A stretch of DNA of 46,697 nt, taken from positions 1 to 46,697 of the forward strand of contig CANGTC010000013.1 in assembly GCA_947456505.1 (NCBI GenBank). Direction: 5' to 3'. Under the pieces are notes generated by a model, which worked only from the letters and a program-made list of their open reading frames with translations, did not search any database and was not told where the DNA came from. Source of the stretch: Beijerinckiaceae bacterium. Lineage in GTDB: Bacteria > Pseudomonadota > Alphaproteobacteria > Rhizobiales > Beijerinckiaceae. Positions 1-46,697 of this stretch are shown here, piece by piece. Both the position numbers and the translations under genes were made by a program. How positions within the stretch are numbered: position 1 is the stretch's first letter; each line of letters opens with the position of its first letter.

Positions 1-120
1 CGTCAAATCGCTCGGATAGCGCAACCTGCTGCGATCATAACGTCCACGATTTTCAGTCGTCCACATCACAGGCTCCCTCGAATCAGGCAGCCTTTCTTGA
101 ATCACAAATGATTCAATTAA

Positions 121-564
121 TGCAACATCTCATCGGACAGACACTTAGGGCGCGAAGAACAGGTCTCGTTGCCAGAGCCTCCGCCAGCTGTGGTCAAGCC
201 GATTGCGCCGCCAAAGCATGAACCTGTGCGAACGCCATCCGCAAAGGCGTCAAGGCAAGGGCGCGATGCGGTTGCGGGCGACAACGCCGCGTTGATTGAC
301 GCCTATAAGGTGGCAGTTGCATCAAAGATTGCTCGTAACAAGCCTCCCGCGACCACGGCTGCCGCCGCGCAGGGCGTCGTGTTGATTTCCTTCACGATTG
401 GCCCTGACGGAAATGTTGGTGGGCTCAAAATAACTCAGTTCAGTGGGCATAGCGTTCTTGATCAAGCGGCGTTAGCGACGATCAACCAGTCTTCCCCATT
501 CCCACCGCCACCTTCGGGCGCTCCACGGATGTTCACGGTTCCGATCCGTTTCAACATGCGTTGA
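121..564 (+). CDS. TonB C-terminal domain protein, N-terminally truncated
   Basis: The frame is open from just after an in-frame stop at 118-120 and has no ATG start. The first plausible initiator is TTG at 169, giving 131 residues. The product opens in a proline-rich stretch (PEPPPAVVKPIAPP) and ends with a TonB C-terminal fold: a VLISFTIGPDG strand, a LDQAALATI helix, SPFPPPPSG and a final VPIRF strand. TonB-family proteins normally carry an N-terminal membrane anchor that couples them to ExbBD; none is present here. I infer a truncated, probably non-functional gene, or one whose true start lies in unreadable 5' sequence. No exbB, exbD or TonB-dependent receptor lies nearby. The terminator at 687-713 lies about 120 bp downstream. 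The family call is good; functionality is doubtful. Confidence 0.6.
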   Translation, partial: CNISSDRHLGREEQVSLPEPPPAVVKPIAPPKHEPVRTPSAKASRQGRDAVAGDNAALIDAYKVAVASKIARNKPPATTAAAAQGVVLISFTIGPDGNVGGLKITQFSGHSVLDQAALATINQSSPFPPPPSGAPRMFTVPIRFNMR

Positions 565-686
565 TGAGTTCATTATGACTTTAGAACTGAAGCTTATTTT
601 TGCCTCTTTCGACATTATTGGGTTGCTGAAAAGCTGGGATCAGATAGGCCATCGTTTAAATAAATAAATCCCCTGCTTCAGAGTTT

Positions 687-713
687 AAAAGCGCCCCATG
701 TGGGCGCTTTTTT
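687..713. terminator. Rho-independent terminator
   Basis: The stem is GCGCCC (691-696) with GGGCGC (702-707) around a 5-nt loop. It is extended by AAAA (687-690) pairing with the start of the T run (708-713). The A run and T run on the two sides make it usable in both directions. It lies between the TonB fragment and the end of the minus-strand cytochrome gene. Confidence 0.85.
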
Positions 714-739
714 CTTGGAAGATGGGTCGCAGCCTCGCT

Positions 740-1720
740 TCACGGCGTAAGACTGGCCGCATAGGCGGCGAGCGCGATCATGTCGGGCAAGGTAAGTTTC
801 TCCACCACCGCCGCCATCTGACCGGCCTGTTCGCCCTTGCGTCGGCCGGTTTTCAGGTCATGGAGCTGGCGAACGATATAGGTGGCGTACTGGCCCACGA
901 GCCTCGGGCCTATGCCGCCTTTCAGGCCCTCGCCATGGCAGGCGGCGCAGGCGAGGCCTGACTCTCCGCCGGTCTCCGCCAGAGCCCGCCCGCGCTCGAT
1001 GCTGCCGCGCGGCACATAAGCGGTGAAGGGCGCGCGGGTGTCGCGCATTTCAAAGCGGTCGAAATCATCGGGGATTTCGATGATGCGCTGGCCCAGAGGC
1101 TCGGTCCCGCCCTCAGGCGCGGGAACAAGAAAGAGGTTGAGATAGGCGGCGGTTTTGGGGACGACATCCGTCTCCACGACCTTGACATAGGACCGAACTG
1201 GCAAGCTCGAGAAATAGGCCGCCGCCTCGATCAGCTCCGCATCGGTGACAGACTTCGCCACATGGCCCTTCAACACCATGGGAATGCGCTGATCCGCCGC
1301 CGTCCGCCGGGCGTCGGAGCGCATCTCCTGCACCTGCCGGATGATGTAGTCTTTGTCGAGGCCGCTGATGTTGGCGCTGTCAGCGCCGCCCTGCCCTTCC
1401 GCGCGATGGCAGAAGCCGCAGGCGTAGGTGTTGGGCTGACGGCCATGGAGCACCGGTTCCGGCATGGCGGGGTGGCTCGTGGGATGCCAATCGTTCGCGA
1501 GGAACCGGTTTCGCGTCTGGGTGAGGGTCATGCTCACCTCGCTGCCGGGAAATTTGCGCTGGGCGCCGTCGTCCGCCTTGGCGGGCAGGGGCGGGAGGCC
1601 GTCGGGGCTCATGTGATAGGCCCAGGGCGGCGCAGCGTCCTGGGCCTGACCAGAAGCCTGCAAAAGGGGCGTGAGGCATACGACCGAGCAGAAAAGATTG
1701 AAGATATATGAGCGCTTCAT
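740..1720 (-). CDS. Diheme c-type cytochrome
   Basis: The 326-residue exported cytochrome has an N-terminal signal peptide (MKRSYIFNLFCSVVCLTPLL, cleavage near AQA) and two class I haem-binding motifs, CGFCH at about 101-105 and CAACH at 258-262. Likely distal Met ligands are near 148 (RIPM) and 302 (GQMAAV). The layout, two tandem cytochrome c domains with 153-156 spacing between motifs, is that of c4/c553-type electron carriers in the periplasm. The start is the ATG at 1720 because GGAG sits 7 nt upstream and a signal peptide follows. The frame remains open further upstream, but that part only mirrors the opposite-strand MetE-like gene. It is divergent from that gene across a roughly 200-bp AT-rich promoter region. 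The electron donor is unknown. Confidence 0.85.
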   Translation of the reverse strand: MKRSYIFNLFCSVVCLTPLLQASGQAQDAAPPWAYHMSPDGLPPLPAKADDGAQRKFPGSEVSMTLTQTRNRFLANDWHPTSHPAMPEPVLHGRQPNTYACGFCHRAEGQGGADSANISGLDKDYIIRQVQEMRSDARRTAADQRIPMVLKGHVAKSVTDAELIEAAAYFSSLPVRSYVKVVETDVVPKTAAYLNLFLVPAPEGGTEPLGQRIIEIPDDFDRFEMRDTRAPFTAYVPRGSIERGRALAETGGESGLACAACHGEGLKGGIGPRLVGQYATYIVRQLHDLKTGRRKGEQAGQMAAVVEKLTLPDMIALAAYAASLTP

Positions 1721-1927
1721 AGAAAAACTCCATTTTCCGTTGGAGCGGCAGGCCGCCGTCCATCGAACAAAAACAACGCAATCATAACAATAAAGGAGTA
1801 TTATTGCAAAGTTTCTGTGTATTGCGTCCCGCGTCAGCCCCCATTGTCTTTCCGGCAGACCCTGAGATGATGGCCCCGCGCCGTCCCGCCACAGGCAAGC
1901 GAGCGCGACCCATGGGAGGACCATCAG

Positions 1928-3037
1928 TTGCAGCATCCGCCATTCCGCGCCGAACATATCGGCAGTCTTCTTCGCCCCGCCGGGCTGCTGGAGCTGCGCC
2001 GCAAGCATCGCTTCGGACAGGTCAGCGAGGCCGTCCTGAGGCAGGCGGAGGATGAGGCCATCGGGGAGGCCGTGGCGCTGCAGGAGCGGGTCGGACTGCG
2101 CTTCGTCACCGATGGCGAATTTCGCCGCCACTCCTACCACAGCTTCTTTTTCTCCCAGCTGGGCGACATCGAGCCGGCCTGGGTGCCCGCCGATCAGCAG
2201 GGGACGGCGATGGTCCCGCGCCGGGGGGTGCAGCCGCAGGCGCGCATCCGCTCGCGCCTGCAATGGACCCGGCCGATCCATGTGGAGGACTTCAAGTTCC
2301 TGCAATCCCGGACGAAATTGACGCCGAAAATCACCATCCCAGGGCCCTGCGCCCTGCATTTCCGGGGTGGCGATCAGGCGGTTCTGGCCAGCGCCTACAC
2401 GGACACGGACAGCTTCTGGGCCGATACTATCGATGCTTTTGTCAAGGAATTGAGGGCTTTGGCGGATGCGGGCTGCGCCTATGTCCAGATCGACGAGACC
2501 GCCTTCGCCAAATTCGGCGACCCCCATGTGCAGGCCGAGCTGGCGGCGCGGGGCGATGATTGGTCCGCCCTGATCGACCATTATATCGAGGTGACCAATC
2601 AGGTGCTGCGCGCGGCGCCCGCCTCCATGCGCATCGGCATGCATCTGTGCCGGGGCAACCGGGCTGGGCAGTTCCACTCCGAGGGCAGTTATGATTCTGT
2701 CGCGGACCGGCTGTTCAATGCGCTGGAGATTCCATTCTACTACCTCGAATATGATTCGGAGCGGGCGGGTGGTTTCGAGCCGCTACGATTCGTGCCCAAG
2801 GACAAGAAGGTCGTGCTCGGCCTCGTCTCGACGAAATCGGGCGCCCTGGAGCACAAGGACATGCTGAAGCGCCGAGTGGCGGACGCCACCGCCTTTGTCG
2901 ATCAGGATCGCCTCGCCATCAGCCCGCAATGCGGCTTCGCCAGCGTGGAGGAGGGCAACCCCATCAGCCCGCAGGAGCAGGAAGCCAAGCTGCGCCTCGT
3001 CGTGGAGACGGCGCGCGAGATCTGGAACAACGCGTGA
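1928..3037 (+). CDS. MetE C-terminal-domain-like (cobalamin-independent methyltransferase family)
   Basis: This 369-residue protein is a single-domain homologue of the catalytic half of cobalamin-independent methionine synthase. It begins HIGSLLRP, and carries VTDGEFRR, IPGP and VQIDETAF blocks and the zinc-site pattern: H239 and C241 (MHLCRG), an acidic residue near 274-278 and C335 (SPQCGFAS). Full MetE is about twice as long because it has an extra N-terminal barrel, so this belongs to the short YxjG/core-MetE type. Its methyl donor is unknown; such proteins can transfer methyl from cobalamins or other donors rather than folates. The start is TTG at 1928, supported by GGGAGGA 7 nt upstream. 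The downstream hydrolase gene begins 25 bp after the stop and is probably co-transcribed. Confidence 0.85.
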   Translation: MQHPPFRAEHIGSLLRPAGLLELRRKHRFGQVSEAVLRQAEDEAIGEAVALQERVGLRFVTDGEFRRHSYHSFFFSQLGDIEPAWVPADQQGTAMVPRRGVQPQARIRSRLQWTRPIHVEDFKFLQSRTKLTPKITIPGPCALHFRGGDQAVLASAYTDTDSFWADTIDAFVKELRALADAGCAYVQIDETAFAKFGDPHVQAELAARGDDWSALIDHYIEVTNQVLRAAPASMRIGMHLCRGNRAGQFHSEGSYDSVADRLFNALEIPFYYLEYDSERAGGFEPLRFVPKDKKVVLGLVSTKSGALEHKDMLKRRVADATAFVDQDRLAISPQCGFASVEEGNPISPQEQEAKLRLVVETAREIWNNA

Positions 3038-3062
3038 AACCCAACCGAAACAAGGAGCATCC

Positions 3063-3791
3063 ATGAAAATCGAGAAAGTCACCTATTCCGTCGGCGCGCT
3101 GAATTGCGAAGGCGTTCTGGTTTACGACGAGGCTGGCAAGAACCTGCCCCTCCTGCTCATGGCCCCCAACTGGATGGGCGTGACGGAGAAGGCCATCGAG
3201 GGCGCCAGGGAATTGGCCGAGAAAGGCTATGTGGTCTTCCTCGCCGACATGTATGGCCCCGCAGGCCGCCCCACGGGTCAGGAATCGCCCATGGATTTCC
3301 TGGGGCCGCTGATCAAGCAGCCCGCCGAGACCCGGGCCCGCATCAACGCCGCCTTCGACGCCATGACCACCGCCGCCAAGGCGCGCGGCGTCGGCGACGC
3401 CTCCCGTCGCGCGGCCATCGGCTACTGCTTCGGCGGCTCAAATGTCCTCGACCTCGCCCGTTCCGGCGCGGATCTGGCGGCGGTCGTCAGCATGCATGGC
3501 AATCTCAAGACCGGCATGCCCGCCGAGCCCGGTGCCGTGAAAGCCAAGGTTCTGGTGGTGCATGGCGCCGATGATCCCATCGCGCCCAAGGGCGACCGGG
3601 ACTTCCTTGAGGATGAGATGCGCAAGGCCGGCGCCCGCTGGACGATCCTGGCCTTCGGCGGCGTCTTCCACAGCTTCACCGACCCCAGCGCCAACCGCCC
3701 GCCAGCTTCCCAATATTCCGCTCACGCCAGCTACTACGGCTATGGCATGGCCCACGGGATGATCGCGGACGCCTTCGCGGGGAAGATCTAG
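3063..3791 (+). CDS. Dienelactone hydrolase family protein
   Basis: The 242-residue alpha/beta hydrolase has the dienelactone hydrolase catalytic set: Cys122 in GYCFGG, Asp near 170-171 in VHGADDP, and His203 in GVFHSF. No signal peptide is visible, so it is cytoplasmic. Family members hydrolyse dienelactones in chlorocatechol pathways or other esters; the real substrate cannot be deduced. The start is the ATG at 3063 after an AAGGAG site; the frame is open further upstream but that overlaps the MetE-like gene. It lies 25 bp after that gene and converges, with 3 bp between them, on cmk from the opposite strand. Confidence 0.9.
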   Translation: MKIEKVTYSVGALNCEGVLVYDEAGKNLPLLLMAPNWMGVTEKAIEGARELAEKGYVVFLADMYGPAGRPTGQESPMDFLGPLIKQPAETRARINAAFDAMTTAAKARGVGDASRRAAIGYCFGGSNVLDLARSGADLAAVVSMHGNLKTGMPAEPGAVKAKVLVVHGADDPIAPKGDRDFLEDEMRKAGARWTILAFGGVFHSFTDPSANRPPASQYSAHASYYGYGMAHGMIADAFAGKI

Positions 3792-3794
3792 GAC

Positions 3795-4418
3795 CTAGGG
3801 CTTTTCACCCATCACGATGGCGAGGGCGGCTGCGAAGGCGCCCTCGATGTCCAGGGCTGTGGTGTCCAGCGTCACCGCATCTTCGGCCGCCAGCAAGGGC
3901 GCGCTGGAGCGGTGCGAATCCCGCTCGTCGCGCTTGCGGATGTCCTCCAGAACGTCAGCGTAATTCACCTTCTCGCCGCGCCGCGCCAATTCGAGCGCCC
4001 GACGGTTGGCCCGGGTCTCGGGGCTGGCGGTGACAAAGATCTTCACCCTGGCGTCGGGGCAGATCACGGTGCCGATGTCGCGCCCGTCCAGCACCGCGCC
4101 CTCAGGACGGCTGGAGAAGCTGCGCTGCATGTCGAAAAGCGCCTCGCGCACGGCGGGAATGGCGGCGACCACCGAGGCCGCCTCGCCCATCTCGCGCCCG
4201 CGCAACTGCTCCTCATCAAAATCCATCAAGGCGAGGCCACGCGCGGCCTCCACGGCCCGGCGCTCGTCGTCGAGCCGCTCGCCCGCCTCGATCAGCGCCC
4301 GCGCCGTGGCCCGGTAGAGCAGGCCCGTATCGAGATGCGGCAGGCCGAAATGTTTCGCCAGCCTGCGCGCCAGCGTGCCCTTGCCCGACGCTGCGGGTCC
4401 ATCCAGTGCGATGATCAT
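3795..4418 (-). CDS. cmk: Cytidylate kinase
   Basis: The 207-residue nucleoside monophosphate kinase phosphorylates CMP and dCMP to the diphosphates. The N-terminus has the P-loop GPAASGKGT. The LDTGLLYRA and [10 protein letters not shown] blocks that follow are diagnostic of bacterial Cmk, and the lid [10 protein letters not shown] is intact. It follows aroA by 4 bp on the same strand, so the two are one operon. In many alphaproteobacteria rpsA follows cmk; here the strand ends against a converging hydrolase gene instead. Confidence 0.96.
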
Positions 4419-4422
4419 GGAT

Positions 4423-5805
<1,383 letters not shown>

Positions 5806-6018
5806 TTAAGGACGAGCCAATGGACCGGCTCGTAGCATGGCCTGCGGCCTTCTGTCACGAAAGGTCGGGACGAGGCGGACACGAGAGCTTGATAAAGCAT
5901 TTTCTCATTTGACAGGCGGCGCGCGCCCGACTAACCGGGGCTGACAACCGCAGCATTCGCGCGCCGAAAGCTCGACGCAGGTTCGCGAATCCAGCCCATT
6001 TGCAGAGGTCTTGACCCA

Positions 6019-6384
6019 GTGGCGAAACCCGAACTCGGCATGAAGCGCCAGTGCCAAAGCTGTGGCGCGAAATTCTTCGACCTGGCCCGCGATCCCATCG
6101 TGTGCCCCAAATGCGGAACCACGTTCCAGCCCGCGGCCCTGAGCCGTGCGGCCACACGCACCCCCGCGGCGGACGACGACGCCGAAGGCGACACAGGCAA
6201 TGTGGAACTGGTGTCGCTGGAGGACGCCGACGCCGGGGACGACAAGGCTGTGGTCGTCGCCGATGACGATATCGAAATCGAGGATGACGCCGCCGACGAA
6301 ACCTTCCTGGAAGAGGAAGAAGGCGATGCGGACGATGTCGCCGACCTGATCGACGGCGATCTCGAGGACGACGAAGAGGGCTGA
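6019..6384 (+). CDS. TIGR02300/FYDLN-acid family zinc-ribbon protein
   Basis: The small 121-residue protein has two halves. Residues about 12-34 form a zinc ribbon, CQSCGAKFFDLARDPIVCPKCG, with two CxxC pairs. The rest is extremely acidic, rich in Asp and Glu to the C-terminus. This matches the alphaproteobacterial FYDLN-acid family, whose function is unknown. The start is GTG at 6019; the ribosome site is weak (GCAGAGG upstream). Its place between aroA and a tRNA-Ala is a known alphaproteobacterial arrangement, which supports the taxonomic reading. Confidence 0.88.
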   Translation: MAKPELGMKRQCQSCGAKFFDLARDPIVCPKCGTTFQPAALSRAATRTPAADDDAEGDTGNVELVSLEDADAGDDKAVVVADDDIEIEDDAADETFLEEEEGDADDVADLIDGDLEDDEEG

Positions 6385-6410
6385 TCGCCGGTTTTTCGGG
6401 CCATCCAGGA

Positions 6411-6428
6411 AGGAAAAATGTTTTTCCT
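6411..6428 (+). terminator. Possible terminator hairpin after the FYDLN-acid gene
   Basis: An inverted repeat AGGAAAAA / TTTTTCCT is separated by only TG, so the physical loop would have to take in some A/T pairs. It sits 27 bp after the stop codon, inside a larger GCCGG...CCGGC pairing. The call is weak because the stem is AT-rich. Confidence 0.3.
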
Positions 6429-6554
6429 CCCGGCGGGCTTGTTAAGCCGGAATGATCCAGCTATACACCCGCCCGCACCCTGACTTTTCCGACAGGGCTG
6501 CGGCGGTCCTTCCCAAGGGACTGTGCAAGACCGTCTCGCTTGCGAGACAAAAGT

Positions 6555-6630
<76 letters not shown>

Positions 6631-6878
6631 AATATACCAGCAATATCAACGAATCAGATTGGGCGGATAGAAGTCTCGGTCCGTCTTGAAAAGTTACGAT
6701 GGGTTGTAATGCCCTTCCACCATCAAAATCCCTGTCGAGATCCGCTGATCGGTCTTATCGAGGGTTTCGGGTTGGGTTGATCCGAAAAACCGATCAAGAA
6801 TCCATGGATCGATTGATGGTCTACCGCCGGGTGCCGGAGAAAAAATAAGCCGATATGATTGAGCTTGGCCTTTGATCT

Positions 6879-7217
6879 TTAATCCACCGCCCCCCAACCG
6901 CTTAAGCACTTTTGAACCTGCCGCTCATATTCCCGCATTACAGCTAAACCTTTGTCAGTCAGGCACACGACTTTACAGCGTCGGTTTGTTGTATGTTGGC
7001 GAAGCTCCAGGTGGCCATCGTTGATGAGCAACTGGAGATTCTGCCTAACGGCGGCAGGTGTCATTCGCATCAGCTTGAATAACTGCCGTAATTCTATTTC
7101 TCCGCTGCTGGATGCGACGATAAGCAATATTTCACCCGATAACTCGCTTCGGAGGCAAAGGAGGTCACGGGTGAGTTTGCTCACACTTAGAATAATTTGT
7201 GCGTTTTGGTTCCTCAT
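6879..7217 (-). CDS. MarR-like winged-helix regulator
   Basis: The 112-residue protein fits a winged helix-turn-helix: a first helix region (SGEILLIVASSSG), a recognition helix (MTPAAVRQNLQLLINDG), a wing (HLELRQHTTNRRCKVVCLTDKG) and a C-terminal helix (LAVMREYERQVQKCL). The start chosen is ATG at 7217; a TTG two codons upstream is also possible and no strong ribosome site is seen for either. Codon use is more AT-rich than in core genes. It lies alone on the tRNA-proximal island, so its targets are unknown. The HTH family is moderately sure. Confidence 0.55.
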   Translation of the reverse strand: MRNQNAQIILSVSKLTRDLLCLRSELSGEILLIVASSSGEIELRQLFKLMRMTPAAVRQNLQLLINDGHLELRQHTTNRRCKVVCLTDKGLAVMREYERQVQKCLSGWGAVD

Positions 7218-7831
7218 TCGCAATATAAAATGTCATTTTCATAATTCGACAAGACATTCCAATTTACAGCTTTCAACACTATCTATCGGATTAAATAATC
7301 GGGAATAAGATTATTTGTCAGCTTAGGCTGAGTCATTTTTCTGGCCGACGGAGGTTTCAGGGCAAAATGAAAGAGGTCCATCCTTAGGATCGCAATTAAC
7401 CCCTCCTCCTGCGGAGCCGACCTAACCACGAGATGGTCGAAATCGCTGTCAAGATTAATGAACCCACCCAAATATTGAGTTTTTAGCAAAATATCCCGAA
7501 CCTTTGACCCCGTTGTCCTTTCCCAAACCGGAGGGGGGGGGTCTCTCCTTAATCGAAACGGACGCCATCATCGCACTCGATAAGGCGCTCGCACTCTCTC
7601 AAAACACCAAACGGAGGGTTCAAAAAGACGCTGTTACGGCCCGAAGGAACCGCCTGATCACCCGCATCCATAACCAGCTTGAGTATCGCCAGCAGGAAAA
7701 GGAAGGCCAGTTGCTGCGGAGAGCCCACCACAACGGACTTCCAGCTCCACAGGTCGTGTCCCCCCACGTGGTGTAGCAGTAGGGTAGCCAGTCGCCCGCG
7801 AAGCGCGCTCCCCATCCAGGTTCTGAAAATT
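7218..7831. other. Non-coding or decayed stretch
   Basis: There is no convincing gene here. Short open frames exist on both strands, but none shows a recognisable domain, a ribosome site or neighbour support. Base composition is lower in GC than in the flanking core genes, and a G run lies near 7532-7540. It adjoins the recombinase remnant, so I read it as degenerate island DNA. Confidence 0.5.
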
Positions 7832-8130
7832 TTATGCCATCTCATCACTCATTGGCGGACAATGGGCATAGAACTTCTCAATATGCGTGACCGCAATGTC
7901 TGGATTTTTGGCGAGACTGAAGATGTTGACCTTGCCCTCGGAAAGCACAGATCGCAAACTGATCGCTTTGTGTGTGACCTCCGTCATCGCTCGTATGTGC
8001 TTCGCTCAAAAGCACGATCAACGGACGCACAAGTCCTCGCAAACTGCGTGGAGTTTGGAGTTCAGCCTCTCTTGCTCCATCCAATAAGGCGGGGAAGCGC
8101 CCCCTTTTTTTGCAAGCTTGCTGCGGTTCG
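7832..8130 (-). pseudogene. Tyrosine recombinase (integrase) C-terminal remnant
   Basis: On the minus strand the frame ending at 7832 reads AISLRSVLSEGKVNIFSLAKN then IAVTHIEKFYAHC. This lines up with the C-terminal box of phage-type integrases (LRHTYATFRL-EG-DIFxLAKNMGTSVxMIExxYGH). The conserved His-Arg-Tyr region is degraded: the LRH motif is lost and stop codons interrupt. Just upstream two other frames carry fitting pieces, VDRAFERSTYER and then SPPYWMEQERLNSKLHAVCEDL, so at least two frameshifts separate the parts. The gene is dead. It supports an old tRNA-Ala-linked integration event. The family call rests on motif reading only. Confidence 0.5.
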
Positions 8131-8317
8131 ACCTGCCCTGAGATGTGACCCCTTGTGAGGACACTACTGCCGTGGGGTGTCACGCAAATGCAATCAATTC
8201 TTGGTCCTCAAAACACTACCGCTGATCGCTTCGCGGCCATCTACCGACTCAATCCAATGAGGGAGCGGAAATCGAGCCTCAATGCTGCGCATTTCCGCTT
8301 CCGAGCGACGAAGGCGC

Positions 8318-9127
8318 TTAGCCAGCCGCCAGACCAGCTTCCTGTGGCGCCGGCTTGCGCCTTGCAGCGAGCGCTATGCTCAGGGCGGCGACGGCGGCTA
8401 TGACGAGTTGTGTCCCGATCGCCTCCCAGGACGGGTTGAGCCCCAAGGAGATCAACCACTCCGGCACATTGGCCACGTTGACCGGCACGATCGTCTGCTC
8501 CTGCAACTCCTGAATAGCGCCGCCAATGAACCGCAATCCCATAATGAACAGAAACGCCGAGGTCGCCATGAACAAGGGCCGCAAGGGAATGCGCAGAGCC
8601 AGAAGTTGCATCGCCCAATAGATCGCGACCAGGGCGCCCGTGGCGGCGAGCAAGCCCGCCGCAAGGCTTGAATTCCAGCCGCCATGGGAATTTGCGAGCG
8701 CCTGAAGAAAAAGGACGGTTTCCGCGCCTTCACGAAAGACAGCGAGAAACGCTATGATCCCCAGGGACAACTGAGTTCCTGAATGAAGCGCTTTTTGCGC
8801 TGCTTGATCGATGTCCTTCTTCCACGCGCGTGGGTCCTGACGCAGGAACAGCCAGCCGCTCATGTAAATCATCAGGGCTGAGGCGACGATCATGACGATG
8901 GCTTCCAGAAAATCATTGTGGGCGCCATCAAAATAAAGCTCGAAAACGAAGGCGGCCAAAACGCTGCCCAGGACCGCAAGGAAAGCGCCGATGTAAAGGG
9001 CGTTCAGAGCCACGACGGACCCGCCGCGCCGCAGGGCGCCCGCAAGTGCGGTGATGATGAGGATGGCTTCCAACCCCTCACGCAGAAGGATCGCGCCTGA
9101 CTGGAGGACCAGACCAAAATCGTACAT
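8318..9127 (-). CDS. FTR1-family iron permease (EfeU-like)
   Basis: The 269-residue integral membrane protein has about seven hydrophobic segments and two REGxE iron-binding motifs, REGLE at 16-20 and REGAE at 132-136, the hallmark of Ftr1/EfeU high-affinity iron permeases in the inner membrane. The start ATG at 9127 has AGGAG 7 nt upstream. The usual partners EfeO and EfeB (or a multicopper oxidase) are absent on both sides; decayed DNA surrounds it instead. The gene looks intact. The upstream region is AT-rich, suitable for a promoter, but I could not identify a Fur or Irr box. Confidence 0.88.
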   Translation of the reverse strand: MYDFGLVLQSGAILLREGLEAILIITALAGALRRGGSVVALNALYIGAFLAVLGSVLAAFVFELYFDGAHNDFLEAIVMIVASALMIYMSGWLFLRQDPRAWKKDIDQAAQKALHSGTQLSLGIIAFLAVFREGAETVLFLQALANSHGGWNSSLAAGLLAATGALVAIYWAMQLLALRIPLRPLFMATSAFLFIMGLRFIGGAIQELQEQTIVPVNVANVPEWLISLGLNPSWEAIGTQLVIAAVAALSIALAARRKPAPQEAGLAAG

Positions 9128-10036
9128 GCATATCTCCTGACGCTGACCTGTTTATGAAGGATCGCCCGGGATTTTTGCAAGAAATAGTTAAACTCATGCA
9201 TCAATTGATAATTAGAATAAATCAAAACTGGAGTGGGGTTGGCTAACAAAAATTACGAAAAATCAGTTACTTCCAGCTTTTGACAGCGCGCGGAACCCGC
9301 CAAGGCCTCGAATTGTCGGACTGTCGCCAACAAGAACCAGCCCGCCTCCGGGTCGTAGCGGGGCGTCCTACATGTACGCAGCAATCGATGGGGCGTCGCT
9401 TCTCGTCGCCGCTCATATTCCCACAATACGGGGAGCCCCACAGAAGAATGCCCTGGGCCAGTTCGCCTGCACCCCAGCGTGTGACAGCCGGAACCGGAGG
9501 AAGGCCACATAAATGGCTAGACCCGAAACGATGAAAGCGTGGCGCCCCTTAGAACAGCCGGTCCAGAAACCACTCCCTAGTTTCTGAGAAGCTTTCTGTG
9601 ACTTGAATCTGAGGCGACAAGAATTGATTAAGCGGATCCATCGATATTCAGCGCTTTAGGCTTTTCATGGAGCGCTCGCCTTGCCCACATAGGACGTGGC
9701 GAATGGTGATCTCTGTGTGCATTTGGGGCCAGGCAGAAATCTTGACGACGCTCAGTGGCGTCTGATTTTCGAGTTGAAATCGTCGGTTTGACGATAAATT
9801 CAATTTCTTGAGATCAAGTTTGATTTAACCAATAAATAAATCATCATAAATGAAATTTATAGTCTTGTAGGCGAAGGAGAAAACTGCGGATCAGCTATCC
9901 AAATTTGTCCATTTCGACGATTGGCGTGCGGGTATGGTTTGCAGGATGTCCAGGGCATTCTCTGGCGCGATCCCATCTGGACGGGCGGCAATTTATTTGC
10001 GAGGTTGATCAACGTTGGGGGATCTGGAGTTGGTAG
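9128..10036. other. Long intergenic region with degenerate coding traces
   Basis: I see no intact gene in about 900 bp. On the minus strand near 9380-9450 a short piece reads GLPVLWEYERRRE, similar to GLAVMREYERQVQ at the C-terminus of the MarR-like gene at 6879. The two spots share the exact 14-mer CCGCTCATATTCCC (6921-6934 and 9409-9422). The rest is AT-rich, especially 9780-9860 (a run of A/T with several TAAAT repeats), which may supply the promoter for the TPR gene starting at 10037. Confidence 0.5.
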
Positions 10037-12841
10037 ATGACGGTGTTTGAAGCGAATCGAAAAAAGCTTCAAACAGCTTTTATTCGTCATCAAAAAGGTG
10101 ATCTGGTTGAAGCAGCGCAGCTTTATTCAGAAATCCTGAGAGATGACGAGTTTCACTTCGACGCTTTGCACCTTTCCGGACTCCTTGCCGGCCAGATGAA
10201 CGATTTTGCCAGAGCGCATGATTTTTTCGATAAGGCGATCCAGATGAATCGCGAATTTTCCCCGCTGTATTTAAATCGGGCGAACGCCTTTCATACTCAG
10301 GGACGTTTTGCAGACGCGCTGGTCAACTATGACCTCGCCATCGCTTTCAAGCCTGATTACGCCGATGCCTACAACAATCGGGGAAATACGCTCGCCAGTC
10401 TTAAACGGTACGTGGATGCGCTCGCCAGCAACGCTTTGAGCCTCGTTCTCAAGCCAGACTACGTTCACGCGCGTAACAACCGGGGCGCTCTGTTAAGCGC
10501 GATAAATCGCTTGTCGGAGGCTATCAATAGCTATGAAAAAGCCCTCTCGATCCAACCTGATTCGAAGGATTCATATAATAATTTAGGGGTCGCCTTGCAG
10601 TCCTTGGGGCGCCATCAGGACGCGATTTTAAACTACGCCAAGGCTATCGAAATCGACCCTCATAATGCTCACATTTATAATAATAGAGGAATATCCCTAC
10701 ATGCTCTTGGCCGATTTGCGGATGCATTGATCAGTTACGAAATCGCGATAGAGTTGAAACATGATTATGCAGATGCGTTTTCCAACGCTGGGGATACGTA
10801 CAGGGCGCTCAACCAGGCCGATCATGCGCTGATCAGCTATGATCGCGCCCTCGCCATTCGTCCCGCCTTCGCTCAAGCCTACAACAATCGGGGAGTTGCC
10901 CTTCAAGAGTGCGGGCGACTTCTTGATGCTCGCGCAAGCTACGAAAAAGCAGTAATTTCTGATCTGGATTATGCCGAAGCCTGGTTGAACCATGGATTTG
11001 TTTGTAACGAGTTGAAGCTTTTCCATGAAGCCCTTGATCACTATCGACACGCCATCATTCTAAGGCCAGCCTATCTCGAAGCCTATTATAACTTGGGCAA
11101 TACGCTTAAAGCGCTTAAATTATTTGATGCCGCTCTGGTGAGTTATGGAAAGGCGCTCCTGCTTGATGGTGATTTCGCCGATGCGCATTATAACGGTGGT
11201 TTGACGCTCATGGAGATGAAGCAATTTGAGCGCGCCTTGACAAGCATTGAGAAGACGCTTGAAATAAAACCTGATTACATCGATGCTTGTAATAGTCGCG
11301 CTTCGCTTCTGGCGGAATTGAAAAGGTTTGATGAAGCGCTTGCTTGCTTTGATCATGCGCTCGTCATCCGCCCGGATTATGCTCCAGTTTATTCCAACCG
11401 CGGCGTTATGTTCTTTGAAATGGGGCGATTTGAAGAAGCAATTGCAGATTATGCGTCAGCTCTTTCGTTGAAGCCAGATCTGGAATTTACAGATGGCGCC
11501 TTGTTTTCGACCCGGATGAAAATTTGCGACTGGTCCCGTTATGATCAAACCCTCAAGACAATCGTTACAAGTCTGAATTCCCGGCAGCGCGCTTTCCACC
11601 CCTTCCATGTGTTGGGAGCCATCGATGATTGCGGCCTTCAGAAACAGGCGGCTGAGATCTGGTGCGAATCCCGAAATTTATCGTCAATCATAACACTTGT
11701 AAGACCGAAATATGGAAAGGATCGCAAGATTCGGATCGGCTATTTTTCGCCGGATTTTCGCAATCATCCTGTTTCTTACCTCACCGCCCGAATGCTGGAA
11801 CTGCATGATCGTGAGAAATTTGACGTGATCGGATTTTACTATGGTACGATTGCGACTGACGAAATGCACGGACGAGTCCGCAAGGCTTTTGACCGGTTTT
11901 ACGACGTGCGGTCCTTATCTGGTTTCAAAATCGCTGAGCTTGCCCGTGAATGCGAAATTGATATCGCCGTCGATCTGTGTGGATATACGCTAGATTGTCG
12001 GCCCGAGATATTCGCTCACCGAGCGGCGCCGGTTCAGATTTCCTATCTTGGCTTCCCTGGTACGATGGGGGTCAATTTCATTGACTATATAATTGCTGAT
12101 CACGTCTTGATACCCCCGGAAAAAACAGCCTCTTATTCCGAGAAAGTCATCTATCTGCCCTGTTTTCAGGTCAATGACTCACAGCGCGTCATCGGGAGTG
12201 AGGAGGTTGTCCGGGCCGAACTTGGACTTCCGCAGAATGCATTCGTATTCTGCTGTTTCAACAACACCTATAAATTCAATCCCGCTATCCTTGATCTTTG
12301 GGCCCGCATTCTGGGCGCGGTGGACAAGGCAGTTCTCTGGATGTTCGCAGATACGCCGGCGGCCAGGACAAATATTTCCCGAGAATTCCGTAATCGTGGT
12401 CTTTCGGACGATCGTCTGTTCTTCGTCGAAAAAGCGCCGCGCACCGAATATCTGGCGCGCTACAGGCTCGCGGATCTATTCCTCGATACCCTGCCCTATA
12501 ATGGGGGCACGACGGCAAGCGACGCATTATGGGCGGGGTTGCCGGTCCTGACGTTGCAAGGTGAAAGTTTCGCAGGCCGCATGGCTGCAAGTCTTTTATC
12601 GGCGCTTGATTTACCAGAATTGATCGCGGGTTCTCCCGAGGACTATGTCAGGATCGGAATTGATCTGGCTATGGACGCCCAGAAAATTTCGAATCTTAAA
12701 TCCAGATTGGCCGCGAATATTCGAACAAGCATCGTTTTTGACTCCCTGAAGTCAACCCGGCTTGTTGAGGCTGGTTACCGCGCCGCCTATGAACGCCATC
12801 ATGCGGATTCGCCGCCGGATCATATTTTTATTCATGCTTAG
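10037..12841 (+). CDS. TPR-repeat O-GlcNAc transferase-like protein (OGT/SPINDLY type)
   Basis: The 934-residue protein has roughly 14 consecutive TPR units over residues 1-480, each with the AYNNRG...ALxxYxxAL pattern. A GT41 catalytic half follows from about 560: RIGYFSPDFRNHPVSYL (conserved His), FVFCCFNNTYKFNP (UDP-binding lysine region) and GGTTASDALWAGLPVLTLQGESFAGR near the end. GT41 enzymes transfer a sugar from a UDP-sugar to Ser/Thr of proteins; the TPR superhelix chooses the targets. The start ATG has GGAG 7 nt upstream. No signal peptide is visible, so it is cytoplasmic. The codon use is AT-richer than in neighbouring core genes, hinting at transfer. The next gene has a similar TPR front end. 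The targets are unknown. Confidence 0.9.
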   Translation: MTVFEANRKKLQTAFIRHQKGDLVEAAQLYSEILRDDEFHFDALHLSGLLAGQMNDFARAHDFFDKAIQMNREFSPLYLNRANAFHTQGRFADALVNYDLAIAFKPDYADAYNNRGNTLASLKRYVDALASNALSLVLKPDYVHARNNRGALLSAINRLSEAINSYEKALSIQPDSKDSYNNLGVALQSLGRHQDAILNYAKAIEIDPHNAHIYNNRGISLHALGRFADALISYEIAIELKHDYADAFSNAGDTYRALNQADHALISYDRALAIRPAFAQAYNNRGVALQECGRLLDARASYEKAVISDLDYAEAWLNHGFVCNELKLFHEALDHYRHAIILRPAYLEAYYNLGNTLKALKLFDAALVSYGKALLLDGDFADAHYNGGLTLMEMKQFERALTSIEKTLEIKPDYIDACNSRASLLAELKRFDEALACFDHALVIRPDYAPVYSNRGVMFFEMGRFEEAIADYASALSLKPDLEFTDGALFSTRMKICDWSRYDQTLKTIVTSLNSRQRAFHPFHVLGAIDDCGLQKQAAEIWCESRNLSSIITLVRPKYGKDRKIRIGYFSPDFRNHPVSYLTARMLELHDREKFDVIGFYYGTIATDEMHGRVRKAFDRFYDVRSLSGFKIAELARECEIDIAVDLCGYTLDCRPEIFAHRAAPVQISYLGFPGTMGVNFIDYIIADHVLIPPEKTASYSEKVIYLPCFQVNDSQRVIGSEEVVRAELGLPQNAFVFCCFNNTYKFNPAILDLWARILGAVDKAVLWMFADTPAARTNISREFRNRGLSDDRLFFVEKAPRTEYLARYRLADLFLDTLPYNGGTTASDALWAGLPVLTLQGESFAGRMAASLLSALDLPELIAGSPEDYVRIGIDLAMDAQKISNLKSRLAANIRTSIVFDSLKSTRLVEAGYRAAYERHHADSPPDHIFIHA

Positions 12842-12867
12842 GCCCTCGGCTTTTGCTGGCGAGGGCC
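12841..12867 (+). terminator. Hairpin between the two TPR genes
   Basis: A perfect 8-bp stem, GGCCCTCG (12841-12848) with CGAGGGCC (12860-12867), encloses an 11-nt loop. It begins at the last base of the OGT-like stop codon. There is no T run after it, so it is either a weak terminator that lowers expression of the second gene or an mRNA-stabilising 3' structure. Confidence 0.4.
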
Positions 12868-12912
12868 GTCGGAGTAAACCTTGGGTTGGCGGGCTTGCCG
12901 CAGGTGGCTGAC

Positions 12913-14853
12913 ATGGCGCGAATGCAGAGGAATAATCGCAAAAAACCCCGTTTCCGGAAAGAAGGAAGCAACGGCGCTGATGCGAGCCAAACAAAGTTCG
13001 ATGCGGCCCTGGCGTTTCATCGGGATGGAGATCTATCCAACGCCATGGTTCTGTATGATGAGATCCTGAAACACAACCCGCATCATGTTGGCGCGCTCCA
13101 TTTGTCAGGGGTCATCTGCTTCGAAGAGAAGAGGATGGAGCAGGCGCAGGATTACTTCGCCAGAGGGCTGGAAACGGCGCCCGATTTCGCACAGCTTCGT
13201 TTGAGTTACGGGGTGATTTTGTTCGAATTGGGACGGGCCGAAGATGCACTTTTTCATTATGGCGAAGCAATTGCGATTGACCCTGGTTTGGCCGAGGCGT
13301 TTTACAATCGGGCGAATGCATTCATGGCGTTACGCCAGTTCGAAGAAGCGGTCATTGATTATAGTCAGGCGTTCGTGCTGGAGCCTCAGAATGAGCAATG
13401 TCTTTCCAACCTTGGGGATGCGCTTCAGGCATTGCGCCGGTTTGGGGATGCTTTGCCAGTTTATGAGCAGGCCATTCACATCAATCCTGGTTATGCGCAG
13501 GCATGGTCCAACCACGGTTTGGCGCTGCATGGATTGAAGCGCCTTGAATCGGCGATAGCCAGCTTGGCGGAAGCGATCAGCATCGACCCCGGGCTTTCAG
13601 CTTTTTATTTTAACCGCGGCAATATTTTCAGGGAACTCGGACGATTTGAGGAGGCTGCTGGCGATTATGCGCGGGCCATCAGAATCGAGCCGCACCATGC
13701 CGAAGCGTGTTCCAATGAGGGCGATGCGCTTCAGGGGCTCTACCGTTTCGAAGATGCATTGATCGCCTATGAGCGGGCCTTGTCGATCAAGCCTGATTTT
13801 GCTGAAGCCTGGTCGAACAGGGGCGCTTGCCTCAAGCAGATCAGGCGTTTTGAACAGGCGCTTGCGAGTTTTGATCAATCGATTGAACTAAATGCTGTTT
13901 TTGCCGAGGCCTATTGGAACAAGGCTTTGACGCTGCTTTTATTGGGCCGCCTCGAAGAGGGGTGGGATTTATATGAATGGCGAAAGAAGACCAAAGACCC
14001 CGTTGGAGGCCGGGTTTTTCACCAACCTGTCTGGACCGGGACGGAAGCGATTTCCAACAAAACCTTGTTGGTCCATGCAGAGCAGGGCTTTGGGGATGCT
14101 ATTCAGTTTTCGCGTTATCTGGCTTGGCTGACCGCGCGGGGCGCAAAGGTTTTGTTTGCGCCGCATCCGCAACTGCGTGCTTTGTTTGGGTGGCTCGATT
14201 CGCCCTGCTGCATCGTGGATGAGAATGACGCCTCTCTGTCCTTTGATTATCATATATCCTTGATGAGCCTGCCGCGCGCTTTGAAAATCGATCCTTGGAA
14301 CATGCCCGCAGGTCTCGCGTATCTTCATGCTGAGGATTTTCTCGTCGAGAGATGGAAGCATAAAATTGGTCAAACGGGGTTCAAGGTCGGGATCTGCTGG
14401 CAAGGAAATTCGGGGACGATTGATGCCGGCCGGTCTTTTCCGGTAGGGCTTTTTTTTCAACTCTCGCAAGTGCCGGGTCTTCGCTTGCTCAGCCTTCAAA
14501 AGGGACCGGGCGAGGCGCAGTTGCTGGATTTGCCGAGGGGTATGGTTGTGGAGACCCTTGGCGAAGATTTTGACTCGGGGCCGCAGGCCTTTCTGGATAC
14601 AGCTGCGGTCATGAACTGTTGCGACCTCGTCATCACCTGCGATACGGCTGTAGCGCATTTGGCTGGCGCGCTTGGGGTGAGAACCTGGGTGCCTTTGAAA
14701 TATGTGCCGGATTGGCGATGGTTTCTGGATCGTGAGGACAGTCCCTGGTATCCGTCCATGCGGCTGTTCCGCCAGGAGACGCATGGCGATTGGGATGGCG
14801 TGTTCGCCCGCATGCAAGCGGCGCTTTGCATTGCGATGCGCGATCAAAATTGA
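12913..14853 (+). CDS. TPR protein with GT9-like glycosyltransferase domain
   Basis: The 646-residue protein has about ten TPR units (residues about 20-375). A C-terminal domain follows, resembling ADP-heptose/LPS heptosyltransferases (GT9): TLLVHAEQGFGDAIQFSRYL, VGICWQGNSG, and DLVITCDTAVAHLAGALGVRTWVPL. In bacteria such TPR-GT9 fusions are often linked to surface glycan or flagellar glycosylation, but the acceptor here is unknown. The start is uncertain: ATG 12913 is chosen; ATG 12922 or an upstream TTG at 12853 are alternatives, none with a strong ribosome site. It lies 71 bp after the OGT-like gene, shares its lower GC, and was probably acquired with it. It converges with the minus-strand receptor gene. 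Confidence 0.85.
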   Translation: MARMQRNNRKKPRFRKEGSNGADASQTKFDAALAFHRDGDLSNAMVLYDEILKHNPHHVGALHLSGVICFEEKRMEQAQDYFARGLETAPDFAQLRLSYGVILFELGRAEDALFHYGEAIAIDPGLAEAFYNRANAFMALRQFEEAVIDYSQAFVLEPQNEQCLSNLGDALQALRRFGDALPVYEQAIHINPGYAQAWSNHGLALHGLKRLESAIASLAEAISIDPGLSAFYFNRGNIFRELGRFEEAAGDYARAIRIEPHHAEACSNEGDALQGLYRFEDALIAYERALSIKPDFAEAWSNRGACLKQIRRFEQALASFDQSIELNAVFAEAYWNKALTLLLLGRLEEGWDLYEWRKKTKDPVGGRVFHQPVWTGTEAISNKTLLVHAEQGFGDAIQFSRYLAWLTARGAKVLFAPHPQLRALFGWLDSPCCIVDENDASLSFDYHISLMSLPRALKIDPWNMPAGLAYLHAEDFLVERWKHKIGQTGFKVGICWQGNSGTIDAGRSFPVGLFFQLSQVPGLRLLSLQKGPGEAQLLDLPRGMVVETLGEDFDSGPQAFLDTAAVMNCCDLVITCDTAVAHLAGALGVRTWVPLKYVPDWRWFLDREDSPWYPSMRLFRQETHGDWDGVFARMQAALCIAMRDQN

Positions 14854-14875
14854 CAGACCTGTGGTGCGCTCTGTC
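14852..14875. terminator. Weak hairpin in the convergent gap
   Basis: GACAGA (14852-14857) pairs with TCTGTC (14870-14875) across a 12-nt loop, overlapping the stop codon of the TPR-GT9 gene. There is no T run. It lies between converging genes, so a termination role is plausible but unproven. Confidence 0.25.
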
Positions 14876-14926
14876 GTTCCGGCGCCAAACGAGTGGTTCG
14901 TCGCAGTGCGCCCCTGCGCGCGTCCG

Positions 14927-15874
14927 TTAGCGAGGTGGTATCTGGATGAGCCCTTTGAGTTCATCTGACGTCAAAGGCTTCTGAAGAAACTTGAAGGCTA
15001 TGGCGTCCTGGGTGACGGCGTCGACGCCCGACACCACATCCGGGTTCATGGCGGCCTTGGGCATGAATTCATCGCGAATGCGCGCGGCCAGGTCGATGTC
15101 GATCTGCGCATAATCAGCATAATGGCGCAGGCCCTCGGGGGTGTTGTAGAGATAGTCGAGGCTCTCGCGGTAGGCCTTGGCGTAACGCTCCATCACGGCG
15201 GTTCGCGCCGCCAGCGCCTGGGCATTGACGATATGCACGCGCACGGTCTGGTCGCGGGTCGAGGGCGCGTCCGAGCCGCGCGCGATCACGCGGATGTCCC
15301 CGTCGCGCAGTTGCTTGAGGCCGAAGGGGGGCGAGGCCCAGCCCACGTCGATCTGCCCGCTCATGGCCTGGGTGAGGGTCACGGCGCCCGCGCCTGTGGC
15401 GGTTGGTTTGGCCGTGATCTTGAAATGATCGATCAGCGCCAGCGCTGTCGTATGGGTGGAGGCGCCATTGGTCGAATAGGCGATCGTCTTGCCATAGGCG
15501 TCTGCGAAGGTTTTGATCGGCGAATTGGTTGGCACATACCAATAGAGGTCGCCTGTGCCGGTGGCGCCCGCGAGCAGGATGCGCACTGGTGCGCCCTTCA
15601 CATAGGCCGCCATGGTCGCCGCTGTGCCGGCGGCGATGCCGATGTCCACGCTGCCGGAGATCACGGCCTGCATGGTCTCCCCGCCGCCGTTGGTGAAGAG
15701 CGTTTCCAGCTCCAACCCATGTTTGGCGAAGATGCCCGCGCGCTTGCCCACTTCCGAAACGCAGGTGTCCCAATTGCCAGGCGCGCCCACGGCCAGTTTC
15801 AGTTTGTCTTGAGCGAGGGCGCAGGTGGCGGCCAGGCTCAGGCACAGGGCGGCGAGGGCGGGGCGCAGCAGCAT
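14927..15874 (-). CDS. NMT1/THI5-like ABC transporter solute-binding protein
   Basis: The 315-residue periplasmic receptor has a signal peptide (MLLRPALAALCLSLAATCALAQ, cut at ALA-Q) and the SsuA/TauA/NMT1 fold pattern: GIFAKHGLELE near the N-terminus, GETMQAVISGSVDIGIA, AYSTNGASTHT and GQIDVGWASPPFG. The start ATG at 15874 has GGAG 6 nt upstream. It is a clear paralogue of the receptor at 19799; the two flank the first molybdenum hydroxylase cassette, this one divergently. No ABC permease or ATPase is present. It probably binds the substrate, or a related acid, of the adjacent hydroxylase (inference). Confidence 0.85.
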   Translation of the reverse strand: MLLRPALAALCLSLAATCALAQDKLKLAVGAPGNWDTCVSEVGKRAGIFAKHGLELETLFTNGGGETMQAVISGSVDIGIAAGTAATMAAYVKGAPVRILLAGATGTGDLYWYVPTNSPIKTFADAYGKTIAYSTNGASTHTTALALIDHFKITAKPTATGAGAVTLTQAMSGQIDVGWASPPFGLKQLRDGDIRVIARGSDAPSTRDQTVRVHIVNAQALAARTAVMERYAKAYRESLDYLYNTPEGLRHYADYAQIDIDLAARIRDEFMPKAAMNPDVVSGVDAVTQDAIAFKFLQKPLTSDELKGLIQIPPR

Positions 15875-16106
15875 GGCGATCTCCGAAGCAAAATCCGATG
15901 GGAGCGCAAGGTCGTCCCGACGCGCGTGAGTGTCAACCGCCTTGCGCCAAAAAGGAAACGTCAAATTTTGCTCATTTTCAATGAAATTTGGTGCTTTTGG
16001 GCATTGGCTGGGCAAAACGTGCCGATTTTGGGGCAGCGGTTTGACAGGGCCCGGCGATCAGTAGAGTCTAGCGGCGATCAGCCTTTTGCGCCCCCGGGGA
16101 CCGCCT
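15875..16106. promoter_or_regulatory. Divergent promoter region, hydroxylase cassette 1 / receptor
   Basis: This 232-bp AT-richer gap separates divergent genes. TTGACA at 16041-16046 is followed after 15 bp by TAGAGT at 16062-16067, a possible sigma70 promoter for the plus strand with a short spacer. TTTTGGGCA at 15995-16003 is the reverse complement of TGCCCAAAA found in the other divergent region (22370-22378), a possible shared operator. This is inferred by eye. Confidence 0.4.
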
Positions 16107-16964
16107 TTGAAGCCCGCTCCATTCACGCTCCACCGACCCGCCACTCTCGCGCAGGCGACGACCCTTCTGCATGATCTGGCGGACGAAGACGCGCGCCTGA
16201 TCGCCGGCGGCCAGAGCCTTGCGCCCATGATGGCCTTTCGGCTGGCGCGTCCCGGCCATCTCATCGATCTCAATGGTGTCGGAGAACTGGCGCACTTCAG
16301 CGAATCAGGCGGCATGATCGAGATCGGCGCCCTGATTCGCCATGTGGACATCGGGCGCCTCCCGATCCCCGGCGTCACCGGCGATTTGCTGCGCGCGGTG
16401 CTGCCCCATATCGCCCATCATCCGATTCGCACGCGCGGCACTTTCTGCGGCAGCCTCGCCCATGCGGATCCCGCTTCCGAATGGTGCCTGACGGCAGCCA
16501 CTCTGGATGCGGTGTTGGTGGCCCATAGCGCCTCGGGCAGGCGCGAGATCGCCGCCCGGGATTATTTCGAGGGGGCCATGGCGACGGCCCTGCGGGCGGA
16601 CGAGGTGCTGAGCAGCGTGCGTTTGCCGCAATTACCTGAGGGCGCACGCTTCGCCTTCGAGGAATTCTCCCGCCGCTCCGGCGATTTCGCCATCGCCGCC
16701 GCGCTCGTGGTCTTCGAGCTGCGCGATGGCCTGATCGCAGCGGCGCGCATCGGCATCGGCGGGGCCGAGGATCGCCCGCGCCGGATCCCGGAGGCGGAGG
16801 CCGTGCTGAATGGGCGCAAACCCTCGCCGGAACTATTTGTGGAGGCGGGGGCCGTTGTCGCCGCCGCGCTCTCCCCCATGGAAGACATCAGCACCAGCGC
16901 CGCCTATCGGCGGGAGCTCGCCGCGACCCTGACCGAGCGCGCGCTGGAAGAGGCCGCCCGATGA
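16107..16964 (+). CDS. Molybdenum hydroxylase FAD subunit (CoxM-like), cassette 1
   Basis: The 285-residue medium subunit of a xanthine dehydrogenase/CO dehydrogenase-family enzyme carries FAD and passes electrons from the 2Fe-2S subunit to the acceptor. It shows the two FAD-phosphate loops AGGQS (about residue 37-41) and TRGTFCGSLAHADP. The second is normally TxGGS; a Cys replaces one Gly, which is unusual and could alter flavin binding. The start is TTG at 16107, with GGGGA just upstream and the first residues (KPAPFTLHRP) matching the family N-terminus; another TTG exists at 16086. The stop overlaps the next start by 4 bp (ATGA). Confidence 0.88.
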   Translation: MKPAPFTLHRPATLAQATTLLHDLADEDARLIAGGQSLAPMMAFRLARPGHLIDLNGVGELAHFSESGGMIEIGALIRHVDIGRLPIPGVTGDLLRAVLPHIAHHPIRTRGTFCGSLAHADPASEWCLTAATLDAVLVAHSASGRREIAARDYFEGAMATALRADEVLSSVRLPQLPEGARFAFEEFSRRSGDFAIAAALVVFELRDGLIAAARIGIGGAEDRPRRIPEAEAVLNGRKPSPELFVEAGAVVAAALSPMEDISTSAAYRRELAATLTERALEEAAR

Positions 16965-17443
16965 GCAAGACGCCCCTGCATTTCACCCTGAACGGCCGCG
17001 CCTTCGATCTGGAGGTCGAGCCCCGCCGTACGCTCATTGACGTCATCCGCGACGACTGCGGGTTCACCGGCACTCATGCGGGTTGCGAACATGGGGTTTG
17101 CGGCGCCTGCACCATCATCGTGAATGGCGAGACCGTGCGCTCCTGCCTCATGTTCGGGTTTCAGGCTGAGGGGGCGACGATTCGCACGGTGGAGTCCCTG
17201 TCCCAGGGCGGTGCGCTGCATCCCCTGCAGGAGGCCTTCGTGGAGCATCACGCCCTGCAATGCGGCTTCTGCACCCCGGGCTTCCTGATGCTGGCGGTCG
17301 GCCTTCTGGAGGCGAACCCCGACATGGACGAGGCGGGGATGCGCGACGCGCTCTCCTCCAACCTGTGCCGCTGCACGGGCTACGAAAACATTCTGAAAGC
17401 CGTGAAGGATGGCGCGCAACGCATGAAGGCCTCCCATGACTGA
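16961..17443 (+). CDS. Molybdenum hydroxylase 2Fe-2S subunit (CoxS-like), cassette 1
   Basis: The 160-residue small subunit carries two iron-sulfur clusters. The N-terminal plant-ferredoxin motif [10 protein letters not shown] plus a later Cys (VRSCLM) and the C-terminal CGFCTPGF and NLCRCTGY pairs are all present, so both clusters should form. It moves electrons from the molybdenum site to FAD. Start and stop overlap both neighbours (4 bp before, 8 bp after), typical of co-translated subunits. Confidence 0.94.
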
Positions 17444-19766
17444 GACGCGCCAGCCGATCATCGGCCAGAGCCTCACCCGCCTTGAGGATCCCCCGCTGGT
17501 GCGGGGCAAGGGGCGCTTCGTCGCCGACGTCAGCTTCCCCCACCAGCTCCACATGCGCGTGGTGCGCTCGCCCCTAGCCCATGGCCGCCTGCTGGGCGTC
17601 AGGGCTGAGGCCGCGTTGGCGCTGAAGGGCGTCCACGCCGTCTGGACCGCGCAGGACATCGCCGACATCGGCCCCATCGATTTTCGCGAGGGCAAGATCG
17701 AGAAGCTGGAGCCCTATCGCCAGCCCGTGCTGGCGCAGGACTTCGTGCGCTATGTGGGCGAGCCGGTGGCGGTGGTCTTCGCCGAGGACGCCTATGTGGC
17801 GGAGGACGCCGCCGATCTGGTGGCTCTGGATATCGAGGAGCTTCCGGCTATCGTCGAGGCGGACGCGCCGCCCGGCGTCTTTGCGCCAGGCCTGTCCACG
17901 GAAGCGGCCATCGTCACCCAGGGCTTTGGCGATGTGGACGGCGCCTTCGCCTCCGCCCATGCGGTCGTCTCAATTGATTTGCAGGTGGGGCGTCATTCGG
18001 GCGTGCCGCTGGAGACGCGCGGCGCCATCGGGCGCTACGACAGCGCGCGCGATGTGCTGGAGCTGCATGGCGCCGCCAAGGTGCCCCACAAGAACCGGGA
18101 GTCTTTGGCGCGCATGCTCGGGCGCACGACGACCACGCTGCACCTCTTCGAATATCACGTGGGCGGCGGCTTTGGCATTCGCGGCGAGATCTATCCCGAG
18201 GACATTCTGGTGCTCGTCGCCGCCCTGCGCCTGGAGCGGCCGGTGAAATGGATCGAGGATCGGCGCGAGCATCTCATGTGCGCCAACCAGTCCCGCCAGC
18301 AGCGCCACCTTGTCAGCGCGGCGGTGGATGCGCAGGGGCGCATGCTCGCCATCCGCAATGAATTCTACCATGATCAGGGCGCCTATCCCCGCACCCACGC
18401 CCTGCGCATCGCCGAGACCACCTGCGGCATCCTGCCGGGGCCCTATCATGTGGGCGCCTATAGCGCGACGGGCTACTACCGCCTCACCAACAAGACCCCC
18501 TGCGCCACCTATCGCGCGCCCGGCCGCTACGAGACCAACTTTGTGCGCGAGCGCCTGCTGGACGCCATCGCGCAAAAGCTCGGGATTTCGCGGGTGGATG
18601 TGCGCCGGGTCAATCTCATCAAGAAGGAAGAGATGCCCTATGCGCGCCCCCTCAGCGTGCTGGAGGATGATGTCTCCTATGACTCCGGCGACTATGAAGG
18701 CCTGCTCGACCAGTCCCTCAAGGCCATGGATTGGGACGCGCTGCAGGAGAGCCTGAAGGCGCGCCGGGCCAAGGGCGAGATCGTCGGCGCGGGCTTCGCG
18801 CTCTTCATCGAGAAGAGCGGCCTGGGCCCGACCGATGGCGCCCATGTGAATGTGGACACCGATGGTGTCGTCGAAGTCATCACCGGCGGCGCCTCCGTGG
18901 GGCAGGGCTTCGAGACCGTCATGGGGCAGGTCTGCGCGGATATTCTGGGCGCGGACTATCGCAAGGTGCGTGTGGTCCACGGGCGCACGGAGCGCATCGA
19001 ATTCGGGATTGGCGCCCATGCCTCGCGGGCCACGGTGATGACCGCCAATGCGGTGGCCGCCGCCGCCGCCAAGGTGCGCGCTAAGGCCCTCGATATGGCT
19101 GCTGAGTTGATGCAGGCGCAGCCTGCGGATCTCGACATCGCCAATGGCCTCGTCTTCCGCCGCGACGCGCCCAATGGTCCCACCATGAAGCTTGGTGCGG
19201 TGGCCAGCGCATTGCGCCCCATGGCCAAGACGCGCGGCGGGCGCGAGCCCGGCCTCAGCGCCGACGGATGGTTCGAGAGCGAGCATCAGGTCTATCCCTA
19301 CGGCAACCAGTTCGCGGTGGTGAAGATCGATCCGGCCACAGGCTCCATCGCCATCGAGCGCTATCTCATCGCCTATGACATTGGAAAAGCTATCAATCCC
19401 ATGCTGGTGCGCGGGCAGATTCTCGGCGGGTTCGCGCAAGGGCTGGGCGGCGCGATCTATGAAGAGTTCCTTTATGACGAGCGCGGCGAGCCCCTGTCGG
19501 TCAGCTTCGCCGACTATCTCATGCCCACCCTCAGCGAGACGCCGGACGTCGAGGTGCTGCTGACGGAGGACGCCCCCAGTCCCCGCAATCCCCTGGGAAT
19601 CAAGGGCGCGGGCGAGAGCGGCATCGCCCCCGTGGGCGCCGTCATCGCCTCCGCCGTCGAGGACGCCTTGCAATGCGCGGGTCTGGTGCGTCAGTTGCCG
19701 CTGACCCCCCAGCGGGTGAAGGTCATGTTGAAGGAATTGCAATCGCGGCGCGTGTCCGCTGCATGA
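17436..19766 (+). CDS. Molybdenum hydroxylase large subunit (CoxL/XdhB-like), cassette 1
   Basis: The 776-residue catalytic subunit binds molybdopterin cytosine dinucleotide. The N-terminus has LEDPPLVRGKGRFVADV; the middle has the cofactor loops VGGGFGIRGE and TYRAPGRYE; the end carries the catalytic-Glu motif GIKGAGESG. The AYRCSFR loop of true CO dehydrogenases is absent, so it is an organic-ring or aldehyde hydroxylase. The closest relative in the window is cassette 3 (TYRGPGRYE), not cassette 2. The substrate is unknown; the receptor that follows by 32 bp suggests an imported organic acid. Confidence 0.92.
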   Translation: MTETRQPIIGQSLTRLEDPPLVRGKGRFVADVSFPHQLHMRVVRSPLAHGRLLGVRAEAALALKGVHAVWTAQDIADIGPIDFREGKIEKLEPYRQPVLAQDFVRYVGEPVAVVFAEDAYVAEDAADLVALDIEELPAIVEADAPPGVFAPGLSTEAAIVTQGFGDVDGAFASAHAVVSIDLQVGRHSGVPLETRGAIGRYDSARDVLELHGAAKVPHKNRESLARMLGRTTTTLHLFEYHVGGGFGIRGEIYPEDILVLVAALRLERPVKWIEDRREHLMCANQSRQQRHLVSAAVDAQGRMLAIRNEFYHDQGAYPRTHALRIAETTCGILPGPYHVGAYSATGYYRLTNKTPCATYRAPGRYETNFVRERLLDAIAQKLGISRVDVRRVNLIKKEEMPYARPLSVLEDDVSYDSGDYEGLLDQSLKAMDWDALQESLKARRAKGEIVGAGFALFIEKSGLGPTDGAHVNVDTDGVVEVITGGASVGQGFETVMGQVCADILGADYRKVRVVHGRTERIEFGIGAHASRATVMTANAVAAAAAKVRAKALDMAAELMQAQPADLDIANGLVFRRDAPNGPTMKLGAVASALRPMAKTRGGREPGLSADGWFESEHQVYPYGNQFAVVKIDPATGSIAIERYLIAYDIGKAINPMLVRGQILGGFAQGLGGAIYEEFLYDERGEPLSVSFADYLMPTLSETPDVEVLLTEDAPSPRNPLGIKGAGESGIAPVGAVIASAVEDALQCAGLVRQLPLTPQRVKVMLKELQSRRVSAA

Positions 19767-19798
19767 TTTAATCCGAAGACCGCCATAAGGAGCGAACA

Positions 19799-20758
19799 AT
19801 GATCCGTAAAGTGATCAAGGCATTGGCGTTGGGCTGCATCGGCCTTCTGGGGCTTGATGGGGCGGCGCAGGCGCAGGACCGCCTCAAGGTCGCCACTGGC
19901 GGGCGTGGCGGCTGGGAGGTCTCCGTCACCGAGCTGGGCATCGGCGCGGGCATGTTCAAGAAACATGGTCTCGATATCGACCTGTCCTATACGGAGGGCA
20001 GCGGCGAGACCATGCAGGCGGCCATCAGCGGCGCGGTGGATCTGGCCCTCGGCATCGGCCCCTTCGGCCTCATGGGCGCCTATGCGCGCGGCGCCCCGGT
20101 GCGCATCATCGGCGCCTCCATGACCGGCGTGAATGACCAGTTCTGGTATGCGCAGACCTCTTCGCCCATCAAGGCCGGGAAAGACCTCGCAGGCCGCACT
20201 GTCTCCTATTCCACCTCTGGCGCTTCCACCAATGCGGTGGTGCTGGGCTTCAAGCGCACCTTTGGGGTGGACTTCAACGCCGTGGCGACAGGCGGTCAGG
20301 CGGCCACCCTGACCCAGGTGCTCAGCGGGCAGATCGATGTGGGTTGGGCTGCGGCGCCCTTCGCCTTCAAGCATCTGGAGGCCGGGACCATCAAGATCGT
20401 CGCGCGCGCCAACGAAGTGCCGGAGCTCCGCCAGCAATCCGTGCGTGTGATGACCGCCAATGTCGCCATTATCGGCGCCAAGCGTGATCTTATTGTCCGT
20501 TTCCTGCGCGGGTATCGGGACACCGTCGATTGGATGTACACCAGCGACGAGGCGGTGGAGCGTTACGCGAAGATCGTCGATTCCACTGTCGAACAGGCGC
20601 GCCGCACCCGCGATGAATTCATCAAGAAGGAGGACATCAACCCCGACCGGGTCGAGGGCCTTGATCTCCTGATGAAGGACGCCATCGCTTTCAAATTTCT
20701 GACCGCGCCCCTGAGCGCGGAACAGTTGCGCGAACTTGTGGTGCGGTTTGATAAATAA
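19799..20758 (+). CDS. NMT1/THI5-like ABC transporter solute-binding protein
   Basis: The 319-residue periplasmic receptor is a paralogue of the one at 14927. A signal peptide (MIRKVIKALALGCIGLLGL...AQAQ) is followed by GMFKKHGLDIDL, GETMQAAISGAVDLALG, VSYSTSGASTN and LSGQIDVGWAAAPF. AAGGAG lies just upstream of the ATG. It is 32 bp after the cassette 1 large subunit and so is likely co-transcribed with it. As with all receptors in this window, permease and ATPase genes are missing, so it must share a transporter encoded elsewhere or act as a sensor. Confidence 0.88.
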   Translation: MIRKVIKALALGCIGLLGLDGAAQAQDRLKVATGGRGGWEVSVTELGIGAGMFKKHGLDIDLSYTEGSGETMQAAISGAVDLALGIGPFGLMGAYARGAPVRIIGASMTGVNDQFWYAQTSSPIKAGKDLAGRTVSYSTSGASTNAVVLGFKRTFGVDFNAVATGGQAATLTQVLSGQIDVGWAAAPFAFKHLEAGTIKIVARANEVPELRQQSVRVMTANVAIIGAKRDLIVRFLRGYRDTVDWMYTSDEAVERYAKIVDSTVEQARRTRDEFIKKEDINPDRVEGLDLLMKDAIAFKFLTAPLSAEQLRELVVRFDK

Positions 20759-20769
20759 CCCAGATCGCT

Positions 20770-20801
20770 CCCGCCGACCGGCTTGACGCCGGTTCGGCGG
20801 G
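20770..20801. terminator. Strong hairpin between convergent genes
   Basis: CCCGCCGACCGGC (20770-20782) pairs with GCCGGTTCGGCGGG (20788-20801) with one bulged base and a 5-nt loop. It lies between the receptor (plus) and ubiD-family gene (minus). The T run is poor (CCTTGTCT), but the GC-rich stem makes a bidirectional terminator likely. Confidence 0.6.
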
Positions 20802-20814
20802 GCCTTGTCTCAGC

Positions 20815-22269
20815 TCACCAGCCCGGCGGCAGCAGGTCGCCGAACTTGGCGCGCACGACGCTTTCGAGGTCGGCGCTGTTGCGCACGGTCTCTGGCCAGT
20901 CCTTCATGCGGTTCCAGGGCTTGCAGGCGTCGATGATCATGCGCGAATTCATGTTCTGCCGCTCGGGCGGATAGGACATGGGATCGAGCGTGGTGCTCCA
21001 GCAGCCATTGAGAATCTGCACATCGTCGCGCGGATCGCAGCGTGTGCAGATGGACCAGACGACCTCGTTCATATTGGCGGGATCGATGTCGTCATCGACC
21101 ACCACGACCACGCGGTTGGCGTAGGCGCCCGCATGGCATTGGGAGGCGATGAGGCCGGCCTGTTTGGAATGGCCCGCATACATCTGCTTGATGGAGATCG
21201 TGAGCCACATGCGGCTGCCGCCGGCTTCGTGGGACCAGACGCCCTTGACCTCGGGCACGCCCGCAGCCTCGACCTCGTGCCAGACAGCGCCGGAGCGCGC
21301 GGTGCCGCGATAGAAGGTGTCGTCATTGGGCGGCACGCCGGGGATGGCGCCCGTGAGAACCGGGTTGTCGCGATGCCAGAAGGTCTCGACGCGGATGGCG
21401 GGTTCGCGCTTGCGCCCGCCTGCGAAATAGCCGGTCCATTCGCCCAGCGGGCCTTCGTCGATCAGATCGTCCTTGTGGACGAAGCCTTCGAAGGCGATTT
21501 CCGCGTCGGCGGGGATCGGCAGGCCCGTGACTGGGCCGTTCACCGTGCGGATCTGCTCTCCGAGCAGGCCGCCAGCCGCTTCATATTCATTCTTGCCATA
21601 GGGAATTTCGAGGCCCGCCACCGCGAAGAGGCCGGGATGCACGCCCGCCACCACGGCGATGGGGCAGGGCAGGCCCTTGTCGTGATATTTGCGCATGAGG
21701 ATGTCCCCGTGCTTGCCCTTGGAGATCATGACCGAGGCCGTGCGGCGGTCGTGAACCTGGATGCGATAGGCGCCATAATTGATCCAGCCGGAATCCGGAT
21801 CCTTCATGATCACCATGCCGCCGGTGCCGATGTAGTAGCCGCCGTCGCCCTCATGCCAGCGAGGCGTGGGAATCTTGAGCAGATCAATGTCGTCGCCGGT
21901 GAAGGTGTTCTCCATCAGCGGCCCGGTGTTGACCTGCTTGGGCGGCAGGGTCGGCGCGTTGCGCATGTAATCGCGCCAGTACCGCACCAGTTCGACTTCG
22001 CTGGTGTTGGCGGGCAGGCCAAGGGTCAGGGCGATGCGTTTGACGGAGGTGAAAAGATTGGCCACCACGCGAAAGCTTGGATCGTAACCGGGCACCTTGT
22101 CGAACAGAACCGCCTGGCGGCCCATTTTCCGCATGGCTATATCCACGACGCCGCCGATCTCACGCTCCCGGTCAGCCCCGCTCACTTTGAGCAGTTCGCC
22201 TGCAGCCTCCATGTGGGCAAGCCAGTCGCGAAGATCCTGTCCGCGCGCCGTCTTTCCTGCCGTTCCCAT
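20815..22269 (-). CDS. UbiD-family prenyl-FMN decarboxylase
   Basis: The 484-residue protein has the full length of the UbiD family, which (de)carboxylates aromatic, heteroaromatic or alpha-beta-unsaturated acids with prenylated FMN. Family blocks are visible: FDKVPGYDPSFRVVANLF, NYGAYRIQVHD with an Arg near 169, AEIAFEGFV, DEGPLGEWTGY, and the C-terminal QMYAGHSKQAG and RCDPRDDVQIL. Arg169, Glu261 and Glu272 are candidates for the Arg-Glu catalytic network. No ubiX (prenyl-FMN synthase) is present in the window. It is transcribed away from cassette 2 across a 325-bp control region, so it is likely part of the same catabolic unit, acting on a carboxylated ring. Confidence 0.9.
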   Translation of the reverse strand: MGTAGKTARGQDLRDWLAHMEAAGELLKVSGADREREIGGVVDIAMRKMGRQAVLFDKVPGYDPSFRVVANLFTSVKRIALTLGLPANTSEVELVRYWRDYMRNAPTLPPKQVNTGPLMENTFTGDDIDLLKIPTPRWHEGDGGYYIGTGGMVIMKDPDSGWINYGAYRIQVHDRRTASVMISKGKHGDILMRKYHDKGLPCPIAVVAGVHPGLFAVAGLEIPYGKNEYEAAGGLLGEQIRTVNGPVTGLPIPADAEIAFEGFVHKDDLIDEGPLGEWTGYFAGGRKREPAIRVETFWHRDNPVLTGAIPGVPPNDDTFYRGTARSGAVWHEVEAAGVPEVKGVWSHEAGGSRMWLTISIKQMYAGHSKQAGLIASQCHAGAYANRVVVVVDDDIDPANMNEVVWSICTRCDPRDDVQILNGCWSTTLDPMSYPPERQNMNSRMIIDACKPWNRMKDWPETVRNSADLESVVRAKFGDLLPPGW

Positions 22270-22594
22270 CTTCTGCTCCCGGTTTGAAATCCAGACCCGA
22301 CCCTCGGACGAGCCTTCTGTGCCAAATTTGGATCACTTTGCCGGTGCAGGTCAATGGCTGTGCGACATTTGCCCAAAAATCCGCTGAATGCTGATTGATT
22401 ATGCGTTTTTCCAATCTTTTCCGCATTCCCCGCCACCCTTGCGGCCCATTTGCCGCATGGGTTTTGCTGTTGCATGCGTGCCAAAAGTTGCTAAAATTCA
22501 AAAAATGGCCTGACTGCCGCGCGATAAGGATCACTTTATCCGCCCAAGGACCACAAAGCGACCGCCGACCAGCGACTGCAAGGACAATCGAGGG
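22270..22594. promoter_or_regulatory. Divergent control region, UbiD / 13-gene operon
   Basis: This 325-bp AT-richer gap lies between divergent starts. A sigma70-like promoter for the plus strand is TTGCAT (22470-22475), 16-bp spacer, TAAAAT (22492-22497). Operator candidates are a perfect palindrome CCAAATTTGG (22322-22331), two direct copies of GGATCACTTT (22330-22339 and 22528-22537), the second inside an imperfect palindrome GATAAGG-ATCA-CTTTATC, and TGCCCAAAA (22370-22378). The XRE regulator at 32927 is a possible binder (inference). Confidence 0.45.
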
Positions 22595-23461
22595 ATGAAG
22601 TCTCCCGCCTTCGGATACCATGATCCAGGAACCGTCTCCGAAGCGGTTGGTCTGCTTGCGACTCTGCCCAATGCGCGCGTGCTGGCGGGCGGTCAGTCCT
22701 TGATGCCCATGCTCAACATGCGCGTGGTGCTGCCTGACCATCTCATCGACCTCAATCATGTCGCGGAAATGTCGGGTGTCGCGATCCGCGATGGCCTGCT
22801 GGTCATCGGCGCCATGACTCGCCAGCGCGACATCGAATTCAGCGACAGCGTCATGGCTCATTGCCCCATTCTGCCCGAGGCGCTGCTGCAGGTCGGCCAT
22901 CGGCAGACCCGCAACCGGGGCACGGTCGGCGGCTCCCTGTGCCATCTGGACCCCTCGGCGGAACTGCCCTGCCTTGCGGCGGTGATGGACGCTGTGATCG
23001 AGTCCGCCTCGCCGCGCGGGCGCCGCCAGATCGCCTTCGCCGACTTCGCCTCAAGCTACATGACGACCTCGCTGGAGCCAGACGAAATCGCCACTTCAGC
23101 GCAGTTTCCCCTATGGCCGCAGGGTCACGGTTACGCATTTCTCGAATTCGCCCGTCGCCATGGGGATTTCGCCTTGGCCTCGGCGGCCGTGCTGATGACT
23201 ACGGACGCGCAGGGGCGTATCACTCGGGTCGCGGTGGCCCTGTCCGGCGTCGGTCCTGTCCCCGTGCGCATGCAGGAGGCCGAGCAGGCCTTGCTGGGGC
23301 AGGTGGGCGGCGCCGAGGCGTTCGCGCAGGCCGCGAAAACCTGCGCCTCCCTTGAGCCGCAAGACGACATCCACGCGCCCGCCGCCTATCGCAAGCGCCT
23401 TGCGGGGGTGATGATGCGGCGCGCTCTTGAAAAGGCCTTTGGCCGGGCGGCGCGCCAATGA
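22595..23461 (+). CDS. Molybdenum hydroxylase FAD subunit (CoxM-like), cassette 2
   Basis: The 288-residue flavin subunit has AGGQSLMPML and NRGTVGGSLCHLDP, the two canonical FAD-binding loops, both intact. CO dehydrogenase FAD-subunit architecture continues to the C-terminal AAYRKRLAGVMMRRALEKA. It is the first gene of a continuous 13-gene plus-strand run ending at 38552. The start ATG at 22595 follows a weak GAGGG. It overlaps the 2Fe-2S gene by 4 bp. Confidence 0.93.
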   Translation: MKSPAFGYHDPGTVSEAVGLLATLPNARVLAGGQSLMPMLNMRVVLPDHLIDLNHVAEMSGVAIRDGLLVIGAMTRQRDIEFSDSVMAHCPILPEALLQVGHRQTRNRGTVGGSLCHLDPSAELPCLAAVMDAVIESASPRGRRQIAFADFASSYMTTSLEPDEIATSAQFPLWPQGHGYAFLEFARRHGDFALASAAVLMTTDAQGRITRVAVALSGVGPVPVRMQEAEQALLGQVGGAEAFAQAAKTCASLEPQDDIHAPAAYRKRLAGVMMRRALEKAFGRAARQ

Positions 23462-23961
23462 CATCCGCCTTCACACGCACGGTCGAACTCGAGGTGAATG
23501 GCGCCTCTTTCGCGCGGACCATCAATGTGCGGCGCAATCTGGCGGATTTCCTGCGCCATGACCTTGGCCTCACGGGCACCCATGTGGGGTGCGAGCACGG
23601 GGTCTGCGGCGCCTGCACGGTGCTGGTGGATGGGCAATCCGTCCGCGCCTGCCTGATGCTGGCCGTGCAGGCCCATGGCAAGGCGGTGACCACCATCGAG
23701 GGGTTGGCGCCTTCGCCTGGTGTGCTGCACCCCCTGCAGGCGGCGCTGCACAAGCACCATGGCCTGCAGTGCGGGTTCTGCACCCCGGGCATGTTGACGA
23801 CCTTGGTGGAGCTGCTCAACACGACGCCCAATCCCACCGCCCATGACGTGCGCATCGCCATCTCCGGGAATCTGTGCCGCTGCACGGGCTACGAGGGTAT
23901 TGTGGCGGCCGCCTTGGAGGCCGCCGAGGTCATCGCCGCTTCGAAGGAGGCGTCCAAATGA
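23458..23961 (+). CDS. Molybdenum hydroxylase 2Fe-2S subunit (CoxS-like), cassette 2
   Basis: The 167-residue small subunit has all eight cluster cysteines: [10 protein letters not shown] with RACLM in the N-terminal ferredoxin domain, and CGFCTPGM plus NLCRCTGY in the C-terminal helical domain. It overlaps by 4 bp with the genes on both sides (ATGA junctions), so the three subunits are translated in step. Confidence 0.94.
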   Translation: MTSAFTRTVELEVNGASFARTINVRRNLADFLRHDLGLTGTHVGCEHGVCGACTVLVDGQSVRACLMLAVQAHGKAVTTIEGLAPSPGVLHPLQAALHKHHGLQCGFCTPGMLTTLVELLNTTPNPTAHDVRIAISGNLCRCTGYEGIVAAALEAAEVIAASKEASK

Positions 23962-26291
23962 CGACCGTCGTCGGCGCCGATGTGCCCCGCCTCGAAGATG
24001 GGCCTCTGCTCATTGGCGCGGGTCGTTATGTGGACGATTTGTCCTTTCCCGGGACCCTGCATGTGGCCTTCGTGCGCAGCCAGCACGCCCATGCGTTGAT
24101 CACGGGCGTCGATACGGCCGCCGCCAAGGCCCTTCCGGGCGTCGTGGCCGTCTGGACCATGGCCGACATCGCCCCCCACCTCGCCGACCGGCTGCTGCGG
24201 GTGGCCCTGCCAAGCCCCGCCTATCGACAGGAATTGCATCGCCCTATTCTGGCGGAGACCGAGACCGTCCATGTGGGTGAGCCCATTGTCGCCGTCATCG
24301 CCAACGATCCCCATGTGGCCGAAGATGCGGCGGATCTGGTGGTGGTGCATTACGACGAACTCGTCGCCGTGACAGATTGCCGGGCCGCGCTGGAGCCCGG
24401 CTCCCCCACGGCCCATCTCAATGCTCCGGGCAATCTGGTGGCGGAATTTGAGCTCGGATATGGCGACCACGCCGGCGTCTTCGCTTCCGCGCCTCATGTC
24501 ATTCGCGAGAGCTACTGGCAGCACCGGGGCGTCGCCCATTCCATGGAATGCCGGGGCGTGCTGGCGCGCTTCGACACGGTCGATGAACGCCTGACCATGT
24601 GGAGCTCCACCCAGACCCCCCATGCGGGCAAGCGGGTGCTGTGCGATCTCTTGGGGCTGGACGAAGACCGCATCCGCGTCGTCACCCCCGATGTGGGCGG
24701 CGGTTTCGGGCCGAAGCTGGTGTTCTATCCCGAGGAGGCCATCGTCGCCCTGGCGGCGCTGCGCCTCAAGGCGCCGGTCAAATGGATCGAGGATCGCCGC
24801 GAGCACTTTGTCTCCACCACCCAGGAGCGTGACCAGTTCTGGGACATGGAGATCGCCACCGACAATGACGGGCGCATTCTGGGTCTGCGCGGGCTGCTGA
24901 TTCACGAACACGGCGCCTATACGGCGCGCGGCGTGAATGTGCCCTATGGATCGGGCGCGGCGATCACCCTGCCCTATGTCGTGCCGAGCTATCACCTGGA
25001 CATCAAGCTCGCCCTCACCAACAAGGTCTCCGTGACGCCCATTCGCGGCGCGGGCCAGCCCCAGGCGGTTTTCGTCATGGAGCGCCTGCTGGATCGCGTC
25101 GCTGAAAAGCTCGGGCTTGATCGGGTGGAGGTGCGCCGTCGCAATCTCGTGCAGCCCGAACAGATGCCCTATCGCACGCAACTGCAGACGCGCGGCGGCA
25201 TGCAGGTGGTGCTCGACAGCGGCGATTATCCCGCCTGCCTCGAGGCGGCGCTTGAGAAGGCGGACTGGCGGGGCTTCGCCCAGCGGAAAGCAAAAGCGCT
25301 GGCGCAGGGCCGGCATCTCGGCATTGGCCTCGCTAATTATGTGGAAGGCACGGGGCGCGGGCCTTTTGAACCCGTGAGCGTGCGCATCGCCGAAAATGGC
25401 CGCATCCATGTGGCCAGCGGCGCAGCCGCCATGGGCCAGAGCACCAAGACCATGCTGGCCCAGGTCGTCGCCGAGCAGTTGGGCTGCGACATGAGCAATA
25501 TCTCCGTGATCACCGGCGACACGGCGGCTATCGAGCTTGGCATGGGCGGCTTCAACAGCCGTCAGGCCGTGATGGCGGGCTCCTCGGCCCATGCGGCCGC
25601 GCTGAAGGTGCGCGAGAAGGCGCTGCATGTGGCGAGCCATATGCTGGATGTCGGCGTGCAGGCGCTGGAGATCGAGGGCCGCGCCATTCGCATGAAGGGC
25701 GAGGGCGGCAAGAGCATCGCGCTCGCCGAAGTGGCGCGCGCGCTGGCGGGTCTGCCGGGCTATTATATCCCCGGCAATGTGGCGCCCGGTCTCGAAGCTG
25801 AAGAGCGCGTCATCATCAACGACATGACCTACGCAAACGGCACGGCTGTGGTGGAGCTGGAAGTCGACGCGGAAACCGGTGGCGTCACCCTCTCCAACAT
25901 CGTTCTGGCTCATGATTGCGGGCGCATGCTGCATCCGCTGATCGTGGAAGGGCAGATTCTCGGCGGCATAGCCCATGGAATCGGCAACGCGCTGTATGAA
26001 TGGATGCGCTACGACGATGCGGGCCAACCGCTGACCACGACCCTCGCCGACTACCTGCTGGTGAGCGCCACGGAAATGCCGCCGAAAATCCATCTGGTGC
26101 ATCTGGAGTCGCCGACCCATCTGAATGAACTGGGCATCAAGGGCGTGGGCGAATCCGGCGTCATTCCCATGGCGGCGGCCATCATGTCCGCCATCGACGA
26201 CGCCCTGAAGAGCTTCGGCGTCCACATCACCAAGGCGCCCATCACCCCGCCAGAAATCCTTGACCTCATTGATCAGGCGATCGAGTCATGA
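23958..26291 (+). CDS. Molybdenum hydroxylase large subunit (CoxL-like), cassette 2
   Basis: The 777-residue molybdopterin subunit has LEDGPLLIGAGRYVDDL, VGGGFGPKLVFYPEE, the cofactor-loop segment IRGAGQPQAVFVMERLLD and the catalytic-Glu motif GIKGVGESG. The IRGAGQPQA loop differs from TYR(A/G)PGRYE in cassettes 1 and 3, so this enzyme probably takes another substrate or attacks another ring position. It is not a CO dehydrogenase (no CSFR loop). The start ATG at 23958 follows AAGGAGG; the frame is open upstream but that is inside the 2Fe-2S gene. Its last 4 bp overlap the PyrC-type gene, a strong hint of functional linkage. Confidence 0.93.
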   Translation: MTTVVGADVPRLEDGPLLIGAGRYVDDLSFPGTLHVAFVRSQHAHALITGVDTAAAKALPGVVAVWTMADIAPHLADRLLRVALPSPAYRQELHRPILAETETVHVGEPIVAVIANDPHVAEDAADLVVVHYDELVAVTDCRAALEPGSPTAHLNAPGNLVAEFELGYGDHAGVFASAPHVIRESYWQHRGVAHSMECRGVLARFDTVDERLTMWSSTQTPHAGKRVLCDLLGLDEDRIRVVTPDVGGGFGPKLVFYPEEAIVALAALRLKAPVKWIEDRREHFVSTTQERDQFWDMEIATDNDGRILGLRGLLIHEHGAYTARGVNVPYGSGAAITLPYVVPSYHLDIKLALTNKVSVTPIRGAGQPQAVFVMERLLDRVAEKLGLDRVEVRRRNLVQPEQMPYRTQLQTRGGMQVVLDSGDYPACLEAALEKADWRGFAQRKAKALAQGRHLGIGLANYVEGTGRGPFEPVSVRIAENGRIHVASGAAAMGQSTKTMLAQVVAEQLGCDMSNISVITGDTAAIELGMGGFNSRQAVMAGSSAHAAALKVREKALHVASHMLDVGVQALEIEGRAIRMKGEGGKSIALAEVARALAGLPGYYIPGNVAPGLEAEERVIINDMTYANGTAVVELEVDAETGGVTLSNIVLAHDCGRMLHPLIVEGQILGGIAHGIGNALYEWMRYDDAGQPLTTTLADYLLVSATEMPPKIHLVHLESPTHLNELGIKGVGESGVIPMAAAIMSAIDDALKSFGVHITKAPITPPEILDLIDQAIES

Positions 26292-27346
26292 CCCAAAGGC
26301 TGACCATCCGCAAACCCGACGACTGGCACCTGCATGTGCGCGACAACGAGATGATGCGCGCTGCGCTGCCCTATACCGCGCGCAATTTCGGCCGCGCGAT
26401 CCTCATGCCCAACCTCCTGCCGCCCGTGCGCACCACGGCGGAGGGCGCTGCCTATCGCCAGCGGGCGCTGGTGGCCTTGCCTGCGGGCTCCACCTTCACG
26501 CCTCTGATCACGTGCTACCTCACCGATGACACCGATCCCGATGATGTCGAGCGCGGCTTCAAGGAGGGCGTCTTCACGGCGGTGAAGCTCTATCCCGCCA
26601 ACGCCACCACCAATTCGGCGGCGGGCGTCACCGATTACAAGCTCATCGAGCGTGTGCTGGCGCGCATGGAAAAGATCGACATGCGCTTGTTGATCCATGG
26701 CGAGGAGGTTGATCCAACCGTCGATGTGTTCGACCGCGAGGCTGTCTTCATCGAGCGCAAGCTCATTCCCATGACGAAGCAGTTTCCGGGCCTGAAGATC
26801 GTGCTCGAACATCTCTCCTCGAAAATCGGCGTCGAGTATATCCGCTCCGCCGGTGGACAGGTCGGCTCTTCGATCACCCCCTATCATCTGCAACTCAATC
26901 GCACGGATTGGCTGGGCTGGGGCAATCGCCCCTATATGTATTGCATGCCCGTCATCAAGACCGAGGCGGATCGGCTTGCCCTGCGCGACGCTGCGACCTC
27001 TGGCGAATCCTGCTTCTTTCTAGGCACGGATTCGGCGCCCCATTCGGTCGCCAAAAAGCTCGCGACCACTGGCGCCGCAGGCCTCTTTAATGCGCCCGTC
27101 GCCATCGAAACCTATGCGCAGGTCTTTGAAGAGGACGGCAAGCTGCATAACCTCGAAGCCTTCGCCTCTTTGAATGGCCCGAAGCATTATGGCTTGCCGC
27201 CGAACGAAGAGACGATCACGCTGGAGAAGGTCTCCTGGATCGCCCCTGAGCAGGTGGATGTGGAAGGGCCCGAGGAACGCGCGCTTGTCTATCGCGGGGG
27301 CGAGTCCATCCCCTGGCGCGTGGTTCACGAGGGGCAGGGGGGCTGA
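26288..27346 (+). CDS. pyrC: Dihydroorotase-type (class II, PyrC-like) cyclic amidohydrolase
   Basis: The 352-residue protein matches E. coli-type dihydroorotase in length and along its whole sequence. Both metal sites are present: H14 and H16 (WHLHVRD), Lys100 for carboxylation (VKLYPANATT), H137, H175 and D248 (GTDSAPH). Residues that hold the dihydroorotate carboxylate in the known enzyme are also present (R18, N42, H252), as is the TTNS flexible loop. It could therefore be a true pyrimidine-synthesis enzyme. However, it is locked by a 4-bp overlap to a molybdenum hydroxylase and by TGAATG to an amidase, and no other pyr gene is near. I infer a catabolic role: opening a carboxylated cyclic imide or amide. 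The symbol reflects homology only. Confidence 0.9.
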   Translation: MTQRLTIRKPDDWHLHVRDNEMMRAALPYTARNFGRAILMPNLLPPVRTTAEGAAYRQRALVALPAGSTFTPLITCYLTDDTDPDDVERGFKEGVFTAVKLYPANATTNSAAGVTDYKLIERVLARMEKIDMRLLIHGEEVDPTVDVFDREAVFIERKLIPMTKQFPGLKIVLEHLSSKIGVEYIRSAGGQVGSSITPYHLQLNRTDWLGWGNRPYMYCMPVIKTEADRLALRDAATSGESCFFLGTDSAPHSVAKKLATTGAAGLFNAPVAIETYAQVFEEDGKLHNLEAFASLNGPKHYGLPPNEETITLEKVSWIAPEQVDVEGPEERALVYRGGESIPWRVVHEGQGG

Positions 27347-28666
27347 ATGGCTGCCACGCGCGCACCCAACGAATTATCCGCCATCGAGGCCGCGCAACGC
27401 ATCGCGTCGGGCGAGCTGACCTGCGAGGCGCTGGTGCGCGCCTGTCTCGACAGGGCCGAGGCGCGCGAGAGCGAGGTGGGGGCTTTCTCTTTCCTTGATC
27501 CCAAGCTCGCCATCGAGACGGCGCGGCGCATGGATCAGGCGACTGGTCCGCGCGGCCCGCTCCATGGCCTGCCCGTCGGCGTGAAGGATGTGCTCGACAC
27601 TGATGATATGCCGACCGGCATGGGCTCGCCCATCTATGCCGGTCATCGCACGCGCACGGATGCGGCGATTGTCGCGAAAACCCGCGCGGCTGGGGGTCTC
27701 GTGCTCGGCAAGACGGTGACTTGCGAATTTGCAGGCGCGGCGCCCGGCGGCACGCGCAACCCCCATGATCTCTCGCGCACGCCCGGCGGCTCCTCGAGCG
27801 GGTCTGCGGCGGCGGTCGCGGACTTCATGGCGCCGCTCGCCTTCGGCACGCAAACCGGCGGCTCCATGCTGCGTCCCGCGTCCTTCTGCGGCATCGTCGG
27901 CTACAAGCCGACCTATGGAACCTTCAGTCGGCAGGGGCTCAAATTCGCCGCTGAAAATCTAGACACCATCGGCCTTTTCGGGCGGACGGTGGAAGATGTG
28001 TTCTACTTCGCCGACGCGCTGCTGCATCGCCCCTATGCGCCGCCAGCGCCCCTGACGCGGCCACGCCTTGGGCTCTGCCGCACCTTCCTGTGGGAGGCGA
28101 AGGCGCAGCCTGAGATGCGCGCCGCGCTTGAGGCGGCGGCGCGGCAGGCCGAAAAGGCGGACGCCATCGTCACCGAGTTCGATCTGCCCGCAGGCTTCGC
28201 TGACCTTTCGCCCGCGCGCGACATCATCAATGACTTCGAACGCACCCGGTCCATGACCTGGGAATGGGCGCATCATCGCGAAGCCATTTCGCCCCAGCTC
28301 ACGGGGGCCATCGAGTCCGGCCTCAAGATCTCCTTCGAGACCTATGCAGCCGCCCTGCGCCGCGCCGAAACCCTCCGCCGTGAGCTGGATGTGCTGCTTG
28401 GCGATGTGGATGGGCTCATTGCGCCTTGTGTGAATGGCGAGGCGCCGGTAGGCCTGCACTATACCGGCGATCCCGCCCTGCAGGGGCTCTGGACCATCCT
28501 GCATGTTCCAACCCTGGCGCTTCCAGCCGCGCGCGGTCCATCCGATATGCCCCTCGCCATTCAGATCGTGGCGCCCCGCGATTCTGACCGCACCCTTTTC
28601 GCCCTCGCCGCCTGGCTGCGTGACGCAGCTGGCGTTCACCTTCCACAGCCCCACAAGGGATCCTGA
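27347..28666 (+). CDS. Amidase-signature family hydrolase
   Basis: The 439-residue enzyme has the Ser-cisSer-Lys triad region of the amidase signature family: Lys80 (LPVGVKDVLDT), the Gly/Ser-rich loop RTPGGSSSGSAAAVA (cis-Ser about 149) and the nucleophile Ser173 in TQTGGSMLRPA. The usual Asp before TGGS is Gln here, a mild deviation. Such enzymes release ammonia from amides. The start directly abuts the PyrC-type stop (TGAATG), so the two are coupled. In context it would deaminate the open-chain amide made by ring opening (inference). No signal peptide is seen. Confidence 0.9.
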   Translation: MAATRAPNELSAIEAAQRIASGELTCEALVRACLDRAEARESEVGAFSFLDPKLAIETARRMDQATGPRGPLHGLPVGVKDVLDTDDMPTGMGSPIYAGHRTRTDAAIVAKTRAAGGLVLGKTVTCEFAGAAPGGTRNPHDLSRTPGGSSSGSAAAVADFMAPLAFGTQTGGSMLRPASFCGIVGYKPTYGTFSRQGLKFAAENLDTIGLFGRTVEDVFYFADALLHRPYAPPAPLTRPRLGLCRTFLWEAKAQPEMRAALEAAARQAEKADAIVTEFDLPAGFADLSPARDIINDFERTRSMTWEWAHHREAISPQLTGAIESGLKISFETYAAALRRAETLRRELDVLLGDVDGLIAPCVNGEAPVGLHYTGDPALQGLWTILHVPTLALPAARGPSDMPLAIQIVAPRDSDRTLFALAAWLRDAAGVHLPQPHKGS

Positions 28667-28711
28667 AACACCGGCCCATCAGAGGCCAAAACTTGAACTG
28701 GAGTGAGATGC

Positions 28712-30205
28712 ATGTCCGAGAAATGGGATGTTATTGTCATTGGCGGCGGCAACGCCGCTTTCTGCGCAGCGCTCGCCGCGCAAGAGCGCGATCTGAAAAT
28801 TCTGATGCTGGAGCGCGCGCCTGAGGAAGAATCCGGCGGCAATTCGCGTTTCACCGCCGGCGCCTTCCGCATCGTTTACAACGGCGTCGATGACCTGCGC
28901 GCCCTCATGCCGGATGTGACCGATGAAGAGGCCGCAATCTCTGATTTCGGCACCTACACGAGCGATCAGTTCTTCGACGACATGTTCCGCGTCACGCGCT
29001 TTCGCACCCATGGCGATCTGTGCGAGCGCCTCGTCACCAAGTCCTATGAAGGCGTGATGTGGCTGCGCAGCAAGGGCATGCGCTTCCAGCCGATCTGGGG
29101 TCGTCAGGCCTACAAGATCAACGGTCGCTTCAAGTTCTGGGGCGGCCTGACCGTCGAGTCCTGGGGCGGTGGCCCCGGTCTCGTCGAGCAGCACACCACG
29201 ATCGCCAAGAAGCGCGGCATCGAGATTCGTTACGGCGCTCGCGCCCTCTCGCTGATCTATGACGGCCATGCGGTGCAGGGCGTGAAGGTCAAGCAGAACA
29301 ACGAAATCTATGACGTCTACGGCACCTCCGTCGTCATCGCGAGCGGCGGCTTTGAGTCCAATCCCGAGTGGCGCACCCGTTATCTCGGCCCCGGTTGGGA
29401 GCTCGCCAAGGTTCGCGGCACCCGCTTCAACACCGGTGACGGCCTCAAGATGGCCATCGACATCGGCGCCTCCACCTGCGGCAACTGGTCTGGCGGCCAT
29501 GCGGTTGGCTGGGACTATAATGCGCCGGAATATGGCGACCTCAGCGTGGGCGACAATTTCCAGAAGCATTCCTATCCCTGGGGCATCATGGTCAACGCCA
29601 CCGGCAAGCGTTTTGTCGATGAGGGCGCCGACTTCCGCAACTATACCTATGCACGCTATGGCCGCGTGATCCTCAACCAGCCCGACCAGTTCGCGTGGCA
29701 GGTCTTCGACAAGAAGATCATCCCCATGCTGCGCGACGAATATCGCATCAAGCGTGTCACCAAGGTCTCGGCCAATACGCTCGAGGAACTGGCGCACAAG
29801 CTGGAAGGCGTCGATCCCGAGGGCTTCCTGAAGGAGATCGCGGAATATAACGCCGCCGTGAAGACCGATGTGCCCTTCGATCCCAACGTCAAGGATGGTC
29901 GCTGCACTGAAGGCCTGCCGGTCAACAAGTCCAACTGGGCCAACACGATCTCTGAAGCGCCCTTCGAGGCCTATCAGGTCACCTGCGGCCTCACCTTCAC
30001 CTTCGGTGGTCTGCGCACGGTGGCCGATACGATGGAAGTGCTGGACGTCGATCACAATGTCATCCCCGGCCTCTATGCGGCGGGCGAGCTTGTGGGCGGC
30101 ATCTTCTACTTCAACTATCCCGGCGGTTCGGGCCTCACCTCGGGCACCGTGTTCGGCCGCACGGCGGGCGACGCGGCGGGCGATTACGCGCGCTCGAAAC
30201 GCTGA
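28712..30205 (+). CDS. TcuA-like FAD-dependent dehydrogenase (fumarate reductase flavoprotein family)
   Basis: The 497-residue flavoprotein begins with a dinucleotide fold (VIVIGGGNAAFCAAL, then LMLERAPEEESGGNSRF). It keeps the family blocks GKRFVDEGADFRNYTYARYGR, VTCGLTFTFGGLRT and IPGLYAAGELVGGIFYFNYPGGSGL. These are closer to the tricarballylate dehydrogenase (TcuA) branch than to fumarate reductase; the HHTMGG substrate-binding histidines of the latter are replaced by LTFTFGG. TcuA oxidises tricarballylate to cis-aconitate and needs the electron carrier TcuB, which is not in the window. ATG 28712 is chosen because GGAG lies 8 nt upstream; GTG 28703 is an alternative. The exact substrate is inferred. 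Confidence 0.85.
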   Translation: MSEKWDVIVIGGGNAAFCAALAAQERDLKILMLERAPEEESGGNSRFTAGAFRIVYNGVDDLRALMPDVTDEEAAISDFGTYTSDQFFDDMFRVTRFRTHGDLCERLVTKSYEGVMWLRSKGMRFQPIWGRQAYKINGRFKFWGGLTVESWGGGPGLVEQHTTIAKKRGIEIRYGARALSLIYDGHAVQGVKVKQNNEIYDVYGTSVVIASGGFESNPEWRTRYLGPGWELAKVRGTRFNTGDGLKMAIDIGASTCGNWSGGHAVGWDYNAPEYGDLSVGDNFQKHSYPWGIMVNATGKRFVDEGADFRNYTYARYGRVILNQPDQFAWQVFDKKIIPMLRDEYRIKRVTKVSANTLEELAHKLEGVDPEGFLKEIAEYNAAVKTDVPFDPNVKDGRCTEGLPVNKSNWANTISEAPFEAYQVTCGLTFTFGGLRTVADTMEVLDVDHNVIPGLYAAGELVGGIFYFNYPGGSGLTSGTVFGRTAGDAAGDYARSKR

Positions 30206-30225
30206 ACGCATCGGGAGAGTTGTGT

Positions 30226-31884
30226 ATGCCTAACACGATGCTGACATCTTTGGATGCTGTCCAGATGCGGGCCTTTTATGCGGCTGGCTATTGGCAGTCT
30301 GATACGATTTTCAGCAGCGCAAAGGCGCAGGCTGTCGCGCGGCCCGACAAGATCGCCATTCGCGATCGGTTTCGCGCGGTGACCTATTCGCAACTGATCG
30401 AGGCCGCCGACCGCCTCGCCGCCGATCTGGCGGCGAGCGGTTTGCGGGCGGGCTCGCGCGTCGCGGTCTGGTTGCCAAGCCGCATCGAGACTGCGGTGGC
30501 TCTGCTGGCCTGCTCGCGCAGCGGCTTCGTCTGCTGCCCCTCGCTGCATCGCGATCATACGGTGGGCGAAATTCGCGATCTCATGGTGCGCATGCGCGCC
30601 AGTGCGCTAATTTGCGAAACAGGCTATGGCGCGGATGCAGATCGCCGCGACATCATCGCTGAAGCTGCGGGCGTCAGCAGTCTGAAAAAGATCTATCGGC
30701 TCGATCCCTTGCGCGCCGAAACGACGGCGCTCTTCGCCGATCTGCCGGCTGTCGAGCCCCGGCCTGTTGATGAAAACCCGGATACGGTCGTCTATCTCGC
30801 CTTCACTTCCGGCACCACCGGCCAGCCAAAGGGCGTGATGCATACGGACAATACGCTGCTCGCCAATGCGCGCGCCCTGTCCCATGACTGGAGCCTTGGC
30901 GCGGAATCCGTGATCTATTCCATGAGCCCGCTCAGCCATAATCTGGGCTTCGGCGCCGCCATCATGACCTTTGCGCGGGGCGGCGAATTCGTCATTCATG
31001 ATGTGCCCAGAGGCGGAAGCCTGGTGGATCGCATCGTCGAGACCGGCGGCACCTTCATGATTGGCGTGCCGACCCACGCGATTGATCTTCTTGCGGAGGT
31101 GCAAAGGCGCGGCCTGCAGAAACTGGGACGCGTGATGGGCTTTCGCATCTCCGGCGCCTCTGTGCCGCCCAGCGTGGCGGCGGGGTTGCTAGCCCATGGC
31201 ATTGTGCCCCAGAGCGGCTTTGGCATGACGGAAGCTGGCTCCCATCACTACACCCTGCCCGGCGATGACGCGGAAACCATCTGCAACACATCAGGCCGCG
31301 CCTGCGATGGCTACGAGATCCGGATCTTCGATCAGGACAATGTCGACGTTGAATTGGGCCCCGGGCAAAACGGCCAGATCGGCGGGCGTGGCGCAAGTCT
31401 CATGCTCGGCTATTTCGATGATCAGGAGGTCACCGAATCCTCCTTCAATTCCACCGGCTGGTTCATGACCGGCGATATCGGCTGGATGGATGAAAAGGGC
31501 TATCTGCGCGTCACCGGCCGCAAGAAGGACATCATCCTGCGCGGCGGGCATAATATCTATCCTGCGAAGATCGAAGCGTTGGTGATGCAGCACGAAGGCA
31601 TCGAACGCGCCGCCGCCATCCCCGTGCCTGATGATCGTCTCGGCGAGAAGGTCTGCCTCTCGGTGGTCATGAGGCAGGGGCTGGAGTTGTCATGGGATGA
31701 TATCCTCGCCCATCTCGACCGCCTTGGCCTATCGAAATATGACATGCCCGAATATGTGCTCAAGCTTGATCAGATGCCGCTGACGCCCAGCGGCAAGATT
31801 CTGAAACGCGAGTTGGTGTCGGCCGTGGTCGATGGAAAGCTGACGCCCGAGCCTGTGCGGTTCAAGGCCGGTCAGTCAGTGTAA
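30226..31884 (+). CDS. AMP-forming acyl-CoA synthetase
   Basis: The 552-residue ANL-superfamily ligase activates a carboxylic acid as acyl-AMP and then acyl-CoA. All core motifs are present: the P-loop TSGTTGQPKGVMH, GFGMTEAG, TGDIGWMDEKGYLRVTGRKKD (hinge) and the C-terminal lysine in TPSGKILKREL. It resembles medium-chain and cyclohexanecarboxylate-type ligases more than benzoate ligases, but the substrate is open. ATG 30226 follows GGGAGA; an in-frame TTG 2 codons earlier is less likely. It is 20 bp after the TcuA-like gene. Confidence 0.92.
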   Translation: MPNTMLTSLDAVQMRAFYAAGYWQSDTIFSSAKAQAVARPDKIAIRDRFRAVTYSQLIEAADRLAADLAASGLRAGSRVAVWLPSRIETAVALLACSRSGFVCCPSLHRDHTVGEIRDLMVRMRASALICETGYGADADRRDIIAEAAGVSSLKKIYRLDPLRAETTALFADLPAVEPRPVDENPDTVVYLAFTSGTTGQPKGVMHTDNTLLANARALSHDWSLGAESVIYSMSPLSHNLGFGAAIMTFARGGEFVIHDVPRGGSLVDRIVETGGTFMIGVPTHAIDLLAEVQRRGLQKLGRVMGFRISGASVPPSVAAGLLAHGIVPQSGFGMTEAGSHHYTLPGDDAETICNTSGRACDGYEIRIFDQDNVDVELGPGQNGQIGGRGASLMLGYFDDQEVTESSFNSTGWFMTGDIGWMDEKGYLRVTGRKKDIILRGGHNIYPAKIEALVMQHEGIERAAAIPVPDDRLGEKVCLSVVMRQGLELSWDDILAHLDRLGLSKYDMPEYVLKLDQMPLTPSGKILKRELVSAVVDGKLTPEPVRFKAGQSV

Positions 31885-31913
31885 ATGTGATTGAAATCTC
31901 CGGGGAGACGAGA

Positions 31914-32930
31914 ATGCAAGCGGTTGTGGTGAGCGCATTCGGACCCTACCAGGACGCGCAGATCGCCGACATCCCCTGTCCGCAGATCGCGCCCCACGAA
32001 GTGCTGATCGAGGTGCGCGCTGCGCCGGTAAACTTCGTCGATCTCATCGTCATTGCAGGCAAGTATCAGTTTCTCCCCAAACTGCCCTTCACGCCTGGCA
32101 AGGGCCCTTCGGGCGTCGTGCGCAAGGTGGGCGCGGAGGTCTCTGACCTGAAGCCCGGGGACCGCGTGCTCGCCATGGCCGAGGTGGGCGGCTATGCACA
32201 ATTCGTCAATGTCGCTGCGAACCAATGCTACCGTTTGCCGGAGGCGCTCACATTCAGCCAGGCGGCGGCGATTTCGCTGACCTATGACACCTCATGGTTC
32301 GCGCTGCACGACCGTGCGCGGTTGGCTGCGGGCGAGACGGTGCTGGTTCTCGGCGCGTCAGGCGGCGTCGGCGGCGCAGCGATTCAATTGGCGAAGGCCA
32401 AGGGCGCGCGCGTGCTGGCGGCGGTGTCTTCGCCAGACAAGTTCGAGCGTTTGAAGCAGATGGGCGCCGACGCCATGGTGGATCTGTCGGCGCCAGATAT
32501 GAAGGAGTCGCTGCGCGAGCAGGTCTTCGCCTTGACCGATGGCAAAGGCGCCGATGTGATCATCGATCCCATTGGCGGCGATTTTTTTGATGCGGCGATC
32601 AGGGCGCTCGCCTGGCGTGGCCGGCTTGTGGTGATTGGCTTTGCTGCGGGTCGCATTCCCCAGATCAAGGTCAACTATCTCCTCGTCAAGAATATCGAAG
32701 TCTCCGGCCTGCAGGTCAGCGATTACCGCAAGCGCCGCCCCGAGCAGGTGGCCGAATGTTATCGCGATGTCTTCTCGCTTTTCGAGGCTGGGCGGCTGAC
32801 CATTCCTGAGCCGACGGAACTGCCGCTGGGCGACTTTCGCGAGGGCCTGCGCCTTGTGGACGAGCGAGCGGCTACGGGACGCATTTTGTTGATTCCGCCT
32901 CTGGCGACAGCCGAAGCGATCCCAGCATGA
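31914..32930 (+). CDS. MDR-family NAD(P)H:quinone oxidoreductase-like protein
   Basis: The 338-residue zinc-free medium-chain dehydrogenase/reductase has an N-terminal GroES-like part (APVNFVDLIVIAGKYQ, PFTPGKGPSGVV) and a Rossmann fold with LVLGASGGVGGAAIQLAK. The catalytic zinc ligands of alcohol dehydrogenases are absent. This subgroup reduces quinones, enones or enoyl-CoA double bonds. Start ATG 31914 follows GGGGAG; GTG 31887 is an alternative. A likely role is reduction of a double bond in a pathway intermediate, but this is inference. It overlaps the regulator gene by 4 bp. Confidence 0.9.
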   Translation: MQAVVVSAFGPYQDAQIADIPCPQIAPHEVLIEVRAAPVNFVDLIVIAGKYQFLPKLPFTPGKGPSGVVRKVGAEVSDLKPGDRVLAMAEVGGYAQFVNVAANQCYRLPEALTFSQAAAISLTYDTSWFALHDRARLAAGETVLVLGASGGVGGAAIQLAKAKGARVLAAVSSPDKFERLKQMGADAMVDLSAPDMKESLREQVFALTDGKGADVIIDPIGGDFFDAAIRALAWRGRLVVIGFAAGRIPQIKVNYLLVKNIEVSGLQVSDYRKRRPEQVAECYRDVFSLFEAGRLTIPEPTELPLGDFREGLRLVDERAATGRILLIPPLATAEAIPA

Positions 32931-33841
32931 GCTTTCGCTATGATGAAATCGGCAACAGGCTGAAGGCCTTTCGCATCGCCTCCGGATTGAGCGCGGATGA
33001 GATAGCCCGGCGCATCGGCATCTCGCGCACGGCGCTGTATCGGTTCGAGCGCGGGGAATTGGCGAAGATCGAAACGCTTGATAAACTCGCCGAGCTTCTA
33101 GGCGTTTCCATCCCCACCTTACTGGGTGTCGGGATCGAGTTCATCTCCTCAGCGGTCGCCTATTTCGAACGCTTGCGACAGATCGAGGAAGAGGCGCAGC
33201 ATATCATCGTGCTGGCCGGACCGATTTCCTTCTTGCTGGCCTCCCCCAATTTCGAGTCCATGCTTGAGCAATTGCTCATCGAGAGCATCTCGCCTGAACT
33301 CGCCAATGGAACCCGTCTGCTGGCGGATGTGCGGACCATTCTGGGTATTTTGAAACAACGCAAGGAGACTTTCTTGCGGCGCAGGCCTGCGGTGGTGAAT
33401 CTCATTTCAGGCCTCGAAATCGAACGGCTCTTGCGCAATGGCTTTGTGGGCAAGGCTCTGCTGCCGCCTGCAGAACATCAGAAGCGCGTGGCGCTGGCGC
33501 GCGCTGAGATCAAGCACTTTGCTGACCTTGTGGCGCAACAGCCCATCGGCGTGCAGATCGGCGTTGTGCGCGACGCGCTGCCGCAAACGGGCTTTCAGAT
33601 TTTTCGCCTGACGGATCGGCGCATCATGACCCTGAGTCCCTTCCGGCTTGGCGAAAACCCCAATGTGCGTGTGGGCGTGGCGATGATCACATCCGCCGAA
33701 GAGGCGCTCGCCCTGCATGAAAAGGCCGCCAACGAGATGTGGGAAAGCGCGCTCAAGGGGCAGGACGCGAGCAATTATCTGCGCAGCCTGATCGCCGCGA
33801 CGGAGGGCTCCGGCCCCAGTCGTCGCGCGGCGACGCAATAG
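32927..33841 (+). CDS. XRE-family transcriptional regulator
   Basis: The 304-residue regulator has an N-terminal XRE helix-turn-helix (about residues 5-60: IGNRLKAFRIASGLSADEIARRIGISRTALYRFERGE). A long C-terminal part of about 230 residues, possibly a ligand-sensing domain, has no motif that I recognise. Lying inside the operon and overlapping the MDR gene by 4 bp, it is a good candidate for the pathway-specific regulator, perhaps acting on the control region at 22270-22594. The effector is unknown. Confidence 0.88.
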   Translation: MSFRYDEIGNRLKAFRIASGLSADEIARRIGISRTALYRFERGELAKIETLDKLAELLGVSIPTLLGVGIEFISSAVAYFERLRQIEEEAQHIIVLAGPISFLLASPNFESMLEQLLIESISPELANGTRLLADVRTILGILKQRKETFLRRRPAVVNLISGLEIERLLRNGFVGKALLPPAEHQKRVALARAEIKHFADLVAQQPIGVQIGVVRDALPQTGFQIFRLTDRRIMTLSPFRLGENPNVRVGVAMITSAEEALALHEKAANEMWESALKGQDASNYLRSLIAATEGSGPSRRAATQ

Positions 33842-33868
33842 AGACAAAGAACAGGACGGGAGTTCGAT

Positions 33869-34855
33869 ATGGCGAAGCTCAAACTGACCCTCGCATGCGG
33901 CGACTACGAAATCATCAGGCCGCTGAAGGAGGGCACGGTCCAGCCTGATGGCATCGAGCTCAATGTGCTCACGGATATGGATTCCACCACACGCCACTGG
34001 CGATTTCTGCGCAATCAGGATTTCGACGTGGGCGAGGTCAGTTGCTCCTCCTATATCGCCTCCAAGGACAAGGGATTTCCCTTCGAGGCGATTCCGGTGT
34101 TTCTGCATCGTCGCTTCCGCCATGGCTTTGTCTTTGTCAACACGACCAAGGGCATCAAAACGCCGAAGGATCTCATTGGCCGCAAGGTGGGCCTCAAGCA
34201 ATATCAGTCCACCGCGATCCTGTGGCTGCGCGGCTTGCTCGACCATGAATATGGCGTGCCCTTCAAATCCATCGATTGGTACACGGAGTTGGCCGAAGCC
34301 ATCGATTTCACGCCCCCTCCCGGCTTGCGCCTGCAACGCATCCCCGATGACAAATCCATCGAGACAATGCTGGCTGAAGGCGAAGTGGATGCGCTCATTC
34401 ATCCTGATCTGATTCAGCCCCTGGTGGACAAGGATCCGCGCGTCGGGCGTCTGTTTCCAAATTACAAGCAGGAGGAGATGGCCTTCTTCCAGCGCACCGG
34501 CACTTTCCCCATCATGCATGTGATGGGGCTCAAGCAGGAGATCGTGGAAAAATATCGCTGGGCGGCGATGAACCTCTATCAGGCCTTCGAGAAGTCCAAG
34601 GACATCGCCATGAAGCGCATGGCCAATCCGCGCATTGCGCCGCTGGCCTGGTATCGCGAAGCCTGGGAAGAGCAGGAAGAGGTGCTGGGGCCCGACCCCT
34701 GGGAATATGGACTCACCGAGCACAACGCCAAACAGCTCGACCAGCTCGCCACCTTCGCCCACGAGCAGGGGCTCACCAACCGCAAGCTCACGTTGGACGA
34801 ACTCTTCCTTCCGGTGGCGCAGGGCCACAAGCGCGGCAAGGTGTTCCGAATCTGA
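33869..34855 (+). CDS. 4,5-dihydroxyphthalate decarboxylase-like protein (SBP fold)
   Basis: The 328-residue protein begins MAKLKLTLACGDYEIIRPLKEGTVQPDGIELN and continues FDVGEVSCSSYIASKDKG, the start typical of the 4,5-dihydroxyphthalate decarboxylase family, which has a periplasmic-binding-protein fold. It has no signal peptide, unlike every solute-binding protein nearby, so it should be cytoplasmic. That favours an enzyme removing CO2 from a ring diacid over a transport receptor. It is 27 bp after the XRE gene and 55 bp before the third hydroxylase. Many family members are uncharacterised, so the reaction is uncertain. Confidence 0.75.
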   Translation: MAKLKLTLACGDYEIIRPLKEGTVQPDGIELNVLTDMDSTTRHWRFLRNQDFDVGEVSCSSYIASKDKGFPFEAIPVFLHRRFRHGFVFVNTTKGIKTPKDLIGRKVGLKQYQSTAILWLRGLLDHEYGVPFKSIDWYTELAEAIDFTPPPGLRLQRIPDDKSIETMLAEGEVDALIHPDLIQPLVDKDPRVGRLFPNYKQEEMAFFQRTGTFPIMHVMGLKQEIVEKYRWAAMNLYQAFEKSKDIAMKRMANPRIAPLAWYREAWEEQEEVLGPDPWEYGLTEHNAKQLDQLATFAHEQGLTNRKLTLDELFLPVAQGHKRGKVFRI

Positions 34856-34872
34856 CCGCCATAGACTGCTCA

Positions 34873-34903
34873 TTCGCGAATAAAGCGCACCTCGAAATTC
34901 GAG
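34873..34903 (+). promoter_or_regulatory. Two palindromes ahead of hydroxylase cassette 3
   Basis: TTCGCGAA (34873-34880) and CTCGAA-A-TTCGAG (34891-34903) lie in the widest gap of the operon, 8-38 bp before the cassette 3 start at 34911. They could be an operator or an RNA hairpin that sets internal expression. No clear -35/-10 pair is visible. Confidence 0.35.
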
Positions 34904-34910
34904 ATCAAAA

Positions 34911-35762
34911 ATGAAGCTGCCGGACTTCGATTATCACAGCCCCACAAGCCTTGAGGAAGCGATCACCCTCATGGCGACGCCTAATGCGAGGGTGCTCGCA
35001 GGCGGGCAAAGCCTGCTTCCCATCATGGCCTTTCGCCTCGCCGCGCCCTCGGCCCTTGTCGATTTGCGCAAGATAAAGGGTCTCAACCAGATCGAGATCA
35101 CCCAGGACGCCATTCATCTTGGCCCCATGGTGCGCTGGCGTGATGTGGAGCGCCATGAAGGGCTCGCCACCGCCTTGCCGATGCTGACGCAAGCAATGGA
35201 GCATGTGGCCCATTATCAGATCCGCAATCGCGGTACGGTGGGCGGCAGCCTCGCCCATGCGGACCCCGCAGCCGAATTTCCCGGCATCGCCGTGACTTGC
35301 GATGCGCGCATTCATCTGGCGAGCGCGAGCGGACAGCGGGTCCTGGCTGCGACTGATTTGTTTGTAGGCCCGCTGGAGACCTGCTTGCAGGAGGGAGAAA
35401 TCATCACCTCCATCGAATTTGCAGTTTGGCCGAAAGCGCGCCGCTGGGCCTTTGAAGAGTTTTCTCAGCGGCGCGGCGATTTCGCGCTGGCGGGGATCGC
35501 GGTCTTTTATGACCTTGATGGCGGAAACCACGCGCAAAACACTCACATCGGTGTCATCGGCGCCACGGATCGCCCGCGCCGTCTGCCGGATGCAGAGGCG
35601 GCGCTGAATGGTCATGTCGTCAGCGAAAAGGTCATCGCGCAGGCCTGCGCCGCAGCTTCCGCAGAGGTCGATCCGCCCAATGATATCCATGGATCCGCCG
35701 CTTATCGGCGGTCTCTTGTCGGTACGCTATTGCAGCGCGCCCTTGTCAAAGCGTCCCGCTGA
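34911..35762 (+). CDS. Molybdenum hydroxylase FAD subunit (CoxM-like), cassette 3
   Basis: The 283-residue flavin subunit has AGGQSLLPIM and NRGTVGGSLAHADP, both FAD loops canonical, and the family C-terminus SAAYRRSLVGTLLQRAL. It is clearly related to the cassette 1 and 2 subunits. The start ATG 34911 has only a weak GAGATC upstream, and the palindrome CTCGAAATTCGAG ends 7 nt before it. It is followed 10 bp later by the 2Fe-2S gene. Confidence 0.93.
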   Translation: MKLPDFDYHSPTSLEEAITLMATPNARVLAGGQSLLPIMAFRLAAPSALVDLRKIKGLNQIEITQDAIHLGPMVRWRDVERHEGLATALPMLTQAMEHVAHYQIRNRGTVGGSLAHADPAAEFPGIAVTCDARIHLASASGQRVLAATDLFVGPLETCLQEGEIITSIEFAVWPKARRWAFEEFSQRRGDFALAGIAVFYDLDGGNHAQNTHIGVIGATDRPRRLPDAEAALNGHVVSEKVIAQACAAASAEVDPPNDIHGSAAYRRSLVGTLLQRALVKASR

Positions 35763-35772
35763 GGTGAATGCG

Positions 35773-36258
35773 ATGTCAGTGAAATTCGTAATCAATGGCC
35801 GCAAGGTTGAAGTGGATCCTCCAGCGCGCATGACGCTTGCTGATTGCCTGCGCCAACAGGTGAAGCTCACGGGCACCCATGTGGGATGCGAGCACGGGGT
35901 CTGCGGCGCCTGTACCGTGATCGTGGATGGCGAGGCCATGCGCTCCTGCCTCATGCTGGCGGCGCAGGCTGATGGCGCTGAGATCATGACGATCGAGGGC
36001 CTTTCGTCAGATGCGGAACTGACGCCCCTGCAGATGGCGTTCAAGAAGAACCATGGGTTGCAATGTGGCTTTTGCACACCGGGCGTTCTCATGACACTGC
36101 ATGCCCTGCTCACCCAGGAGCCCTATGCGAGCGAGGAGCGCATTCGCGATGTGCTCTCGGGCAATCTTTGCCGGTGCACTGGTTACATCCCGATCATCGA
36201 GTCCGCCCTGGAGGCGCGCGCCGCCTATCAGGATCAAGCCCGGAGCGCCCAGGCATGA
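35773..36258 (+). CDS. Molybdenum hydroxylase 2Fe-2S subunit (CoxS-like), cassette 3
   Basis: The 161-residue small subunit has [10 protein letters not shown] with RSCLM, then CGFCTPGV and NLCRCTGY, so both 2Fe-2S clusters are intact. The ATG at 35773 follows GAGG 8 nt upstream; the frame extends further upstream but that overlaps the FAD subunit gene. The end overlaps the large subunit start by 4 bp. Confidence 0.94.
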   Translation: MSVKFVINGRKVEVDPPARMTLADCLRQQVKLTGTHVGCEHGVCGACTVIVDGEAMRSCLMLAAQADGAEIMTIEGLSSDAELTPLQMAFKKNHGLQCGFCTPGVLMTLHALLTQEPYASEERIRDVLSGNLCRCTGYIPIIESALEARAAYQDQARSAQA

Positions 36259-38552
36259 AAACCGTCAACACCTATATCGGAAGCCCCGTCGAGCGCGTCG
36301 AGGACTATCGGTTCCTGCGCGGCGAAGGGCAATATGTGGGCGACCTCGTGCGCGAGGGCCAATGGCATGCGGCCTTTGTGCGCAGCCCTGTTGGTCATGG
36401 GGTGATTAGGAACATCGATTATTCTGCGGCCCTTGCATGGCCCGGCGTCAAGGCCGTTCTCACGGCGGCCGACATCGAAGGCGAAATTCCCAAGATCCCC
36501 TTCCGTCGCCCCAACCCCACCATCGGACCTTTCGCGCAACCGATCATCGCGAGCGGCAAGGTGCGTTATTTCGGCGAGCCAGTCGCCGTCATACTTGCGG
36601 AGTCGGCTGAGATCGCCGAGGACGCGCTGGCGGCGATTGTGCTCGACATCGAGCAATTGCCCGCCGCCGTTGATCGCCAGACCTGCATGAGCGATGCGGT
36701 GGTGCTCTTCGATCATCCTGGCAGCAATATCGCAACCGTCTTTCATGCCAACAAGGGTGAAGCGGATGCGGCTTTTGCGGCGGCGGACGTGACCGTTCGC
36801 GGCCAGTTCTCCACCCAGCGTCAGACCGCGCTGCCCATGGAGACGCGCGGCCTGCTGGCGGAATGGGATTCGCAGAGCAACCATCTCACTGTCTATGGCG
36901 CAGCCAAGCTGCCCTTCTTCAACCGCAAGACCATGGCGGATCTGATGCATCTGCCGGAGTCGGCCGTCGATTATATCGAGGTCGACGTGGGCGGGGGCTT
37001 TGGCGCACGCGGCGAATTTTATCCCGAAGACTTTCTAGTGGCCTTCGCTGCGCGCAAGTTCAACAAGCCCGTGCGCTGGATCGAGGATCGGCGCGAACAT
37101 CTCACCGCCATCGGCCATTCGCGCGAAGCCGAATGCGATGTCGAGCTCGCGTTCAGCAAGGATGGGACCTTGCTGGGCATGCGCGGTGACCTCTACGTCA
37201 ACGTCGGCGCCTATGTGCGCCCCAACGGCATGACGCCCGTGCGCAACGCCGCGCAATTCATGTCTGGCCCCTATCGCATTCCCTCCATTCACCTGCAGGC
37301 TCACGCCTATGTCAGCAATAAAACCCCGGCTGGCACCTATCGCGGTCCTGGGCGCTATGAAGGCTCCTTCTTCATCGAGCGATTGATGGACCTCGCCGCC
37401 GCGCGCCTCGGCATGGATCGCCTTGCCCTGCGTCGGCGCAACCTGGTGACTGACGCGGAAATGCCCTATCCGCTGGCGCCGGTGTTGCCGAGCGACGGAC
37501 GCGCCGAAACCAACTGCGACAGCGGCGACTATCGTGTCTGTTTCGACAAATGCCTCGAGGAATTCGGCTGGGCGCAAAAGGCCGAGCTTGATGGCAAGCT
37601 GATCGACGGGCGTTATCACGGGCTCGGCATCGCCTGCTTCATCGAAGGCGGCGCCTCGGGCCCATCGGAAACCGCGCGCATGGAAATCGAGCCGGATGGT
37701 TCAGTTGCTGTCTATGCGGGCTCATCCGCCATCGGCCAGGGCCTTGAGACCGTGCTCTCGCAGATCGCTGCTGATGCGCTTGAAATCTCCATTGATCGCA
37801 TCAAGCTCTATCATGGCTCCACCACCTATCTGAAGGAAGGTTGGGGTTCCTATGGCTCTCGTGCGACGGTCATGGGCGGTAGCGCTGTGATTGATGCGGC
37901 GACGAAGTTGCTTGAGGCTTTTAAAGTTGCAGCCGCGTCGCGGCTCAAGATCGACCCTTCCGAACTCACGGTGGTCGATGGCGTCGCGCGGGCCAAGGAT
38001 GGGCGCAGCGTGCCCTTTGAGGAAGTGGCGAGCATGGGCGTCCGGGCCGATGGCCGCTTCGACAACTGGAAGCCCACCTATTCCTACGGCACAAGCGCCG
38101 TTCACTTGACGGTGGATCCCGGCACCGGCCATGTGGAGGTCCTCGACTATACGATTGTCGATGACGTCGGGCGCATCATCAATCCTCTGACACTGCATGG
38201 GCAGGTCATGGGCGCGGTGGTGCAGGGGCTTGGCAGCGCGTTTAGCGAAGAACTCATCTATGACTCCGATGGCACGCTGCTCGTGGGATCGCTCGCGGAT
38301 TACATGATCCCGCTCGCGACCGATTACCCCCATGTCCACTGCGTCTCGATGGAGTCTTTCCCCTCGCCCATCAATCCGCTTGGCGCCAAGGGTGCTGGCG
38401 AGGGAGGGATCATTCCGGTCGGCGGCGCCGTCGCCAATGCGGTGGCTTCCGCTCTGCGTGATTTTGGCGTTCAACCCTCTCGTATGCCGCTCAATCCGCA
38501 AAGGGTCTGGGAACTGATTCAGGATGGAAAGAAGGCGCTCGCTTCGGTCTGA
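36255..38552 (+). CDS. Molybdenum hydroxylase large subunit (CoxL-like), cassette 3
   Basis: The 765-residue catalytic subunit has VGGGFGARGEFYPED, TYRGPGRYEGSFFIERLMD and the catalytic-Glu motif GAKGAGEGG (the usual Ser after Glu is Gly). TYRGPGRYE places it with cassette 1 rather than 2. No CO dehydrogenase loop is seen. The ATG at 36255 is chosen because it forms the ATGA overlap and gives the standard N-terminus (SPVERVEDYRFLRGEGQYVGDL). It is the last gene of the 13-gene run; the next gene is convergent. The substrate is unknown. Confidence 0.92.
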   Translation: MKTVNTYIGSPVERVEDYRFLRGEGQYVGDLVREGQWHAAFVRSPVGHGVIRNIDYSAALAWPGVKAVLTAADIEGEIPKIPFRRPNPTIGPFAQPIIASGKVRYFGEPVAVILAESAEIAEDALAAIVLDIEQLPAAVDRQTCMSDAVVLFDHPGSNIATVFHANKGEADAAFAAADVTVRGQFSTQRQTALPMETRGLLAEWDSQSNHLTVYGAAKLPFFNRKTMADLMHLPESAVDYIEVDVGGGFGARGEFYPEDFLVAFAARKFNKPVRWIEDRREHLTAIGHSREAECDVELAFSKDGTLLGMRGDLYVNVGAYVRPNGMTPVRNAAQFMSGPYRIPSIHLQAHAYVSNKTPAGTYRGPGRYEGSFFIERLMDLAAARLGMDRLALRRRNLVTDAEMPYPLAPVLPSDGRAETNCDSGDYRVCFDKCLEEFGWAQKAELDGKLIDGRYHGLGIACFIEGGASGPSETARMEIEPDGSVAVYAGSSAIGQGLETVLSQIAADALEISIDRIKLYHGSTTYLKEGWGSYGSRATVMGGSAVIDAATKLLEAFKVAAASRLKIDPSELTVVDGVARAKDGRSVPFEEVASMGVRADGRFDNWKPTYSYGTSAVHLTVDPGTGHVEVLDYTIVDDVGRIINPLTLHGQVMGAVVQGLGSAFSEELIYDSDGTLLVGSLADYMIPLATDYPHVHCVSMESFPSPINPLGAKGAGEGGIIPVGGAVANAVASALRDFGVQPSRMPLNPQRVWELIQDGKKALASV

Positions 38553-38566
38553 AGCGGGCGCCCGTC

Positions 38567-39586
38567 TCACCAACCCAGTATGGTCGCAGCTTTCTGCAGA
38601 ACCGGCTTGGGGATGGCGCTCGCTTCACGCACCATGCGTTCCAGTTGCTCACCGGTCTTTGGTCTGATCTCGAAAGATTGTTTTCTGGCTTCTTCCCCCA
38701 GCGCGGGATCCTTCATCGTCGCCGCGAAAGCTTCGCGCAACATCTTGACGCGGTCTGCGGGAACCTCCGGCGCAAGCCAGTAATTGTAGCCGATCGCGAC
38801 GGGAAGCGTGACGAGGTTGGCGATCTGCCGGTCCTCTTCATTTTTTACGAGGTCGATGAGCAAAGGCACATTCGGCAGGTCGGGCTCTTTCTCGAAACCC
38901 ACCTGCGTCAGAATAGAGATCTTACGATCTCTCAGCCATTCCGGACGTGTGCTGACGAGGCTTGAATAGGCGCCGCCGCCGCGTCCCTCCACTTCGCCTC
39001 GCTCAAGCGCGAGGTTGCTTTCGTTGGTGCCCGTGTAGCCATTGATGATCTTGAACTTCGTACCCGCAAGCGCGTTCAGGATCGCGGGATAGATATTGGC
39101 GTCTGAAATGATGCCGCTACCCGCCATGGAAGTTTCGAATTTTGTTGCATCGTCGATGGTTTTGACGCGCGACGTGTTCCAGACATAAACCGTGTTGTTG
39201 GACCAGGCCATGCTGCCGAGCCAGTTGAAGCGCGCCGGATCATATTGCGCCCCCTTGCCGCCAAGAAGCTGGAACATCGCGGCGCCCTGATTGACGGCGG
39301 CGATCACGGTCCCATCCTTGGGCGCAATGGAATACACATGATTGGCTGCGCGAACGCCGCCTGCGCCCTCCATGTTCTGGACGATGACATTGGGCGATCC
39401 GGGGATGTGATGGCCAAGATATCTGGCCAGCAGACGCGCATAAAGATCGTAACCGCCGCCTGCGCCGAAGCCGACCACCAGCGTGATCGTCTTTCCAGCG
39501 AAATAGGGCGCTGCGTCCTGCGCCTTGGCGCAGGAGGCGATGACGCCTGTGAGGAAAGCGATCAAAATGCGACTGGCTGTTTTCAT
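38567..39586 (-). CDS. TctC/Bug-like solute-binding protein
   Basis: The 339-residue periplasmic receptor has a signal peptide (MKTASRILIAFLTGVIASCAKAQ), then GKTITLVVGFGAGGGYDLYARLLARYLGHHIPG and VIVQNMEGAGG, the typical binding loops of the Bug/TctC family. The start ATG 39586 is preceded by GGGG; a longer frame upstream lacks a sensible signal sequence. It is a close relative of the receptors at 39841 and 41810. TctA and TctB membrane genes are absent. Confidence 0.88.
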   Translation of the reverse strand: MKTASRILIAFLTGVIASCAKAQDAAPYFAGKTITLVVGFGAGGGYDLYARLLARYLGHHIPGSPNVIVQNMEGAGGVRAANHVYSIAPKDGTVIAAVNQGAAMFQLLGGKGAQYDPARFNWLGSMAWSNNTVYVWNTSRVKTIDDATKFETSMAGSGIISDANIYPAILNALAGTKFKIINGYTGTNESNLALERGEVEGRGGGAYSSLVSTRPEWLRDRKISILTQVGFEKEPDLPNVPLLIDLVKNEEDRQIANLVTLPVAIGYNYWLAPEVPADRVKMLREAFAATMKDPALGEEARKQSFEIRPKTGEQLERMVREASAIPKPVLQKAATILGW

Positions 39587-39840
39587 GCTCAGCGACCCCG
39601 GCGATTTCAAGTCAGTTTCATGCGCTTTGGAGGAAAATGCAAGCATTCGCGCGGGCGCCATAAAAGCGCACAGGATGCGCGATGTGGCGGCATGACTGAT
39701 GTTTTTCAAAGCTTGCGCCATCAATTGTTCCTATGAAGGAATCGTAGCGCATGCGCCTGCTTACGCCTTGTCAGATGTTTTTTCATCATGATAGCTTTAC
39801 ATTCAACCGCAATGCTCCGTATGGCATAAGGCAATCGCCC
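39587..39840. promoter_or_regulatory. Divergent region between two TctC-like receptors
   Basis: This 254-bp gap lies between divergent receptor genes. It is locally AT-rich around 39775-39815 and should contain two promoters. I could not find a convincing -35/-10 pair or operator by eye. Confidence 0.3.
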
Positions 39841-40905
39841 ATGACTCATGATCGCAAACAGAAGCTGGCGCGAATTGTCTGGGTACTCACGCTCGCACTT
39901 TCCAGCGGTTTAGCCCCTTCGCCAGGCCGAGCCGACGATGTCGCCGATTTTTATCGGGGCAAGACAGTGACCATGATTGTTGGTTACAGCGCAGGCGGCG
40001 GTTATGATATCTATGCGCGCGCCGTCGCTCGCCATATGAGCGAACATATTACCGGCGCTCCAAAAGTGATTGTCCAGAACATGCCTGGCGCGGGAAGCAT
40101 CGCCTCCGCCAATTATCTGTATAACGTCGCGGCTAAGGATGGCACGGTTTTTGGGACCTTTGGGCGCGGCGTTCCCATGGAGCCGCTCATTGGCGCCGCC
40201 AAGGTGCAATATGACGCGAGCAAGTTCACCTGGATCGGCTCCGCCGCCAATGAACTCAGCGTCTGCGCCGTCACGCAGAGGTCGCAGGTGAAGACTTGGG
40301 AGGATGTGACCCGAAAGGACGCGGCAGTTGGCGGCGAGGGCTCCGGATCCGATCCAGACACCTACGCCATGATGGTGCGTGGCTTGTTTGGCGCGCGGTT
40401 TCGCATCGTCACTGGCTATCCCGGCGGCAATGACATGACGCTGGCTATCGAGCGTGGTGAAATCGATGGTCGCTGCGGTTGGTCCTGGGGCTCGATCAAG
40501 GCCACGCGTCCTGACTGGACCAGCGGGCCCAATCGCCTGAATGTGCTTCTCGTCATGTCCACGGAGCGTAGCGAGGAATTGCCCGGCGTGCCCACCGTTC
40601 TGGAAAAGGCGAGCACTGATCGGGATCGCGACATTGTGCGGCTGATCGTGAGCCGCCAAACCGTGGCAAGGCCCTTCGCCGCTCCGCCTGGCGTTCCATC
40701 TGCGCGCCGGGACGCCCTGCGCAAGGCCTTCATGGCCACGCTCAACGATCCCGTCTTTTTGGCTGACGCCAAGGCTGCCTCCCTGGAGATCTCGCCCCTG
40801 TCGGGCGAAGAGGTCGAGAAACTGATCGGCGATCTTTACAAGGCGCCAGCCGAATCTATTGCACAGGCGAGAGCCGCAATCGCATCGGGCAGCGGCGGCA
40901 ATTAA
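39841..40905 (+). CDS. TctC/Bug-like solute-binding protein
   Basis: The 354-residue receptor has a signal peptide (WVLTLALSSGLAPSPGRAD) and the family start DFYRGKTVTMIVGYSAGGGYDIYARAVARHMSEHITGAP, then VIVQNMPGAGS. The start ATG 39841 has AAGG upstream; an upstream in-frame TTG/ATG extension exists but would put the signal peptide too far inside. It is divergent from the related receptor at 38567. It may bind a carboxylate used by the nearby pathway; no permease is present. Confidence 0.88.
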   Translation: MTHDRKQKLARIVWVLTLALSSGLAPSPGRADDVADFYRGKTVTMIVGYSAGGGYDIYARAVARHMSEHITGAPKVIVQNMPGAGSIASANYLYNVAAKDGTVFGTFGRGVPMEPLIGAAKVQYDASKFTWIGSAANELSVCAVTQRSQVKTWEDVTRKDAAVGGEGSGSDPDTYAMMVRGLFGARFRIVTGYPGGNDMTLAIERGEIDGRCGWSWGSIKATRPDWTSGPNRLNVLLVMSTERSEELPGVPTVLEKASTDRDRDIVRLIVSRQTVARPFAAPPGVPSARRDALRKAFMATLNDPVFLADAKAASLEISPLSGEEVEKLIGDLYKAPAESIAQARAAIASGSGGN

Positions 40906-41000
40906 AGCGGCGTCGTAGACCCGTCTTGCTTGTATGCGTGTAAGATGCTGCAATCCATGTTCGCCAGCGGGTATGAAACCCGGGCTTTGGGAGAGACATT

Positions 41001-41813
41001 ATGCGGATTACCTTTTGCTCCTGCCATCAGGCGCAACTCGCCATCCCTGAGTCTGGCGCGCAGTCCGCGCCTTCCCCAGCCTCGGGAGGCGCCTATCCCG
41101 CCCAACTGCGCGAGGATATCGCCATTGGCAGCCGCATCTGCGCCGCCGAGAATGTGTTCGACGCCTATGGTCATTTGTCGGTCCGCCATCCATCGGCGCC
41201 TGATCGCTTTCTCATGACGAAGTCCATCGCGCCCGCGCTGGCGCGCGCCGAGGATGTGGTCGAGCTTGATCTTGATGGCCGTGCATGCGGGGACGAAAAC
41301 AGACCGTTGTTTCTTGAACGCTTCATTCACGGCGAGATCTACAAGATGCGCCCGGATGTGAACGCCATCGTCCATAGCCATTCCCCGTCCGTCATTCCCT
41401 TCAGCGTGGTCGACAATCCCATGCGCGCCATGTTTCATACGGCGGCCTTTATCGCGGCGGGGGTTCCGGTTTTCGATATCGCTGCGGAATTTGGCGATAC
41501 GGACATGCTCGTCAGCAATCACGCCAAGGGCGAGGCTCTGGCGAAATGTTTGGGCGATGCGCCGGTATGTCTCATGCGCGCCCATGGCTCTGTGGCGGTA
41601 GGGCCGAGCCTGCAACATGCGGTCTTCCGGGCAGTCTACACCGAGGTGAACGCCAAGCTGCAATTGCAGGCGACCATGATGGGCATGCCTCTCGCGGCGC
41701 TTAACCCGAATGAGGGCAAGCTCGCCGACGCAGTCAACCTTGCGGGAGTTGGGCGACCCTGGGATGTGTGGAAAAAGAATGCGCTCAAGGCCATGCGGGC
41801 CGAGGAAGAATGA
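41001..41813 (+). CDS. Class II aldolase/adducin family protein
   Basis: The 270-residue protein has the zinc-site pattern of class II aldolases: HSHSP (VHSHSPSVIPFS) and a later MRAHGSVAVG supplying the third His; GHLSVRHP matches the family N-terminus. Members cleave or epimerise sugar phosphates or decarboxylate 3,4-dihydroxy-type acids; the substrate here is unknown. GGAGAG precedes the ATG. Its stop overlaps the following TctC-like gene by 4 bp, so enzyme and receptor are co-expressed. Confidence 0.87.
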   Translation: MRITFCSCHQAQLAIPESGAQSAPSPASGGAYPAQLREDIAIGSRICAAENVFDAYGHLSVRHPSAPDRFLMTKSIAPALARAEDVVELDLDGRACGDENRPLFLERFIHGEIYKMRPDVNAIVHSHSPSVIPFSVVDNPMRAMFHTAAFIAAGVPVFDIAAEFGDTDMLVSNHAKGEALAKCLGDAPVCLMRAHGSVAVGPSLQHAVFRAVYTEVNAKLQLQATMMGMPLAALNPNEGKLADAVNLAGVGRPWDVWKKNALKAMRAEEE

Positions 41814-42895
41814 GCGGCGCCATCTTAAATGAACCTTCGGGATCTCTCATGATGTCTGGTTGCGTAAAGTCTGTTCAAGGCAAAATATCCGTCGGGCTCA
41901 TGGGCGCCTTGCTCGCCTGCACCTTTGTTTCAACGGTTCGCGCGGCCGATGAATTCTACAAGGGCAAGACCATTGACCTCGTGATTGGTTATACGCCCGG
42001 CGCTACCTATGATCTTTATGCGCGCCTGGTTTCGCGGCATCTGGGCAATCATATTCCCGGCAATCCGCGGGTTGTGCCGCGCAATCTTGCGGGCGCTGGC
42101 AGTCGCGTGGCGGTGAACTATATTTACAACGTGGCGCTGCAGGATGGGACGGCGCTTGGAACGGCGGATCAATCCCTCGCAGTCGAACAGGCCATGGGCG
42201 ACAAGCAACTGGCGGTTGATGTGAATAAGTTGCAGTGGATCGGCAATCCCGTGGTCAGCAACAACACCTCCGTCACCTGGCATGCGTCACAAATTCGCTC
42301 TGTCGATGACGCCCGTGCCAGAGAAGTCACCATGGGCGCCACGGGGTCCAGCACATCTTCGCAATATCCGCGGCTGATGAACGCGCTGCTAGGCACCAAA
42401 TTCAAGGTCATCCTCGGTTATCCCGGCGCCAATGACATCAACCTCGCCATGGAGCGCGGTGAAGTCGCAGGCAAGGGCAGCGATAGCTGGGCGGCCTGGA
42501 AAGCCACGCGGCCGGATTGGTTGCGCGACAAGAAGATCAATATACTCGTCCAGATCGGCCTGACGAAAAATCCGGAAATGGGTGACGCGCCGCTGCTCAT
42601 GGATCTGGCGAAAAGCGATGAGGATCGGCAGGTGATGAAGCTGCTTTCGACCTCTGTGGTGATCGGGCGTCCCCTGTTTGCGGGGCCTGGCGTTCCGGCG
42701 GAGCGGGTGACGATGCTGCGCCGCGCCTTCGATGAAACCATGAAAGATCCCGAGTTCATCAGGGATGCGAAGGAAGGCAAGATGGATCTTGATCCGGTTT
42801 CCGGCGAAGAGCTTCAGAAACTGATCGGGGAGATAGTCGCCACGCCCAAACATATTGCGGACCGTCTCACCTACATCATCGGCGGGGTGCAATAA
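41810..42895 (+). CDS. TctC/Bug-like solute-binding protein
   Basis: The 361-residue receptor has a hydrophobic signal segment (ISVGLMGALLACTFVSTVRAAD), then the family signature DEFYKGKTIDLVIGYTPGATYDLYARLVSRHLGNHIPGNP and NLAGAGSRVA. The start at ATG 41810 is chosen for the 4-bp overlap with the aldolase-family stop and a GAGG site. ATG 41849 or 41852 would give a cleaner signal peptide and cannot be excluded. It is the third member of this receptor subfamily within 4.5 kb. Confidence 0.87.
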   Translation: MSGAILNEPSGSLMMSGCVKSVQGKISVGLMGALLACTFVSTVRAADEFYKGKTIDLVIGYTPGATYDLYARLVSRHLGNHIPGNPRVVPRNLAGAGSRVAVNYIYNVALQDGTALGTADQSLAVEQAMGDKQLAVDVNKLQWIGNPVVSNNTSVTWHASQIRSVDDARAREVTMGATGSSTSSQYPRLMNALLGTKFKVILGYPGANDINLAMERGEVAGKGSDSWAAWKATRPDWLRDKKINILVQIGLTKNPEMGDAPLLMDLAKSDEDRQVMKLLSTSVVIGRPLFAGPGVPAERVTMLRRAFDETMKDPEFIRDAKEGKMDLDPVSGEELQKLIGEIVATPKHIADRLTYIIGGVQ

Positions 42896-43007
42896 ATCTC
42901 GACCGGTGAAGGTCAAGTCTACCTCTATTTCAGGGCTGGAACCTGTCTACAGTTGAGGTCTCATCAGGGGCGTTCGCCGCAGGGCGCGCGAGACTGGACC
43001 TTTGCTG

Positions 43008-44045
43008 ATGGCCAAGAAATCTGATGCGCAAAAGGGCGCCAAAGCTGACGTTGGCGCGTTTCGGCCAGGGCCCGTCGTGGTCGCTGGCGAACTGACCCAT
43101 ATGCCCATAGTCTTCACCAATGCTCGCGACCCCGCTTATCCCATCATTTTTGCAAATGACAGCCTGTTATCGCTGACTGGCCATCATCGCGCCGAATTGC
43201 TGGGTGAGAGTATCTTCGCATTGATCGCCGAGGATGCCGATGTCGGCGTGGTATCCGCCATCAAACGCGGATTTCAGCGAGGCTCAGGCGTCGGTTGCGA
43301 AGTGAAATGTCGCCGCAAGGATGGGCGCAGCTTCTGGGCCGCGCTTTTCGTCAACCCGATAACTGATGGCCATGGAAACATCATTCAATATTTCGTCTCC
43401 TTCATTGATCTGACCAAACACAAGCAAGCTCAAACGCAAGCGAAGATGCTGATCGATGAAATGAACCATCGTGTGAAGAACACTCTGGCCACAGTTCAGG
43501 CGATCGTACGGCAAGCCTTGCGAGCGGATACGGATCGCCAGACCTTGCGGCAGATGATCAAGTCGCGTCTCTCAGCCCTGGCGAGGTCCCATGATTTGTT
43601 GACGCGGGAAAAATGGAAAGGCGCTGGTTTGCATGAGATCATCAATGTGACGGTGGCTCCCTTCAAACCCAATGACGGAGAAGAGCAACGCTTTATCATC
43701 ACTGGCGCGCCCATGAGATTTGCGCCCAAGGCTGCGCTTGATCTTTGCATCGTGTTCAACGAACTCGCCACCAATGCGCTCAAATATGGCGCGCTCTCCA
43801 GTGTTGGAGGCAAGGTGCATATCGACTGGAAGGTGGAGCCGTCGCTGGAAGGGGCGCGCCTTGTGCTCACATGGCGCGAGCTTGGCGGGCCTGCGGTCAA
43901 GGCGCCCACTCATCGCGGTTTTGGCTCACGCGTGATCGAGCGGGGTCTCGCCCATGAACTCGAGGGGACCGGACGTCTCGACTATCGACCAGAGGGCCTG
44001 GTTTGCACCATGAATATTCCCGCGCCGGTCAACAAACATGGATAA
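43008..44045 (+). CDS. PAS-domain HWE histidine kinase
   Basis: The 345-residue cytoplasmic sensor has one PAS domain (about residues 30-145) and then an HWE/HisKA_2 kinase: the phosphoacceptor block LIDEMNHRVKNTLATVQAIVRQ (His154), NELATNALKYGAL (N box) and TWRELGGP (the W-E part of HWE). The PAS is LOV-like in pattern (LTGHHRAELLGE, RKDGRSFW, ITDGHGNIIQYFV), but the flavin-binding NCRFLQ is replaced by ESIFALI, so no photoactive Cys. The signal is unknown. It overlaps the response regulator by 8 bp. An in-frame TTG at 43002 is an alternative start. Confidence 0.88.
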   Translation: MAKKSDAQKGAKADVGAFRPGPVVVAGELTHMPIVFTNARDPAYPIIFANDSLLSLTGHHRAELLGESIFALIAEDADVGVVSAIKRGFQRGSGVGCEVKCRRKDGRSFWAALFVNPITDGHGNIIQYFVSFIDLTKHKQAQTQAKMLIDEMNHRVKNTLATVQAIVRQALRADTDRQTLRQMIKSRLSALARSHDLLTREKWKGAGLHEIINVTVAPFKPNDGEEQRFIITGAPMRFAPKAALDLCIVFNELATNALKYGALSSVGGKVHIDWKVEPSLEGARLVLTWRELGGPAVKAPTHRGFGSRVIERGLAHELEGTGRLDYRPEGLVCTMNIPAPVNKHG

Positions 44046-44409
44046 GATTGGCAAAGTCCATCGCTTCCTTGTGGTTGAGGATGAAATGCTGGTGCTTCTC
44101 ATGATTGAGGACATGTTGTCCGAGCTTGGGTGCGATGTCGTCGCCTCCGCAGCCACTGCGGAGCAGGCGCTTGGGCTGATCGCATCGCAGTCTTTCGACG
44201 GCGCTCTGCTGGATATGAATTTGAATGGCGAAAAAGGCGACAGGGTCGCTGATGCGCTGGCGGCCTCTGGCGTACCTTTCATCTTGTGCTCGGGGGGCGA
44301 TATGCTGGATGTGGCGCCGCGATTCAGCAGCCGTCCGTTTTTGCGAAAGCCCTTCACCTTTGAAGATCTTGCAGACAAACTCTCGCGACTTTACCTGCAG
44401 TCGCGTTGA
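44038..44409 (+). CDS. Single-domain response regulator
   Basis: The 123-residue protein consists of one receiver domain and nothing else: acidic pair E14/D15 (VVEDE), phosphoacceptor Asp59 (ALLDMN), Ser85 in the Thr/Ser position, and Lys104 (LRKPF). It has no output domain, so it would pass phosphate on or inhibit the kinase, as HWE-linked single-domain regulators often do. It overlaps the kinase by 8 bp, a cognate pair, and converges with the yaiI-family gene 13 bp away. Confidence 0.92.
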   Translation: MDKIGKVHRFLVVEDEMLVLLMIEDMLSELGCDVVASAATAEQALGLIASQSFDGALLDMNLNGEKGDRVADALAASGVPFILCSGGDMLDVAPRFSSRPFLRKPFTFEDLADKLSRLYLQSR

Positions 44410-44422
44410 TCTATCGCGCCTT

Positions 44423-44911
44423 TTATCGGTTTACGAAACCTGCGCGCTGCAGACGCACCAGCGCAAGGTCAAGCGCTGACAGAAAGTCGGAGCGCTGCCT
44501 GGGCGAGAAGGGCGTGGGGCCTCTGGTCGTTTCGCCCTGCGAGCGCAGTTGATCCATAAGATTGCGCGTCGCCAGCGCCATGCCTATGGATTGGTCGGTG
44601 AAGGCGCGGCCGTTGGGGGCGATGACATTGGCGCCCGCCTTCATGCAACGCGCCGCCAGCGGCACGTCGGCTGTTATCACCACCACGCCCGGGCGCGCCC
44701 GCTCGGCGATCCAGTCATCGGCCACATCGGGGCCTGCGGGCACCACCACGCGCTCGATCATGGGGCTGCGCGGCACATTGATCCAGCTGTTGGCGATGAC
44801 GAAGGTCTTCACGTCATGGCGGTCGGCGACCCTGTAGGTCTCGTCCTTCACCGGGCAGGCGTCGGCGTCGATCATGATGAGGATCGGGCCTTTGTCAGTG
44901 GTTTCGTCCAT
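44423..44911 (-). CDS. YaiI/YqxD family protein (UPF0178, DUF188)
   Basis: The 162-residue protein starts with [19 protein letters not shown] and has [31 protein letters not shown] and [11 protein letters not shown], matching the UPF0178 family along its full length. The fold is PIN-like and a nuclease role is suspected for the family but not established. The conserved acidic residues (Asp in IDADACP, Asp in TADVPLA) are present. It is divergent from slyX. Confidence 0.9.
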
Positions 44912-45008
44912 CGGGTCTTCCGGCGCCTTTCATCGATTGCTTCCCTGATGGTAGGCGATCCCTGTATGATGGTCGATCTTTTCAGCAGATGGCGCGCGGA
45001 AACCAGTG

Positions 45009-45224
45009 ATGAGCGATAAATTGGCCGAAGTTCTGGCGAGGCTGGACGATCTTGAAGTGCGAATCGCCCATCAGGACCACATGGCGGCGGAGTTAAACGA
45101 GGTGATCACGGCCCAATGGGCCAAGATCAGCGTGCTCGAGCGCCAACTCGCCCATTTGCGCGAGGAGGTTCAGAACAGCGCGCCCCAGCGTGAGGGCCCG
45201 GAGCCGCCGCCGCCCCATTATTGA
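45009..45224 (+). CDS. slyX: SlyX family protein
   Basis: The 71-residue protein is nearly all alpha-helix with heptad-like hydrophobics: LAEVLARLDDLEVRIAHQDH, then LNEVITAQWAKISVLERQLAHL, ending in a proline-rich PEPPPPHY tail. This is the SlyX pattern, a small coiled-coil protein of unclear function. ATG 45009 is chosen over the in-frame GTG at 45006. Confidence 0.83.
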   Translation: MSDKLAEVLARLDDLEVRIAHQDHMAAELNEVITAQWAKISVLERQLAHLREEVQNSAPQREGPEPPPPHY

Positions 45225-45292
45225 GCGGAGGCCCGGCTTGCGGGAATCGCTGGGGCGGGCGATGATGGATGAATAAAAATGGGGGAAACGAA

Positions 45293-46396
45293 ATGACTAT
45301 TCTGCGTCCGGATTGCGCCTGCGCGGAGCCATTGCATCACGGGGGCGTCGCTTTGCGCTCGCGGCGCTCGTTCCTGTCGGGCTCCATCGCCTGTGCGGGG
45401 CTCGGGGCCTTTTCGGGAGGCGCTTTTGCTCAGGACAAGCCTGCGCAGCCCAAGCCCCGGCGCATCGACATTCACCACCATTTCATGCCGCCCAAATATA
45501 TCAAGGAAGAGCATGACCGGCTGAATTTCGCCCATAACCTGCCCCCTGACGCCCTCATGGCTTGGACCCCCGAGCGTACCCTTGAACAGATGGACGAGGC
45601 GGGCGTGGAGACCGCCATCGCCTCCATCTCCACCCCCGGCGTCTGGTATGGCGATGTGGCGGCGGGGCGGCGCCTGGCGCGCATGTGGAATGATTACGCC
45701 GCCGAGCAGATCAAGACTTGGCCCGGCCGTTTCGGCCTCTTCGCGGTGCTGCCCCTGCCCGACATCGAGGGCAGCCTGAAGGAGATCGAATATGCGCTGG
45801 ACGTGCTGAAGGCCGACGGCATCGGGTTGCTCAGCAACTACGATGGCAAATATCCCGGCGACGCCGCTTTCAAGCCTGTTTTTGAGGAATTGAACCGGCG
45901 CAAGGCGGTGGTCTTCTTCCATCCCACGCTGTCGCCCTGCTGCGGCAATGTGATCCCTGACCTGCCGCCGCAGACCGAGGAATATCCCTTCGATTCCACC
46001 CGGGCCATCGTCAGCCTGATGATCAATGGGGCGGTGCACCGCTACAAGGACATCAAGTGGGTCTTCTCCCACGGCGGCGGCGCCACGCCCATGCTGACGG
46101 GGCGGCTCGAGGACAATATCGGCAAGAACAAGAAATACGCCGAATATTTCCCCGAGGGGCTCATGCCCGAGTTGCGCAAGCTCTACTATGATACGGCCAG
46201 CGCCAACTCCGAGGCCTCTCTGGCGGCGCTGTCGATCATGGCGACCAGCAAGCAGATCCTCTTCGGGTCCGACGCCCCCTTCGGCACCGTGCAGAAGGCG
46301 GTGAAATATATGTCGGAGCGCACGCTCACCCCGGAGATCCGCGCGGCTGTCGACCGTGGCAATGCGCTGCGATTGATTCCGCGACTGAATACCTGA
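45293..46396 (+). CDS. Tat-exported amidohydrolase (ACMSD-like)
   Basis: The 367-residue protein carries a twin-arginine signal (RSRRSFLSGSIACAGLGAFSGGAFAQ, about residues 28-53), so it is folded and exported to the periplasm. The metal ligands of the amidohydrolase_2/ACMSD family are visible: IDIHHHF, FFHPTL, FSHGGG and the catalytic Asp in FGSDAPFG. The family includes nonoxidative aromatic-acid decarboxylases and some hydrolases; the reaction here is unknown. GGGGGAAA precedes ATG 45293; an upstream ATG at 45269 would lengthen the pre-sequence. Export is unusual for a decarboxylase of this family. Confidence 0.85.
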   Translation: MTILRPDCACAEPLHHGGVALRSRRSFLSGSIACAGLGAFSGGAFAQDKPAQPKPRRIDIHHHFMPPKYIKEEHDRLNFAHNLPPDALMAWTPERTLEQMDEAGVETAIASISTPGVWYGDVAAGRRLARMWNDYAAEQIKTWPGRFGLFAVLPLPDIEGSLKEIEYALDVLKADGIGLLSNYDGKYPGDAAFKPVFEELNRRKAVVFFHPTLSPCCGNVIPDLPPQTEEYPFDSTRAIVSLMINGAVHRYKDIKWVFSHGGGATPMLTGRLEDNIGKNKKYAEYFPEGLMPELRKLYYDTASANSEASLAALSIMATSKQILFGSDAPFGTVQKAVKYMSERTLTPEIRAAVDRGNALRLIPRLNT

Positions 46397-46404
46397 AGAC
46401 GGGT

Positions 46405-46425
46405 GGGGGCGCCTGGCGCGCCCCC
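46405..46425. terminator. Convergent hairpin, likely bidirectional terminator
   Basis: A perfect 8-bp stem, GGGGGCGC (46405-46412) with GCGCCCCC (46418-46425), has a 5-nt loop. It sits between the amidohydrolase and the last receptor gene, which converge. No T run is present, so strength is uncertain. Confidence 0.5.
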
Positions 46426-46697
46426 TATTCCGGCTCGATGCCGACGGATTTGATGATGGCGCCGAAACGGTCGATGCCGTCCACCATCATGTCATGCAGC
46501 CGCTGGGGCGGCCCGCCCAGCATGGCGTAGCCCGCATCCTGAAAGCGCGCCTGCATGTCGGGGGTGGCGAGGATCTTGGCGATCTCCGCATTGAGTTTGG
46601 CGATGATCGGCTCGGGCGTGCCCTTGGGCGCGAAGAAGCCGAACCAGGTCGGCGGCTTGCGGAAGGCGGGGATCGCCTCGGTGATCGAGGGCGTATC
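46425..46697 (-). CDS. TctC/Bug-like solute-binding protein, C-terminal part (cut by window end)
   Basis: The minus-strand frame ends at a stop at 46425-46427 and runs off the window. The 90 visible residues include PPTWFGFFAPKGTPEPIIAKLNAEI, PDMQARFQDAGY and MLGGPPQRLHDMM, the usual C-terminal part of Bug/TctC receptors. It differs from the three receptors at 38.6-42.9 kb, which belong to another subfamily. The N-terminal signal lies outside the window. Confidence 0.8.
   Translation of the reverse strand, partial: DTPSITEAIPAFRKPPTWFGFFAPKGTPEPIIAKLNAEIAKILATPDMQARFQDAGYAMLGGPPQRLHDMMVDGIDRFGAIIKSVGIEPE

Follow-up and report, generated by a model that had tools for sequence, protein, structure and literature searches.

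A conserved gene cluster in an uncultured alphaproteobacterium that looks like a route for pyridine carboxylic acids, with a dihydroorotase-type enzyme as putative ring opener

Genes and features of the locus

The window, by which we mean the whole stretch of 46,697 nucleotides analysed here (Beijerinckiaceae bacterium, contig CANGTC010000013.1), carries thirteen open reading frames on the plus strand at 22595-38552, no two neighbours being more than 55 bp apart (the widest gap runs from 34855 to 34911). Their order is a three-subunit Mo-hydroxylase (Mo1; FAD, FeS, Mo), a PyrC-dimer type amidohydrolase, an amidase, a TcuA-like protein, an AMP-forming ligase, an MDR reductase, an XRE regulator, a Pht5-like protein and a second Mo-hydroxylase (Mo2; FAD, FeS, Mo). 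Three junctions are 4-bp overlaps, and two more measure 0 and 2 bp. The listed starts at 23874, 35608 and 36063 are the earliest possible start codons and overlap the preceding gene; since the profile matches of these genes begin 30-70 residues further in, the true junctions are probably tighter than listed. The operon described in the earlier note is thus real, and the family names given there agree with profile searches of the operon proteins. The extent proposed then holds for 22595-38552, but not as a left edge of the system: a third three-subunit Mo-hydroxylase, Mo3 (16086..19766, plus strand; FAD 16086-16964, FeS 16961-17443, Mo 17436-19766), and an NMT1/SsuA-type solute-binding protein with a start that by eye resembles a signal peptide (19799..20758, plus strand) adjoin the divergent UbiD gene, and both do so in the sister genome G036 as well, the solute-binding protein as a 94% counterpart.

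All three Mo-hydroxylases were assigned by profiles. Mo1 (22595..26291; FAD 22595-23461, FeS 23458-23961, Mo 23874-26291) and Mo2 (34911..38552; FAD 34911-35762, FeS 35608-36258, Mo 36063-38552), both on the plus strand, are closest among solved structures to hydroxylases of pyridine and quinoline rings: the nearest solved relatives of Mo1 are 6-hydroxypseudooxynicotine dehydrogenase and quinoline 2-oxidoreductase, and the best PDB match of Mo2 is 7dqx (7.5e-147). Traits of the xanthine oxidase family are present (FAD, [2Fe-2S] and Mo subunits, G-x-G-E motif), with GVGES and an RGAGQP loop in Mo1. The top profile match of Mo1, aerobic CO dehydrogenase (NF040766; 740 bits, under the cut-off of 950), was rejected, because the loop reads RGAGQP in place of the Cys loop that we take to be the active loop of that enzyme.

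The PyrC-type gene (26288..27346, plus strand) scores 392.6 bits against TIGR00856 (cut-off 292.95). The metal ligands, Lys102, Arg20, Asn44, Thr109/110 and His254 (E. coli numbers), which we take to be the catalytic and carboxylate-binding residues, are present in 14 of 14 members of its clade, and the same metal, carbamylated lysine and carboxylate residues occur in 84 of 84 members of a canonical PyrC set. As Arg20, Asn44 and His254 presumably hold the substrate carboxylate, the residue set would fit a carboxylated six-membered ring. The position of E. coli Leu222, presumably a backbone ring contact, is Met throughout the clade (14/14). The protein thus has its family, metal site, Lys102 and carboxylate-binding residues in common with E. 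coli PyrC (1xge); it differs in operon context and in being an extra copy beside other dihydroorotase-family genes, since pyrC_multi exceeds its cut-off in 13 of 14 PyrC-clade genomes and four genomes (G025, G008, G028, G002) also hold a second dimer-type PyrC at 52-54%. A residue signature was discarded as proof of a new substrate: of 23 residues by which the clade is distinguished, 16 are shared by a 71% relative (L073) located in a pyrK-pyrD-phosphoribosyltransferase cluster, so that these changes need not mean a new substrate and the PyrC sequence alone proves nothing. Other clade changes, such as W213, N215, T227 and A265 (E. coli numbers), are absent from this relative.

Downstream lie an amidase-signature amidase (27347..28666; PF01425, 245 bits) with K80 and the GGSSSGSAAAVA and TGGS motifs, a TcuA-like FAD dehydrogenase (28703..30205), an AMP-forming acyl-CoA ligase (30220..31884; PF00501, AMP-binding, 220 bits) with the motif FTSGTTGQPK and no match among solved structures at 1e-60, and an MDR reductase (31887..32930; PF00107), all on the plus strand. 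The last reaches 241 bits against TIGR02824, under the cut-off of 297, and its best PDB match is 4eye. The dehydrogenase scores 569 bits against NF006130 (cut-off 369) and 252 against TIGR02485 (cut-off 372.6), and since no TcuB partner (TIGR02484) was found in the window genome, which is 88% complete, we name it TcuA-like rather than TcuA.

An XRE-type regulator (32927..33841, plus strand; HTH_3 match) follows, which met only general regulator and DNA-binding families in PHROGs, and then a protein of the 4,5-dihydroxyphthalate decarboxylase (Pht5) family (33869..34855, plus strand). Over residues 1-316 the latter matches the solved decarboxylase 9jp7 at 1.6e-52; it barely passes the Pfam NMT1 cut-off (22.6 bits against 20.5), and no signal peptide was seen by eye. 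The UbiD-family (prFMN) decarboxylase (20815..22269, minus strand) exceeds the cut-offs of PF01977/20696/20695 and keeps the E-G-P-x-G-E region (EGPLGEWTGY); among solved structures it matches 7pda at 1.4e-106 and phthaloyl-CoA decarboxylases at 9e-13. The divergent promoter region holds an operator-like palindrome, TGTGCCAAATTTGGATCA (22318..22335, plus strand), the sole match within the window (0.09 expected). Of 10 other loci, 6-7 carry its core in the corresponding interval with 1-2 changes; a single shuffled set gave no more than 2 of 10. To the right, profiles assign two TctC-like receptors (39751-40905 and 41768-42895) and a class II aldolase-fold gene (41001-41813), all on the plus strand; for the latter, both G007 and G041 have a 69% counterpart next to their UbiD-XRE genes, and the three genes possibly belong to the same island. 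An Rfam scan of the window gave one match, a tRNA at 6555-6627.

Recurrence of the cluster in other genomes

The same gene order was sought in other genomes, and the gene content and largely the order were found again in genomes of the same genus, mostly at 54-99% protein identity (the exception being TcuA of G007 and G041, at 36%). From this recurrence we conclude that the gene set is more than chance. Members of the PyrC clade (at least 75% identity) are present in 15 of 101 related genomes, the window genome included, and in one genome of another family among 397. Co-occurrence was compared in 27 genomes, 16 with the operon and 11 controls. The ligase (one copy truncated at a contig end) and the amidase (at least 54%) accompany the clade PyrC in 16 of 16 operon genomes and UbiD does so in 15 of 16, against 0 of 11 controls in each case, although p-values overstate these differences because the genomes are related and the controls were chosen by the analyst. 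UbiD, which in the earlier note was a gene that may serve related diacids, must hence be counted as core; the genome in which no ortholog was found is G030.

The MDR gene is kept in rearranged clusters of relatives, and the XRE gene in those of G007, G041, G030 and G269. In G007 and G041 a 4HBT thioesterase separates the ligase from the MDR gene. In G030 it comes directly after the ligase and is itself followed directly by a 46% relative of the solute-binding protein; the other 24 of the 27 genomes gave no thioesterase match at 1e-20. Homologues of Mo3 are found inside the cluster of G007, G041 and G030. In G269, PyrC, amidase, MDR and XRE lie together with two distant Mo-hydroxylases (Mo subunit 30-36%), which suggests that the upper part varies while the lower part is kept; ligase and TcuAB of this genome lie on other contigs.

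Two TcuA types form separate clades, the window type and the TcuB-partnered type. In G007 and G041 the cluster interior holds a TcuA over both curated cut-offs and a TcuB over TIGR02484 (under NF011607), thereby matching the TcuA/TcuB system of tricarballylate utilisation, and in G030 curated-level TcuA/TcuB adjoin the ligase, divergent from ligase and thioesterase. The window, by contrast, has the distant type without TcuB. This type lies in the operon of G000 (the window genome), G036 and G045, all three lacking a TcuB over cut-off, and none of the 16 operon genomes combines it with a TcuB over cut-off; in G002, TcuB is absent and the operon contains no TcuA. Among 14 loci showing both amidase and ligase, the slot between them holds TcuA in three, a CoxG-type gene in six and nothing named in five. 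Enrichment of TcuB was dismissed as evidence by itself, since 11 of 16 operon genomes against 5 of 11 controls is not significant (p 0.26).

Among named genomes the operon was found solely at locus L072, within the best 80 of at least 591 confirmed loci. No plasmid record spans it, a single record accounting for 3% of the query. A Paracoccus plasmid region has three TcuA-like genes and no other window proteins. Six further plasmid regions (H32, H33, H17, H18, H35, H19) hold two Sinorhizobium Pht5-like genes (69%), three UbiD relatives (39-45%) and another Pht5-like gene (43%), with no PyrC match.

A possible citrazinate route and its rivals

Our proposal, to which we would give an even chance, is that the cluster serves to break down a pyridine-4-carboxylate (isonicotinate and/or pyridine-2,4- or -3,4-dicarboxylate) through CoA-dependent reduction, opening by PyrC and conversion of tricarballylate to cis-aconitate. 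In the upper part the Mo-hydroxylases would oxygenate the carbons flanking the ring nitrogen; where a second carboxyl is present, UbiD and the Pht5-like protein would take it off, and the outcome would be citrazinate (2,6-dihydroxyisonicotinate). In the lower part, for which there is comparative support, the ligase would form citrazyl-CoA, the MDR enzyme would reduce its activated C=C as an enoyl-type reductase, and the thioesterase of some relatives would free 2,6-dioxopiperidine-4-carboxylate. Hydrolysis of this imide by PyrC would then give the monoamide of tricarballylate, which corresponds to carbamoyl-aspartate as its carba analogue. From this monoamide the amidase would release ammonia, and a tricarballylate dehydrogenase would deliver cis-aconitate to the TCA cycle. 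Citrazinate is 1-deaza-orotate, and its reduced product differs from dihydroorotate in having CH2 in place of N1, which would make a dihydroorotase-type enzyme a natural ring opener. Isonicotinate would be a candidate starting substrate, and UbiD and the Pht5-like protein are unneeded for isonicotinate itself; the two decarboxylase-type genes suggest that entry may be by a pyridine dicarboxylate (2,4- or 3,4-), with isonicotinate or 2-hydroxyisonicotinate as intermediate.

The earlier note had left ring reduction optional. A route without it, in which PyrC would open the cis-aconitimide tautomer of citrazinate and the amidase would yield cis-aconitate, with ligase, MDR and TcuA serving other compounds, is the shortest, and it accords with the lack of TcuA in the slot of 11 of 14 loci and with the dispersed ligase and TcuAB of G269. 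We nonetheless regard it as unlikely, given the ligase distribution (16/16 against 0/11), the MDR gene kept through rearrangement and the two TcuA types in or beside the cluster. Dihydroorotase-type enzymes, moreover, are known to act on a saturated ring. CoA-dependent reduction, with tricarballylate as the free product, appears likelier on account of the ligase, the MDR enzyme and, in three genomes, the thioesterase. Otherwise the earlier sequence of Mo-hydroxylation, imide opening, deamidation and cis-aconitate entry remains the best-supported reading. It is strengthened by the co-occurrence of PyrC, amidase and ligase and by the curated-level TcuA, with TcuB, that two relatives have within the cluster and a third has next to its ligase.

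Rather improbable is a nicotinate-like course, with UbiD acting on 2,6-dihydroxynicotinate, PyrC opening 2,6-dihydroxypyridine (glutaconimide), the amidase giving glutaconate, and ligase and MDR leading to glutaryl-CoA. It would use UbiD, a core gene, and then ligase and MDR in order; yet its ring lacks the carboxylate that Arg20, Asn44 and His254, kept in 14 of 14, presumably hold, and TcuA/TcuB and the thioesterase are left unexplained. We judge very unlikely a catabolism of orotate or another pyrimidine carboxylate, with PyrC as true dihydroorotase and the amidase as ureido-hydrolase: the dihydroorotase cut-off is exceeded, the residues are kept and the nearest outside relative lies in a pyrimidine-type cluster, but none of the 13 operon proteins gave a DHODH-type match, 13 of 14 genomes have further genes of the dihydroorotase family, and ligase, MDR, UbiD, TcuA and three Mo-hydroxylases would have no role. 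Least probable by our estimate is an aromatic imide or phthalate-type scheme (PyrC and amidase opening a phthalimide-like ring, ligase forming an aroyl-CoA that UbiD decarboxylates), to which the Pht5-like gene and a 45% UbiD relative near phthaloyl-CoA-decarboxylase and CoA-transferase genes on Aromatoleum EbN1 plasmid 2 lend some colour, but UbiD is far from the solved phthaloyl-CoA decarboxylases, phthalimide has no free carboxylate, and pyridine-type Mo-hydroxylases and TcuAB go unexplained.

Known pathways and significance

The FDCA/furoate pathway (Hmf genes) employs UbiD, a CoA ligase and a Mo-hydroxylase on a heteroaromatic acid. The window has these three jointly, but the ring handled by the Hmf pathway is a furan, not a pyridine, and PyrC, amidase and TcuA are not known to take part in it. 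Isonicotinate catabolism in Mycobacterium sp. INA1 (Kretzer, Frunzke and Andreesen 1993), as mentioned in PMC4548258, involves two hydroxylations with a Mo enzyme to a 2,6-dihydroxy product, as proposed here. It differs in being an actinobacterium that was studied by biochemistry. INA1 is also said to handle citrazinate in a CoA-dependent manner and to form a C6 tricarboxylate, and later Mycolicibacterium work reportedly describes a cluster of isonicotinate genes that includes an amidohydrolase. The window has candidate genes for the INA1-type steps, namely two ring hydroxylations to citrazinate, formation of the CoA ester and opening to a C6 acid. Our literature search, with most subscription journals outside its coverage, returned no gene-level report of isonicotinate catabolism, and absence is not claimed. 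The enamidase of nicotinate catabolism in Eubacterium barkeri (PMC7356986) likewise belongs to the amidohydrolase superfamily and opens a reduced hydroxypyridine carboxylate, freeing ammonia; it differs from the proposed PyrC role in its nicotinate-type ring, its 2-formylglutarate product and the lack of a CoA step or tricarballylate.

This conserved cluster of an uncultured alphaproteobacterium and some relatives looks like a complete pyridine carboxylic acid route, and its ring opener would seem to be a second copy of an enzyme of nucleotide synthesis, reused on a pyridine-derived ring. Tentatively, and somewhat short of even confidence, we suggest that the pathway mirrors pyrimidine chemistry, with citrazinate handled as 1-deaza-orotate, by reduction of its CoA ester, a recruited dihydroorotase paralogue and a tricarballylate drain, in a fixed lower module that is combined with exchangeable Mo-hydroxylase/decarboxylase entry modules and for whose last oxidation two distantly related TcuA types were recruited separately. 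If true, this would mean that the citrazinate branch of pyridine-acid breakdown has a gene set that is complete and can be tested, with relevance to isonicotinate and, possibly, pyridine dicarboxylates; it would make automatic 'pyrC' naming doubtful for genes that have Mo-hydroxylases, an amidase and a CoA ligase as neighbours, and would clearly exemplify the transfer of a dihydroorotase to carbon catabolism.

Organization and conservation of the operon

The source genome of the window (4.39 Mb in 325 contigs, completeness 88% and contamination 6%, with the window as contig C13) carries a thirteen-gene operon on the plus strand (22595-38552), running from a first Mo-hydroxylase (Mo1) through PyrC-type, amidase, TcuA-like, CoA ligase, MDR reductase, XRE and Pht5-like genes to a second Mo-hydroxylase (Mo2). 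The gene count, order and tight junctions described in an earlier note are borne out by the ORF positions, and profile and solved-structure searches agree with the protein families named there; the divergent UbiD gene is located at 20815-22269. To the left of UbiD are genes for a solute-binding protein and a third Mo-hydroxylase, placed likewise in the sister genome (G036). Elsewhere in the window, two large TPR proteins are encoded at 10037-14853, of which the first carries an OGT-like domain of glycosyl transferase family 41, and the stretch at 39751-46396 holds two TctC-like receptors, a class II aldolase-fold gene, a PAS-HWE histidine kinase and an Amidohydro_2 gene; no TctA or TctB was seen among the window genes searched, which comprised part of its ORFs.

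PyrC proteins of the window type (75-100% identity) occur in 15 of 101 relatives' genomes, the window's own included, although the G016 copy is split across two contigs and that of G040 is only a fragment; the remaining matches in these genomes lie at 55% identity or less and are for the most part ordinary PyrC. Among 397 genomes of the order, a 1e-125 threshold is passed solely by the window's genome and by G269, a member of another family (76% identity). When the window proteins were mapped onto the 13 other same-genus loci with this PyrC clade, and onto seven loci with a PyrC type of about 53-55%, the amidase adjoined PyrC in all 13 of the former, while nothing beyond PyrC matched in the latter, save a 47% XRE relative in one locus (L047). 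Six contigs (G037, G039, G025, G045, G028 and G024) retain most of the operon in unchanged order, and on them UbiD and Mo1 are transcribed divergently; in G045 XRE is missing from its usual place. Most of the operon is likewise present in G007 and G041, in rearranged form.

This association holds across a sample of 27 genomes, 16 with clade PyrC (15 same-genus and G269) and 11 hand-picked same-genus controls without it. The ligase (E <= 1e-150) is found in 15/16 versus 0/11, or in 16/16 if G002, where it is cut by a contig end, is counted; the amidase (54% identity or more) in 16/16 versus 0/11, with relatives at 41-44% in two controls; and UbiD (76% or more) in 15/16 versus 0/11, being absent from G030 and sitting apart from the PyrC genes in G269. 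The corresponding Fisher p values (8e-8 for 16/16 and 9e-7 for 15/16) overstate the strength of the co-occurrence, because the genomes are related.

Proposed ring opening and link to tricarballylate

In an alignment of 14 near-full clade sequences (L044 being too short and L072 a duplicate) against 84 canonical ones, the catalytic and carboxylate-binding positions checked are kept throughout the clade, which differs from the canonical proteins at 23 listed positions (e.g. S179, S180, Y218, M222, D230, L260 and H302, in E. coli numbering). A 71% relative in L073 has 16 of these 23 changes, including the seven just named, and lacks V143, G195, W213, N215, I225, T227 and A265. Its gene lies in a single row (L073:2568-8689) with PyrK-type, PyrD, two phosphoribosyltransferase, CoxG and 34% Pht5-like genes, a possible tie between pyrimidine and aromatic-acid genes. 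Since L073 carries them in this pyrimidine-type neighbourhood, the 16 shared changes follow ancestry, and we rejected them as proof of a new substrate. The assignment of the PyrC substrate rests instead on chemistry and gene context. With CH2 in place of N1, dihydroorotate becomes 2,6-dioxopiperidine-4-carboxylate, the proposed substrate, whose opening and deamidation would lead to exactly tricarballylate; a carboxyl group on ring position 3 would yield none.

The position between amidase and ligase, scored in the 14 loci showing both genes, holds the window-type TcuA in 3/14 (the window, G036 and G045). In loci L033, L034, L035, L036, L039 and L042 a CoxG-family gene replaces it, recognized by Pfam in five (G037, G039, G025, G002 and G024) and in G008 by resemblance to the G025 protein; the slot is empty or without a named gene in G028, G007, G041, G016 and G040. 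CoxG is known from Mo-hydroxylase clusters, and here it may serve Mo1 and Mo2. A different TcuA, above both curated cut-offs (NF006130 and TIGR02485), lies with TcuB elsewhere within the clusters of G007 and G041, where TcuB passes TIGR02484 and falls below NF011607, and in G030 such a TcuA and TcuB are divergent from ligase and thioesterase, at a distance of about 16 kb from PyrC. Although homologous (about 36% identity), the two TcuA types form separate clades with full support. TcuB above cut-off is found in 11/16 operon genomes versus 5/11 controls (p 0.26), and in none of the three with window-type TcuA within the operon. This TcuA and TcuB never occur in the same operon genome (0/16; Fisher p 0.018). 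We read the overall pattern as one function served by two separately recruited enzymes.

In G007 and G041 a 4HBT thioesterase gene separates ligase from MDR, and in G030 one directly follows the ligase; this placement fits an acid being activated, reduced and then released. No match at 1e-20 was found in the other 24 of the 27 genomes, where a different thioesterase would have to serve.

Regulation

A palindrome upstream of the operon, TGTGCCAAATTTGGATCA (22318-22335), may be the XRE operator. Its core recurs with one or two changes within the corresponding interval of 6-7 of 10 other loci, against at most 2/10 in one shuffled set; the window contains one match where 0.09 are expected, and 8 of 100 shuffles also have one. 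A Rhodospirillaceae metagenome-assembled genome (L076:2526-6749) encodes an XRE protein 58% identical to that of the window alongside a 58% PyrC and, as named by eye, M20-type hydrolase-like and PyrE-like proteins. This neighbourhood hints that the XRE family of the window senses orotate-like acids.

Candidate entry substrates and proposed upper pathway

The later steps of the isonicotinate pathway of Mycobacterium sp. INA1 reportedly include a C6 tricarboxylate as well as a CoA ester, and isonicotinate genes have reportedly been described since from Mycolicibacterium. The earlier note took isonicotinate through citrazinate, imide opening and deamidation to cis-aconitate. That route is partly supported, and its lower half is strengthened by co-occurrence, the TcuA/TcuB pattern and thioesterase placement; isonicotinate is one candidate for the entry substrate. 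The INA1 pathway itself is briefly stated in PMC4548258. Decarboxylases would be superfluous for entry from isonicotinate, whereas they would have a role if pyridine 2,4- or 3,4-dicarboxylate entered. As a whole, we regard the proposed pyridine-acid route as roughly an even proposition, because its enzyme activities are predicted from genes and more than one acid is a candidate for its entry.

The closest solved structures to Mo1 and Mo2 are 6-hydroxypseudooxynicotine dehydrogenase and quinoline 2-oxidoreductase; UbiD is closest to 7pda, a UbiD-family decarboxylase, and then to PA0254/HudA, named a pyrrole-2-carboxylate decarboxylase in the title of PMC7976604, and the Pht5-like protein matches 9jp7. 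A second cluster in the window's genome (G000 contig C5, L164:5514-15352) contains UbiD (61%), a Pht5-like gene (63%) and two Mo-hydroxylases; close by are a Rieske-domain gene and TctC-like receptors, and the 20 kb analysed there yielded no PyrC match. The cluster probably encodes a related pathway that acts on a different aromatic acid. G030 presents a wide catabolic island (G030:C85:105001-160000), in which PyrC and amidase are surrounded by two Amidohydro_2-like genes and by TcuAB, ligase, thioesterase and Mo-hydroxylase genes; to the right of these lies a gene named by eye as a Rieske-type oxygenase. In G269, PyrC, amidase, MDR and XRE are combined with an ABC transporter of the branched-chain type and two Mo-hydroxylases of only distant similarity, and the ligase is on a separate contig alongside a UbiD (59%) and a CoxG gene. 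Entry modules thus differ between genomes, whereas the set of PyrC, amidase, ligase and MDR is retained.
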